From the NCBI GenBank assembly GCA_907163375.1, contig CAJQUW010007119.1, forward strand, positions 147,950 through 211,949: 64,000 nucleotides of DNA, written 5' to 3'. Within the stretch, counting starts at the first letter, position 1. Each line of letters opens with the position of its first letter. Below the pieces are notes generated by a model. It had not been told where the DNA came from, made no database searches, and was given only the letters and a program-made list of their open reading frames with translations. This stretch comes from Prostheceraeus crozeri (taxonomy: Eukaryota; Platyhelminthes; Polycladida; Euryleptidae). Positions 1 to 64,000 of the stretch are shown in pieces. The position numbers were made by a program, and so were the translations under genes.

Positions 1-889
1 TATATTCCACCACTCAAATTAGCTTTCCCTGATGAATGACACACTGAAAATCGCAAAAAGACCTACTTCGTAAAGAATGAGCTAGCAAGTTAACCCATAT
101 ACGACCGACGGTCATTTTTGAACCGAAAAGATTTTAAGCTTAAGGTGTTAATAGCACTTGAAAAGTTCAAAGCATGTTTTTGTAAGGGCAACCGAAGGAG
201 AAAACACTTTGCTAAGCTACTGTAATAATTCACAAAGGAATCAAAAGCCATACAAAATTCATTCATTCATTCATCACGTGGCCGGTGATCTAGCAGGCAT
301 CCTTATTCAGGCCATGGACTTGAAGCTTACGCGCGCGAACAATTCGAGCAAACTACGATTGTCCCTTTTCTTTCTTTTAGTTGATGACTCCAGCCATGTA
401 TGCGCATGACTGTAACTTCCCCAGAATATTCTATTCATGAGAATCGAACTGCTTGAACGCCTTCATCGCGCCTGCGGGCGCGCATTTTTCCAAGCAGCAT
501 GGGCATAAAGGTGTTCCACAGTTACGAGGTGACCAGCATGCTACTATAGTTACGATTGTTTTTCGATTGCCCTGAACTCCAGAAACATTTGCAATATACA
601 TGTACAATATTCTTTTTCATTTAGGCCTACTTCTCATTGTCACGGCCGCAGGTTGCGCACCCCTGGTCTAGATAGTAATAGATGCTCTAACAATTGAAAC
701 ACAGAATTAGACAACTTGCTTGTTCAGTCTTTGTTCCAAGAAGGAAAGAGTCGTACGTATATCGTATACTATTGAAAATGTCACACTCAAACAATAAGCT
801 GTCAGTCGGCTTTGGACACCAGCCAATACTGTAAATAGACTGCCGATATTAAGACCAATAGAGGGGATAGATGTCTATTAAAGTATCTG
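1..889. other. Flank, no gene recognised
   Basis: AT-rich sequence with one short plus-strand frame at 158-409 that has no recognisable similarity or splice context. Nothing else supportable was seen on either strand. Confidence 0.5.
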
Positions 890-1380
890 AAGCCAAATCG
901 GAAATGCAATTAACAATAAGAATGAAATGAGGCAAACGATAGATCAAATTGCCGCGCAAAAGATGTGCGGCTGATCGTACTCGAACCCACGACCCCAGTC
1001 TAGACCTATCGCTCCAGCTACTGAGTTAAGATCGCTTGATGAACAGGCGATTTCCAGGGTGTCCAAGGCTCACAAATCATCCTGATTGATAAATTGAAGT
1101 ATGAGGTGATGGCTTCGAGAATATAAGGGATAGTTCTCAATTGCGGCGTTGATTTTGAGCCAAATTGTTGTTTGATGATGAGAGCATGCGAATGAAGTAA
1201 ATGATGGCTGAGATGAAAGTGCTTTGAAATATTTGTATTTTTTGATTTTACCCAATTCAATTGAACCATCAACAAAATTACCACTTGACTACTTATGCTG
1301 GTGGAAATTCAGGAACTTTTTGACATTTTTTACTTTCTATGCTAGTTTTTGCCACTACCTCAGATCGTTTTGCATTTTTT
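890..1380 (-). repeat. tRNA-headed SINE, copy 1
   Basis: On the minus strand a tRNA-like B box (GGTTCGAGTAC-like) lies near 970-995. About 450 bp aligns by eye with 30090-30600, including TGATAAATTGAA, TAGTTCTCAATTG and GTAAATGATGGCTGAGATGA blocks. No intact cloverleaf is evident, so it is not called as a tRNA gene. Confidence 0.6.
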
Positions 1381-1910
1381 GATTTCTTGCCCACATTTTT
1401 TGCAAGAATTCAGCTTTGTCCAATTACATAAGCTCCTGCATGTGCTATCGTTTTGAATAAACATGCACTTCCAGTGAACTGAAGAACAATCTAATGCTGT
1501 GAATTCAATTGAATATGAATATGCTTGCAGTGCCATAGAGAGTTTTGTAGGTAGCATTTACAAAACATTTTTTTGTACATATTTCCAACACTATATCAGA
1601 AGTAATTGTTATACTGATTAATTACTATATAATTCATCTCGATGATCACATTGGAATCGATGCATTTAGTTGAAAGCTATCATACAAAATGTTTACATAA
1701 GGTAGCAAATTATAATCTTCCAGGAAGTGAAATTTTAGTGAAAAGCTTCAAAAAACACTAAAACCTATGTCGGCCGATTTAGCTTTAGGAGGACCACAGC
1801 AAAAATTCGACGGGGGGAAGGAATCGCTCCCCACGGTATAGAAAGGGTTAAGGATGGATGGCATTATGTACACACTAGAACTTCATTCACATCGATTTCA
1901 AATTAATATC

Positions 1911-2051
1911 TTACACACGATCTTCCGGAACGGCAGTGGGATTTTTTCTTAATTTCGGAGCGTAAAGCCGTCTCATCTTGTCGATTACTTCACTTGAGAG
2001 TTGTCTTCTTTTGTACTCCAACTTCCGCTTAAACTTCTTCTTGAGAGAGTT
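1911..2051 (-). CDS. Exon D4: basic LKKKF exon, apparent C-terminus
   Basis: Acceptor TTTCAG, phase 0. It encodes NSLKKKFKRKLEYKRRQLSS, then EVIDKMRRLYAPKLRK and a tail ending EDRV, followed by TAA (1911-1913). As in D1-D3, the same bases can instead be a phase-2 donor, GT|GTAAGA (exon end 1915), leading to a further E exon. No such exon was seen in 1-1910, so a stop here is a reasonable but unproven reading. Confidence 0.68.
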   Translation of the reverse strand, partial: NSLKKKFKRKLEYKRRQLSSEVIDKMRRLYAPKLRKNPTAVPEDRV

Positions 2052-5000
2052 CTGAAACAAATCATCTTCCGGTGTGAATTACATGCATGTTTAGAAATTT
2101 CAATTTCGGCTTGGGTGCCTACTTGCTGATTGCATATACCTGATAAACGAAAAATGTCGGACGGAAATAAATATCAATTCTGTTGCATGGATGTTATAAT
2201 TAATGTGATGGCTTATTTGTTAAGTATAACCGGCGCTGTGGCCTTGTGGTAGAGTGTTCGCTCTGCGTCCGGGAGACCTTAGTTCAAACAGTGGTCGAGT
2301 CAAACCTGAGACTTTTAAAATTAGGTACACTCTGCATTCTTGCCAAACACTCAGCACAAGAAGAATGAGAGTGTGAAGGTACTGCGCGTTGAAATTGATT
2401 TGTACACAAATCCCAAATAACAAACAAATTCTTCATCCACTTCTTGTATTGTTAAGTAGAATAAAATAAAGAAATACTGTACAAAAGTTAAAAGGATTGC
2501 GATAACATGTCCAGAGGCCTTTCGCCGGTTCACTTCAGTGGAACACACCGGATTACGGAATGGCAAGTTGCGATGTCTGACAGAGAGCGGTCACGAGAGT
2601 GAGCTAATAAACATTAATATTAATCTGCTACCACGCAAGGTGAAGTTGATACGTTTCTTTCTGTACACAAAGAGCCAGTATCATTCGCAACCGGTATTCG
2701 CAACTTGCCATTCCGTAATCCGGTGTGTTCCACTGAAGTGAACCGGCGAAAGGCCTCTGGACATGTCATCGTAATCCTTTTAACTTTTGTACAGATTTCT
2801 TTATTTTATTTAACTTAACAATACAAGAAGTGGATGAAGAATTTGTTTGTTTTGGGATTTGTGTACAAATCATGAATGAGAGTGGAATAAATAACAACTC
2901 GGCCAAATGGAATAAAGGCTCCGTGCCTAATATGCTTCCGAGTATAAACAAGGTTCATTTATTTTATTCATCGATGCAGGAAAACTAAATATCCATCGAT
3001 ATATCACTTACCCAGGTGCCATCCCTGTCCATCAACATTGGGTATCGATCGCGAATAGCCTCTCCAACTTGATAAAACTGCTGTTGAGTCATATAACTAA
3101 AAGAAAAATATCATCGTTACGAGGAAGAAAACATTGAAAGGAAATATGTTGATAACAGTTAACTGTAAGGAATCCACTTCGACCAAACGGGTTCATGAGA
3201 AATGGTGTATTTTCTAATTGTTTTCCATGTATCATGTAGTGCTATTATGCTGAGATTGTTGTTTTTAGGCGTGAAGACCCTCAACAGCAAACCTGGTAGA
3301 GAATAATCCAATGTTTATGGAAAACATAATTTCTGCCTAAACAGCATATTGATGAAAGTTCTTGTTATGGATAACTACCAAATAATGTATCAATTTTGCC
3401 GCCATTATCACTACCGTTTCACAAAAAATTGCAAATTCAAAATTATCTGACTAAAAATTGATCATTTATCACTCAATATTATGAATTAACAACGCACCAC
3501 GTACTCTCAGCATCTCCGTGGTAAGACATTAAGCTGTTTATCAAAAAAGTTTACCGTCTGGTTTTACCGTTGGTTGTCCAATTTAATTCGCTAAACGTGC
3601 CGGCTGTGTGCATATCTTTTAGCCGTTTACTGTGTTTACCAAGGAGAGATAACACACATTTCAAAAATGAAGAAAAACAAGACTGAAATATTAATAAATG
3701 TTGCCCAGCAAAGCGACTAGATCTAATAGAATACAACGACAATATAGGAACCATTATAAAGCGTAAATTTATCAGTCCGTTTTAATGGGAAATCTGATAC
3801 TTCCAAACTAACCCGCTTATCTGGTAGTAATTCCGCTAAATAAAAAAATAAAGCATCAATATCTTACTAGCTGCCGCCCAAATGTTTGAAGACATCCTTG
3901 ACAAGCGTTTGAAGAAATTCAACACCAAAGTGGAAGTCCTGTTTTAGTAAATCAGCATCCATTTGAGTGCGAATCTGTGATATTTGGTGCTTGATGTTTA
4001 GACTGAACTCTGGTAAAATGTAGATATCGGGCCAGGTACTCTTTTTTTCGTGACGTAGTCTATTGCCGATTAAGTTCGAGTTTGAAAATACGACAACACA
4101 ATCATTCGTCCAACATCGTTCCAATCCTTCGTAGTCTTCTATCACAACTTCATCTTTAGTTTTGAGGAGGAGTGGAAAGTTAGACGGAAGGCCCAACGCA
4201 CGAAGCCCTGAAAGATGGAATAATAGAATACTTCGATTGTGACCATTACTGTGATCTCGATGATTCGAGGAGTTAGCTTTGTAATAAATACACCTCTAGC
4301 ATCCTAAAAGCTATGAAGTCTGACAAACTTGAACCATGCTACAGCTAGTCATAAATTAGAGATCAAATATATAGCCTTGACTCTTTAAGTGTTCGATGTC
4401 ATCACTCCGAAACATAGATTCAGGGTTCCCGCGGCTTTTCGAACAAAAAAATCGAAGGGTCTTCAAGGGCAGAATCAATGATTTTCAGGGGTCACGTAAA
4501 TTTCAGATTTTTTCATATAAGTGTTGAAATACATTCTGCATGATCAAATAGATTATTTCTAAATTTCAAAATGAGTAGAAAATCAATTGGAATATATGTT
4601 AAATATTTGAACATTCAGTTAAAGATCTATGAGGTAACCAATGGCCGCTGCGACAGAACATGTGTCATACTGGTTAGACGTCCTAGCCGACTTGACGGCA
4701 ACAGGTAACATACGGGACAATTATAGGTTAACAAAGCAAAATGTGTTATCCCGTTAGTTGCCAACTTAGAAGACAAAATACCTACGGAATTGTATAATAT
4801 ATGGGGGCATATACATGTATAATCCCTGCACTCAAATGAGAAAACAATTTTGACTTATGCAAGTGTTAGTACATGTGAATGATTGTGTAGAAATATCTCA
4901 GTGGTTACAACTTTTTGATAAACTCCAAAAAAATTCTCAGATCATAAAATGCAGTTCAGGTTTAGCAATTTTCATGAGGAAAAATATTTCTTTAAAAGAT

Positions 5001-8000
5001 TCTAAGTGGTAATTCTCGCAGATAATTGCCAATTAGATGAAAGCTAGGCAATCGTGAATCATACATGGAATCATAACATGTAAAATATTTAAATTGATGA
5101 ATTCATCAAAATTCAAAGGTTTTCAAGGGCCGCGGGAACCCTGTATTCGGCAGCCGGTCCAGTATGAGAAATTACATCGACCTCACCGGTGCCGTTGAGA
5201 AATTGCATCGCCGAGTCAGTACCCGTCACCAGCATATGAGCACAGAAAAAATTGCGCTGCGATATAAAGTCCAACCTAATGCAATTTGAGAAGTAGAACC
5301 GTCAAACTAATTTAACAGGATTAATATTTTGCAATATTATATGCGGCAAAATAGTTCAAGGGACACATACTGCATCTGTTGTTATCCTGGTCGTGAGAAG
5401 CGTTTGAGAAACGTTTCAACCTTGATTCTCTCGTTTTAAAAAGCTTTATGTGCCGACATGAATCGACAACATTCAAAGGATATGAACATACCAAAAGCAC
5501 AAAGCCACACTAGGAAGTTAACAGTAGGATTTCCATTATGCATTATTCATTTTCAACAGCTGAAGGTCAGTAACCTTAGTGAGAGTAGGTTTTATCTCAC
5601 AAAGATGTCAGACTCGAACTCTGGAAATCAAGCACTTCCTTGACGACGTGCGGGAAATGAATAAGTTAACAAAATAACCACTGTTGAAGAGTGGCATAGC
5701 TGTTTTTATTGCGTTAGAACTGCCATTTCCGTTACCATAAACTGAGTTGAGATAATTTTTAGATGATGGAGTTCAGTAAACATACCTGATTGTACAAATT
5801 GATGATAAGACTTTAAAAGTAAATGTCTCATACAGCTTCCGTCCTCATTTGATATCCGAATTACACTCGTTCTCTGTAATAAAAGATATAATAATTTCCA
5901 ATCAAACACAATTGTGAATGACAATGCGATTAAACGGTTGCAAAATATGGCAAAATGTTTGATTTTTGGGTAAGGCAACAGATTGGTCGTAGTCAATATA
6001 CACTTTTCTTGCGCTAACGCTTACGAACAGCTTCGCTGGCCATCGTCAGGCGACTGAAAATAATTACATGCAAACCGATTATTCTGAGTTAAACTTCACT
6101 CTCCCAAAATGAATTACATAATAAAATTCGTGAACCTTAAAAGATCGTAGGCAAAAGAATTCATCCTCTGTCTAAGATCGGAACGAGATTATTACTGGTC
6201 GCAAGCGCTAGCGCAAAATATAAGTGTATATTTACTACGACCAGTCTGTTTCCTCATCCAAAAATGAAATCAAATGGGAGACATTTCCGTTCAACAGCAC
6301 AATTTACGAACTTAATAAAATGAATCTAGAGGGATTTCTTTCTTCTGTTTGTGGATGTGATATCGGTTAGTATCGCTTCGAGTTGCCTACACTGAGCTTC
6401 TTTCCATTATAATATAACGATCTCATTATAATTTGTCACATGCCGTTATGCAGTTTTGGCTTTCATATCTCAGCTCTCTCAATTTAGACCCACTGAGCTT
6501 TTCATACTACAGGGAATAGCACGCTTGGCCTAAAAATCCGCGGAAATACCAAAAACCCACTTTTTCATACTACTTATATTCACAGTGTTCGTACTGGCCG
6601 ATTTCGCATTTTTCGCGCCCCGCCCTGCGATTCGCGCCCCCAACTAATTGGTCTAAGATACATGTATGCACGAGCGTAAGGTCAATACATACATTTTTCA
6701 AACATATATGGAATTCATATAGGCATATTTACGGGTCAATTTCATAGGTCTATGACGATTTACAGCATTTATTAGATACCTTTGATGGAGTAGATGAAAA
6801 CATAATTGATTAATGGATGGCCCTGCATGGAGCAGACAACCATATGATATTAATGAGATCATATACGAACATATAAGTACGCTATAATGTATTCATTCTA
6901 ATTCGGTACTATAATATTTCCGCAACGTTGAATCAAATGAGCCTAAGGAACCCCGAAAATGCCTTTTCCAGTTCCAATTGGCTAGGATTTGGTTGTGGGG
7001 CCTTAGAAAAATGCCCGAAATCACTACAACCAAATCTGGGCCAAATGGAACCGAACCAAAGACTAAAATCGGGGTGTTCGGGCCTGTCATACCTGACATT
7101 TTCTCGGTGTAGTCAACGTCTTCGTTAAAATAACGTCGCCACACTTTCCATCTGGTACTGAAATGTAACATAATAAGCTCCATTAATACACCGTAAGAGT
7201 TTATGCCCTATTTTCCTTGTGATTTAAATGAAGAAAAGATCAGAAATGAAAGTACACATGTAAGTAGTTTCATTCAATCAGGTACATGATGATCGAGCTG
7301 TGTTGAATCAAAATGCTGTCTAAAAGCGCTAGGCACTGATAAAGAAAATATCACTTCAATTTCTTGGGAGAAATAACTTTCAGTTCTTCATGTGCTTTTC
7401 GCTTCAAAGTACTAGTCATGAGCTTCTCAGCTACTGCTCGTTTCTTTTCTTCCATCTTCTCCTTCTCATCAAGCAGAGCTTTAAGGTGGTCCTCCTCTTC
7501 CTTTAATGACCGTAATGCCTCCTCCTGCATTTTCACGAGGCTTTCTTTCCGTTTCATGATATCGCTGATTCGCTTTTCGTTGTTTTTGAGACCGGACTCT
7601 AACTCATTCAGCTTTGAATCATTTTTCTTCTGATTTTCGAAAGTTTTTAATATATCCTTCTCTGCTGCCTCTTCCTCCATCTCGCTCTTCAAACGCAGCT
7701 CATATGCTTGTTTGGCTTTGGCAACTTTCTCCAAAAGTGCCTGTGTCACTTCGAAGTTTCGCGATGAGATATTATTCGATGCCATGGCGCTCTTAATAAC
7801 GACGATCGCATTTATTGTAGTCGCGGACAGGTTACTCCGTTTCTTTGTCACTAGATCAGGCAGCAAACTGAACACCCTCTCCACTTCTGCGTTTCCGTGG
7901 GGTAATGTCATCGTGACTCGAGCCAGACGACTCAGAGTTGGCATCTTTGAGGACATTTTCTGCCAGTATTCTCCAATGTCCATTGGCTTCTCTGTTGTAC

Positions 8001-11000
8001 CTTGGAGGAGTCGAGCTTCAACTTCAAGAGTAGAAATCTCGTTTTGAGGAACAATTTGGGGAAAGCACTTCGCAAGAGTCTTCGCCCAGTTCTCCAGATC
8101 AGCATCGTTCGAATGATTCAGTTGTCTTCGGAAATCAAGAAATAAAAAACGTACCGGACATGGTTCTCTTTGAAGGACAGTCGAAAAAGGAAAGGCAGGA
8201 TCGAAATTCGACGAGCTTTTAGTCGTCGTAAGCCAGAAACGTTTTGATGATCATCTCTCTTTCTATTGCGAGTTGACCAACATATTACGTCCGTAGAATA
8301 CGCAGTGATGATTACGGTATGTCGTAGTAGGTTTACACATTATTCCTATTTGTTAGTGTTATGTCAGGAAGGCATTTTCTGGAATAAGAAGGAAAATATT
8401 CAATTCTATTACTGTCATCAATCTGATACATAGTCGTAGACACATCTAACAGTTCCCAGTGATATATTATAGTCAAATATTTTTTGGGGAGCGAAAATAT
8501 ATGGGACAATATTGGGGCGCGAAAATATTTTCGGAATTTTCGCGCCCGCCTTCATTTTTCGCACATTCGCGCCCGTTTTTACGGAATTCGCGCCCCAGTA
8601 CGAACACTGTATTCATCGATTTTTTTATGATCTAATTTTGGCTAGCAATTTTCTAAAGCACGAGTTCTTCAATAGAAAAAAATCAAAATTCAAATGCAAT
8701 TTTCAATTTCTAAACAAAACACATTCACAGACAGTAACGCGGAAACTTCCAACAATAATGCGGAAATTTCTATACATGCGCATCAGTGATAACATTTCAG
8801 ATAAATGAAAAAGAGAAACACTTTGTATTGTTCATTAACATTTGCATGTGGTTTCTAATCTGGGCTCGGATTTTTACTTTTTCACATAATTTGACATTTT
8901 CCGGAATTTTACATTTCCCCCCTACCCCTATATTTCTTCATTCCATATTTGCACGAAATACGAGAATGACCATTTCCATCACCAAATCCGCGGAACCGTT
9001 TTACTCCCTGATACTATGAATACAAGGATAGCATGGCTATCAAAAAATGTGTCAATAAATTCAGATGCATGCACATGAACCGCAGGATGCAGTTATCTTC
9101 AAGAATTTATGCATTGAAAAGTGTTGAATGAAGCCTATAAATGCTTTCAATTTCAACAGACTGAAGGCTCCAGTTGAAATGCATTGGGTTGATGGATAAA
9201 GTTCGGCTTAGGTTTAGTTTGCTTGGTTCAAATTTCCTCGTTTTTCGACGTCTCTGCTTCCACTTTAGTCGAGAGCAATGTCTTCTGAAAAACTAAGTAT
9301 CACAAGACTTTCTTAAATTGATGCGTGCCATAACGTCCTAGTGGTCGGTCACCATTAAATGGCGCATTTCACCGGTGTTGTTATCTATAGCTCTTTTCAC
9401 AGGCTAAAGTTCGGATCAGTCTTAGTGATGCTTCCATCAATTTTGAATTTGAATTGCGTCATAAAATTTTGCGAATGCACTGTCTATATTACGATGATGA
9501 AAACGTTAACTGGATCTGCTAAAGACGTTTCATCAATTTTAGACTTACCGATATATTTTTCCTCTTTGCTCTGTTTCCCTGGACGCTGGATACTCGACCA
9601 TGCTCCACCGTTCTTTGGATCCGTTCTTCTTGATTCTCTGGATCTACTTCCACGCTTGCTGTCACATCTTGGTCCTCGTCAATGTCGCAAGTCGGTGCAA
9701 CTCTGAAAAGTTGAATTCATTGATCCGATAGGAATCAAAATCTAATTGATTTCAAATGTGTTGTTATAGTTACATTTAATAAGGTATTTTTTAGGAGCAA
9801 ATCCTATCAACTTTATAAAAATAGATGGATAGAAATAGATTGGCGCTCCTCAGAATTTCAAACAGCACCATCGACTGAAACGAAATATCGAAGAATTAAG
9901 ACTGTTATAACTTACACAGATGGATTTCTCATTGCATGGAAGCCACTTTTCTTCTTATGAAGACCATAAATTCTCCGCATTTCTTCCTTCTTTTCACTCG
10001 TTAAATTTCTTCTGTTGTATTCCATTTTTCTGACAAATTTACACCTCAATGTAGTCTGAAAATTAAAGTAAAATGAGAAGCATAACTTTTCTGATACATG
10101 CTTTATAAATTTTTGACATTTGAACTTGACATGCTAGAGATCAATAAAACTTCTTTTTACTGTCTTCCATTTTGCACTTGGTTATTACTACTTAAATTGT
10201 TTCAGCAACATATTTGATCACTCCGCGGTATCTTAAACTCATCAGTAAAACAACCAGATGCTAGATATAAAAATCAAATATTTCTTTACGAAAATATTCA
10301 TCCTTGTAATCGAATACGCAACATGAGTTTGCATACTGGGACTATTAATGATACATTCGTAAAAATGATTAGGAAATTTATACAACAATTAAGATAAAAA
10401 AATGAAATTTGTATTTCAGAAAACATTAAATGATTTTGAAAACCTGCATCGATTGCCAGAATTGTTAAATCGGTTGATTCTTGTCAGTTCGACAACGGCA
10501 CCACATGGGCGACAATAATAAAAGTTCAGCAACGAAATTTCATCATAAAAGGCATTTTAACTTCAATTGTACTATCTTTAACTGAATTATATTTATTTCA
10601 AATACATATTGAATATAATTATGTTATTTTTCGACTTCATAATTATTTTTGACGTACAAAGAATCGACTCAAATAATCAGAGGAGCTCGAGAGGCTTTGC
10701 CAAATAACCGATATCAGAGAACATAAAAATTTACCATGCTCCTCCACTTTTAATGCTTGACGCTGATTTCTAGATTTCTCTTAAGTTAAAACTTTAGGGA
10801 AACCGAGCCTATTCCTCAGCAGAGGATAAATGTAAAAAGCAAAAGAGCTTAGTTATATGAGGTTTATAAAGTAGAATAGTGAAGTTATCAAAAACACAGA
10901 ATAATACATGATATTTGAATTTCAGCTTGTTAATGATGTTAAACATCATGGACCAAACTAATGAAAGCTATAATCAGAAATAATGCGAGAATTACAGCGA

Positions 11001-14000
11001 TGCACAAAAGTTGAGAAATAGATATGCGAGTATAAGGTGATACTAAAATAACTAAGTAATCACACAACTGCATGTTTTGTGAATATTACTAAAGCCGTTA
11101 TTGTTCTGGCAACTTATTCTGATGAGCTTGCTTCTATTACTCCGTGTTCTCGTTCTTTCACCAGATGCGCAAGAAGAGTTGACTTATACGCATTTCAATA
11201 GATCCTTCTTCCATAAAATAACACGATTAATGAAAAAGCTTCCTGGAGGTATTCACAACGTCTGTTAGTGTTGAAGCATTCAGAGGGCCGTCAAAAAGAT
11301 TCGACTGAGCTTCATGGAGAGTTGACAATTAGAGGAATATTATAATGTAGGCCGATTTCTATTATGTTATCTTGGCTGAAGAGACAGATAGGGGGATATA
11401 AATTCACAATGACTTATTTATTATACATCTTTAATCCCCGTATCCGTCTGTTCACTTTCCCATTTCTTTACATGCTATCTTTTTCCGTATTTCTGTTATT
11501 GGCTTACTTAGTTGTACAGTAACGACTTATGCACCTTTTTCTGTACTGTTAATTACTTTGTTGAAATTCCTTTATCATCCCCTTTTTTTCTTTCTTTGCA
11601 TTTGATCATCTGCTATATAGGCCCTGTTGCATAGGCGAGTCCTCCCAAGCTTTGAATAAATAATACGTTGCTGATGGTCGATGACACCTATAAATATCGC
11701 ACAAAATTGCATGTTTAGTTAATAATCAATGAAAGATAGGCGGCATCTAATAAAACTCTCGGTGCTCGATTACAGATTGCAAGGCCAAGGACTTGACACT
11801 ATGCCACGAAGACTGAAGTCTTCTCCGGCATTTGGGGTAAGATTAGCTGGTTGACGTCATTGGCCACTGAATAATGGACATACCAAAAACTAACCAAAGA
11901 AAAGACCATGCCATGCTTTGCATTAAATAAAATGAATTGAATGAGATGGATGTCTGTCTATGTTCATCACGCAACAATCATGTTCATAACCATTGTCAAA
12001 GACATTGATGTACATGTGCATATGTAAGTAGTACATGACTAACTCGCGCGACCTGGCCTAAGTTGATAAATCATATAGTGACAGTTTCACTAGGAAAGTA
12101 TATGTATATACCACACAATGAGTGGTGAAACCCTAAAAGGACAGATATTCAATGATACTTTTGCAATCACTTCGTAAAATGATTAACTCACCCACGTTCC
12201 ATCTCGATCCATCAACATTGGATACGCCCTCCGAATAGCCTCTCCAATAGCAGAAAGCTGCTTTCTGGACAGATAACTGAAAATGAGGGGTAACACGTTT
12301 AATGATCGGACTCATTCTGCAAAGATGTCTGACTATAATTGCTTCGGTGGAGAAAGCGATCTTATTACTCAGTGGAGCAACTGGTCCACATAACCAAGGC
12401 GCTCATGCATTAAATAATGTGATACAGCAAATGCTGCACCCAAAAGGACCTCAGTCATCAGTTGAGCGCCATCTCTCACGCAGATTTCGACCCACTAAGC
12501 TCATTATCTCTCAGTAAGCTCAGTATTAGGATGATGGGTCCGCAACAGCTATTGCGCCTAATTCCTTAACACCAGGGTCATCACTTCACCGATCACAAAT
12601 TTATAGGAGGCCCATACGTTACATTTTCTGGGGCCCATTTCAGTTTTGATACGATTTTGAGCAATCCAAGAGTCAATTTCAAGTAGTTACGAATCTTTAT
12701 GTGCCGACACGCTCTAGGCCCTATGATGAGAATAAAAATACATTGATTATTAATGCACTAAGGACACAGATCACAATTAATTAGATCTGAAATATGTTGA
12801 GTCAAAGTACCTACCGCAGACAAAAAACCTCCAGCCTTTTGGGAGTATAACTAGTATAACTTTTATGTTTTTAAAGCGCCGCAGACAAAGCCACCCTTTT
12901 GGGAGTATAACTAGTTGAACTTTTATGTCTATGAAGCGCCGCAGGTGAAACCTCCAGCCATTTGGGAACATAACTAGTAGAATTTTGATGCTCTTAAATC
13001 GCTGAAGACAAGACCACCTTTTTCGGGAGTATAACTAGTTGAACTTTTATGTCTATGAAGCGCCGCAGGCGAAACTTCCAGGGGTGACCGCAGAGAAACA
13101 GTGTTAGATAGTGAGGGTGAATCTTGCTGTTTGAGATTTGTCAGCCTAACAGTATTTCTTTGGGGTCGCCCCAGGCTTTTGGGAGTGCAACTAGTAGAAT
13201 TTTTGCTTTTAAAGCTCCTTCTCTACGACTTTCTATCTGAAAGGCCCGTTCTCATCCTCCTTCCATCTGAAGGGATCCCCGTTCTCATCCACCTTCCATC
13301 TGAAGGGGTCCCGTTCTCATCCTCCTTCCATCTGAAGGGGTCCCGTTCTCATCCTCTTTCCATCTTCATAAGGATAAAGCCAAAACCTCTGCAGATAATA
13401 TGATCCACGGCTGAGTTAATATAGTTCATAATGAGTTCCAATCTCGACCATGCGCACCTGATGTGTGAAGGCTTGCCGTCTAAACAAGAGATTATCAGTC
13501 ATTGTCAATACGGACATCTTGCGAAAGTAATTTTGTGAACTGCTTCACATCAGTCAAAAGCAGTTCACAAAATTACCTTTGCAATTAAAAGAAAGTGCCA
13601 AAGAGACTTAAAGTTACCAAAAGACTCAGGAAAACCTCTACTATCATCTTTGTAATACAGATAAATATACGAATTCCTTCTTATCATCCAGTTTGTCAAA
13701 TTTTCTATAGAGCTCTGTTTTGTGTCTTAATGAATTTTCTAAACTCATCTCTGTTTTACAGTCAGCTGTGGCTGCTTTGCCAAATAAATGCAAAATAATA
13801 TCATTATTATCTTATCAGAATGCCCTTGCTAATGTTAAGTTCACTTTCCTTCCGTCCAGAAACAAAGTAGGTACCTTAACTTTCGACTTAATGCTGAACG
13901 TTAGTCTAGACATCCAATATACCGCTTTTTCTCAACGCCGCGGCGTTAATTTACCATCGCCTACTTTTAAGTGCAGCGTTCATTGAATTGTACGATTTTT

Positions 14001-17000
14001 CACTTATTAGATTTTTCCAATTGAATAACAAAATTATTGGGGTCTATGAGCTTTACGGAAAAGCATCAATAACAGCTGAAAATTAATCTAGTATTCATCC
14101 TGCTTCATTTATTCATTGACTACTAGACGTGATGTTTTCGACGTCGAATGAAAGCAGCGTGGAACTAATGTCTTGGAATTTGCGGTGCAACAGTTGTATG
14201 TCAACATTGAACTTGAATCATAAACTGGCTCAGTCCTCGATGGTGCAGGAAGCTCTATAAGTTACCGAATCTTTTTCTAATTCAGATTCTGGTGCTGATG
14301 ACATAAAATTAGATGCATTGATTGGAGTGTAGGTTAAGTGTCACGATTTTATCACTTGTGTTAGACTTCTTTTGTCACAATATAGACTACAAACAGCGCA
14401 ATGTTATTGAGCATTCCAGCAACGGTTGATAACTATGAGTATACCCTTGTTTTTTAGCTCTGTGGACGATAGTGCATTGCAATTGGTCTTTCCTCTCTAA
14501 TTTTCGTGCCATTGGAAATGCGGCGTTTATTTAAGTGTTGATGACCTCTCAGCTGGTGCGCTCATCAGAGATGCGGCGTTAATTAAAATGTTGATCTCTC
14601 AGCTGGTGCGCTTATTAGAGGGCGGCGTTTATTGAAGTGTTGATGACCTCTCAGCTGGGGCGTTTATTAAAGTATTGATGACCTCTCAGCTGGTGTGCTG
14701 ATTTGAGGGTGGCGTTTATTAAAAATGTTGATCTCTCAGCTGGTGCGCTTATTAGAGGGCGGCGTTTATTGAAGTGTTGGATGACCTCTCAGCTGGGGCG
14801 TTTATTAAAGTATTGATGACCTCTCAGCTGGTGTGCTGATTTGAGGGTGGCGTTTATTAAAATGTTGACCTCCCAGCTAATGCGCTTATCAGAGATGCGC
14901 CGTTTATTAAAAATATTGACCTCTCAGCTGGTGTGCTTATAAGAGGGCGTTGTTTATTAGAGCAAATAAGGTAATAGGTGAGAAGATTCAGGACAACCAA
15001 ATACAAAGAAATCTATTTTTTTTGAAGTTCGGATTTTTTAATGCACTCTCAGTGGAGTAAAGACTAAACAATGCAATAATCAGGACTAAAACACATTCAA
15101 AACAAAAAGTAGCGAAGCTTTCACCCCACACTGACGACGCTCTTACCCGCTTTCCTCATATTTAGACACATGATCCACAAGTGGACGAAGGAAATTAATG
15201 CAGAATGTGAAGTTCTTCTTCAGTTTATCAGCATCGTCAGGTGTTCGTATTGCAGAAATCTGAGATTTGACATAGGGATCTAGGTCTGGCAACCGAAAGT
15301 TAGCTGGCCATCTACAATTTGCAAGAGCAGTAAAGTCCGCAAAAGTGATGTGCAACCTCTCTTTCTGACAATATCGCAATCCATCGTCATCTTCGATCAC
15401 AACATCACCATCAGTTTTGAGAATCAGTGGAAAATCAGGAGGAAGTCCCAGCATTCTGAGTCCTGAAAAATAAAAATTAAGGATCAAAACTGTCTATATT
15501 AAAATTGCTGTTATCATCGGAAAATTTCGGCTTTTCGGAAAGACGCTGATCAATTTTGACCGAAAGATTAGCCGACAGTTAACTATCGGGAAATTCTATG
15601 CTTATTGAATCAGACAGAATCTTCCAATGCATTCGTTTTTGTTTCGAAGTATTCTATTCTATTCAAATTCTATGGACTCAGGCATCTACGTACTTTCATC
15701 GATATAGTAGTGACTATACCAGTGTGTGGTGATTTATCTGACAACTGCACATCGTCATCAAACCACAATGCAGCAGACACTGATAAAGCGAAGAAAAATA
15801 CCCTTTGAATGCAAAAACGCAAATGAAATCCATCACCACGTACAGTTGTTGTTTTACTTGGATCGCAGTCATCAAGCAAAAAAAACTATTTCAGATCCAC
15901 TTTTCATACGGTAATTTCCTAATTATTATTTTCTCCACACATTTCAAACTTGCTTGTTAAATAACATATCGAATAAATCTGTCAAGAAAAATGTCAATGT
16001 CTGAAATAAAACAGGCGCCGCGTGCATCTTATGCCGAGAAGCGTATCATGTGATCATATTAACAAACCCTACGTGTGTATCTTGAGAGATTTTGTCACAT
16101 TGATTACATCAGTCTTCCTGATAGTGAGCCTGTGGGTTGCTCGTTGCTTTGCCGAAGTTTAAGCATTGACCAAACGATAATGGATCATCTATACTTGTTT
16201 CTAAGTATCCAACTTTTCTCTGCAGATGATACAACAGCATTCTTGTTGGCCATGATAAGACCTCTACCAGTCTACGTTGTGCGGCGGTGAACTGTTGCAT
16301 TCAGAAGTGTCGGGATTGTCAATTAAACGAGGAAAAGTAATAATTCGGAGGATTTGAAATCTACACTTTATCGTTTTTCAAGCAGCGAGCATCTTTGAAG
16401 AGCCTGGCAGAAGGCAACACTTCGTGAAAATTCTAAAATCACTGATAATAAATCGATGTGCTCTCAACATATTATAGCGTGAGTTTTGCAACGCACTGTT
16501 TTCATTTGTGAAAACGTTACATTCAAATAAAGTAAAATTTCAAAGTAAATATCAAACACTCATCTGGAAATTCCTTTGATAAAATGAAAGACATTTCCAT
16601 TACATGCCTTGTGCAATTCTTCAAATATCTTCAGAAAAATATAAAAAACTAACATAATATGCAATAACAATAGTTAGAGATGCCATCAAGTGACAATTTG
16701 ATAGTGTAATCTTCAGGTCTACCCGTGAATATTTCGTCCGATACTACAAAAGTCAACACGACAGTCATAGAGATTCAAAGCATGGAAAATAATCCTATTG
16801 AAGCAAATGAAATTAAATGAAAATCTCCTCAGCCTAAAGGACTTTCGGAGAGAAAATCCAGTGAATTTGAGGGAAATGCTGGGTGCTAATTTCTCGTCAA
16901 AAGAACGCTGTAAATATGGTAAAAGGCATGGACATTGTCACATGTACGTGAACTCCAATCAATCAGAGAGGACATTATCATGCCACAATTACGTGACATG

Positions 17001-20000
17001 CACAAGAAACTGAGAAAATAATCGGAAATTTGTTCCAACTTAGAACGAAACATCTCTTAGCAAAACAAAAACATATTGATTTTTTCGAGCTGTTACTGCT
17101 GCCACCTCTAATAAGTAATCTATCATGGCTTCATTAGTTGGTTAAGAAAAAGAAAAAATCCATTTATCCCACGAACATTTTTTTAATAGAAGCACAGAGT
17201 TTAGGTAATAGTTATTAACAACATTATTCGATAGAAATCATAAACTAAGATTGCATCTCAATATTGACTTTAGGGTCTATACTACTCGTACATCTGCATT
17301 TAGGGAGTCATCTTCCTTCCCCACAGAATTAGATTGTTTAATCGTGTCACTTTGCTAGAAGTGCGAACTGATTCAAACAGATGGCACATGCAGGAACTTA
17401 ATAAGTGGGCAAAAAGAAATTTTTAATACCTTGCAGAGATAGGAAAAATAGTCGTGCGTCGCTTGCAGATTGCTCTGAATTCCTTTAAAATGCTCCGATC
17501 GCCGACTCCTTCAGATTCGAAGAATTCAGATCATTGCGCAAAAGTTTTCTCGATAATGTTGGGCCCTCCGATCATTTTAAAAAAAGTTAGCAGGCTCATG
17601 AAAAAACGTTCACAAACTTCTCTGTAGAACTTGACATCGTCTGTGTCTCTTTGCTGTGTGATTCGGTTGATAGCAGTCACTGAAACTTTGCACAATTTGG
17701 CGTGTTTAATGTTGAACTGGCTGCTTATTGTTCGATTGCTATGACACTTAGTCAGCATATTGTGCCATTTCAATAGCGTTACATGTTCCAATGCTTCCCT
17801 TCTAGTCAAACAGAACAAGAGACGAGCTGTCTAATTCTGTGGCCTTCCCCTTGCAAATGTATTTCATCATAACTGTTCGGAAGTAATTTAAGCAACTCTC
17901 ATTTTGATCATGTACTAGAGTAGTAGAGTCTCATGTAGTAGAGTGTCATCGTAGTTCTATTGTTTACCTCCATTATCCATTTTCCATTTGTCCTCTATTA
18001 CCATTATCCACTGTGTGTAGTCTCAGATATAATGTAGCATTAGTGCACTTGCAATCGGTGTAGTAGCATCATTGTATTCCATGTTTTACCTCCACTTTTC
18101 CAATTTTTATTCATCGGTCTCCTGTTGTTTTATAATATCCATTTTTAATTTCCTTAATCTATGGTGACCATTGTCCTATTCTATGTATTTCCACTACCAG
18201 CATCTATAGTCGGTAAGGTATATTAGACGTCTGTTTTGAACGTGTATGCGGCAGTGCTTGGAATCTATAGTATTAGTATATTAACAGCAAGAATGAGCAG
18301 TGTTACAAGTCTAAAGATTTCCATTTTTACCAGACATTGGGCCAAAGCTGATCAATTTTAATTCGTTGCCACGAGAAAGCTCCATTGAGTTCTTTTAAGA
18401 ATTGATTAATCCAATGGTTACAGTAGCATTGCATTTGTACACTTGCGGATTGGAGAACGCCATCATTCCTCATTAGGACTACTTCAATTAATAATTTAAA
18501 TTAGTAAGCATTGTATTCTATTATAAATGGCTGCTGGGATGATTTTCATCATCGCATGAGAATTTTTACAATCAGGTAGGAATCTAAACATTTTCGAATG
18601 TTAATAAATGCCATGTTTATCACAAAACATCGAAAATTATACGTATAACCTATTTTTGATATCATTATTTGAATTTTATATGAAAACTTGATCATTCCTG
18701 GCGAACCTTATTTTTTCGACTAACAGTATATTCAGCTTACCAACTTTAACGAACTGCTCAAACGGCTTTATCAGAAGATCCCTGACACGACTTCCATCTT
18801 CAGTTGATACTCGAAGCACATTATGTCTCTGAAATAATGGCGTAAGCATATGACTATGAGTCTCAATGTCACCATCTTCTTCGACTCACCGATATCTCTT
18901 GATGCTCTTCGTCACTTTCATAAACTGACACAGTCCTGAAAATGTACGCACATAGCATTCAAGGGTCACCGCTTTTTGAATTCAATAATGATTATAAACA
19001 GCATGCTACTTAGCAGCAAGATTATGACAGTATGATTAATGAGTTATGTATTTTGGCTATTCAAAATCAGTTTAGGTTGATATTGATAACAGAGGGATAC
19101 ACAAGATCTCTGATGTGAGCACGTATAGGACAACTGACTCCCGAGGAAGAATGCTGGGGCTAGATAAGACGAATTATGAGAAAAATGTATGAATTTCATA
19201 TGACGAAATAGTGAATCCAATACCTGAATGAAAATCAACAAGCCATTAACAATTTTCGATTACAAGTTTTAAATCATGGCTCACGCGCTTTTTTCAAAAA
19301 GGTCATTCCACGAAATCTCATGACATTCTTGATGATATTCCATAACCTAAAAATTGCTAGAAATTACAACATAGTTCTAAGAGGCAAATGTCTGATTAAC
19401 TGCAATATGATTACTTCATATACCGCAGAAATGGATTAGTTTTCAGAGCACTTCGGCCTATGCCACGGTTAGAGACCAACATCTATGCAGTTCCTCCCGG
19501 TGCGCAACGAAACGTCATTGGTGAAATTATACATGTAATTATACAGTAGGAGATGAAAGCTTATTCACCGCTTGAAGCTGTTTATCCTAAGGCTCTTTCC
19601 TCTTAATCATGAACACTAACTGAAACTCAGGAAACTAACTGTTTCACGCGGCGATAGCGTAAGGTAGAACGACGCGTCTCCGTTCACAATCCTACTCAAA
19701 TGCGGCTTCTTGTAGAAAATGATCAATAATAAGAAATGATGAGTCAACACTATTTCATGCAAATATATGTTCCTCTTTCATCGGTAGACCATGAATGTAG
19801 GTGCAATAAGAAAACGGCACATGTACACGGTGCAGCACATGTATCCTCCGAATATTCAAATGATTCATCGTGCATGCCAGTTCTCATAGAAAATGCGCTC
19901 ATCATTACGGATTCCAAGATGAATTGCATGATGGAAGTCTAAAGAGCTATAGAAATTTGTGAATTATTTGTTTTCAATTCAATATCTGACTTTTACTTTG

Positions 20001-23000
20001 TAGCGCTTCGTGTTCAATGCTTGATTTCCATTCTTTTGAAATATACAACTATTATTATTATTTATGATACAAAGTTCAAATAATGTGTAACTAATTTCAA
20101 AATTTCTTGTCTTAATTCATCAACTTACTTGCAAAATTGAAAGATTTCATATTGATGTGCTGTTCTGCGATATTCTGTGCAATGATTCTATTCAGTTTCG
20201 ACAATTAACTTCTGGCAATTAAATAAACTATTGACATTGACATCACGTTGAAACTAGAGGAGATATGCCGGCGTCAATCGTTCATCGATGCCGTTTTCTA
20301 GCTATTTCAACAATACTCAGCGAATTTCAAAAACTAAGTTTGCAGAATTTCAACCATCCAAGTTCAATTGTCGCACCTTGTGCATAAAAATGTAAGCCTT
20401 ATTGGATTATCTTCTGCGCATCTAGCTTAACTTATATTTAGATATAAGACAGTGTATGTGGATTTTGATAAACATGTTTAAATAGAACACTATGTATGAA
20501 TTCATCTAGCAATTTCACACTGATGCATTGATATCAGCCGATGATTAATTCCTTACATTAACAGTGATCCATTATATTGGTTTATCTTTTTCAGTTCAAT
20601 ATCATTTATTCATTATGCGAGTATATGGAGGAACCAATGCCGTATAAATTGTATACAGGAAATTAATGGTGAGCGTGACAGAACAAAAGAAACATTCGAT
20701 TAGCTCCTACAGAGATCCGAAATCCAAATGGCAAAAACGACGGAAACCGCTGATATAATTTCAAAGCTCCACGTGGATATGCATTTATGCAGAAATACAT
20801 GCGACGTATTATTCCTCTGACTGGTCAAATTGTTATGGTGATAATAAAAATTGACTAGAAATTCGAATCAAGTAGTCGCCCATTCATCGCCGATTTTGCG
20901 ATTGGCATACTTGTTTGTCAAACAGCATTGTTTGAACATGGCAGGATTAACAACATCATTGATTAATAGAATTCCGCATTTTTATTGCGAGCCCAGAATC
21001 AAAAGCGACTGTGCTATGATATTGCAGTATGCTGCGATGCGTCAAGAAGTAAACAGGCCTTGACTTGACACCTTTGTTCACCCGGCGCTGTGGTCTTGTG
21101 GAAGAGTGCACGCTTTGCGTCCAGAGTTTTAAAATTGATACACTCTGCATTCTTGCTTAACACTCAGCACAATAAGTATGACACGCCTTGAACGTTTAAT
21201 GTCTGCCGGTGGGAACGCACCACCTGTCCTCTTAAGGACAAACCTAAAAGTCTTATTAACTATAAGTTTATTAAAATTATGAAACATTTAGACGTCGTTA
21301 TGGGAATGTCCCAGCTTCAATATGAGAGTAGGATAAATAACAACTCGGCCACATGGAAGAAAGACTCCGTACCTAATGTGCTCCGAGTATAGGTTCATTT
21401 ATATATTTATGCTTTGCGTCCTATTCTTGTGGTATCTATTTCGCTGATGCTTCAAACATAGACGAAGTAAAGAATACGACAACAACACTTACATAGATGA
21501 ATTTTCTTCTTGAGAAAGGTCAGTTCGACTCTGATTCGATTTCCTTTTTTTCATCGGTGGAGAGCCACCTTCTCCATTTCTCGAACGTTTGTATAGCATC
21601 TGCATTTCCGTTCTCTTATCACTGGTTACAAATCTTCTTTTATATTCAAGTTTTTTGATGAATTTTTTCTTCAATGTATTCTGGAAGCAAAATCAAGTTA
21701 GACACGATCACCAATAATTATCAAATTCTTCGCCAGAGCAGGTAACTGTCACAATAGCTGTTATAATCTCGATAGTCCTGTCAGTCATGCCCAAGTGGTT
21801 CAAATCAGCCAAATCACAAAAATTTTCTGTCAATTTAGTTAAAACAAAACCATTCTCTGCTTAATGATGTATACAATACATCTAAAATTCTGCTCTGTCA
21901 CTTTGAGATAATTGTATTCAATTATCTTATTTAGTATAAAAGACAGGCTTCTATAACCGTAAGATTACGTACGAACTGATTATACAGTACAAACAATAAC
22001 GCAGTATAATTATGATAAAGAAACAAATGGATTGCAAGTAATTGTTCATGGAACTTCAAATTTTGTAAAGGATTGTTTCACCAAAGAATTATCATGTACA
22101 AAAACAAGCTTGCTTTAGCGGTTCGACCTGAGAGAACATCGCTTTATGTTGGCAGTTAGTCGTGCAATGTTCCATAATCTTTCAATGGGAACAGCAATAG
22201 CGGGAATCGAGAAGACAAATCGGGCGATGAAACTGAACTGCTCATTTGCTGTGTGTGAATTATGTTGATCTTCAAATCAAATGAAGTGGATTGATAAATT
22301 TCATCGAATTTGATTTCATTTGTTTCTGATTCTTCTGAAAATTCGCTTCTCTTGAAAATAGACGCCGACGGAAACTATTGGCGAGGCGTAGGATTCCGTT
22401 TCTTTAGTATGTTCTAGTTAGATGGGGCTCTTATATTGACTTACTTGACTTAATCGCTTAGGCTACAATCGCCCCTTGCTCCCACCAGTTTGCTCCAACG
22501 GCTCCAACTTCTACTCTGGGCTTGGCGTTCCAAGGTGTTAACTGGCTGGCCCGTGTCCGTTAGTATTTGGTCCCTTCATCTTTTCACTGGTCTTCCGCGC
22601 GGTCTTAGGTTGGAGAGGTCCTGCCTGAATGCCCTTGAGACATAGTGATCTCACGGTCTTCTCGCTACGTGGCCAAACCAGCTTAGCCTGATCTCTACGA
22701 TGGTAGTGTTCATGTGGAGGTTCCGTCTGATGGCTTCGTTCGGAATACGGTCTCGGATGCTGGTTCCATAGATGGCACGCAGACACTTCATTTTGAAGAT
22801 CTCCAGTTTTCTTTTCACTTTTCAGTGTCCATGTCTCGCATGCGAAGATGGCTATAGATATTATGAGGGCTATGTGCAGTCTTATCTACTGTATCTGTAC
22901 AGTCCTCTTATATTAAGGATCGATATAAAGTAGCATTTAAACAATATCTAGTAGTATATTTCGATAATAGCTTCACTATCCAAGTTTATCTTATGTTGTT

Positions 23001-26000
23001 AACTGAGATTTCTAGAGGATGATGATTTCATTTAAATTATTGAATTATACTTTGAAGACGCAATGCCGATACCATAGTGAAAAGTACCTCATGCTTGGAA
23101 AAACTATTGCATTACTCAATAAAACGCAGACGTACTGCAGCTACATTTAAAAATGATTTTAAACGTGGGTATATAATCATGTTTTGTAAATTGCTTCAAA
23201 TTCCTGTTTTCAAAGATGATTTTAAAAAATGATAACAAACACAAGCTTTTATACCGTCTTGTAATTATAGACATGGTTGCAGAACCATATTTCGAAATAG
23301 AGTTTTCTAACCGTATTTTTGTACACGTTCATTTAAATCGTGTTGATGACCAGTTGTCACAACTTTACACGGGCGCGGGCCGCATTCGGCAAGGAAATAA
23401 GGCCGTCGACTGCAGTTTGCATTATTCAACTTTTTCACTATCTACGTCTATTAGACGCACCGTAAAGCAAGTAATTGTTAAATTGCATTGATGTTCCTCA
23501 TGAAAGCATTTGATGAAATTTTACAAATATTTGGGATAAGAATTTTCATGAATTCATTCATTGAAGTATGTTTTATAAAAACGACGCAGGTTACTTGCAA
23601 GTTAATGCATTCAGTTACAATCATTTACTTATTAAGTTACGATCCTTTGGGATCAGCTTCTTCGAGTCAACTGAGGGTAGGGCTAAACGAAGACAAACTC
23701 CAAGAAATGTCCGATTCAGAAGATTTCCAGCTCTGGATTTGATCGACTCTACTGCGGAAAATGTTTGACTCACAAAGACAAGCACATACGTGCGCTTCCA
23801 AACATTGAGAGAAAGCGAAATCCAAAGTTGCGGTGCAAATTAGGGCACTGATCTTCAGAGAGAATTAAATGTGTTGAAGCTTTTCGCAATCTGCTAGAAA
23901 TTTTGGAATCGCTTGACCAAGTCTTACAATAGGGTATCAAGGGCCTCAACAACTGCTTCTATCAATGCTATCGTCATAGAAAATGAAATCATCAATATGA
24001 AATCTAATTTGCAATTTAAGCGTGAAACATACAATTTAGAACAAAACAAAGTCAATTTTTAAACATAACTCTACAGATGTCAAAGATGAAGCGAATTTTG
24101 AAATTTTCAAGAGGATGACGTGGACCGCATTGGACAACTCTAACAGACTATGCCTTGATGCCTTAATTTTATATTCACACCGAGAGCAGATCAAGACTAG
24201 TGAGCCAATAATCCTTCTGCCTTTTCAGGCCTTGTGAGGTTCAGAATACATCCAAGAAAAATTATTGATATGGACGAATGTAAGAAGTAAGTGTATATGA
24301 AGTAATCACTAATAACTTTCGAATAGCATGTTATCGACATCACAGGTGCTCTAGTCTGCGAACCAAAGCGGCCTTTGAGGTTGCGGATTCATTCAATAGA
24401 TTGTTAAATAGAAAATAAATGATCGTGGAGTAAAAAATTATCTTTTTAGCCATAAAAGCATGATATCTTTTTAACCCTATATCCCTAAGTGCATGTGATA
24501 TTCACTCGCAATCAAAGGAATTCAAAGAGCGGGATTTCTGCAATTGAAGTTTTATTGTAGGCACTCACCCACGAACCATCTCTATCCATCAACTTCGGGT
24601 AGGTCCTGCGAATAGTTTCTCCAATTTGAATAAGCTGGGTTTTGGACAAATAACTAAAAAACAATTGCATGACCATTGGTTATCCAACTTTGTCAAGGTC
24701 AACAGGAAAATGCTGACGCTCTTACCCACTGTCCTGATATTTCGACACATGCTCTACAAGTGGTCGAAGGAAATTAGCACAGAACTGAAAGTTTTGCTTC
24801 AGTCTATCAGCATCGTCAGGAGATTGTATTTGAGCGATCGATCGTTTGAGCTGCGGATGTATATCTGGCAAGCGAAAGTTAGCTGGCCACTTACGCATCT
24901 CAGAAGCATTATAGTCGGCGAAAGTAATGTGCAAATTTTCTTGAAGGCAGTATTGCAATCCTTCGTCATCTTCTATCACATCATTGCTGTCTGTCTTCAG
25001 GATCAGTGGAAAATCCTGACGAAGTGATAAAATCCTGAGTCCTGAAATGAAAGACAAGGTCAAGGCTGAAGACAAAAGACCTGACAGTCAATGTATTCTG
25101 ATTATCACTTTTTCGTCACCCGGCCTTCTCGCACTTTCTGTGACCCTGGTCGTATGATCCGCCTGGTCCTGAACCAACGACACAACTATCGTAAAAATGG
25201 ATCAAGCTTTTTGTTCAACACGTTCATTGGTTCGACAAGATATCTTTAAAAACCGTTCATTTCATCGACAACTTCTACGCAGAATTCTATGTTCCATTTC
25301 GCTAATGCGTTCATTTGTTCGAAAAAATGATCATCAGATATCAATGTGTTACTTTTCTATGACATAGATCATCATGATATAAATCCCAAACCTTGATCTC
25401 CAGCATGCTTTATCTGTATGCTCAAATCAAAATTTGAATGGGATGTTTTAGATAACATAATTTGCGATATTCATTAGTTTGCTTCCATAATTTAATAAGA
25501 TGGAGAGAGTTTCAGGAAAAACATCAAAAGATGAACCTCTGCTCGTTTCTAGTGAATATGCCTACATTACTGACAGAAAGAGGAACGATGAAACCCATAG
25601 GAAATGTACTGAAGCTAATTCAAAGAAATACAAAGCCTATAAGTACAACTAAATGTACGTCGAACAAAACGACCATCCCCGCAAAAATATGTCAAATATA
25701 CCTTCGAAGATGTTCTATGGTAAATTGAACAAAACAAAGATGTTCATTTCAGGTTTTTACAATTGGAAAGTAATCTGATTCCATAGTGTAAGTTATTGAG
25801 TAGTTTATCAGTGATACAGAGAAGTATATCTTTTGTAAGGCTCCGGCTCCCCAATCGTCACTGTGCATAAAATACAGTTGTGGCAATGTTTCAAAGATAG
25901 CACAAATTTTGTAGCTTGGCTAGACCTAAAAATATCCTAAAAAGATACTAGCATTTTATAGATAAACCGAGTCAAAAGCGTTGTGGATCAAGCATCATTT

Positions 26001-29000
26001 GTCTTTGGGTACAGGAGATCAGTAGCTCATTTATGAACTTACCGGCGCGTACAAACTGTCTGAATGGTTTTATCCGAACGTAACTCCTGCGGCTTCCGTC
26101 TTCATTCGATATTCGAAGCAGGTCATGACTCTGGAATGATATCAATAGACATTGAAAAAACAGAGCATTCTTGTGACATGACATGATACAGCTAACAAAT
26201 TTATTTTCAGCTTGCAACTCGAAAACAGAAATTTTCAATTAAAATTATATCTCAATCCAATGTAGTATCGATTGATTCCACAATAGTGAAATCTAAGACT
26301 TACTTGTTCTTTCCTTTCTGCTCTCGCAGGACTTTTTTCTGCGAGTTGCTGAGGGCTGGATACACTGGAGCGATTTATCGTTGTTGATCTTTCCGGTTCC
26401 TATACAATGATAAATCAATCGTCAATTGATCATTATCATAAACATCATGAGCAGTACATTTAGCTTAAAACTCATGGTCTTGCAAATGTTGTAAACACGG
26501 GTTGCAAACGCACCATTAAAACAACGGATATTAAGTAAAACGTTTCCCCTTTTCAATGAGAGACAGGTCATCGTGGCATCGTAGCACATTGGCTAAGTGC
26601 TTGGCTTAGCGATCTTTTGTTCCAAGGTTTGAGACCTGGAAGTGTCATTGGAAGTCGGTAGGATGGGCATCCGGACTGAAGGTACCACAACGCTTCAGAA
26701 AAGTCTGACTATGTCAACACTGTTCAAGCCGAGAGTAGTGACGTTATGGTTTCGTTTCATTCATCATAGGCAGCACACACATTATTCGACACTCGCCCTT
26801 ATTCAAAAAGAAGTATGACAAGCAAAGAAAGTCCGAAGACATGGTTGACACTACTGAGCCATGCAATCATGACATGCTCGAAGTAGAACTCCCGATGTAG
26901 TAAACCAAGGTATGTGAGCTACATTTGCGCTGATAAGTAACATTTCTTGCTCATCGAATGGATGGGCCTCCTATACGTTTATTACAGAAAAGATTTCCCG
27001 CAAGTCCTATGCTGCTTTGTTTTTTTCAGTGAGAGAAAAGTGTTTTACGACAGAGTGGTTCCTTTGAATTGGCATGCATTCTATGGTTTGGTTATCATAG
27101 AATTGGCTCTTGCTTCGTCAATTTAATAACGGCAACATGAGAACAGTTCAAATGCACGTACATTTTGTGTACTAACAAACAATCCCTTAAATATAACATT
27201 GACTTAAAATAAAATTAAAAAATAAATTAAATATAACATGACTTACCCCTGACTCTTCTTCCTGTGCTACAACCCTTGCCTCTGCAAACTCTCGTATACT
27301 GGAGTAGTCATCATCACTGGCTTCGAGCTCGTTCGATATTGGAAGGAAGATAGGAGTCTGGAATATAGCAGGAAAGAGAAAGACATGTAATGTATAGGTA
27401 TCAACAGCTTTTATCTACGAGTTTCTTCGAATAGCAGTACACTATCATTCTTTTATACCATCATTTTTTTTCGAAACTCCTCATTTCGATACCTTCATTT
27501 TTCGGATACCGAAGGAAAAACAAATTCAAGACTTGATAACATACTCGCAATATTCAATTTACAGCGATAAGCAAATACAATAATAGATTCACAACAAGTG
27601 TTGCCTACTGTCAATAATGGAAGTAAACAAATCCATGACATACTTGATGGTCCTCTTCTGCAACCGCAAGTCTTTCATCTGCTAGTTGTTGAAGGCTGGA
27701 TGCACTGGAATCTTCTAGACTCATTCTTGTTTCCATTGGTGATTCCTTTACAAAATTAAACATCAATTGGTCATGTGGCACACAACACGTCTAGTAAATG
27801 TAGTTATCAAAATATGTTCTTGTAATGTTGAAAATATGCTGTCTTTTCGCATCGTCTTTTCTGTATAGAGGTTTGCAGTCCTCGCAAACACGAAGTCAAC
27901 TCTTTATTGCGCTCTTAGCCGATTTATCTATTGCAAGTGCAATAAAAGAATGCTATATACCTATCTATTATCGTCGTGAATAAAATGTAATGTAGATATT
28001 CTGTCATTAGCTAGAACAGGTTAAGTTGTCAAATTATCTGAAACTGAAAATTTACAATGAATCATTGCCAGCGCGAAAATAAAACACGACCCGATTGCTA
28101 AAACACGAATAGGAACACGACACGAGACACGATCTTGTTCACGTCACAAACGCAGAATGTAATTCAATAGTTAATATTGGGCAATAGTTAAGGAGATAAT
28201 ATTTTAAGTTGAACAACAATTTCTCGGCATTTTTCATATAACTGTTCGCACCTCACTTAGATATTTTGCAGTGTTAGTCTTACTGAATAATACTGTCCAC
28301 TAATTTCCGAAACTGTGACAAAAGACGTAGTAGGAGAAGTTAGCAGGGGTCTCACTCCAAAATCATGGAATTTTTGCCATTTTCTTTGATAGGTTGGAAA
28401 ATATTAATTAAATGATGATAATGGAATAACGTCATGTATAAATCAGGGATGCGGAGTCCTATCATTTTGATAGGACTCCGACTCCGGGTGTCATGTATAT
28501 AAAGCCTTTTTTGAAAAATTAACTGGTAGTCAACATCATAGATCATTAGAGGCTTACTTGAACCTATATTTAGTGATCATTGCTGTATCAATTATCAATC
28601 ATTTTCGATGAAAGTTGATCAAATGTCGCTTTAGTTGGATGCATACGACTCGGCTCCTCCCATCTTCTTGATGTGTGCTTCACAAGGTTTTTCTCCAGTC
28701 TCTACCAGGCAGGAAAATACCCATTCTTCTCCAGAAAATATGATTATACCTTCGATTTAGAGGAGCTATCACACACGATTAACGCGAGGGTAAGAGGTAA
28801 TGTTCTCAAACAAGCTAGTATTTCACTTTTGTCTCTGATGTGACCCTTGGCGCGTAGGTGTGATCGAGGCTAGGAAGGCTTGTCTTCTCTACTAAATCAC
28901 CGAGTGAAAAGACAATCCTATTTTCACTATAACGGTTCATTCCGTCAACTATTACAAGCTTTGCATGTAGCAGTGTCTCTGTACTTTTGTTTGATGGAGA

Positions 29001-32000
29001 AAGTTGACATCAAGACAGTGACAGCTATGCACGAGGATAAATAATTTGTTTGTATTATGTTTCGGGTGTAGTTATAGGCCGGAGTCTCGAGTCCTATGAT
29101 TTGATAGGACTCCGAATCCGACTCCACATCCCTGGTATAAATACAACAAATGGCGCATGACGCTATATGTCAGATCTTTTTCTATTCAAATTACATTCTT
29201 GACATTACCTCGATGTAAACTTTTAAGCAGTTGGTTTTCAAGTTCCTCACTTCTTCGAATAGTGGCCGAGGCTACTATGTAAAAACGGCAGTCCAACTAA
29301 AAGAAAGTTTGTTGAAGATTGTGCATTTTCGTGAACGTGGCTTTTATCGGCATTGAAATGCATTATTCAACTGATATCTGATTTTAAAAGCTCATTTTAG
29401 CTAATTAATTGAAATTCAGACGACAGAAAAATTAATTCATAAAATATAAATTAAATAAATTCAGCCAAGTTTTTGAAAGATGGTATGAGATCAAAGCAAA
29501 TAGAAAAGAGCAACATGTATCGCTGAGTATGTCTATATCTAGTCAATGTAACTTTGCATTTGATATTTTTTCATGTCGAATGCCACACGGCTAGCGGCTT
29601 GACAAAAAATCTCGGAGCCTTTTTAACCATCTGTGAGACAAAGATTAAAAACAACTTTCCTTAGGCAGCATTTTCGATGTTCATTGGATAGATAAGCCTT
29701 ACTTCTATTTAGTACCTAGGTATCACCTATATACGTAAGTAATACCGTAATACGTAAGTAGTACCTACCACATCGTCAGGGATGTGTTTCTGATCGTTCT
29801 AGCAAAAAAATATTTGAGTAGAAAGCTTGACTAATTCTGCCAGTACTGGAAAATTCACCACATCTACGCAATCCATCTTCCAACAGAGCCATCTCACGGT
29901 GTCCAATAATTGGACAATTATTGTATGTAATCTGCAGGCTGCACACTTTTACACCCATCTCTTTTTCATAGAAGCCATCGTTGAGACGTGATTCCAGTCT
30001 CGCTATTCATCCCTCTTTACCTCCCCCGATGGCTCTGTTTGTGATGTAGCTCGTTCATACATTTCCTGGGTTATTACGAAATTAAGAATACTAATGAAAT
30101 GAGATAGAAGATAGATCCAATTGTTATGTAGAAGAAGTGTGGCCAGCAGGGATCGAACCCACGATACAAGGTAATCTAGACATATTGTTCTATCAACTAT
30201 GCTAAGACCAACTGTCAGTAGTATAGTTCGTAGAAAATTGTAGGCGATTTTCAGGTCGTCCAAGGCTAAGACATCGCTCTGATTTAGGATACATTAGATA
30301 CATTGATAAATTGAATCATTAGGCGATAGCCTCTAAAATAAAAAAGATAATTCTCAATTGTGGACCTGATTAGAACACAAAACTGCTTTTTGATGACAGC
30401 CTCCGAAAGAAGTAAATGATAACTGAGATGAAAATGTAAAAAAACTGTTTGTTTTAAACATTCGTGTTTTTTGATTTTACAATTAGGCCCAAATCTTTTG
30501 AACTGTCACCAACATTAACAGCTGACTACTAATTTCAGTCGAAATTCCGAATTTTTTTGCCATTTTTTGCTTTTTAAGGTATTTTTTGCCACTATCTTTA
30601 ATTTTTGATTTTTTCCGACTGAGACCCCTGAGTTAGTATAATTGGTAGGGCTGTCCATTTAGCTTTCATCCATAAAATAAGGGTAAGAAATGTTTCTTCT
30701 AGGCGTAGTGTGATCGTTTCTGGAGAGTCCCTCCACCAGCATTTAATCCTACCGAAGAGAGGTAATTGAAGGTGTTCGACGTTCCAATGAACCCAGCGGA
30801 TTCCTGACAATGATGTCGATTGGATAGCGAAAAAGAGCGTTACTTTAGCTGCTGACCAACAGCATGACATATTATACGCCATTTCAGAAAGCTTTCTTTC
30901 CTTAACTAGACTCATCAGTCAGAAGTTCTACAATGCACAACTTGCGTGTTTAATCAGTAGCTCGAGAACCGGTGCCTGTCGACACCTATTTCTAAAATAT
31001 GCAATGGATTGATGATGTGACCAAATCAGATATTAGAAGGAGGAGACTAAGGTAACGAAGGGATCTGACTTTTTCCGCAATTCATCATGTGTTTTCAGAC
31101 AAATATGCAACTGTTCGTCATAGTCACTCTTTCTCATATCAAATATAGCTATTTGTGGAATAAATCAAATCATCTGCGATATTGCAATGAGCAACGCTAG
31201 CTATAAAACTCCAACAGGCAGATGTTCAGATGCTCCTTGAAGTTTCAATAGATGTTCACATTGAATATTCTCCTACATCTACACGTACATGTCAGAGAAT
31301 AAGTTCCGACAACTGAACCATCTTCATGTTCCAGCTAATTATATTTATAGCCACGTCGCCATCTATTGCAGATGGGTTGGAGTATGTTATAAAAGTAGCT
31401 TAAATTCATAAAGCTTACTCATAATTTGATGAACATTCCTATTTTGTTTTAATGGACATGATGAAACAAAAAATTATCACATGTGATTGCGTTGAATAAA
31501 AAAGGAATTTTGCATGCGAAATAAATGAAAGAGATAATTTTGAAAAATTGCGGGACCTACTACTGACTCTTCTTCCCGTGTAGCAACCCTTGCCTCCGCA
31601 AACTCTCGAATATTGGAATAGTCAACATCATTGCTATCATGTTCGTTCGCTATTGGGAGAAGAATAGGTGCCTGTAATGGTATAAAGAGCAATTGCAAAA
31701 TTAGAGCGGCATAGAGTTAGCGATATTTTCTTCACATAACAATGGACTAGGTAGTTGAGATGAACAACCGCACAATTTACTTTTTAATTTTTCGATTTGT
31801 TTACTCAAAATCCTCAAAAATTTCAATTTTGTTGTACAACATGTCGCAATCAAATACAATCATTATTCAAAGTTAGAGAATCAAAGGAAGTATTTAATCG
31901 ACTTACTTGGACTTCCTCCTTTGTCACCACCAGCCCTTCTTCTCCGGGTTGCCGAGGGCTGTTTGTAATAGGCTCTGCATGATTCACTGTTGTTTCCTTC

Positions 32001-35000
32001 GGAGATTCCTTAAGAGAAGTGATTCAAAGCATCAATTTATTCAAATCTTCAAAAATTTCAATTTTGTTGTACAACATGTCGCAATCAAATACAATAATTT
32101 TTCAAAGTTAGAGAATCAAAGGAAGTATTTAATTGACTTACTTGGACTTCCTCCTTTGTCACCACCAGCCTTTCTTCTCCGGGTTGCCGAGGGCTGATTG
32201 TAATAGGCTCTGCATGATTCACTGTTGTTTCTTTTAGAGATTCCTAAAGAGAAGTGATTCAAAGCATCAATTGATCCATCGAATAAAGGAATAAAAACTT
32301 CACAGGTTATATAGCTTTGAAATCAAAAAGAGGTTCTTGTGATATTACAACTTCAACGCACGGCAGTCGTTAACATTAATTAGTCCATAAGCCGTGTAGT
32401 GAGAAACTAACATGAGAAATGCCTCTTAAGAAGTTCTGCGATTTTTTGCCAGCTTTGACAAATAAGAGCATCTTGCTGAGAAACACAAGTCATGTCAATA
32501 AGGCATGTGAAAAATCGTATTGCTACAAGCTTCTGAGAAATGGTTCGTCAAACCAGCGCACCAATCAAAGACCAAACTCACTCGAGCAAGAACGAGAACT
32601 TCATGATCCGATGAATGCATGCAGTCGAACTTTGTGAGTGACATCCTATATGTGATGTGAGAAAATGCTAGGATTGCATGTTAAGGACAACAAGTCAAGG
32701 GCAAATCGGTGTTCGATCACACACTGCACGGCCTATATCGACTAGCCTCAGTTTTTCATGCTGCCGACCAGTGGATACCAGCACACGAAGCAGCCGAAGT
32801 ACAGAGCGTTTTGGCTGATTAAAAATTAAAATAATTGCACAAAAAAGTTAGCCTATTTTCAAATGTAATTTTCGTGTTGAAATCCTGGTTCAATTTTAAT
32901 AAACGATATACCATATGAAATCTTATGTTCCATAGATTATTTTGGCATACATTTTGCTTTCCTAAGTGGTCAGTTGTGGTCAGTAGGCCTTCTGAAAGAA
33001 AATTAAGCGTTTTCTTTGATGCAGGATTTTAACATGAAGACGACAGAATTTTTTAATGAAAATTGACAGACAGTGTGAACTATCACTCAGCTTCATCATG
33101 ATGCGAAGATTTTAAGATTCGTTGAATGTACAAAAGGATACAGCACAAATAAGTTTTACCGAAAAAATGCTGCTAAAAAAGTCTGACATCATTTTTTCAT
33201 TGATGAAGGTGCTCAGTTTCAATAAACTTTATGCCATGTGAAAGGATGTGTTTAGTACTTTGATTTGGCAGAGCGATTAGGTTGTGTCTGATCAGTTGTG
33301 GTCAGCAGACATTAAAGTCTGAATTTTTGGTCAATTCATTCACCGATGCCTACAGATTTAACTACGCAAAACAGAAAATTAAGATTATCACCATTGAATC
33401 AGGCTCGTGCTAAGCTTTCAGATGATAAGATTTGTCTCGAATTCGGACAACATTTGGTACAGGTTTACTCAATTAACACGTTTGCTTGATTTTTCGCTAA
33501 CTTTCGAGTTAAAAATGTTTTTAACGGTCAACTGCACACAACGTAATAACTTTTGCTGTATGAACGCTGGCGCTTTCGAGTTTGGGTTTAAAAGAATGCT
33601 GGTGTTATAAGCTCCAAGAATATGTACGTTTATCACGATCTGCCCATCTGTTCACTGGCAAACTTCAAATTCGTAATGTTCCCATATTCAGCCATCGGGT
33701 GAGTCATCATTTCCTTCGATGGAGGTCAGGATTTCGAATCCTTGATCTGCGCGCACACAAAGGCTTGGCGTCAGACTGAGACTCGCCACCTGTTCACAAA
33801 CAATAGCAATCTTTCATCACGTCGTAGTTGCTGCGCCCGATAAGTGAATCGACAAGACTTTTAGCAGCTCATTCAATGATGACAGGAAACGGGAGCAGTT
33901 ACATGCTTGAGTTGATGCTAAAAACAGCTTTCGTCTCTCCTTGAAATTTATTGACCAGATTAAAATAGTTAATTAAAAGATATGTACAACCCCATAAATG
34001 ATCAGCTATGATATGATCATGAATAATTTTTCTTATCACTAAATACTTCATTTAATTAGACACACCACACTGTTTCGTAGATCAAGCAAGTGTCTCGGCT
34101 GATCAAATGAATAATTCAGTAATCAATTACATGAGCTTAAGCAGCTTACGGTTACATTTGATGAGAATAAGCAAGAGATAAAAGAGCCGAGTTGTGCAAC
34201 GATTTAGGAAACGGACTGTAGTTCCAGTCATCTCACAGAGGAGACACACTGTCCATCAACAACGCCGCCTAAGCTGATATTCGTCGTGCTGTATTCCGCA
34301 TGATGGAACTGTGAGGGTCTTGACCGCAGCAACTCTTTTGGCGTCCAACTGCACACTAGCCATTGTCCACTGCCACGACTGTGAAGAGGAAGATAATTGA
34401 GAGAATCATGAGGAAGATTATTAACACCTATGATGTGGCGCAATCCTATGACAATTCGAGTTGATCGCCAAAAACAGAAGCGTGTTTATAATTGTCATCG
34501 TTGTTGAAAACAGGTTGGATCGCTTCTTGAAGACTTTAATGGCTCGATAAAGACAAAAGTTAGCAATGTACAATAAAATCCGCCAGTACTTCGTGCCACT
34601 GACACTTCTATGGGCGCTCTGATTTAGTGATTCCGACACAGACTATTAAACGCCGCCAGCAATGGAACTAAGTTCACAAAGTTCACTGATGAGTTACGAT
34701 CCACAAATTGCGAAAGACAGAGATATCTACAGAGAGAACAGCAAAAGTCAAGCAGCAGCCTAAAAGTGCAAGAATATTTGACTAAGAAGATATTTAACAA
34801 CCTCGGTTGGCTAATATAATAGCCAACGCACAAACAATAGCAACCAGAAATAGAAGAAAAGTTAGATAGACTCGGATAGCTAATAGCACAACGCACAAAA
34901 TGAGTGTACTACACTTAGAAATTAGGCAATTCATATTTTCTGTTTATGGATGGTTTGAGTAATTTAATGAAACGAGCTTCGCTAAGACGACAATCAACGG

Positions 35001-38000
35001 CATTGCTGCTAATATCGATAATATCTAAATCAAAGTGGGAAAGGTCGATATCATTGTAATTATGTATTTTGCTACCATGCTCATATAGTGCGTTCTTTTT
35101 ATTTTTGTTATTAATGTCGCGTTTATTGAAAGGGCGATTGGTCTGCCCAATATAACATTCATTGCAGAAGTTACAGGTAAGTTTGTAAACCACAAAGCGG
35201 TCCGAACAAGAGTAGTTTCTAGGTAATATGCCACATAGATGACAATTAGTATGTTTGTTTCTATTTTGTTTTTTGTTAATGACGCTTTCTAGCTTAGGAC
35301 CTGGTTTGCTAACTAATCTAATGGGTAGGTCGCATTGTTTTATAAGTTTGTTAAGTTTACGATTACAGCTATCACTGATATAATTTACGACAATTGTCGT
35401 AATCTACACTACATATAATCTAACTACAATAATCTACTACAATTGTCGTTTGGCGCTACCAGTATTGTGCTTTGGGATCTCAGGTCCCTCATTATGACGC
35501 TTGCAGTCCCGTGCATGAGGATCGCCTCCTAAATCGAAAGTTAAGGGAAAATCGTCTGAGATGGTTTGTTCACCTTCAAAGAATCCCCAACTGCAGGTGG
35601 GCGTAGAGAGTGACCGATCTCGAGATATCGGAACCCAGTATGAAAGAATTAGGTAGAAAATTAAGAAGGACAAGGAACTGCTGCATCTTAACTATCGACT
35701 TACTCAAGACCGAGCAGAGTAGAGCCCATTCAAGTCAAATGGAATAGACGTAACCCAAACGTCGCACCCTCAAACCTGGGGTTCGACTGACAAGTGAGAA
35801 GCAATTTAAATGCCATGGAATAATTTGTAAATATAGTGTAGTGCGAGAAATATAGCAACAAGAGAACTGATTGCCCTTCGCTTATCATACTAGCAGCGGC
35901 TACTATGTGGAAACAATACATGACGTTAGCTGAAAAAGTCTAGTAGCAGCAAGACTGCTGCGTGAGTGCTTGTTATTAGTTTTGATCAATTAATAGCCTC
36001 GCTCCTTCCGAATGCAGGTCACTTCAAATGAGCGCTTTATTCATTTATGTAGATTGAGCTTTCTGCATAATATTTAATTAGTTGGACTTACTAATACCTC
36101 GTTTGTAACCGAAAACTTCGTCTCGGGAGGCTCCCGGATGACGTAGTAGTCAACATTGTTTCCAATATTCGGCGCTTCTTTTATTGGCATCTGTGTAATG
36201 GTAGAAGGGTTAATATAGAGAATTTGACTGATAGAAGAACCTGTAAAAATATGCTTTACTTACGGATTGCACCCCTTCCCCCGACGGATTTAAATCATCG
36301 CGAAGTTCTCGGATTCTTGAATTATCAATGCTGCTTTGACGGCTTGACGCTTCTATGTGAGGCTCCTGTGACATGACAGAAAGGCATAAAATATAGACTT
36401 ACAATTAATGAGCATGTGAACATGAAAGAATTATAATCTTAATAAATTAGGATTTTGTGACATCTCAAGTTTGGACTTTCAGCTTTACCTCGATTTTTAT
36501 GTTACTTCTTACTACTGACTTAATTCGATAGTAGTCACGTCATTTTTGAATATGAAAAAGATCTCCTTGCTAAATCTCCTTGACTGACTATAAATTATAC
36601 TATTTATTTATTCAAATACACCAATAAGTGCAATAGACTACCATGGCAGGATAATTGACAGTTACATATACATGAACAGCTACATTTGATATACACACTG
36701 TGTTACACTGCATGAACAGTTACAATATTATTACATAAAATGTCAAACAGTTTACAATTAAACATTTTCAGAGAGAGAGCTGGAGACAGCGATTTTTTCA
36801 GGAAGTGCGTTCCAGTCATCCACAGTTCTTTGAGAGAAAAAATTAAGCCGAGTGTTACTACTGCACGGTTGTCTGTAGAGTTTCAGAAAGTGATCACGAG
36901 TGTTTGGCACATTCGGATCAAATAAGTACTTGGAATTTGGATCACAGGGCATGCGGTGATTCATCATTTTGAATTCTTACACGACGTCCAATAGTCGACA
37001 TTCGAGGTGTGGTAGATTAAAATCTCTTGGTCGTCCTTCGTGTACTTAATTTTTAGTAGGCCCTACACTTAATTTTTTTACACAGACTTGTACATAAACT
37101 AATACGATAGTTTCTACTTTCTATCATGTAGCAAAACAAGAAAATCAGATGATCGCAAGAGGCTTCTACACTATCATATTTAACACTATCAAAGTAACAT
37201 GGCCTTGACGTTGTTAGCTTTTATATTCACTCATTCACAGAAATCGAACGAACATAAAACACCACAAAATATTGATTTGTTTTTTAACTTTCCAAATTAG
37301 GTCTCGCAAAATTCCGAAAAATCGGTGAAGGAGGAGGCTTGAATGCACAATTTGAAAGGTTTGCATACACGAATGTATTTTTAAACGTTCGGAAGTCCAC
37401 ATTTTTCCAAGACATTTGTATAACCTTTCGTTTCGATCACTTTTACACGGGACGACATATCTGGCCATAATAGTCCGGCAGCCAGAACGAGTTCCTTCAG
37501 GGAACGAGGCGGAAATTGAGATTTTCACAGAATGATGTACACCCTATGCCTACTACGAATCGGCGTATCTGCTGAGTTCTAGTGAGTTCCTCTTCTTGTC
37601 AGACAGGATAAAAAACACATGGAAATCCAATGGGACGCAGATTGCAATTTTTGGCTTAAGTGAAATTTCCTATGTTTTCTCTGATTAAACAAAAAGTACT
37701 AATCCGATAGTTATAATTTTTGACATGGAATGTCTTCAGTTCATTTCCTATGATGTGCATGTGCTTTTATCATGCTTCTAATCGACAATGCATGTGAGAA
37801 TGTGGTTGAATGTGGATAAAGTTGCTCAAAATGTTTGCGTTTGCCGACATTAAAAGGCTCGCCAAATCTAGATGTGTTTAGCTTTATAGACAAGGGTGCA
37901 TGAAAATGAAAGGAAATGACCTGAAGGCATTCCATTTCAAAAATTGTGACTATGGGATTAGTACTTTTCGTTTAATCAAAGAAAACATTGGAAATTTCAT

Positions 38001-41000
38001 TTCAGCCAAAAATTGCAATGTGCGTCCCATTGGATTTCCATGTGTTTTTTATCCTGTCTGACAAGAAGAGGAATCACCAAAACTCGGCAGACGTGCCGAT
38101 TCGTAGTAGGCATAGGGCGTACATCATTCTGTGAAAATCTCACTTTCGGCCTCGTTCCCTGCAGAAACTCGTTCTGGCTGCCGGACTATAACACCTCGGA
38201 TAACTAATGATATGACTTGCCAGTTTAGTGCCAACCAGCTCTATGAATGTTCAACAAAGTTAAGCTCACATTTCCTTCTGTTGTCACAATTCTCTCTTCT
38301 TCGACATCTTCATGATCGGATGTATCGGACAAGCTTCTGAGTCCTAAGGCCTTTCTCAAAGATTCCTTGACTTCTCCCTCTTCAGCATCAGACGAAATTA
38401 AGGACTGTCCAGCGATCTGTGAGATAAAAAGGCATCGAAGCTTATCAGATTAACAGTGCAGATCAGTCGATTCTAAAACATCCCTTGACAATGTCAAGCG
38501 TCTCAAGACCCTTTCTTGCCACTAAAGAGGAGGTCTTCTCTTCATCAAGATTCGAAAACACAAGCATATCTACATTTTTGAGCAAATTTGCAAGTTAATA
38601 AATCAGTCAAATTTACAGAATTTTTTTTGTGAAAATAAACGCCGCCTGCATACCTGGATTCTTAAGAAATAGATTTCTAATAGACTTCGCCACTCAATGA
38701 CAACAAATTCATGGTCGACTCGACTACCGACATTCTACAACTGAACAAAATGAAAAAAAAGCTTTAGCATAACTATACGCCCACAGGGGACTGGAGCGAT
38801 GTGATGTCTTGTCCAGATACCCCTTCTGCCTTCTTCCGATGACACTTTCGATATTCGAATTCTAGATCAAAAGTTCTATCGGCCAAATACTTTCACAGCG
38901 TGCCACCCCAGCTAGAGAATTTAGCACTACGTTTGCTTAGCGATCTATTATTACAAGGCAAAAATAACAAACTGTTAACGGAAGATATAGCTGAATATCC
39001 AACTTTAGTCTGAGAGAATGATGAATTTCATTTCCTTAAATAGCCCAAATGATCTGCTCCCAGCAGATGACATGCATGGTAAAGCATGCATGATTGCTTT
39101 GTAGAATTGGCATCGATGTTTGATAAAGTGTCTGAAGAAAACTCAAGATATTCACAGTTCGTCCGTACGGGAGGTTAGTCATACAAATGGAAGAAGAAAA
39201 TCACTCCCTTCTTGCATGCAAAGCCCTTGATACTGTTGGTCAGGACAAAACGCGTCGAGTATGTTTTTGTTTGCTTTTCTTTAAGATGATCAATTATACA
39301 TCGAACAAAAGGAGCCGATCTGACAGGACATCATCGAGTCTTCTGCTTGGCATGCAGCAGAATAAATAATTAGCAGACTGGATAACGTGATGTTATGTGT
39401 TATTCTTGACCCTACCCTACTGACCTTCAGACCTAATTCAGTCAGGTAACTTACATCATAAGGCGCAGTATTAGTATCTCTACATTTTGAACTATTTTTT
39501 TCTGTAAATTGTAGGGCACAAACATGCCTGTATAATAAAGCCTGCATACATGCCGGCAGAAAGCAGCATCGTAAAACAGCTGTCACTTACGCAATCCATC
39601 TGATGAAAAAAACGCATTCAATGAACAATATTAAATTAAAAATTACAGAATTACTACTAAATCAAAACCGTGATTACAGCCACTGCTTCACATCTCTCCG
39701 AACATTGGAATCAACAGTGAAATCAGGTTCACCACGTATATTATAATACTCACAGGTTCTGTCTCAACTGATGACAAAGTCGCCTCCTCTCTTGAGGCCA
39801 GCGTCTCCAACGCATCGCTTTCATGATGGCTAGCCATTAACGTTCTTCTCAAAAGCTCTTTAGAATCTTCCTCCTCTTCTTCCACCTCCTGATCATTTCC
39901 TGCGTCATTGTCGACGGACATCGCAAGATCGGCTAATGTCTGGGAAAGAATTAAATCCAAGTCATAAAATACTCCTATCTTTCTATTTCAAAATTGCAAT
40001 GTAAACAAAACTCGCTTCACGCATGAGAATTATTTAATTTCAACAAGGCGGAAAATTAGAAGTAGAAAAACGAGGGTTTACATGATCCTACTCTAGAGGT
40101 GATGCGATTCTATCTTAGCCATTGTACGTGATGGTAGTAACATGAGGAGAGAATCGTCTCCCTTTGGCTTACTTGATTAGCCAAGGAAAGTTGTACTGTA
40201 TTAGGGAACACACGAGCTGTCGTTGTCACACTGAAGAATGAGCATCTGCCAAGTGAATAGTACCTATCTTTGACTCACTGTTTCTCCGTGATAAATTCAT
40301 CAAATGGAAATATTATTCACATCGCTCGACTCCTCACGATCTACATTTACTGAGTGTGACAGTTCAATATGGTGTCAATGATCTAGTTAGTCAGAATTCA
40401 GGCTTGAATTTGCATTACGTTCAATTGAAAATTGATCTTTCTGCCCCTCGGGACTAGTTCCTGACATGACTATGACTATTAAAACATGTCCAACAAACGC
40501 AGACAAAGCAATTTATCTCTGTGTATGCTCCTAAATAGGGGAAGAAACAATAGAGGACCTACACTTTTACCCTGTAAGTTCCTTCAAATGCATAAAATGA
40601 TATTTTTATTGAACAATGATTATCTTGAAGCACATGAAGACCTCCTGAGGTTGTACTGACCTCCTTTAGTTGACTGTTTTAGCCTTTCGCCCCTGAAGGC
40701 GTGAATACGCGAAAAGTCGGGCCTGTACCAAGTTTTTATTACAATTTTTAGCCAATAAATTCCTAAAGAAGACACCGCCACGTACTTTTGATCATTATTT
40801 TATTGTTATTATCCCCTATTGACTAATATTTTTGCAATTGGAAAGTGAATTACAGGAAAAATGGGGGCGCAGATGGAAATGAAAGAAAAATCACATTCCC
40901 GTGTATGTTCTATTACACATTAAAAGACAGTAAAACTAACGGAACTACATCTTTCAATTTTAAGAAATCTGTACTTTTAGAGCGGAAATGTCAATGGCAA

Positions 41001-44000
41001 ATCATCATTTGAATTCTTACTGGTTTCTTTTCAAATGAAGACGAATACATCGATGCCGCTGCAGACTCAGAACGTTCATTGTGCGAGGAGATCATTCCTT
41101 CTTCATCACTCCGCTGAAGCCAATTGAGGTGTTCTATCCTTGACTGTTGAATAAAACATTTTAAAATTGAGATAAAGACAAGACAGTTACAGATGATTAT
41201 TGAATGCCTCTTCTAAAACATGTTTTCAAGAAAATTCGAAGTTCTGTTAAAATTAATCTAACAGGAAAATAATGGGATCAATAGATAAGTCGACAACAAA
41301 GGTCTGTCGTAGTACACATTGAATATCTACAGAGAAAGACAACTATTTAGTCAATAAAAGACACCAACACCCTTGATTCCCCGACCGCACTCGCCTAACC
41401 TAGGAATCGAACCGAAGTCCGCGGTGGAGACGAGCTCGCACCTTCTTCACTGGCCCACGCTGATGGCACAAAAGGAATGCGAGTGAAGACAATAGCCATC
41501 TCCAAGTGATATCGGCAGCTTATTGTCCTATTATTGTTGACAGAATGTTACCATCATTCACGTTTTACTTCGCGGACTTCGCTTCGATTCCTGGGTCAGG
41601 CGAGGGCGGTAGGGGAATCAAGGGTCTTGGTGTCTTTTATTGACTTAATCGTTGAAATTCTATTTTGATATTCAGTAGATGGGTCATTCCACAAATAATT
41701 CAGCCTAATTTCCCTTCGCTCCTAAGGAGTAGCAGAAGGAGCGCAACCACATCTGACAAATGTTTGAAGCTCGTTTTTCGTCAACTCACTGAAAATTGAC
41801 TCTCAAATTAGCCAACGTCGCGAAATTTTAGTTGCAAAATGCATGCTGACACGCTGATGGATAAAATGATAGTGAAGCTGGATAATTTTGAAGGGAGAGT
41901 ATTGCGGAGTTGAAAAGACAAAGCAATTTTTCACATTTTTCTCATGTTTTTATGCTGTCTTTCATTCAACTTCAATGCTGACTTTGTCAAATTCGTCCGT
42001 TTATTACTTTTGCTTCCATTGATGTAAAAAGGTCTACCAGTTTTGTTATAAATTTTCAATCCATTTTAAGTACTCGAATGCCTATTACTGCACCGATTTT
42101 GAATGACTCCCAAACAACACAAAAAAGCCAAATGTGTGAATTTGGAGATTTATCAAGCCTTTAACTTGCTCTATTGTTACAAGCAAGAGGTACTCAATCT
42201 TTGAAAATAATGCAAACATGACAGCACCACTTACATGCAGCATGCGTTTTACTTATTTACTTTTCATCTGATGCATTATTTGCAAATATAACAATTCTGA
42301 AACTTACCGAAGTGGATAGATCAGGGTCAGTCAAGTCGCTCTTATCCGGAGTCGAATTAACTCTGAAATTAAAATGATATGATATTTAAACTCTATGAAT
42401 TAGCTGATGAGAATGAAGTACAACGAAACACCGCTAACGGACCATTTCTTTTAATTACAGTTTTATTACATTTTTGACAGTTCCGAAATTCTCCTCTAAC
42501 ATCAGAGGTCCGACAATCATAGCAATCATTCCTACTAATACAACCATTCACAGTTGAGCAGATTGGCATAAAGAGAATAGCGGGATTAGAAAATAAAATT
42601 ATAATTAAATATTCATTTCATTATAGTTGGTCTCCGTGGCACAGTGGTAAAGTGCTTGATCTAGCAACCTTTTGGTCCGTCCAGCCTTGAAAGTGTCATT
42701 GGCAGTTGGCAGGAAGGGCAACCGGACTAAAAGTAACACAATAATCCTGAAAAGTCAGACTATGTCGGCACCTCCAAAATCCCCAATATTGGAAAACAGT
42801 GACGCTAATGCTTCATTATTTTCGTATAGTACTATATAAATGTAGTCTATCCAGCAAGGAATGAACGATTCGCTCTAGCGAACATGAGTTTGGAAAACAT
42901 TTGCGAACAATCCAATCTTATGAACACAAGATTCTACAAGTCGCAATACGCTTAAAATGCTTTAGATTTCCGAGATGCATCCACAGGTTCCCTTGAGTTC
43001 CTTGCTTCGACATAAATTGCAAAATGTTCTAAGAATAAAGAATGTGGTAACGGGAGCCCCAGTGGAAATTCATGTCTCAAATAGAAAATGAAATGAAGAA
43101 TACATTAGGCAGATATGCTGAGGCCCAGCGGATTTCCGCGGAAGAATCTCATCCATGATTTCTCCACGAACGTCTACCGCTTCATTTGTTACCGTCGCTA
43201 CCTGCAATGCAGCGCTCCAATTGTTTCACGCATCGCCAAGGAAGGCTTACATGAAAACACTGATATCTTCAGATGTCATTGCCCTTCCTTTCAATCCTTT
43301 GGCATCTATCTATCAACTGCGCTAATTTGCAACGAGTTTTATAAGTGCATTTCTAAATTACAGTAAAGATTACACACTTAATTATACAATACTAATTAAC
43401 CGGCAATAAGAATCTCTGTGATTATTCCCAAACCTTCATTGACAATAACATCCTGTCATTAAAAGACACAAAGTGTTCATTCTGGCCATTCATGGAGCGC
43501 AGAATTTTTCGTGATGAAAACATATTCTATCATTTCTAAAAGTAGTATAAAGTGAAGCACTGAACAAATTTTTTGATGACTTTAGAATCTTTTGTAATCG
43601 AACTGTTTGGATTTTTCAGTGTGGCTACGTACGTATTAACCAGTTAAACCTACTGTCGGTCAAAATACAATTTAATGGCACAACGTCATCAAAATGTGAG
43701 AGACTTTCCTAAAAATCATATTAAAGGTCTAACGTCACTACTACCAACTGGAGGCTTGGACGATGCTGACTAAGACAAACTTTTCTGGAGCGCTGTTGTA
43801 CTTCTAAACCGAATCCCCCTCCTGACGAATTCCAATTACACTTTCGGGCTGGATCACTCGACCAAATGTTCGTAAGGACAAGCACTGTCAGAGTGCCACG
43901 GAAGTAACATTTGTGAATTCATAAATATCATGCGAATGATTAAAGGCATTATTGGTGTCATCTTGACAGCTCGTGCAATGGAAATATTTCATTTAGTCAA

Positions 44001-47000
44001 CTTGCACTAGAAAACACGAAGAGGTTGACATTTTGCTGCATGCACCAACTCAAGATAATTTAATCGACAAAAATAAATAATTTAACAAATTGGAGATCTA
44101 TTAAAATAAAAGCAGAGTCCAAACTTGAAGTACCTTAGACAGGAGTATTGCATCCTTTCTTATAGCATCTATTGAGAAAAAATCTCTCAAAAATTAAAGA
44201 ATTCAAATAAATAGCTTCTTACCCTTCATACGATAGAACTTCATTCGCCTCGTACTCAGGAACATCATCATCAGCAAGTGAATAACTGAAAGTATGATAA
44301 AGTAACAATAAACTTCCAACAGATAAAATGTCACTATCATGTCTGATAGGCATAAATAATTGCAAAGTCTTTAGATATTCACTCTCCAACATTCTCTTTG
44401 GGTTCCAACTGTTCCAACATTTATGCAAATGAAGGACAGGACGCGTGTCTTTTCACTGCCATTATCGTCCAGATAAAGTTTTACCACATTTTAGATGCTT
44501 TCAATACAAATCCTCAATTACATGATTACAGCCATGTCACCAGAACCAAGCACTTAGTTAACAATAAAATCGAGTCGTCACTGTACCGGCGATGAAACAG
44601 AATAACCCATCCGTGACCCGATGTCTCCGCTTTCATACATTCTGGGTGCCACTAGTTTAGTAGAAAGGTAGTCTGTACTTAATAATCTATCATCTCATCG
44701 TCAGGATCTCATCATCAGGGTACAAGTTGTGCTAGCACGCTAGGCATGGAGCAGTATTCACAAGCTCCCAACTCTCAGCTGATTAGGGTTAGTAACCTCT
44801 CGTGAGAGCGGTGGTGACGGACAGACTCGAACCCTGAACTTCGTGCACTTCCGCATCGAAGTGCGACTCTCAACCAAATGGACTATCCTGCCATCTGATG
44901 TTCAATTACTTAACTGTGGTTCCGGTTTCAGATTATTCGTTTACAATTTATCACAACATGCTTCAATGATGATTTTACTTTTAATTTTGAATAGCAGGGG
45001 TTCTCAAACGGCGGGTTACGACCCCAAAAGGTGGGTCGCGAGCCCGTTAGGCTTGGGTCGCGTGGTCATTAATGAATCACGTGGGTCGCGGTGAAATCAT
45101 TGGGTCAAAACGCGCAAACGGCTTTCCTTTCCATCTGCCTGTGGCTAAACGTGGCAAAGTTTTGGTTGTCTTCGTCCTCCAAACACGTAATAGAACTTCA
45201 CGAATGTGCCCCTCGGGTGTTGATTCGGATCGACGCAACATATTTATGTGAGGCTGCATTTTCCACCATGCTACTGCTGAAAAACAAACACCGTAGTCGA
45301 TTGACACACAATCACCTCAAAGACAATTTGATTGTGGCACTTAGCAGTTACGAGCCTCGCTAACAGAAACTAACGAGGAAGTGATCCTGAATTGATTCTT
45401 ATTCACCACGTTAATAGTTTTTGAGTAAGTGTAAAAAATCGCTTGTTTTAATCGCTAGTTCTTCGCTCGTTATTATTCATTGTTCGACATGACTGAATGT
45501 TGTAATTGAAACTGCGTTTTGTGGTTTGTTATTCAGAAAATATTGCATTGTTTAGCATCCGTATTTAAATTTCTAGCGAATATCAGATGAATGATAACAA
45601 TTTACACTGTTAATGTTTTATTCTCGTGGGTTGCCGCCGACACAGAAAAATTAAAAATGGGTCGCGGCGAGAAAGGCCTGAGAACCGCTGTTGTATAGGG
45701 TCAAAAAATTATTAGTATTATCGATAGATCTTGTTAATGACCCCTTCCAACAATTAAACTTTGTGAATCAACGAAGGAAACTTGTTAACAAACTTTTGCA
45801 TTACACGAATTATGATGCATAAAATTATCAACCTATATCAAACTATTGTTACGATACAATAATATTCCACTGCTTTTTTTGATGATCTTGTCAGTCCAAT
45901 TGATGGTCAAGAGCAGGAGGCTGTTACTAATGGTCATGGTGAAAAATTCACTTTCTCTCCTTTATATTTATTGACCGATGGTAAGTTAAAATAAGTATAA
46001 GCAGTAAAATGCCAACGTGATAATAAAAAATAAACAATGTGATCTCCCTATCAAAATCATCAGCAAACCTGGTCCCACTTTAGAGACATTTATTAATAAA
46101 AGAAATCGTAATAATAAGAAACACAATTCTTGTCATCTCTGCTCTCTTTTACCACAAAACTATTCTTGTGGTGACCGGCTTTTAGTTTATAAGCTGAAAT
46201 GTAATTTGTGTGATGATTTTTATATAGGTCAAACTAACCGCCCATTTACCAAACGCTATAATGAGCATAGAGGAGATTTAATCAATAAGAACAAAAGAAA
46301 TGCCCTTTACGAACACGGTATAAAAGTGCACTAGTTCAGTGACATTTCCATCTCTCACTTCGACATCGATATTATGGACAAAAGTCACAGCGCAGTGGAC
46401 TGCAGACTGACCGAAGCTCGATTGATTAAATCTCTTGCACCAGCCATTAACCGCAAATACGAGCTCTCAAATTTCTAATTACGTAGTACTTGAACTCTGT
46501 TTCTTTGCTTCCATATTTAATGTGGGTCATCAAACACGGTTGTACAGAAGTCGGCCCATCGAAGTGTCAGTGGCACGAAGTGTTGGCATTTTACTGCTTA
46601 TACTTATTTTAATTTACCATCGGTCAATAAATATAAAGGAGAGAAAGTGAATTTTTCACCATGACCATTAGATCTTGTCAGTGAAGAAGATGAAATTTCA
46701 ATTTCCATCCAGGTCTCAAAAATTAACAATGACAGTAAGACAGACGTCTCTCGATTGATACAAATTGCGTTGTGAAAACTTTTCAGTATATCGGTAAGAA
46801 ATAAAGTGACGCCATACTGACATCGGATCTCTCCTGATGGTTTTCTTTCATTCTAATAATGGTTTGCCCGATGTGGATATTGCCACAAACAAACCCAAAT
46901 TTGACAAACAATGAACAAATGTATGTAAACATCTTTATTCTTGGCTTCTTAGTATAGTCGATGAATTCATAGAAAGTCGTCGGGTCAAAAAATTGGTTTG

Positions 47001-50000
47001 ATATTGTACCTAGGGCCTCGACGCGATTTCATCTTCGTTGCGCATCATTAGGAAATTGTCCTTCAAAAAGATTCGAAATTCTGTCTTTAAAAATTTGACA
47101 TTGTGTTGACTCGCACTATAAATATACTAACCGCTGTTGCATCCACTTGTTTCTTTAAGTGTCATATTCAAACTTTCATATAGTTCGCCTCTCATAACCC
47201 TGTTGTTGTAAATACTTGCTTTTTTCACCCTCTTGCGAGGTTTGTGATGATCATTGATTAGCAATAAACTCGTTTCTACAGACATTTGTGATTTTCATAT
47301 TTGTCTCGTCCTGCCATCCGACCCATAACATGTTCCACAAACAACAACAAATGGTTACTCGTATCATAAATTCATGATACACACGTAATCATACTTTTTA
47401 CATGAGATTAACTTACACTGACGCAACGCTAATGCCTTCAGCTGTTGATTCCTTGAGCTTCTTAACTGTATATTTCTGTCTGAATTTCTGGACCGAATCA
47501 GCATAACTCATTGTCGTTCTTTTATATTGCAACTTTCGCACGAATTTCCGCTTCAGTGAGTCCTACGAAAAAACAACAAAGACAATTTCAGGAAAAGTGA
47601 CAATTGAAATGCAAACTGATAAAAACAATATTTCTGTCTATTTTCATTATGTGAAAAGTGATGTCTCCGAAGGGGACTAAATAGGTAATAGTTTTTGCTT
47701 GGTATTCATCAATATCCAATCAGATTGGAAGAAATAGGTATCACCTTTATGAAGCAATTTCTAGTGACAGAGTACTCAGGTACGCATCAACAGCGATATA
47801 GAAATAATTAATAGACTTGTTATAGTTGAGAATTCACTGCGGAAGTAACCTGTTGTCGAACGGATGAACGAGGGAAAACACCAGACAAAACCATTCCTTA
47901 ATTGGTCTGCTGGTGTTCTCAAACCCCCAAATTCTACCTGCATGGTGTTTCTGAAGAATGCCTACATCTACAAATCAAGTAGCAAGTTATTTAGTTCAGC
48001 ATCATAAACTGACTGGTCAGAGCACGAAAAGGGGCGTCTCAAAAAATTATGGGAGTGGTCATTCTGAGAAAAATCATTGGGTCTGTCAAATTAATTCATG
48101 TGCAATTCTCTCTTAATGAGCAAAAAATATAAATTGAAACAAAAAGTCATGACAGTCATCACATGTGGCTTGTCTTCCGGTGTGCCGTGTACAAGAGGTA
48201 GTGAGAAAAAGAAGCACTGCTCAAACTTTTATCATCACAAGCAACGCTAAATAATTTTGCTAGCTAGCCACATGTCATTTCAGTCTTATGATATTTTGCA
48301 ATCGTCAAAGCCCGCTTAGCTGGAATGGCAAGACATTACCGTATTTCCTCTAATATACGCCGCGGCGTTTATTTACAATCGACTACTTACAAGTGCGTCG
48401 TTAATTAGAGGTCGGCGTCTATTGAAATGTGCGATTTTCCACGTAACATTTTCCAAATTGAATAACAATAATAATTACAGACATATAACCTTTAGAGAAA
48501 ATTATCAATAAGAGCTGGAAACTCATCTAGCAGGTTTCTTGCTGCATTACCGATTTATAAATTGTCGACAAGGAGTATTGGCATCGACACAACATGGGAA
48601 TAATTTCTTGGAATTCCCGATACCTGTATCTGCAGTTTTCCTCCCATGGTCACTTGAAGGCAGGGCTCACACTCAGGTAAAACTTGAGCGTGCTGAGTTA
48701 TGAGTTTATGACATGACTCCGTGTTCGACGGTAGGTATAGCAGCAAGCAGAGACAGGAACCCCTCTCCTGATTCTGACAGCCACCATTATAGAACAACTT
48801 ATAGGCAAGGCTGTTTTCTAGAAAAGGTTGCGTGAGATGCCTTTATTGTATATGACTTATTATAAAACTACTAAATTCAATCAATTTTACAGCTGCAAAA
48901 AGGAATAGATTCCAATCAAAGAAATCGTCCGCAAAGTACAGCTGGGAAGTCTAATCGCAATAAACATGACATAGAAAAACGGCATTACAGACTACATGCA
49001 TATGTGCAATTTGAGACCGAAAGGTGATTGTTCGTCATGAGAAAACGAGAAGCCATACTTACGCATTGATGACAAGCTTGACAAAATTAAACATTGCTGG
49101 GTCATTGCTTAAAAGTAACAACGAAGGAATGACTTTTCAATCATACAGGAAGTTTTAATTAAGACTACTATATATGGTAGGCAAACGACTGCATTATAAT
49201 GGAAGTTGTTGAGGTGTCTCATTGCCTTGCGTTCCTTTGGCAGGAAGAAAGGGCATTTTCTGTATCACGGGGATGATCACTTGACTCGGTAGATAATCGT
49301 TTGGCAGCGTGTTCTACATCTAAATGTACAAATAGTTTACAGCAAGTGATCGGTTTTGAAAAAAGTTGTGTTGAATCTAGATATAGTGCTCCTTCGACAC
49401 AGAGATTCTAATGAAAATTCCTAACTTCACTGGGCGCTTATTCTAATCCTTTCTGTACATAGAATTTAGTTTGGACATTCCTGGATCACGCGATTAAAAG
49501 AAAGGAAAATGCCACTGGCTACTCAGTAATTTTGTATTCGTAACACCGATATTTCGTTTTTCGATGAGATTCACACTGACGGAAACGACAAGATTGACTA
49601 CTAATCAGACACACAGATGATCAATACACTTATGACCGATGAACATAAAATAAAAGCATGGAAGTCCCAAAACAAGAAATTAACAAAAGTCATAATACTT
49701 ATAAAAATGGTAGTGACATTTCATCCACGCACTCATACATCTGAAAGAATTCATTTTCTTTTTTTCTTCAAGAGAAAGTCTCACGGATACATTCCGCTCT
49801 TTGCATATTATTCGCCATGATATGCACTCCTCTGGTAAGGCTGCATGTTCCTCAGCGAAATGTCTGCTCACCGCTGATGCTGTGGATGTTACATGCTCTC
49901 TAAACCTTGATTTCATGGTTCTTTCAGTTTGACCGATACGTAATTCGTTGCATGTAAGACATTTTTTACAACAATTTTTCTTCAAAACATTTTTTTCACA

Positions 50001-53000
50001 ATTTTATAAGTATTATGATGTTTGATTAGCAGTCAATCCTGTCGTTTCCGTCAGCGTGAATCTCATCCCTGTTTAAGAAAGACGAAATATCGGTGTTACG
50101 AAAACAAAATTCCTGTGTCTAGCCAATGGCATTTTCCTTTTTTTGTAACTCTTTTTCCTCCTATTCTAGAGAAAGCTCCTAACCTTATGTTTTAACTGTA
50201 CAAAGCTATCAGTGATCAATGACACACAGCGACCACAAAGCTAACGATTCAAATCCAAGCACATCAAAAGTGATTACAGAAAATATATCATAACTTTACA
50301 TCCCAAACTTGACTGCAAAAACATTAGAAGAGGAAAATTAGATGTACTCATCTACATGTTTACATATTACTGCCTGTCCATAAACTATAACTCGTGAACA
50401 TTTATGGCTACATCAGAAGGTTTGAGATTGTTTTTCTTTCTGCGATGAATAAACGCCCGTTAAATACCGTCCACTGCATACTGTTCGGTCTAATTCTGAC
50501 GGTCGTATCATGCATGCGACAAAAACAATAAGAGCCTAAATCATTTTAGGATCATTCCGCAAGAAATAGTCAAGAAAAAATAAATTTTTTATCCACCATC
50601 TCAGATTTTGTTCATATTTAGTTTATAGGTAGGCATTGGTCTCATTAGAAGAACTCTACATCTGTTTGCTCAGATTCACCTTAGTTCAATAGCTACATGG
50701 TCTCAAATTTGCATATATCGCTGTGTATCGTCCATTTACTCTTCACACTCGTGTGGACAACTATTTAATCCTTCTAATCTGTGATATAGCTTCCAAAGAT
50801 ATTTGACACAATGATGTACGTGCACGTAAGTAACAAGAAGATGATGCACTAGTCAATCATAGAATAGAATAGACTTTGCAAGTGAAAGAAACAAGATTTT
50901 CTATTTTGATTGATTATTTCGCAATGTCATCATCAATCCGAAATTATGGTGTATGCACATTTCGCACACTAAAAGACGATCTTCATCGTCGCAGGCTTGA
51001 ATACGGCTTCATGTATTACCGGGCATCAGGAAAATACTAATTTACTATTCCTCGGAGTTTGCAGGATCTGGGAAAAGTTTGAAATTTCACACCATTGTAA
51101 AGTGCTTGCCAAAATAGTATGGTACCATTCCTGCTTATTTGATGACAATCTGCACATGGCACAGAATATTGGTTAGAAGATATCAGACTTCTAGTTTAAA
51201 AATCCTGTTTTAATACAGTAGACTTCGCTCATCAAAATCACATAGGGCCAAATTGAATTCATTTTATTAACTGACATACAGAGATAAATCCACCTTTTCT
51301 GGATGATTGTAATGCACAGTTGATTTTAGTGATAATGATTTAAATAAGCGGAATCTAATGTCATGGTATGTGCGAAACATAAGGCAACAAATACCAACGT
51401 TTTCTGTGTCATATTTTGCATCATGACATTTGCTAATAAAGAAAAATAATGAAGATATTAAGAGACTTGTGTAAATTGCTCATGAAATGTAATTGATCAC
51501 AACTACAGTTAACTTTCTTAAAATTGTAGCTGATTGCAACTACAAATTACATCTATATCAATGTAATCGATTGCAATTGCCAATAACTCCGTCTGCCTCA
51601 GTGCTGCGATTCTTGGCGTAGGATAAAAAAAACGCGCAAGGTCGAAAAACACGCGCACATGTATTTCCTTACAAATAAGCCAAAATGGCAACTATGATCG
51701 CTAATATTTGATTAAACGAATTTTTACAAAGCTTAAATTTGCAGATCAGATAGTAAGAGCTTTGGTATTTTTCAGGACAAGTCAAATACACACGTGCCTT
51801 AAGTGGTAGATGCATACGAGCAGTGGGCCTATAGGCTATCCATTGAGTGAGATGTTAATGAACCTAAATGATCTTTGATAGGCCATACATGTGGCTTATC
51901 TAGAAACTGCATGTAATTTGAAATTTTGATATCTTGATTTTGATATTTTAGAATTTTCTTTGACACTTTCTCTTTTATACTTCGCTGCATGACATATACT
52001 ATGCTTTGATTTCCTAATACGGTATGGCCATCATCGCAATTCGAACAACAAAAAGGATTGGAGGCGAGTGTTTCCTGTAAAATGACGAAATACCCCTACA
52101 AGAAATGAAAAAATAGAATTTCTGGTATTCGGGAAATACAAACACTCGTGTTCCATCAAGAAACATTGAACTAAGTGTGTGTTTCGAGAGGTAAGGGGTG
52201 GGGGAGACAATTCTCCAACTAAACCGGTTATTTATTAGGCCCCTAAATGAAAGAAAAGACAAGCTCAGAGAAGCTGAGAAGTGAGAATTCAACAATGAAA
52301 TTTTTTTTCATTTAGAAATAGCAACCAAAGTTTTCTATTATCAAAAATTAAAAATAGAAGTCGAAAACTTAAAAAAACGCGCAAAATGGATAAAAATGAA
52401 AAAAACACGCTTACACGCGCAAATTGTCAAAAAAACGCGCGCGCGTGTAAACACGCGCGAATCGCAACACTGGTCTGCCTTCAAATAACATTAAAATTAT
52501 TTAGAGGGGAACGAATGTCTTAACACCTATACTTAATTTAGATTTTGACAATAAGTTTCGTAGTAAATTTCTTTGAAAAAAATTGCTAGTAGTTGTCCAT
52601 CCTGTGCTCATCGAAGTATTTTAAGTTTTTAGCGCATTATCGACGATGAGAGTACAGCAATTGAAACTGCGTGCTTAATAAAAGAGCTGACCGCGAAGTA
52701 ATGCAATTACATGGATAGAAATATAATAGACCACAATCACTAATTATAGTGATTTAATCATGTAATTAATCGCAATTACAATTACAACACAGGTCTGATT
52801 AGGGGTTATATACTAAATTTAAACCGAAAGATGACATAGAGGTCCAAAGATTTAACATGAGAAAAAGCATTATCATATTGAAAGCACTTTCTTTGTTTAA
52901 CACACACTCCTAGGTAAGAGTCAATCAAAAACACTATTAAGACATTATTCTCAACTAGACAACACACGATACCAAAATACTTGTATCGAAAATTCTGAGC

Positions 53001-56000
53001 TTATATGACTCTAAATTTAGAAAATGCTTTTTAGGAACACCAGCGATTATAACGATTGATCGTTGAGGCGGAATCTCACTTTTGTGCAAAAGTTTCCTGC
53101 TACCCAGGAAACGATCTTACGATAAATTTCAATGTAGACCGTGGTCTCTTAAGTTAAAAAAATTGATCACGGTTTCGGTTTCTGCGTCCAGTGTATTGAT
53201 TCTTGATTATTGTATCTTGTATTTGTTAAGAGACTGAATACTCTCTTACTCAATTAGGGAAGAAATTAGCCTATTCAACACTTAACTTGCATGCACATCG
53301 ACAATGAATGTATTCGCATGCAAATCGACAAATAGAGCGGACAGGTGACATCAAAAGCAGCAAGAATTTCACCATTTCTTTTACTATCTTATGTATGTGT
53401 TGCTCAAATGAGGAAGAAAATGGTACTAGACTCAAGATACGTTAAGGGCGATATTCAGTACAAATAGCATAACAAAACAATTTCCCGGGAATCTCGACAT
53501 GAGTTCCCCACTTGAAAATTATCGGGAATTCCCGGAACCAAATTTCTCGGGACAAGACCCTAGGTTTGAGGCAAATGCATAATGACGACGTATTACAAAC
53601 AACGTATTTTGTTTGTTGCCAAATTCACTCACCCAGGTACCATCTTCGTCCAACAGCATAGGATAAGCCCGAGCAATTGCCTTGCCGACTTCTGCATATT
53701 GCTGCTTTGTAGGATACCTGTAATTTCTTTGTGATGAGACATACTCGTATACATAATAAGTTGAAAAATCTACTCACCAGCAGTCGTCGCAATATTGGCT
53801 GATGTCTTCCATTATCGGATTCAAAAACCCAGTGGTAAATTTTAGGCAGTTTTTAAGTTTGGAAGCCTCAGCTGGACTCCTAATTGCAAGTATCTGTCTT
53901 TTGATATCAGTACTTAGTTCTGGTAGTTTATAATTAGAAGGCCACTTCAAATTACGACTTATTTCTTGTGGATCATTCAATTTCTTCAATTTACGTTTTC
54001 CTTGTGGTTCATTCAATTTTCTCGGTAGAATTAGTTCTTGCGAGTCTTCCCTCACTATATCCATGAAAAATATTGTTAATCCTTCATTTGCACAATATTC
54101 GATTCCTTTGTCGTCTTTAATTTTTGAACCATTTTGAGCTAACATCAATAACGGATAATCAAGTGGATATCCTAATAGTTTAAGACCTGAAACAGACAGG
54201 AGCAAAACTAAATATTCATTTATGGATTGTAGTCGCACCGCCACGTTGTTTAATTACTCCTGAATTCGCATGTGCAAACAACGAGGTCGTGCCACCAGAT
54301 GGATGAGGAGCTGGCTGTATCCTAGATAATAGACAAGTTATAGGACGACGAAGATTGATTTGAGGTGCATTTTTTACAAACAAAATTCATCTGTTCATAG
54401 ATCTTGGTGAGATGCCGTAGACAAGAAAGACAAGTATTGTCTTCTTTATGCATTTTCTAGAATCAGTAACGGATTTCATAGCAAATAAGATAACATTCCT
54501 TAGAATCATGCACGTAAATAAATCGTTACGTTGGGATTAAATGCACATATTTTTGAGCAATTGATACCGACTGCTCTATATAAATATAAAATGTGAATGC
54601 ATGATCAATTTCTCAAATGTTATTGAAAGTTAGAAACCCAAGTATTTGTAAATTTTGTTTTTAGCTGATGGTCCGACATTCTTAACGACATGACAGATAT
54701 CGTCGTTGACCAAACGGCGGAAGATCATAGTCATTACAGCCATTAGCAAAAATCAAAATTCCTTTAGTTTATGATCGATTTCAATTGACGTTTAAATTAT
54801 ACTGAAGATGACGGCACTGAATCTTCAATGGGGGTATAGAAACTAAATGGACGTTCACATATTCTATTTAGCTGGGGACCACGGGTTTCCAAAGCTCAAA
54901 ATCGCCAGGGTAAAATAGTGCAAAACTTGCACCTAGATTAGATTATAAATCGAATCAATTTCCCGACGTGACTGTCTCTATCTGCGCAGAAAACAAGCAG
55001 AACCATCCATTGCAAGACCCAAAATACGCTCAACGCCGTCCAAGAATGGTGCCATACTAACGACGTGTCCCTCAATGCTAACAAAACTGTTGAGATGCTT
55101 GTCCGTGCAAGAATGGAACACAACGTTGACCATGTTTTCATTGGAAACATCCCGATTCAGCAGGTGAAATCTGCGAAACTGCTTAGAGTCATAACTGACT
55201 TTTCCATGTGTAGTCTTAGGTATAGTGTGTATAGTTTCATTGCTTTCGGTGTAGTAGAGTGTCATTGTAATTCTATTGTTTACCTCCATTATCCACTTTC
55301 CACTTATCCACTTTGTGTAGTGTCAGATATAGTTCACTTGTAATCAGTGTAGTAGCATCGTTGTATTTCCATATTTTACCTCCACTTTTCCAATTTTTAT
55401 TCATCGGTTTCCTGTTGTTTTATAATATCCATTTTTTAATTTCCTTAACCTATGGTGACCATTGTCTTATTCTATTTCCACTATCAGCATCTGTAGTCGG
55501 TACAGTATATTAGAAGTCTGTTTTGAACGTGTATACGGCAGTGTTTGGAATCTATGGTATTAGTATATCAACAGCAAGAATGAGTAGTATTACAAGTCTT
55601 AAGATTTCCATTTTTACCAGATATTGGGCCAAAGCTGATCAATTTTAATTCGTTGCCACGAGAAAGCTACATTGAGTTCTTTTAAGAACTGATTAATCCA
55701 ATGGTTACAGTAGCATTGCCTTTGTACACTTGCGGATTGGAGAACGCCATCAGTCCTCCTTAGGACTACTTTAACTAATAATTTAAATTAGTAAGCATTA
55801 TATTCTATTATAAATGGCTACTGGGATGACTTTCATCATCGTATGAGAATCACCTCATCTTCCGGGAACATGTTGAAATGTCGAAGCGCAAAGAATTTCA
55901 GCGGATACTTTGGCTATATGGCGGCTCAGACAACATGGCGGTAACCGCGAAGGCCTGATTCGACTGTATCGATCCAATATAAGGTGTGTTATGAACACGC

Positions 56001-56781
56001 ATCTCATGCTTGATTCCTTCACATGTCGAAGAAGTTGCACTCAATCATAGAAGCGTCGAAAGTTGTACTTTAAAAGCTATCCATCCGACTTTTTCATAGT
56101 GAACCACTTAAAGAGAACAACATACCCTGAATTACTGCTCATCTGGAAAAACTTGTTCTCCATCATTTTAGGAAGATACAGCAGTAACGTCGCCCACTTC
56201 GTCATCTCTTCCATGTGCCTCAATGACAAACTTGTCGAACCAACACCAGACAATGTGACCTTCTCACAGTGTCAAAACACCGCATGGATTTGCACCGCAA
56301 GTCGTTTACAGTGACTGCAACCAAAGCGCTGAACAAATACCAACACGCGTGAAGTGATTTGAATTTTACTTTTTCGCTGACTGAGTGTTCATGTAATGAT
56401 GTACCTATGAATGCTCCTTGACATTCGAGAATAAACCCGTCTCTCTCCATCTCTCAAATAGATGCACCCAAGAAAATATTTGAAAGTAACGAACATTCAT
56501 ATGCATTATTTTCTGCTTGCTTGAACTGAAACTTTATTGATGAAAATGCTCATAGTGATCCAGCTAAGCTGTGGTTAGAATTCACTTGTTGGATATTCAG
56601 GTTTTGGAATTTTTCAAAACAATATATTTTACGACAAGACTTTGGCTAACTAGTGTTTCAAACGTGAAATAGTTGACAGAAGCCTACCTTCAGCAGCAAA
56701 CTGATGAAATGGTTTCTTACGCAACAGTCGCATGCAGGTCTTATCTTTATTTGAGATTTTGATCATGTCCGGATCCATTTC
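1911..56781 (-). CDS. Giant spliced gene with four tandem CIDE-N-like modules (31 exons)
   Basis: Thirty-one short minus-strand open exons, each bounded by AG acceptor and GT donor (the last by TAA), join without any phase conflict into 4,281 nt (1,427 codons) before TAA at 1911-1913. Four modules A-B-C-D(-E) lie at joined-protein residues 1-284, 709-949, 950-1210 and 1211-1427; residues 285-708 are acidic linker. A plus early B resembles CIDE-N: an (I/V)S-N-E-D-G-S-R strand, a helix, then GLPPDFPLILKTDG and an acidic ED-E/D-G turn. B then has WP-x-NF-x-LP; C has a YPMLMDRDGTW motif; D has a basic LKKKF-x-RKLEYKRR motif. C-D recall uncharacterised fish proteins, some named SAMD3-like (from memory). 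CIDE-N domains are known for head-to-tail self-assembly in apoptotic nuclease and lipid-droplet proteins; no function is shown here. The alternative, four separate genes, is less likely because A2-A4 start at acceptors with no nearby Met and E2/E3 bridge modules in phase. The true 5' and 3' ends are unproven. Confidence 0.7.
2228..2396 (+). repeat. tRNA-derived SINE head, interrupted by a foldback
   Basis: GTGGCCTTGTGGTAGAGTG (A box) and AGTTCAAAC (B-box-like) mark a tRNA-type promoter. The same head occurs at 21081. The matching tail (AATAAATAACAACTCGGCC) resumes at 2886-2960 after the foldback at 2397-2871, which suggests the foldback inserted into the SINE. Confidence 0.6.
2397..2871. mobile_element. 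Foldback element (about 475 bp, arms about 175 bp)
   Basis: The arms at 2397-2572 and 2699-2871 are near-perfect inverted repeats; for example GGCAAGTTGCG against CGCAACTTGCC, and GTACACAAATCCC against GGGATTTGTGTAC. The spacer is 126 bp. There is no coding capacity. It is MITE-like and lies in the C4-D4 intron. Confidence 0.85.
3012..3096 (-). CDS. Exon C4: YP...DGTW exon, module 4
   Basis: 85 nt, phase 2 to 0, acceptor TTTTAG-like (CTTTTAG), donor GTAAGT. It encodes YMTQQQFYQVGEAIRDRYPM then LMDRDGTW. The first Tyr codon is split with B4. Confidence 0.8.
3097..3867. other. Intron B4-C4
   Basis: Unique-looking AT-rich intron. Short minus-strand frames here lack flanking splice signals in the right phase and are left out. 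Confidence 0.6.
3868..4207 (-). CDS. Exon B4: second half of CIDE-N-like domain plus WP-LP region, module 4
   Basis: 340 nt, phase 1 to 2, acceptor TTTCAG, donor GTAAGA. It encodes GLRALGLPSNFPLLLKTKDE and VVIEDYEGLERC, then a longer loop, TWPDIYILPEFSLNIKHQI, DADLLKQDFHF and FLQTLVKDVFKHLGGS. It is 24 nt longer than B2 and B3 because of the loop before WP. Confidence 0.8.
4421..5143. mobile_element. Non-autonomous hAT-like element
   Basis: The inverted termini CAGGGTTCCCGCGGC (4421) and GCCGCGGGAACCCTG (ends 5143) are typical of hAT (CAGGG...CCCTG). The interior is AT-rich and non-coding. No clear 8-bp target duplication is visible. It lies in the A4-B4 intron. Confidence 0.7.
5786..5873 (-). 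CDS. Exon A4: first half of CIDE-N-like domain, module 4
   Basis: 88 nt, phase 0 to 1, acceptor TTACAG, donor GTATGT. It encodes RTSVIRISNEDGSCM then RHLLLKSYHQFVQS. SCM rather than SRR after NEDG is shared with A1 (TCM), hinting that modules 1 and 4 share ancestry in this part. Confidence 0.77.
5962..6264. mobile_element. Foldback MITE (about 300 bp)
   Basis: The inverted arms of about 60 bp at 5962-6021 and 6204-6264 share TTGGTCGTAGTCAATATACAC against GTGTATATTTACTACGACCAG and a GCGCTAGCGC-like centre. No ORF. It lies in the A4-E3 intron, close to A4. Confidence 0.7.
6583..8609 (-). mobile_element. hAT transposon with transposase remnant and 6-bp TSD
   Basis: Perfect 15-bp terminal inverted repeats CAGTGTTCGTACTGG start at 6583 and end at 8609. 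TATTCA directly flanks both ends (6577-6582 and 8610-8615), a 6-bp rather than the usual 8-bp hAT duplication. Subterminal TTCGCGCCC-type repeats occur at both ends. The element encloses the transposase C-terminal frame at 7351-8252. Confidence 0.82.
7351..8252 (-). pseudogene. hAT transposase C-terminal fragment with a coiled-coil tail
   Basis: The frame is open from a stop at about 8252 to TGA at 7351-7353, about 300 codons. It includes the hAT dimerisation signature LPHGNAEVERVFSLLPDLV followed by KKRSNLSATTINAIVVIKS. It is preceded by VRFLFLDFRRQLNHS and WAKTLAKCFPQI. The last 130 or so residues are a Lys/Glu-rich predicted coiled coil ending KAHEELKVISPKKLK, unusual for a hAT end. The N-terminal zinc finger and catalytic parts are missing from the 2-kb element, so it is a truncated, probably inactive copy. 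An in-frame Met occurs at 7981-7983. Confidence 0.78.
8616..9548. other. Intron E3-A4, part beyond the hAT element
   Basis: AT-rich, with CCGCGGAA near 8990 echoing 6538-6544 before the hAT element. That suggests the hAT may have inserted into an older repeat. No gene. Confidence 0.4.
9549..9702 (-). CDS. Exon E3: acidic bridge from module 3 to module 4
   Basis: 154 nt, phase 2 to 0, acceptor TTTCAG, donor GTAAGT. Read in phase 2 it gives 51 open codons: VAPTCDIDEDQDVTASVEVD, then PENQEERIQRTVEHG and a basic end KRKNIS. It ends on TCG like E1 and E2. Splicing to A4 gives KRKNIS-RTSVIRISNEDG. Confidence 0.68.
9916..10055 (-). CDS. Exon D3: basic LRCKF exon, module 3
   Basis: 140 nt, phase 0 to 2, acceptor TTTTCAG-like, donor GTAAGT. 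It encodes TTLRCKFVRKMEYNRRNLTS, then EKKEEMRRIYGLHKKK and a short tail. The pattern LT/SSE..(E)MRRxY is shared with D4 (LSSEVIDKMRRLY). Confidence 0.78.
10056..12191. other. Intron C3-D3
   Basis: About 2.1 kb of AT-rich sequence with no open frame of note and no repeat that I could delimit. Confidence 0.6.
12192..12276 (-). CDS. Exon C3: YP...DGTW exon, module 3
   Basis: 85 nt, phase 2 to 0, acceptor TTTCAG, donor GTGAGT. It encodes YLSRKQLSAIGEAIRRAYPM then LMDRDGTW. It is separated from B3 by 2.9 kb of intron holding three minisatellites. Confidence 0.8.
12816..13085. repeat. Minisatellite, about 62-bp units
   Basis: About 4.4 imperfect units start near 12817, 12879, 12940, 13001 and 13063. 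The shared core is TTTTGGGAGTATAACTAGT and CTTTTATG, ending AAGCGCCGCAG. A stray partial unit occurs at 13172-13205. Intronic (C3-B3). Confidence 0.85.
13236..13365. repeat. Minisatellite, about 33-bp units
   Basis: Four units of the type CATCTGAAGGGGTCCCGTTC followed by TCATCCTCCTTC occur, starting just after the 62-bp array. The plus-strand open frame through it is a consequence of the unit length being near a multiple of three and is not taken as a gene. Confidence 0.85.
13925..14110. repeat. Dispersed repeat with CGCCGCGGCGTTTATT-type head, copy 1
   Basis: It aligns by eye with 48352-48545: AACGCCGCGGCGTTAATTTA, then CTACTT-TAAGTGC and TTCCAATTGAATAACAA, then AGCTGAAAA-TAATCTAG. Probably a non-autonomous DNA element; ends not resolved. 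Confidence 0.5.
14517..14951. repeat. Complex minisatellite with higher-order structure
   Basis: The array has about nine variants of GACCTCTCAGCTGGTGCGCT followed by TATTAGAGGGCGGCGTTTAT and TAAAGTGTTGAT. A composite of about 136 bp (three variant units) is repeated at about 14592-14727 and 14728-14863. The GGCGTTTATT core also occurs in the nearby dispersed repeat at 13925, from which the array may derive. Confidence 0.85.
15147..15462 (-). CDS. Exon B3: second half of CIDE-N-like domain plus WP-LP region, module 3
   Basis: 316 nt, phase 1 to 2, acceptor TTTCAG-like (TTTTTCAG), donor GTAAGA. It encodes GLRMLGLPPDFPLILKTDGD and VVIEDDDGLRYC, the closest of the four to a CIDE-N consensus, then LHITFADF, WPANFRLPDL, DADKLKKNFTF and FLRPLVDHVSKYEESG. 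Confidence 0.83.
15463..17934. other. Intron A3-B3, main part
   Basis: Short scattered frames only (for example 16075-16290 and 17531-17818), without recognisable domains or exon-like splice context. Continues into the LINE tail at 17935. Confidence 0.55.
17935..18563 (+). repeat. LINE 3' region copy 1 (about 630 bp)
   Basis: It is highly similar to 55246-55849 along its whole length: TTCTATTGTTTACCTCCATT, TTCCAATTTTTATTCATCGG, CATTTTTACCAGA-ATTGGGC, and an end at GGGATGA-TTTCATCATCG. In the second copy the same sequence follows a reverse-transcriptase fragment, which identifies it as the tail of a non-LTR element. Confidence 0.75.
18741..18828 (-). CDS. Exon A3: first half of CIDE-N-like domain, module 3
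   Basis: 88 nt, phase 0 to 1, acceptor TTTCAG, donor GTAAGC. It encodes RHNVLRVSTEDGSRV then RDLLIKPFEQFVKV. It is aligned without gaps to A2 and A4. The N of NEDGS is replaced by T. Confidence 0.78.
18890..18935 (-). CDS. Exon E2: bridge from module 2 to module 3
   Basis: 46 nt, phase 2 to 0, acceptor TTTCAG, donor GTGAGT. Only the phase-2 reading fits both neighbours: TVSVYESDEEHQEIS. It lies 61 nt from exon A3, and splicing gives HQEIS-RHNVLRVSTEDG. This small exon is the key evidence that modules 2 and 3 belong to one transcript. Confidence 0.65.
18936..21080. other. Intron D2-E2, main part
   Basis: AT-rich; nothing delimited before the SINE at 21081. Confidence 0.55.
21081..21395 (+). 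repeat. tRNA-derived SINE, copy of the 2228 family
   Basis: CGGCGCTGTGGTCTTGTGG marks the head, followed by ACACTCTGCATTCTTGC and ACACTCAGCACAA. The tail GGATAAATAACAACTCGGCC ...CTCCGAGTATAGGTTCATTT matches 2886-2960. The middle differs from the 2228 copy, where a foldback is inserted. It lies in the D2-E2 intron. Confidence 0.65.
21493..21680 (-). CDS. Exon D2: basic exon with a nuclear-localisation-like motif, module 2
   Basis: 188 nt, phase 0 to 2, acceptor TTCCAG, donor GTAAGT. It encodes NTLKKKFIKKLEYKRRFVTS, then MLYKRSRNGEGG and PPMKKRKSNQSR, ending in an acidic DLSQEENSS. PMKKRKS resembles a monopartite nuclear localisation signal. It is the longest D exon. Joined to E2 it reads SSM-TVSVYESDEEH without a break. 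Confidence 0.76.
22470..22845 (-). pseudogene. Non-LTR retrotransposon RT C-terminal fragment (RTE/L2-like)
   Basis: The minus-strand frame reads KMKCLRAIYGTSIRDRIPNE, then AIRRNLHMNTTIVEIRL and SWFGHVARRP, before a TGA. This is the classic RT tail (IYG-x-x-xRDRIPNExIRR...WxGHVARR). Further similarity (LRPRGRPVKR) continues in the next frame, so there is at least one nonsense or frameshift change. Intron D2-C2. Confidence 0.75.
22846..24568. other. Intron C2-D2, part beyond the LINE fragment
   Basis: Short frames at 23216-23768 have no recognisable similarity. No further module exon seen. Confidence 0.5.
24569..24653 (-). CDS. Exon C2: YP...DGSW exon, module 2
   Basis: 85 nt, phase 2 to 0, acceptor TTTTAG, donor GTGAGT. 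After the split Gly it encodes YLSKTQLIQIGETIRRTYPK then LMDRDGSW. The 72-nt intron to B2 is the shortest in the gene. Confidence 0.8.
24726..25041 (-). CDS. Exon B2: second half of CIDE-N-like domain plus WP-LP region, module 2
   Basis: 316 nt, phase 1 to 2, acceptor TTTCAG, donor GTAAGA. It encodes GLRILSLRQDFPLILKTDSN and DVIEDDEGLQYC, matching the CIDE-N 'LVLEEDGT-V-DDEEYF' region. Next come LHITFADYN, WPANFRLPDI and a helix with DADRLKQNFQF and FLRPLVEHVSKYQDSG. It has the same length as B3. Confidence 0.82.
26043..26130 (-). CDS. Exon A2: first half of CIDE-N-like domain, module 2
   Basis: 88 nt, phase 0 to 1, acceptor TTCCAG, donor GTAAGT. It encodes SHDLLRISNEDGSRR then SYVRIKPFRQFVRA. 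CIDE-N domains typically have R/K-x-x-N-x-D-R/G-S-R followed by a G-V-x-x-x-SLxEL helix; the NEDGSRR turn and KPFRQFV fit that. There is no Met at its start, consistent with an internal exon. Confidence 0.78.
26304..26399 (-). CDS. Linker exon L13 (ES type), last before module 2
   Basis: 96 nt, 32 codons, phase 0 to 0, acceptor TATAG, donor GTAAGT. It encodes EPERSTTINRSSVSSPQQLA and EKSPARAERKEQ. SSVSSPQQLAE aligns with SSASSLQQLAD of L11. It ends in phase 0, and exon A2 starts in phase 0 only 173 nt later, so the linker runs into module 2. Confidence 0.7.
26575..26770 (+). repeat. tRNA-derived SINE, family 3 copy 1
   Basis: An A-box-like ATTGGCTAAGTGCTTGG and a B box GGTTTGAGACC are followed by GTGTCATTGG, AGTCGGTAGGATGGGCATCC and GACTATGTC. 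The same order occurs at 42629-42815. Confidence 0.68.
27247..27357 (-). CDS. Linker exon L12 (PI type)
   Basis: 111 nt, 37 codons, phase 0 to 0, acceptor TTCCAG, donor GTAAGT. It encodes TPIFLPISNELEASDDDYSS and IREFAEARVVAQEEESG. It is the homologue of L10, with the same boundaries and the same IREFAEARV motif. Confidence 0.73.
27644..27745 (-). CDS. Linker exon L11 (ES type)
   Basis: 102 nt, 34 codons, phase 0 to 0, acceptor TAAAG, donor GTATGT. It encodes ESPMETRMSLEDSSASSLQQ and LADERLAVAEEDHQ. It has the same length as L8 and L9 and the same S-x-(Q)Q/RQ pattern. The L11-L12 order repeats the L9-L10 order, so the pair was duplicated as a block. Confidence 0.72.
28444..29134. mobile_element. 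Non-autonomous hAT element with perfect 8-bp TSD
   Basis: The ends are CAGGGATGCGGAGTCC (28444) and CGACTCCACATCCCTG (ends 29134). The target duplication GTATAAAT is perfect (28436-28443 and 29135-29142). Extra subterminal copies of GATAGGACTCCGA occur near both ends. 691 bp, no transposase. It lies in the L10-L11 intron. Confidence 0.92.
30090..30600 (-). repeat. tRNA-headed SINE, copy 2
   Basis: This is the second copy of the family at 890-1380. On the minus strand an A-box-like TTAGCATAGTTGATAGA and a B box GGTTCGATCCC are visible (about 30130-30215). The tail is rich in TTTTTTGCCA-type motifs in both copies. Confidence 0.65.
31564..31671 (-). CDS. Linker exon L10 (PI type)
   Basis: 108 nt, 36 codons, phase 0 to 0, acceptor TTACAG, donor GTAGTA. 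It encodes APILLPIANEHDSNDVDYSN then IREFAEARVATREEES. It is clearly homologous to L12 (PIFLPISNE...IREFAEARV). The predicted IREFAEARV helix and the acidic end are conserved. Confidence 0.72.
31907..32008 (-). CDS. Linker exon L9 (ES type, recent duplicate)
   Basis: 102 nt, 34 codons, phase 0 to 0, acceptor CTTAAG, donor GTAAGT. It encodes ESPKETTVNHAEPITNSPRQ and PGEEGLVVTKEEVQ. It is the tandem partner of L8, separated by a 133-nt intron. Confidence 0.72.
32142..32243 (-). CDS. Linker exon L8 (ES type, recent duplicate)
   Basis: 102 nt, 34 codons, phase 0 to 0, acceptor TTTAG, donor GTAAGT. It encodes ESLKETTVNHAEPITISPRQ and PGEERLVVTKEEVQ. It differs from L9 at only three residues, and the flanking intron is nearly identical too, so exon and intron were copied together recently. 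Confidence 0.72.
32275..34914. other. Intron L7-L8, right part
   Basis: Long intron with short frames only. The repeated wording AGTTGTGGTCAGTAG / AGTTGTGGTCAGCAG near 32970 and 33295, each followed by a similar TTTGATTTGG/TCAATAAA context, hints at an old internal duplication. No gene recognised. Confidence 0.4.
34915..35400 (-). pseudogene. Penelope-like element GIY-YIG endonuclease fragment
   Basis: The minus-strand open frame continues from about 35385 to TAA at 34915-34917. It holds SKPGPKLESVINKK, a Cys cluster CHLCGILPRNYSC, YKLTCNFCNECYIGQTNRPF (GIY-YIG core with CxxC) and YEHGSKIHN, ending INRKYELPNF. The Arg after NKR-D is followed by an apparent short deletion relative to the copy at 46.2 kb (RYNEHRGDLIN). 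No reverse transcriptase is attached. Intron L7-L8. Confidence 0.82.
36098..36190 (-). CDS. Linker exon L7 (PI type)
   Basis: 93 nt, 31 codons, phase 0 to 0, acceptor ACACAG, donor GTATTA (weaker than the GTAAGT of most others). It encodes MPIKEAPNIGNNVDYYVIRE then PPETKFSVTNE. The DYYVIRE part aligns with DYSNIRE and DYSSIRE of L10 and L12. Confidence 0.65.
36264..36365 (-). CDS. Linker exon L6 (ES/PI hybrid type)
   Basis: 102 nt, 34 codons, phase 0 to 0, acceptor TCACAG, donor GTAAGT. It encodes EPHIEASSRQSSIDNSRIRE, then LRDDLNPSGEGVQS. It starts like the ES-type linkers (L8, L9, L11, L13) but contains S-x-IRE like the PI-type linkers (L10, L12), so it may represent an ancestral form. Confidence 0.68.
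36725..37075 (-). pseudogene. Non-LTR retrotransposon RT C-terminal fragment
   Basis: The minus strand reads RPRDFNLPHLECRLLDVV, a stop, then EFKMMNHRM...HFLKLYRQPC and RLNFFSQRTVDDWNALPE. This is the usual end of CR1/jockey-like RT ('LNLPTLExRR...FFSxRxVxxWNxLPE'). It is broken by one nonsense codon and has no 5' part. Confidence 0.7.
37468..38191. mobile_element. Large foldback MITE (724 bp, arms about 290 bp)
   Basis: The arms at 37468-37757 and 37897-38191 are long inverted repeats, about 90% identical by eye; for example AGTCCGGCAGCCAGAACGAG against CTCGTTCTGGCTGCCGGACT. The spacer is about 140 bp. The open frames found in the two arms are mirror images of each other and not genes. It lies between L5 and L6. 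Confidence 0.9.
38270..38416 (-). CDS. Linker exon L5 (acidic)
   Basis: 147 nt, 49 codons, phase 0 to 0, acceptor TCACAG, donor GTGAGC. It encodes LISSDAEEGEVKESLRKALG followed by LSDTSDHEDVEEERIVTTEG. The ESLRKALG segment parallels KELLRRTL in L4, suggesting both descend from one exon. Its donor lies only 80 nt from the end of a 724-bp foldback element. Confidence 0.68.
38417..39753. other. Intron L4-L5
   Basis: AT-rich intron, no repeat or frame I could support. Confidence 0.55.
39754..39939 (-). CDS. Linker exon L4 (long acidic tract)
   Basis: 186 nt, 62 codons, phase 0 to 0, acceptor CCCAG, donor GTGAGT. It encodes TLADLAMSVDND, then QEVEEEEEDSKELLRRTL and a Ser/Glu-rich end. This is the most acidic stretch of the protein, with coiled-coil-like leucine spacing around ELLRRTLM. 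It is the longest of the linker exons. Confidence 0.7.
41021..41143 (-). CDS. Linker exon L3 (Ser/Glu-rich)
   Basis: 123 nt, 41 codons, phase 0 to 0, acceptor CAACAG, donor GTAAGA. It encodes SRIEHLNWLQRSDEEGMISS then a Ser-rich part ending EKKP. No domain is recognised; probably disordered. It starts 206 nt upstream (transcript sense) of an intronic foldback element's inner neighbourhood ending at 41349. Confidence 0.62.
41349..41645. mobile_element. Foldback MITE (about 297 bp)
   Basis: The arms at 41349-41431 and 41563-41645 are inverted copies: AGTCAATAAAAGACACCAAC against TTGGTGTCTTTTATTGACT, with the inner part AGGAATCGAACCGAAGTCCG against CGGACTTCGCTTCGATTCCT. The internal sequence is non-coding. 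Intron E1-L3. Confidence 0.88.
42308..42362 (-). CDS. Exon E1: short inter-module exon after D1/L1
   Basis: 55 nt, phase 2 to 0, acceptor TTTCAG, donor GTAAGT. It encodes VNSTPDKSDLTDPDLSTS. Like E2 and E3 it converts phase 2 to phase 0 and ends in a TCG serine codon at the donor, so the three look homologous in position. Support is splice signals plus phase. Confidence 0.6.
42629..42815 (+). repeat. tRNA-derived SINE, family 3 copy 2
   Basis: TCCGTGGCACAGTGGTAAAG (A box) is followed by a degenerate B box near 42690 and the shared body AAGTGTCATTGGCAGTTGGC ...GACTATGTC. It matches 26575-26770. Intron L1-E1. Confidence 0.68.
42816..44222. other. Intron L1-E1, right part
   Basis: No exon or repeat recognised beyond the SINE ending near 42815. 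A plus-strand frame at 43115-43366 is unsupported. Confidence 0.5.
44223..44285 (-). CDS. Linker exon L1 (acidic)
   Basis: 63 nt, phase 2 to 2, acceptor TTTCAG, donor GTAAGA. It encodes YSLADDDVPEYEANEVLSYE, strongly acidic. Only module 1 has this extra 2-2 exon between D and E. It is small, so the call rests on intact splice signals, an open phase-matched frame and position. Confidence 0.6.
44800..44905 (-). repeat. tRNA-like sequence (SINE head or tRNA pseudogene)
   Basis: On the minus strand ATAGTCCATTTGGTTGAGAG (A-box region) and GGGTTCGAGTCTG (B box) are correctly ordered about 45 nt apart. The anticodon-stem region is too long and unpaired for a tRNA, so it is not called as a functional tRNA. 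Confidence 0.5.
44995..45690 (+). mobile_element. hAT (Charlie/ZBED type) element with 8-bp TSD
   Basis: The left end CAGGGGTTCTCAAACGG (44995) and right end TGAGAACCGCTG (ends 45690) match the common hAT termini. The TSD is TTGAATAG (44987-44994) against TTGTATAG (45691-45698), one mismatch. GGGTCGCG-type motifs recur at both ends. It carries a transposase remnant at about 45155-45363. Confidence 0.88.
45155..45363 (+). pseudogene. hAT transposase C-terminal remnant
   Basis: The frame reads AKFWLSSSSKHVIELHECAP, RVLIRIDATYLCEAAFSTML, LLKNKHRSRL and LIVALSSYEPR, then a stop. This is the conserved end of Charlie/ZBED5/SCAND3-like transposases (F-x-TTYLCExxFSxLxxLKxKxRxRL...LRxALSxxxPR). The rest of the transposase has been deleted. 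Confidence 0.8.
45927..46671 (+). mobile_element. PLE fragment flanked by inverted repeats
   Basis: Inverted arms of about 90 bp (45927-46017 and 46580-46671) enclose only a GIY-YIG endonuclease frame. The sequence GATCTTGTCAGT occurs immediately to the right (46671-46682) and also at 45884-45895, about 31 bp left of the element; it may be a target duplication with filler. Inverted terminal repeats are one known PLE layout. Intron L1-D1. Confidence 0.8.
46020..46476 (+). pseudogene. PLE GIY-YIG endonuclease, one in-frame stop
   Basis: The frame includes CDLPIKIISKPGPTLETFIN, CHLCSLLPQNYSC, YKLKCNLCDDFYIGQTNRPF, KRYNEHRGDLINKNKRN and YEHGIKVH. It is broken by TAG at about 46332, after which the same frame continues as FSDISISHFDIDIMD and ends INRKYELSNF at TAA (46474-46476). 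The frame has no upstream RT and is open into the left inverted arm. Confidence 0.82.
47417..47562 (-). CDS. Exon D1: basic LKRKF exon, module 1
   Basis: 146 nt, phase 0 to 2, acceptor TCGTAG, donor GTAAGT. It encodes DSLKRKFVRKLQYKRT, then a Lys-rich tail with FRQKYTVKKLKES. The basic amphipathic motif follows exon C's Trp, giving W-x-SLKxKFxRKLxYKR. It lies 6.1 kb downstream of C1, with a dispersed repeat and a PLE fragment in the intron. As in the other D exons, unspliced reading would stop at a TAA within the donor. Confidence 0.75.
48352..48545. repeat. Dispersed repeat with CGCCGCGGCGTTTATT-type head, copy 2
   Basis: Second copy of the 13925-14110 repeat, in the D1-C1 intron. It begins TTCCTCTAATATACGCCGCG and shares the TTTTCCAAATTGAATAACAA block and the AGCTGGAAACTCATCTAG block with copy 1. 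Confidence 0.5.
49502..50141 (-). mobile_element. Second PLE family fragment flanked by inverted repeats
   Basis: Inverted arms of about 110 bp at 49502-49612 and 50025-50141 (GGAAAATGCCACTGGCTA against TAGCCAATGGCATTTTCC) enclose a minus-strand frame at 49680-49985. That frame has KNCCKKCLTCNELRIGQTER, MKSRFREHVTS and HFAEEHAALPEECISWRIIC, a diverged GIY-YIG domain of a different PLE family from the 35- and 46-kb copies. Confidence 0.75.
50142..51590. other. Intron C1-D1, part between PLE and hAT insertions
   Basis: AT-rich and without recognisable coding. The last 100 bp are rich in GTAATTG/CAATTAC motifs that reappear after the hAT at 52700-52795. Confidence 0.45.
51599..52470. mobile_element. 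Non-autonomous hAT element with perfect 8-bp TSD
   Basis: The ends are CAGTGCTGCGATTC (51599) and GAATCGCAACACTG (ends 52470). The TSD GTCTGCCT is perfect (51591-51598 and 52471-52478). Subterminal AACGCGC/GCGCGT repeats are dense at the right end. 872 bp, no recognised transposase. It appears nested between two blocks rich in TGTAATTGCAATTA (51485-51590 and 52700-52795). Confidence 0.92.
52479..53632. other. Intron C1-D1, part next to C1
   Basis: No gene. A CCCGGGAA / TTCCCGG inverted motif near 53483-53545 could be the edge of another DNA element, not resolved. Confidence 0.4.
53633..53717 (-). CDS. Exon C1: YP...DGTW exon, module 1
   Basis: 85 nt, phase 2 to 0. After the split Trp it encodes YPTKQQYAEVGKAIARAYPM followed by LLDEDGTW, then donor GTGAGT. 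All four C exons are exactly 85 nt and end on Trp in phase 0. The pattern Y-x-x-x-x-Q...GxAIxRxYPML is the best conserved part of the module after the CIDE-N-like half. Confidence 0.8.
53778..54186 (-). CDS. Exon B1: second half of CIDE-N-like domain plus WP-LP region, module 1
   Basis: 409 nt, phase 1 to 2, acceptor TTTCAG, donor GTGAGT. It begins GLKLLGYPLDYPLL, continues through an acidic KDDKGIEYC turn and LTIFFMD, then reaches WPSNYKLPELSTDIKRQI and a helical stretch ending at YCDDCW, whose W codon is split with exon C1. It is about 93 nt longer than B2 and B3. The extra part is a basic segment with a short internal duplication, KLNEPQGKRK then KLNDPQ, just before WPSN. It is otherwise collinear with B2-B4. 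Confidence 0.8.
54990..55849 (+). mobile_element. Non-LTR retrotransposon remnant: RT fragment plus 3' tail
   Basis: The plus-strand frame about 55000-55197 reads NTLNAVQEWCHTNDVSLNAN, then KTVEM and, after a gap, NIPIQQVKSAKLLRVITD. This matches the jockey/CR1-type RT segment 'LN-x-VxEWCxxNxMxLNxxKT-x-x-M ... KxLGV'. The tail at 55246-55849 duplicates 17935-18563. 5'-truncated and inactive. Confidence 0.7.
55850..56687. other. Intron A1-B1, left of A1
   Basis: Short plus- and minus-strand frames without similarity. No exon with suitable phase and splice sites was seen. Confidence 0.45.
56688..56781 (-). CDS. Exon A1: first half of CIDE-N-like domain, module 1
   Basis: 94 nt, acceptor TTGCAG, donor GTAGGC, phase 0 to 1. 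It encodes MIKISNKDKTCMRLLRKKPF-like sequence, the most diverged of the four A exons (NKDKTC against NEDGSR in module 2). An ATG lies 3 nt after the acceptor (56776-56778), so translation could start here behind a 5'UTR intron. Equally, the frame is open from the acceptor and more exons could lie upstream. No further coding exon was recognised between 56.8 and 64 kb, which slightly favours the start reading. Confidence 0.65.
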
Positions 56782-57639
56782 CTGCAAAAAAAATATAGGC
56801 TATACTAGTTTAGAATCTGTTAAAACTCATGCATAGAAATCGTGATTAAATCATTTTATGATGCAAAAAGAGAGTGAATATGATACATAAGTATTTACGC
56901 TACTTTTGTGAAGACATCCATGTGCAAGTTTATCAAAGACAGCCTGTTACTTACACCTAAAATATTTTCTTTGCCATAGAAAAAAAAGTAAACAGACATG
57001 GATTTCTAGCTTCAGTTTCAATAACATTGTTGAAATAATTGATGAGTCTTTCATCGTTAAAGGTTGATTTCATCTCATAAAATTTTGCGAAAAATAGAGG
57101 TTTTTCAATGAATGAATACAAAGTATCAGATTTTTTTGATTGTCAGAAATAAAGCTTTTGGTGTTATACTGAGCCCTATTACTTCCACCCTTTAAGCAAA
57201 TAGGTCCCGTTACTATGACAGTCATCGTCATTGCATAAAAAGACACTTCAATTATCGCCTACTTTTATCAACAATTCGCTATAACAATATAGGCCTAACT
57301 CTCGCAGTTATGTGTCATTCTTATGCTGATATACACGTATATATCGCATTGGAGAATTAACATAGCTTGCAACTATGGTTTCTAAAACCATCTAAGCAGG
57401 CGGAGCTAGGTCCAAAAATATCGCTGCTAGACCCTCTTATATACGTCAGACTGACACATCTTGAAGGTTGTAATTCCTTTACCTATCTATGACGGTCCGG
57501 TGTTTTACCAGAGTTTATAGGAGATTTGATTTCGAAAACTGTTGGGTCATCCACTGTAAAACTAGCTGATCATTTTGATGTTATTAGTCCACTTCTGGGA
57601 CAGCAAAAAGAAATCAAGAATAAGATCGCCAAGTGATGC

Positions 57640-57962
57640 ATTTAGAATACGTTGACGTTGAACATGGACAAGTTAAAGATGACACATTTCACATCATCTG
57701 ATATTCTTCAGGATATCCCACCTCTGCAGAGCTCAAAACTATTGGAAGTCGTTGGAGCTTTCATGATGATACAATCTGCCTGCTCTAAAGCAAACCAATG
57801 CTTCCATGTACTTTGGAAACTGAAAAGTCTGATTTCAGAGAATGCAGTTGACCATATTTCTACATCTCTTGCATTGTTTATCAAATGTGAGACTTGCTGT
57901 GATTGGTACGGACAAATTCGGACGACGAGGCTGCAAAAATTGACAATAGATCACATTTACTA
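57640..57962 (+). pseudogene. Possible LINE RT fragment
   Basis: A plus-strand frame includes LNMDKLKMTHFTSSD, SSKLLEVVGAF and ACSKANQCFHVLWKLKSL. The order resembles the RT tail 'LNxxKxKxMxF...KLLGV...KAxxRLxxLxxLK'. Diverged; moderate confidence only. Confidence 0.45.
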
Positions 57963-59079
57963 ATTTACAACTTGCATTATGGAAGCGAAGACGCAAATGT
58001 GAACACAAGTTCGAATTAGAAAATCGCCGACGAAATCCATACTAATAGCAAGACTGTACGGTTATCCACAAATGGACAGAGCACGAAGTTTACACTTCAG
58101 TATTCTAAAGCGCAGAAGATCTCCGTTCAATATTGTAGACCCTCAAAATGAAGGAAAACAGTCTTTCTTTTGTCAGCGACTTCATTTCCACAGGACAATT
58201 ATATTTGCTCGTACGAATTTTGATTAGGCCTACACCCCTTAACATATATAGACATTTCAGTGGCGCCTATAGCGATTATGCCCTTCATGCTGAGCATGAC
58301 AAGGTATTTTGTCTCATTTTCTGTTTTCCACACTAAGTCGACATTTTCAGCCATAAGAAAGTTGACGTTTTGTATCAACAAACCAAATTTCATTGTAGCT
58401 CTTTCAAACTTTCATATTCAATTGTTTTCTATGATCATGTTACTGTGATATTTAGGTCATACTCAATTAGGACTTACTAAGTAGCCAACTTATTCTTAAA
58501 AAACAGGAGAAGTTAGTCAATTTGAGCAGGCCACGGTCGCAGCTAGAACAGGATAAGCTATCAAATTATGTCAAACCACAGTCCGTTTCCTAAATCACCG
58601 ATCAACCCAAAAAGTTCTTTTGTCTTTTGTTTGCTCTCATAGAATTAATCGTAGTCTCATAATTAATTGATTACTGAACTTATTCACTTGGTCAGTAGAC
58701 ACTTGGCTTTAGAAACAACGTGGTTTGCTTTATTAAATGAAGTGATTATTAATTGGAAGCCTGTTACTTCATACTACAGATCCTGTATTAACTGCCCCCG
58801 CCTCCTGTAATAATTGGTGAGTTGTTAAAAATCCTGTCAAGCCACTAATCGAACGCAAGCGTCAGCAACCACAGCGTAAAGAAATTGCAGCTGTCTTTGA
58901 GCGAATATAGACAAGCGGCCCGCCTGCAGATCAGAGATTCGAAATTCTCTGACAATCGAGGAAGATAATGACGACTCACAAAATGGTTGAGTATCGGAAT
59001 AATACAAATTTGAACGGATGGATCGATCTTGATAAAACTTAACAACTTCTTGGAGCTGATAACACCAGCAAAAAATGTT

Positions 59080-60660
59080 TCGCATTGTTGACGACAAAAT
59101 TTCGTGAGAATGAAGTTTCTCAGCGCTCCGAAAAGCATCCTTTCATTTTAGAAGAGGATCGTATTAACAGACAACTCCTGAAAATGAAGAATGATAATAA
59201 GATATCTGATGACATGCACCAGAAAATTTGTGCGGTTGGTAGCCATCCTACGTCCATGCATGGATTAGGATATCGAAAATTCATAAAAATGAAGGTGATA
59301 CCGGTTGCAGGCCTATTCTTAGTATGAGAAATTCTGCGATCTTTCATATCTTTCACAGTGGTTCGACTCGATTCTGAAGACTCATATACCTAAGGAGTTC
59401 ACCCTCAAAGACAAGTTTGAATTCGTGGACTCACTGGATAATTTCAAAAGAAATTGCCTTAAATTTGGCTGTTTCGTTAGTTTTGGTACGAATCCAACAT
59501 TGCCTCTTCCAACATTCCCGTCAGCTTTACAATTGATCACATAATTTCGTCAAATCCTTTTCCATCGAAATGAACACTTTGCACCAACTGCTTACCTTGG
59601 CTCGTAAAAACGATCTTCTCTCTTTTGATGATACAATCTACATTCAGGACATGGTATCTACCCTGCGATGAACCATGGCTGCGTTTGATATGAATAAAAG
59701 TGAAAGTAAAAAATTTGGACATATGATGGACAGAAGTTCTCATTTACAAGAGATATGTGGACAATATTCTTGCCATTTCTATGAGTTCCGGATTCTCCAC
59801 AATCATCATTAAATTTCCCGAATAATCAGAGCAATGAGTTTAAATTCACGTTTGAAATTGAATCTGATAGTTCCATTGCTTTCCTTGATACTGAGATTAT
59901 TCATGATGACAATTCTGCGTTCGATATTTCGTGACATAACGAACCCTTTAATTGTGGAGTTCATATTCCTTCATGTGCTTATGCTCCGAAGAAATAGGCC
60001 TACAAGTAACAAGCTGTCATGAAGTGCCTCCGATCGCGCCAAACGGATCTGCAACACTTACATTTTCTACAAGATATCCTGTGATTCATAATTAATTTAT
60101 TCATTCCTAATGGTTGCAGTGTCAATTTTTCTGGAAGGTCGATCACAGAATTATCAATCATAGCTATAGTTCTGACAATAATGCTCATAGCATTTCTAAA
60201 AATCCTGACGCAAACGAAATATCTATGCAAGTAGTGTACTGGAAATTAACGTACATCAAAGTCTGAAATAGAAATTCGTAATCGTGGCCATCGGTTGAAC
60301 AATATTCTCAAATACTCGAAAACTTATTCTTTAACAACTACTAAAACTTCGAACTTCAAAAACATTTAGAAGTTTCAAGTTAACACTGTCCAAAGTGCTA
60401 CATCGGAGAGACCAATAGGCATTTGTTGACTAGAATCACCGAACATGTCAAAGGTCCCTCCCTGCCCACTGAAATTTTTTTTGCACAATCACGTGTCCGA
60501 AAATGAAGATTTCTCTGTCACTGCCCGAAAGAATAATACTCGCATCGTAGAATCTGCACTCATTGCAGCCATGCTGTCAATACCGGTCTATATTGTCAAA
60601 TATCAACACCACGTCAATGCTTTGTCCGTCCGTAACTATTCTATTGGACATAATTTCATT
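59080..60660 (+). pseudogene. Decayed Penelope-like element (RT plus GIY-YIG), frameshifted
   Basis: In several plus-strand frames in order: GSHPTSMHGL; GDTGCRPILSMRNSA (PLE RT 'PLRPILS' motif, about 59290-59340); DSILKTHIPKEFTLKDKFEF; FKFTFEIESDSSIAFLDTEI (about 59850-59900); and CPKCYIGETNRHLLTRITEH (GIY-YIG, about 60388-60450). Multiple stops and frameshifts. It is the only PLE here with RT remains. Upstream of exon A1. Confidence 0.72.
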
Positions 60661-63600
60661 TTTCATAACTGAATGATTTCAACATATGCTTCTACAGTTA
60701 GACCACTGATGAAGAACACATCCTCTTTCAAATTACAATTCGGTTAATACATAAAAATTGATAGAATGAAGCAAATTCTTCAAAAGGCTTCGGCTCAATT
60801 TTTTAATATTCAAAAATTGACTAGTTTTTTTGTTGATTTGTTTGCAATATTGTTTGCAGATCAGCACAACAGGGGCAAACACTCGAATCAAAAACAGATT
60901 TATAGGATAGATTTATGAAAATGCTCAACATACAGCCTGCTCCTCAACATAATCGAGTAATAGACTCTTCATCAAAAAATAACATGTCGATTTAATCAGC
61001 TGTTTTTTATTAAACCATCAGGCCTATGGCTGCACTAAAACAAAAACTACATATCATCACTTGTTCTATGCCTGTGTGATTTAATGCGAACGCAAATCAT
61101 TGAGCAATTTTTTAGCGATCTGCTTCATGACCTTTACAATTCCACTACTTATCGTGTGGTGTACTTCATTGAAGATTTAGTCTAGAGTTTGCAGACAAAT
61201 TGTGCCTGTAAAAGCACTGCTGTCATAGAGTAGGGATATAATATACCTAATATACCTACTCTATCAGTGCTGTAACAAAGCATTTCTATAGTTTCCCTCA
61301 CTCTCCAGAGAAGTCTCACAGAGGATTTTGTGGGCAAAACCATCTTAAATACCCCACGTTTGTGGCAGTCAAAGAGGTCAAATCATTTCGATCGACAAGG
61401 CGAAATGCGCTTGCTAAATAGCTGGCAAATGATAAATCGAATTAATTTTTTTTAGGGTGTGAGATATGCAGCATTCAATGTCCTTCAACATGATGTAAAT
61501 AGCGTGTCTTACAATTTTTATTTGCAACTTGTATGACACAATCGTAAGCATGAAGTAATATGTGTCGCAATTGATTGCAATTGATTTCAGCATGATTTCA
61601 GTATTTCCTTGTTTATTCCATGATTCATTCTGGTGCAAATATTTTCAATTCGTCGGCTAATCGTCCTTCGCATAGTGATGTAGCATCAATGTGCGATTAC
61701 TCGTAGATGAGCGTTGCTGTAGCAGAGGCCTTAAATCATTGCCTCCAACCAGTCTGTGGCCTCCAACCTATGCCTCCAATAGCGTACAACTGTTGATTGA
61801 TGGATTATTTTCCATCATTGCAACCACACTTGCAATTGCTTGAATGAGGCGCAGTAGTTGTAGAAAAGGAAATCCTTAGAATCTTTGGGTGCAATGAAAT
61901 GAATTTAAGAATGGAATTTTGCTGAGATTGAAGAATTCATAAATAGTCAAGATATTCGATGCTACATGACTAACCGGAATCTCTTTGCTTGCCAAGGGAG
62001 GCCATTCTAATCTATGAATTCTGAAAACAGCTAGTAGATCATTCGAATTTTTTTAAAAATAGCATAAAACTTCAGATTTTTTATGATATTTGCGAACTTT
62101 GTTTTAATTTGTCATTGCAAGAACATCTTTAAACTATCGGAAAAGTTTGAGACCACGTGAGAAACGCGAATGATTGGCCCTTTTCTTTGCGTTAAATCGC
62201 ACTAAAATTGGCAAGACTGAAAACGATTTCTGACATTGAAAATAACACCACCTTCTGTAGATTGCAAAACAACATTTTTATGCACATTCTGATTTGTCGT
62301 TGTAGTTTTATTGGAGTGGAACTAAAAATGGTGAATTTCTTACATTTTCATCTCATTTCAATGATGTCATCACACGCGAATAGCAACTAGCGGAGAAGTG
62401 GGTGAATGGGGTGACTTGGCAGTTGATGTTGCATGGCACTCACACTCTAACTCGGAATTTGTCCATTAAAGAAAGAAAATCGACAATATACAAAATGAAA
62501 GTCTATTCGACTACAAATATGGGAGATATTAAAACTTCTAGATAACTTTTCCTGTTCAGCATAGATGATGTTTTTGCATGTTTGATGATTATTTTTTCTT
62601 AGCCCATTATCAATGTAAAACACTATGACAAACTTGCAGGTAGATAGCTCAATCACTTAATAGATGATGTGGATTTGTTGATTGTTATTGCTATGCTTTG
62701 TGACGATAGCTAATTTATTTCAAAAAGTCGAATGGACTGACTTGGCAGAGAAAAATTAGGTGACATGGCAGCTTTTAATTTCTGCATTTTAGCGATGCCT
62801 GGCTGCAATTATGAAGGTAATTCAATCCATGGCCGTCGTTCAGCAAATAAAAGCATCCATCACAATAATGTTGACCACATTATTATCTAACTGGTCCATA
62901 GCAGTATATGAAGCCTAGATTTCTTGTGTCAAGTCAAGGTTGTCTTTCTGCAAAATAATCTCCAAAATGCTCTTGATAGAACTGTACAATTGAAAGCCAC
63001 AAAATGAAATCTAATATCAGAAGCGATTTCAGCAAGATCCAAGCCTATGTTTCTGTCAATTGTAGCTGAAACTCAATCGAGTGACAGTTTGAACATAAGC
63101 CTAATTGGGCCTACTTCCATTAACTGTCAAAAACATTTGACTTTCTGGCATCAACAGGTAGAAACCTTGGCTTTATATATTGCTAAAAGGGATGCTATCA
63201 CTTAAACTCCAGATTGTGACTTACCCTTGTGCAGCTTTGTCAAAACTTATCTTCAGGATCAATTTCTATAGAGATCATTTTGACCAGGATCAGATTTATT
63301 ATTAATGCCTATTGGAAAGTGTTCACTCCAAAAAAAAATTCTGGGGTTGGGGAGGGGGAGGAGAGCTCTTGCCTTCTCGTGGGCTACGTGCTAATATTCA
63401 CTCAAAATAATTTCAGTAAATTCACTTAAGACTTTCAAAAATGCATGAAGATTGAAATTTTCTTTTCTTGGGGGGATGGTTTGAACACGGTTGCCTCTCC
63501 CTTGAAGACGCTAGTGATAGGTCTTCATACCAGTAGGTTTTCAGAAAGTTGTTCTGTATCTTTGGAAAACGCGCGCTTTGATCGCTTCCTCTTTTCGTTT

Positions 63601-64000
63601 AGATGCATTACCGTAGGCTGGATGATGTTTTCTTTAAATACTTTAGTATCCTTTATCTTTATCTTGAGAAGCTACGAAATTATCTAGGTATACTTAAAAG
63701 CAAATATGAACTGGTTGAGGTGAAATTGAGCTACATGAGTTCTGGTTGATATTTAAATAATATAAGAAATAATAAAGAATGCACGGCTTAATACTGCCAT
63801 GTAATCCCATATGACTGCCATGTCACCTCATTCTCCCCTGTTGGCTTTAAAGGTGCAGTAGACCTCAAAAATTTCACGATGATTTTAAGTCGAGAGTTCA
63901 TAGAAGTGCCATTATTTTCATGGTACAAGTTGTTTTCTTTTGACAATGGAAGTGCGAAAAGAAAAGAAAAGAGACAGTGTAGATAAAACCTGACCACATC
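60661..64000. other. Upstream flank, no gene recognised
   Basis: About 3.3 kb of AT-rich DNA beyond the PLE remnant. Short frames only. The repeated phrase 'TGGCAG...TGACTTGGCAG / GGTGACATGGCAG' around 62416, 62740 and 63815 may be a weak dispersed motif. A promoter for the big gene could lie here, but I see no convincing core element. Confidence 0.4.

Follow-up and report, generated by a model that had tools for sequence, protein, structure and literature searches.

The window analysed here, a stretch of 64,000 nucleotides from the polyclad flatworm Prostheceraeus crozeri, comprises bases 147950-211949 of contig C5922 in an assembly of 2.05 Gb. Its minus strand carries a long series of exons arranged in repeated blocks. 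When rebuilt from the sequence, 31 of 31 exons were located between positions 56781 and 1915, each with an AG acceptor and a GT donor, and their joined frame runs through 1,429 codons (counting a GAA ahead of the ATG) with no stops and with phases that chain exactly. An earlier note on this DNA, which described 31 minus-strand exons with proper splice signals and compatible phases, is borne out; of its count of 1,427 codons the open frame stands and the number becomes 1,429 on recounting. The A-B-C-D repeats reported in the same note are also real, since the modules match one another at BLASTP E values of 4e-96 to 2e-48, with 35-55% identity.

All exons of this chain lie on the minus strand. 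Exon A1 (56688..56781), the first coding exon, holds the GAAATGG start and the first half of a CIDE-N-like domain. Exon B1 (53778..54186) encodes the second half of that domain, followed by the WP..LP part of a region resembling SAMD3-like proteins. The YP..DGTW element of module 1 is contributed by exon C1 (53633..53717, 85 nt) and the basic LKRKF..YKR element by exon D1 (47417..47562). Between modules 1 and 2 lies a string of linker exons: L1 (44223..44285), L2 (42308..42362), L3 (41021..41143), the acidic L4 (39754..39939), L5 (38270..38416), L6 (36264..36365), L7 (36092..36190), L8 (32142..32243), L9 (31907..32008), L10 (31561..31671), L11 (27644..27745), L12 (27247..27357) and L13 (26304..26399). 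L8 and L9 lie in the two copies of a 235-bp tandem duplication, 95% identical, so that linker exons were duplicated as well as modules; L10 is similar to L12, and L11 to L13.

Module 2 consists of exons A2 (26043..26130, 88 nt, the first half of CIDE-N-like domain 2), B2 (24726..25041), C2 (24569..24653, 85 nt) and D2 (21493..21680), and is joined to the next module by a bridging exon, E2 (18890..18935), which passes from phase 2 to phase 0. Module 3 follows with A3 (18741..18828, 88 nt), B3 (15147..15462), C3 (12192..12276, 85 nt) and D3 (9916..10055), and then a second bridging exon of the same phases, E3 (9549..9702). By eye, a possible alternative terminal exon was noticed after E3 at 9284-9228 (minus strand), reading KTLLSTKVEAETSKNEEI and then a stop; if used, it would give a three-module isoform. 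Module 4 is made up of A4 (5786..5873, 88 nt), B4 (3868..4207), C4 (3012..3096, 85 nt) and D4 (1915..2051).

The introns contain several other elements. An interspersed repeat, 94-95% identical between its copies, occurs in the A1-B1 intron (55367-55772) and in the A3-B3 intron (18077-18485), and the B3-C3 intron holds a tandem unit array (14505-14962; repeat families D1 and D7). Inspection by eye further indicated fragments like Penelope/GIY-YIG retroelements at 49980-49700 and 35300-34930 (both minus strand) and, in the E3-A4 intron, an open reading frame of 210 amino acids resembling the C-terminal portion of a hAT-type transposase (7351-7983, minus strand).

Extent of the array on the contig

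The earlier note placed the 3' limit of the gene at position 1911, on a TAA that follows D4. This limit does not hold. Exon D4 ends in the donor GTAAGATA, and the in-frame TAA is part of that exon's own splice donor (GTAAGA), as it is in D1-D3. Because D1 to D4 all end at a GTAAG donor and more modules follow, the TAA at 1911 was ruled out as the gene end; D4 is predicted to be spliced to exons below the window, the next of which is predicted at C5922:147683-147635.

The remainder of the contig was searched with the exons of the window for further modules. On one strand, the minus, contig C5922 carries 13 modules with both parts (modules 1-8, 10 and 12-15) and two truncated ones, modules 9 and 11 (C5922:88058-87869 and 61902-61713), which retain the second region alone and are without the CIDE-N-like part. 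The number of four modules given earlier was thus a lower bound set by the edge of the window, the contig having at least 13 with both parts. Exon lengths are nearly constant: A exons measure 88 nt in 11 of the 13 modules (A1 has 94 nt and A12 91 nt) and C exons 85 nt in all 15. Of 13 D exons, 12 begin in phase 0 and end in phase 2. The D exon of module 6 was not found on the contig. Two weak D matches lie off the array, one on the plus strand at C5922:148113-148208 (E 0.022) and one, containing a stop, inside B4 (E 0.022); both are taken as chance.

A curated chain through the array comprises 87 exons over 199,404 bp and 3,990 codons, with AG and GT signals in 87 of 87; it contains no stops, which by itself is not independent evidence because its exons were picked for being open, most module exons having first been found by homology. 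Exons D7, D12 and D14 were taken from a phase-constrained chain. The curated chain stops short of the contig end by 5.3 kb, without a stop codon. Left unconstrained, the chaining yielded 4,500 codons from 100 exons in addition to A1, but some of these exons score near zero and L3 is omitted. In the chain, the A exon of modules 9 and 11 is replaced by short exons that pass from phase 0 to phase 1 (EEDPNYSPH.. and DKDPEYLPD..). Under the explanation preferred below, the window would cover the beginning of one giant protein-coding gene, about a third of it.

One gene or a cluster of genes

The same array could in principle be a tandem cluster of separate genes, every one of them holding between one and four modules under a promoter of its own, in which the phase-compatible linkers would be 5' or 3' exons of separate genes or would permit read-through isoforms. 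The position of start codons bears on this alternative. Of the 13 A exons, A1 is the only one in which an in-frame ATG precedes the domain; its context is GAAATGG and it lies just past the splice acceptor. A separate paralogue (L027, contig C11668) and its near-copy on C12776 also have an ATG at this place in their A exons. A third paralogous A exon (L029) is without an ATG before the domain, and the sign is thus not absolute.

Splicing phase provides a second line of evidence. Since the usual end of a D exon is in phase 2, while the A exon after it begins in phase 0, direct splicing from D to A would shift the frame, and a correcting exon is required between modules. For the bridging exons of the window, splice-site matrices were built with the tested exon left out. 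E2 scores 18.9 and is the lone open phase 2-to-0 candidate in the D2-A3 interval under the thresholds used; the D3-A4 interval has two candidates, E3 with a score of 20.3 and another with 5.2. As controls, the same rule applied to the plus strand of the window returned 38 candidates (best 18.6), and applied to the minus strand away from known exons it returned 28 (best 17.0). The linking exons E2 and E3 are thus better than chance.

The test was extended along the array with matrices trained on 51 module exons alone, modules 9 and 11 being excluded from the training, and with 2,000 random plus-strand intervals per junction as control. Ten of the 14 junctions were covered; the other four were 1-2, which has many linker exons, 6-7, where D6 is missing, 9-10 and 11-12. 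A phase-correct 2-to-0 bridging exon was present at nine of the ten, with control fractions of at most 0.054 and a combined P of 8e-7. Because the phase-constrained chain supplied D7, D12 and D14, junctions 7-8, 12-13 and 14-15 are not fully independent tests. At D14-A15 the bridging exon fails the control, with a fraction of 0.21. The top candidate at D5-A6 is a longer form (130 nt) that has its donor in common with the 49-nt exon of the chain.

Several observations fit a cluster: the array spans 199 kb with predicted introns of up to 10.9 kb, other contigs carry paralogues in which the exon order is the same, L027 at least having its own ATG, the junctions C6-A7 and D14-A15 are weak or missing, and E3 may be followed by the terminal exon mentioned above. 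Against it, 12 of the 13 A exons have no ATG before the domain, whereas A1 and the C11668 paralogue have one, and the frame shift that direct D-to-A splicing would cause is corrected at nine of the ten tested junctions. The single ATG and the bridging exons favour one giant gene, which on the sequence evidence is more likely than a cluster of genes, the latter being a less probable arrangement but one with points in its favour. The claim of the earlier note that a single gene joins the modules in frame is likewise supported, by the compatible phases as well as by the bridging exons and the lone ATG.

The two parts of a module

The front of a module, residues ~1-73 encoded by exon A and the start of exon B, resembles CIDE-N domains in a profile-profile test, which supports the earlier reading of A+B as CIDE-N-like. 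Aligned with seven CIDE-N sequences by hhalign, a profile of the 13 modules gave a probability of 92.3 and P 5.4e-7 over 54 columns, an alignment that excludes the last strand of the domain. The score was 36.8 against a shuffle maximum of 15.5, and none of 100 column shuffles reached it. A profile of the four window modules gave P 1.7e-4 with 0/200 shuffles, and the test beat all shuffles in each trial (0/200, 0/150 and 0/100).

The earlier note had proposed comparing the A+B joins with the Pfam models for CIDE-N and PB1. CIDE-N (PF02017) was matched by two of the 13 modules at E up to 1, with a best E of 3.2e-4, yet module 14 scored 20.8 bits, below the gathering cut-off of 23.5, and the domain is for this reason called CIDE-N-like; in the four window modules there was no CIDE-N match up to E 10. 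PB1 (PF00564) was absent from the three families matched by the 13 modules at E up to 1. When the module profiles were compared with the Protein Data Bank, the CIDE-N domain of CIDE-A was the sole match at E up to 10, with non-significant E values of 1.3 and 0.67, and module 3 searched alone against solved structures returned two unrelated chains (E 0.39 and 0.69).

The front domain might instead be a ubiquitin-like domain of another type, PB1 or other, that does not polymerise, in which case the array would be a multivalent adaptor without filaments. This is compatible with one giant gene. The profile comparisons speak for CIDE-N: its match was reached by 0/100 shuffles, whereas 37/100 reached the score of the module front domain against the front domain of a fish family described below (26 of 28 sequences), 32/100 that against p62 PB1 and 7/100 that against ubiquitin, a comparison that is uneven because the p62 and ubiquitin profiles are single sequences. 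PB1 and ubiquitin, which gave no signal in these comparisons, are the less likely front folds, and a non-polymerising adaptor is the less probable reading. Protein-collection searches, which reach only relatives with short exact words in common, found no relatives of the modules at E up to 1 (7,997 candidates) or E up to 10 (4,978). Of 112 stretches in a scan of viral contigs none was confirmed, and a scan of Rfam gave nothing at gathering scores.

The second half of exon B together with C and D, viewed in the earlier note as basic tails, proved to be something else. It corresponds to the WP...YP...KR region common to SAMD3-like proteins, with an hhalign probability of 95.4 and P 1.9e-8 over 101 columns, and none of 100 shuffles reached the score of the match to the fish family. 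This family (P0001-P0120) is large, and its members combine a PB1-like front domain with the WP-YP-KR region; the alignments used 28, 62 and 58 proteins out of 120 listed (348 found), and the 28 aligned sequences have one copy of the region each. Near the contig end, the exon C5922:5521-5327 is similar by eye to the C-terminal TF.LRR..RWPALF tail of SAMD3-like proteins; the hhalign comparison (24 of 28 fish tails) gave this likeness no significance, 22/100 shuffles reaching the score.

The module profile of the helical SAMD3-like region retrieved 19 solved chains up to E 10, none significant (best 0.32), and the model of the fish protein P0104 (pLDDT 76.5) had no match at E up to 0.001 among solved structures or viral models. 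A new fold does not follow from the absence of a match. Foldseek matched the fish front domain to nothing at E up to 0.001, and no CIDE-N structure was present among the 50 rows listed.

The fish SAMD3-like proteins are uncharacterised, some being named SAMD3-like or PB1 domain-containing. They share with the modules the order WP..F.LP, YP and KR over ~100 columns and a ubiquitin-like domain in front, and differ in that this front domain is PB1-like, with no match to that of the module, and in having a single copy of the region in the 28 aligned. We know of no CIDE-N protein with a SAMD3-like region.

The CIDE-N proteins (DFF40/CAD, DFF45/ICAD, CIDE-A/B/C and DREP1-4) resemble the modules in the profile over 54 columns and in charged residues at comparable columns. 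They are described with an N-terminal CIDE-N domain (PMC2426694, PMC7156525), whereas the array has at least 13 in series that fall below the Pfam cut-off. CIDE-N/NCD domains have been reported in Cide and Dff proteins, with intron positions that vary in invertebrates (PMC2426694).

Duplication history and possible working of the protein

A tree of the 15 regions supports the pairs 2-3, 8-10 and 9-11 and groups modules 2-5 at 94/91. These pairings suggest local duplications and, for modules 8-9 and 10-11, the copying of a block. For dN/dS, nine pairs were drawn from 12 modules, with module 6 omitted. Modules 2 and 3 gave 0.29/0.84 and modules 8 and 10 gave 1.12 for dS with 0.31 for dN; the other seven pairs were saturated or nearly so in dS.

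Dispersed paralogues were observed on contigs C11668 (L027), C843 (L028), C1161 (L029), C8911 (L025) and C12776 (L026). In several of them the pieces follow the same exon order, and those on C8911, C12776 and C11668 look like near-identical copies.

An array of this kind could also be a duplication in decay, riddled with transposons and yielding little protein or none, and the repeats and transposase-like open reading frame in the introns, as well as the loss of the CIDE-N-like part from modules 9 and 11, would agree with such a fate. The joined exons of 13 modules without a stop, the near-constant exon lengths and the dN well below dS in two of the nine tested pairs, those whose dS is not near saturation, make decay very improbable.

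The giant gene would have arisen as a block of four exons (A-B-C-D) was duplicated in tandem, internally and repeatedly. Each complete module encodes a CIDE-N-like domain of ubiquitin fold followed by the helical WP-YP-KR region, the modules being joined by short, often acidic, phase-correcting linker exons, and the predicted product is one polypeptide of roughly 4,000 residues or longer. Internal tandem duplication of exon blocks that keeps intron phase is also seen in titin-like and polyubiquitin-like giant genes; the array differs from these in repeating a putative head-to-tail oligomerisation domain, not Ig/Fn3 domains or a ubiquitin monomer.

CIDE domains have been reported to polymerise head-to-tail through opposed basic and acidic faces, into a helix with ten subunits and a rise of 56.5 A per turn (PMC7156525). 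In our reading of the ungapped alignment, the column matching R46 of FSP27 (column 6) is basic in 8/13 modules and the one matching K56 (column 16) in 10/13, and columns 54 and 55 are each acidic in 11/13. Module 12, with most of the acidic motif missing, is the clearest exception, and the basic residue like R46 is absent in 5/13.

With charged residues at these columns in most of them, the CIDE-N-like domains may pair head-to-tail within or between chains. The chain would then be a filament segment, or a nucleator, pre-arranged by covalent linkage, and would present the SAMD3-like region in many copies (up to 15) for partner binding. The at least 13 CIDE-N-like domains are slightly above the ten subunits in a turn of the reported DREP4 CIDE helix, and 13 domains in one chain could form about one helical turn alone or seed a filament. 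Judged from sequence, the probable role would be that of a multivalent head-to-tail scaffold or filament nucleator. Taken as a whole, the best explanation, one giant gene of duplicated modules whose product is a head-to-tail CIDE-N-like scaffold or filament segment, is somewhat favoured. The stronger joint claim is put forward tentatively: that a single chain of ~4,000 or more residues with at least 13 linked CIDE-N-like domains is a length-defined, pre-assembled CIDE filament carrying SAMD3-like domains, and serves as a molecular ruler or nucleator.

Titles and abstract openings among the literature matches listed contained no chain with many CIDE-N domains, which does not prove absence. The CIDE filaments described in a review are built from separate chains (PMC7156525). 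The array, if it is one gene, would be a natural concatemer. Duplication within it went stepwise, and the units copied range from single linker exons up to what is apparently a two-module block. Such a gene would also give the SAMD3-like region a further type of oligomerising partner domain, the partner being PB1-like in fish, CIDE-N-like here and, judged by name, SAM in SAMD3. If more than a dozen CIDE-N-like domains are indeed encoded in one gene, the flatworm array would offer a test of how the length and nucleation of CIDE filaments are set.
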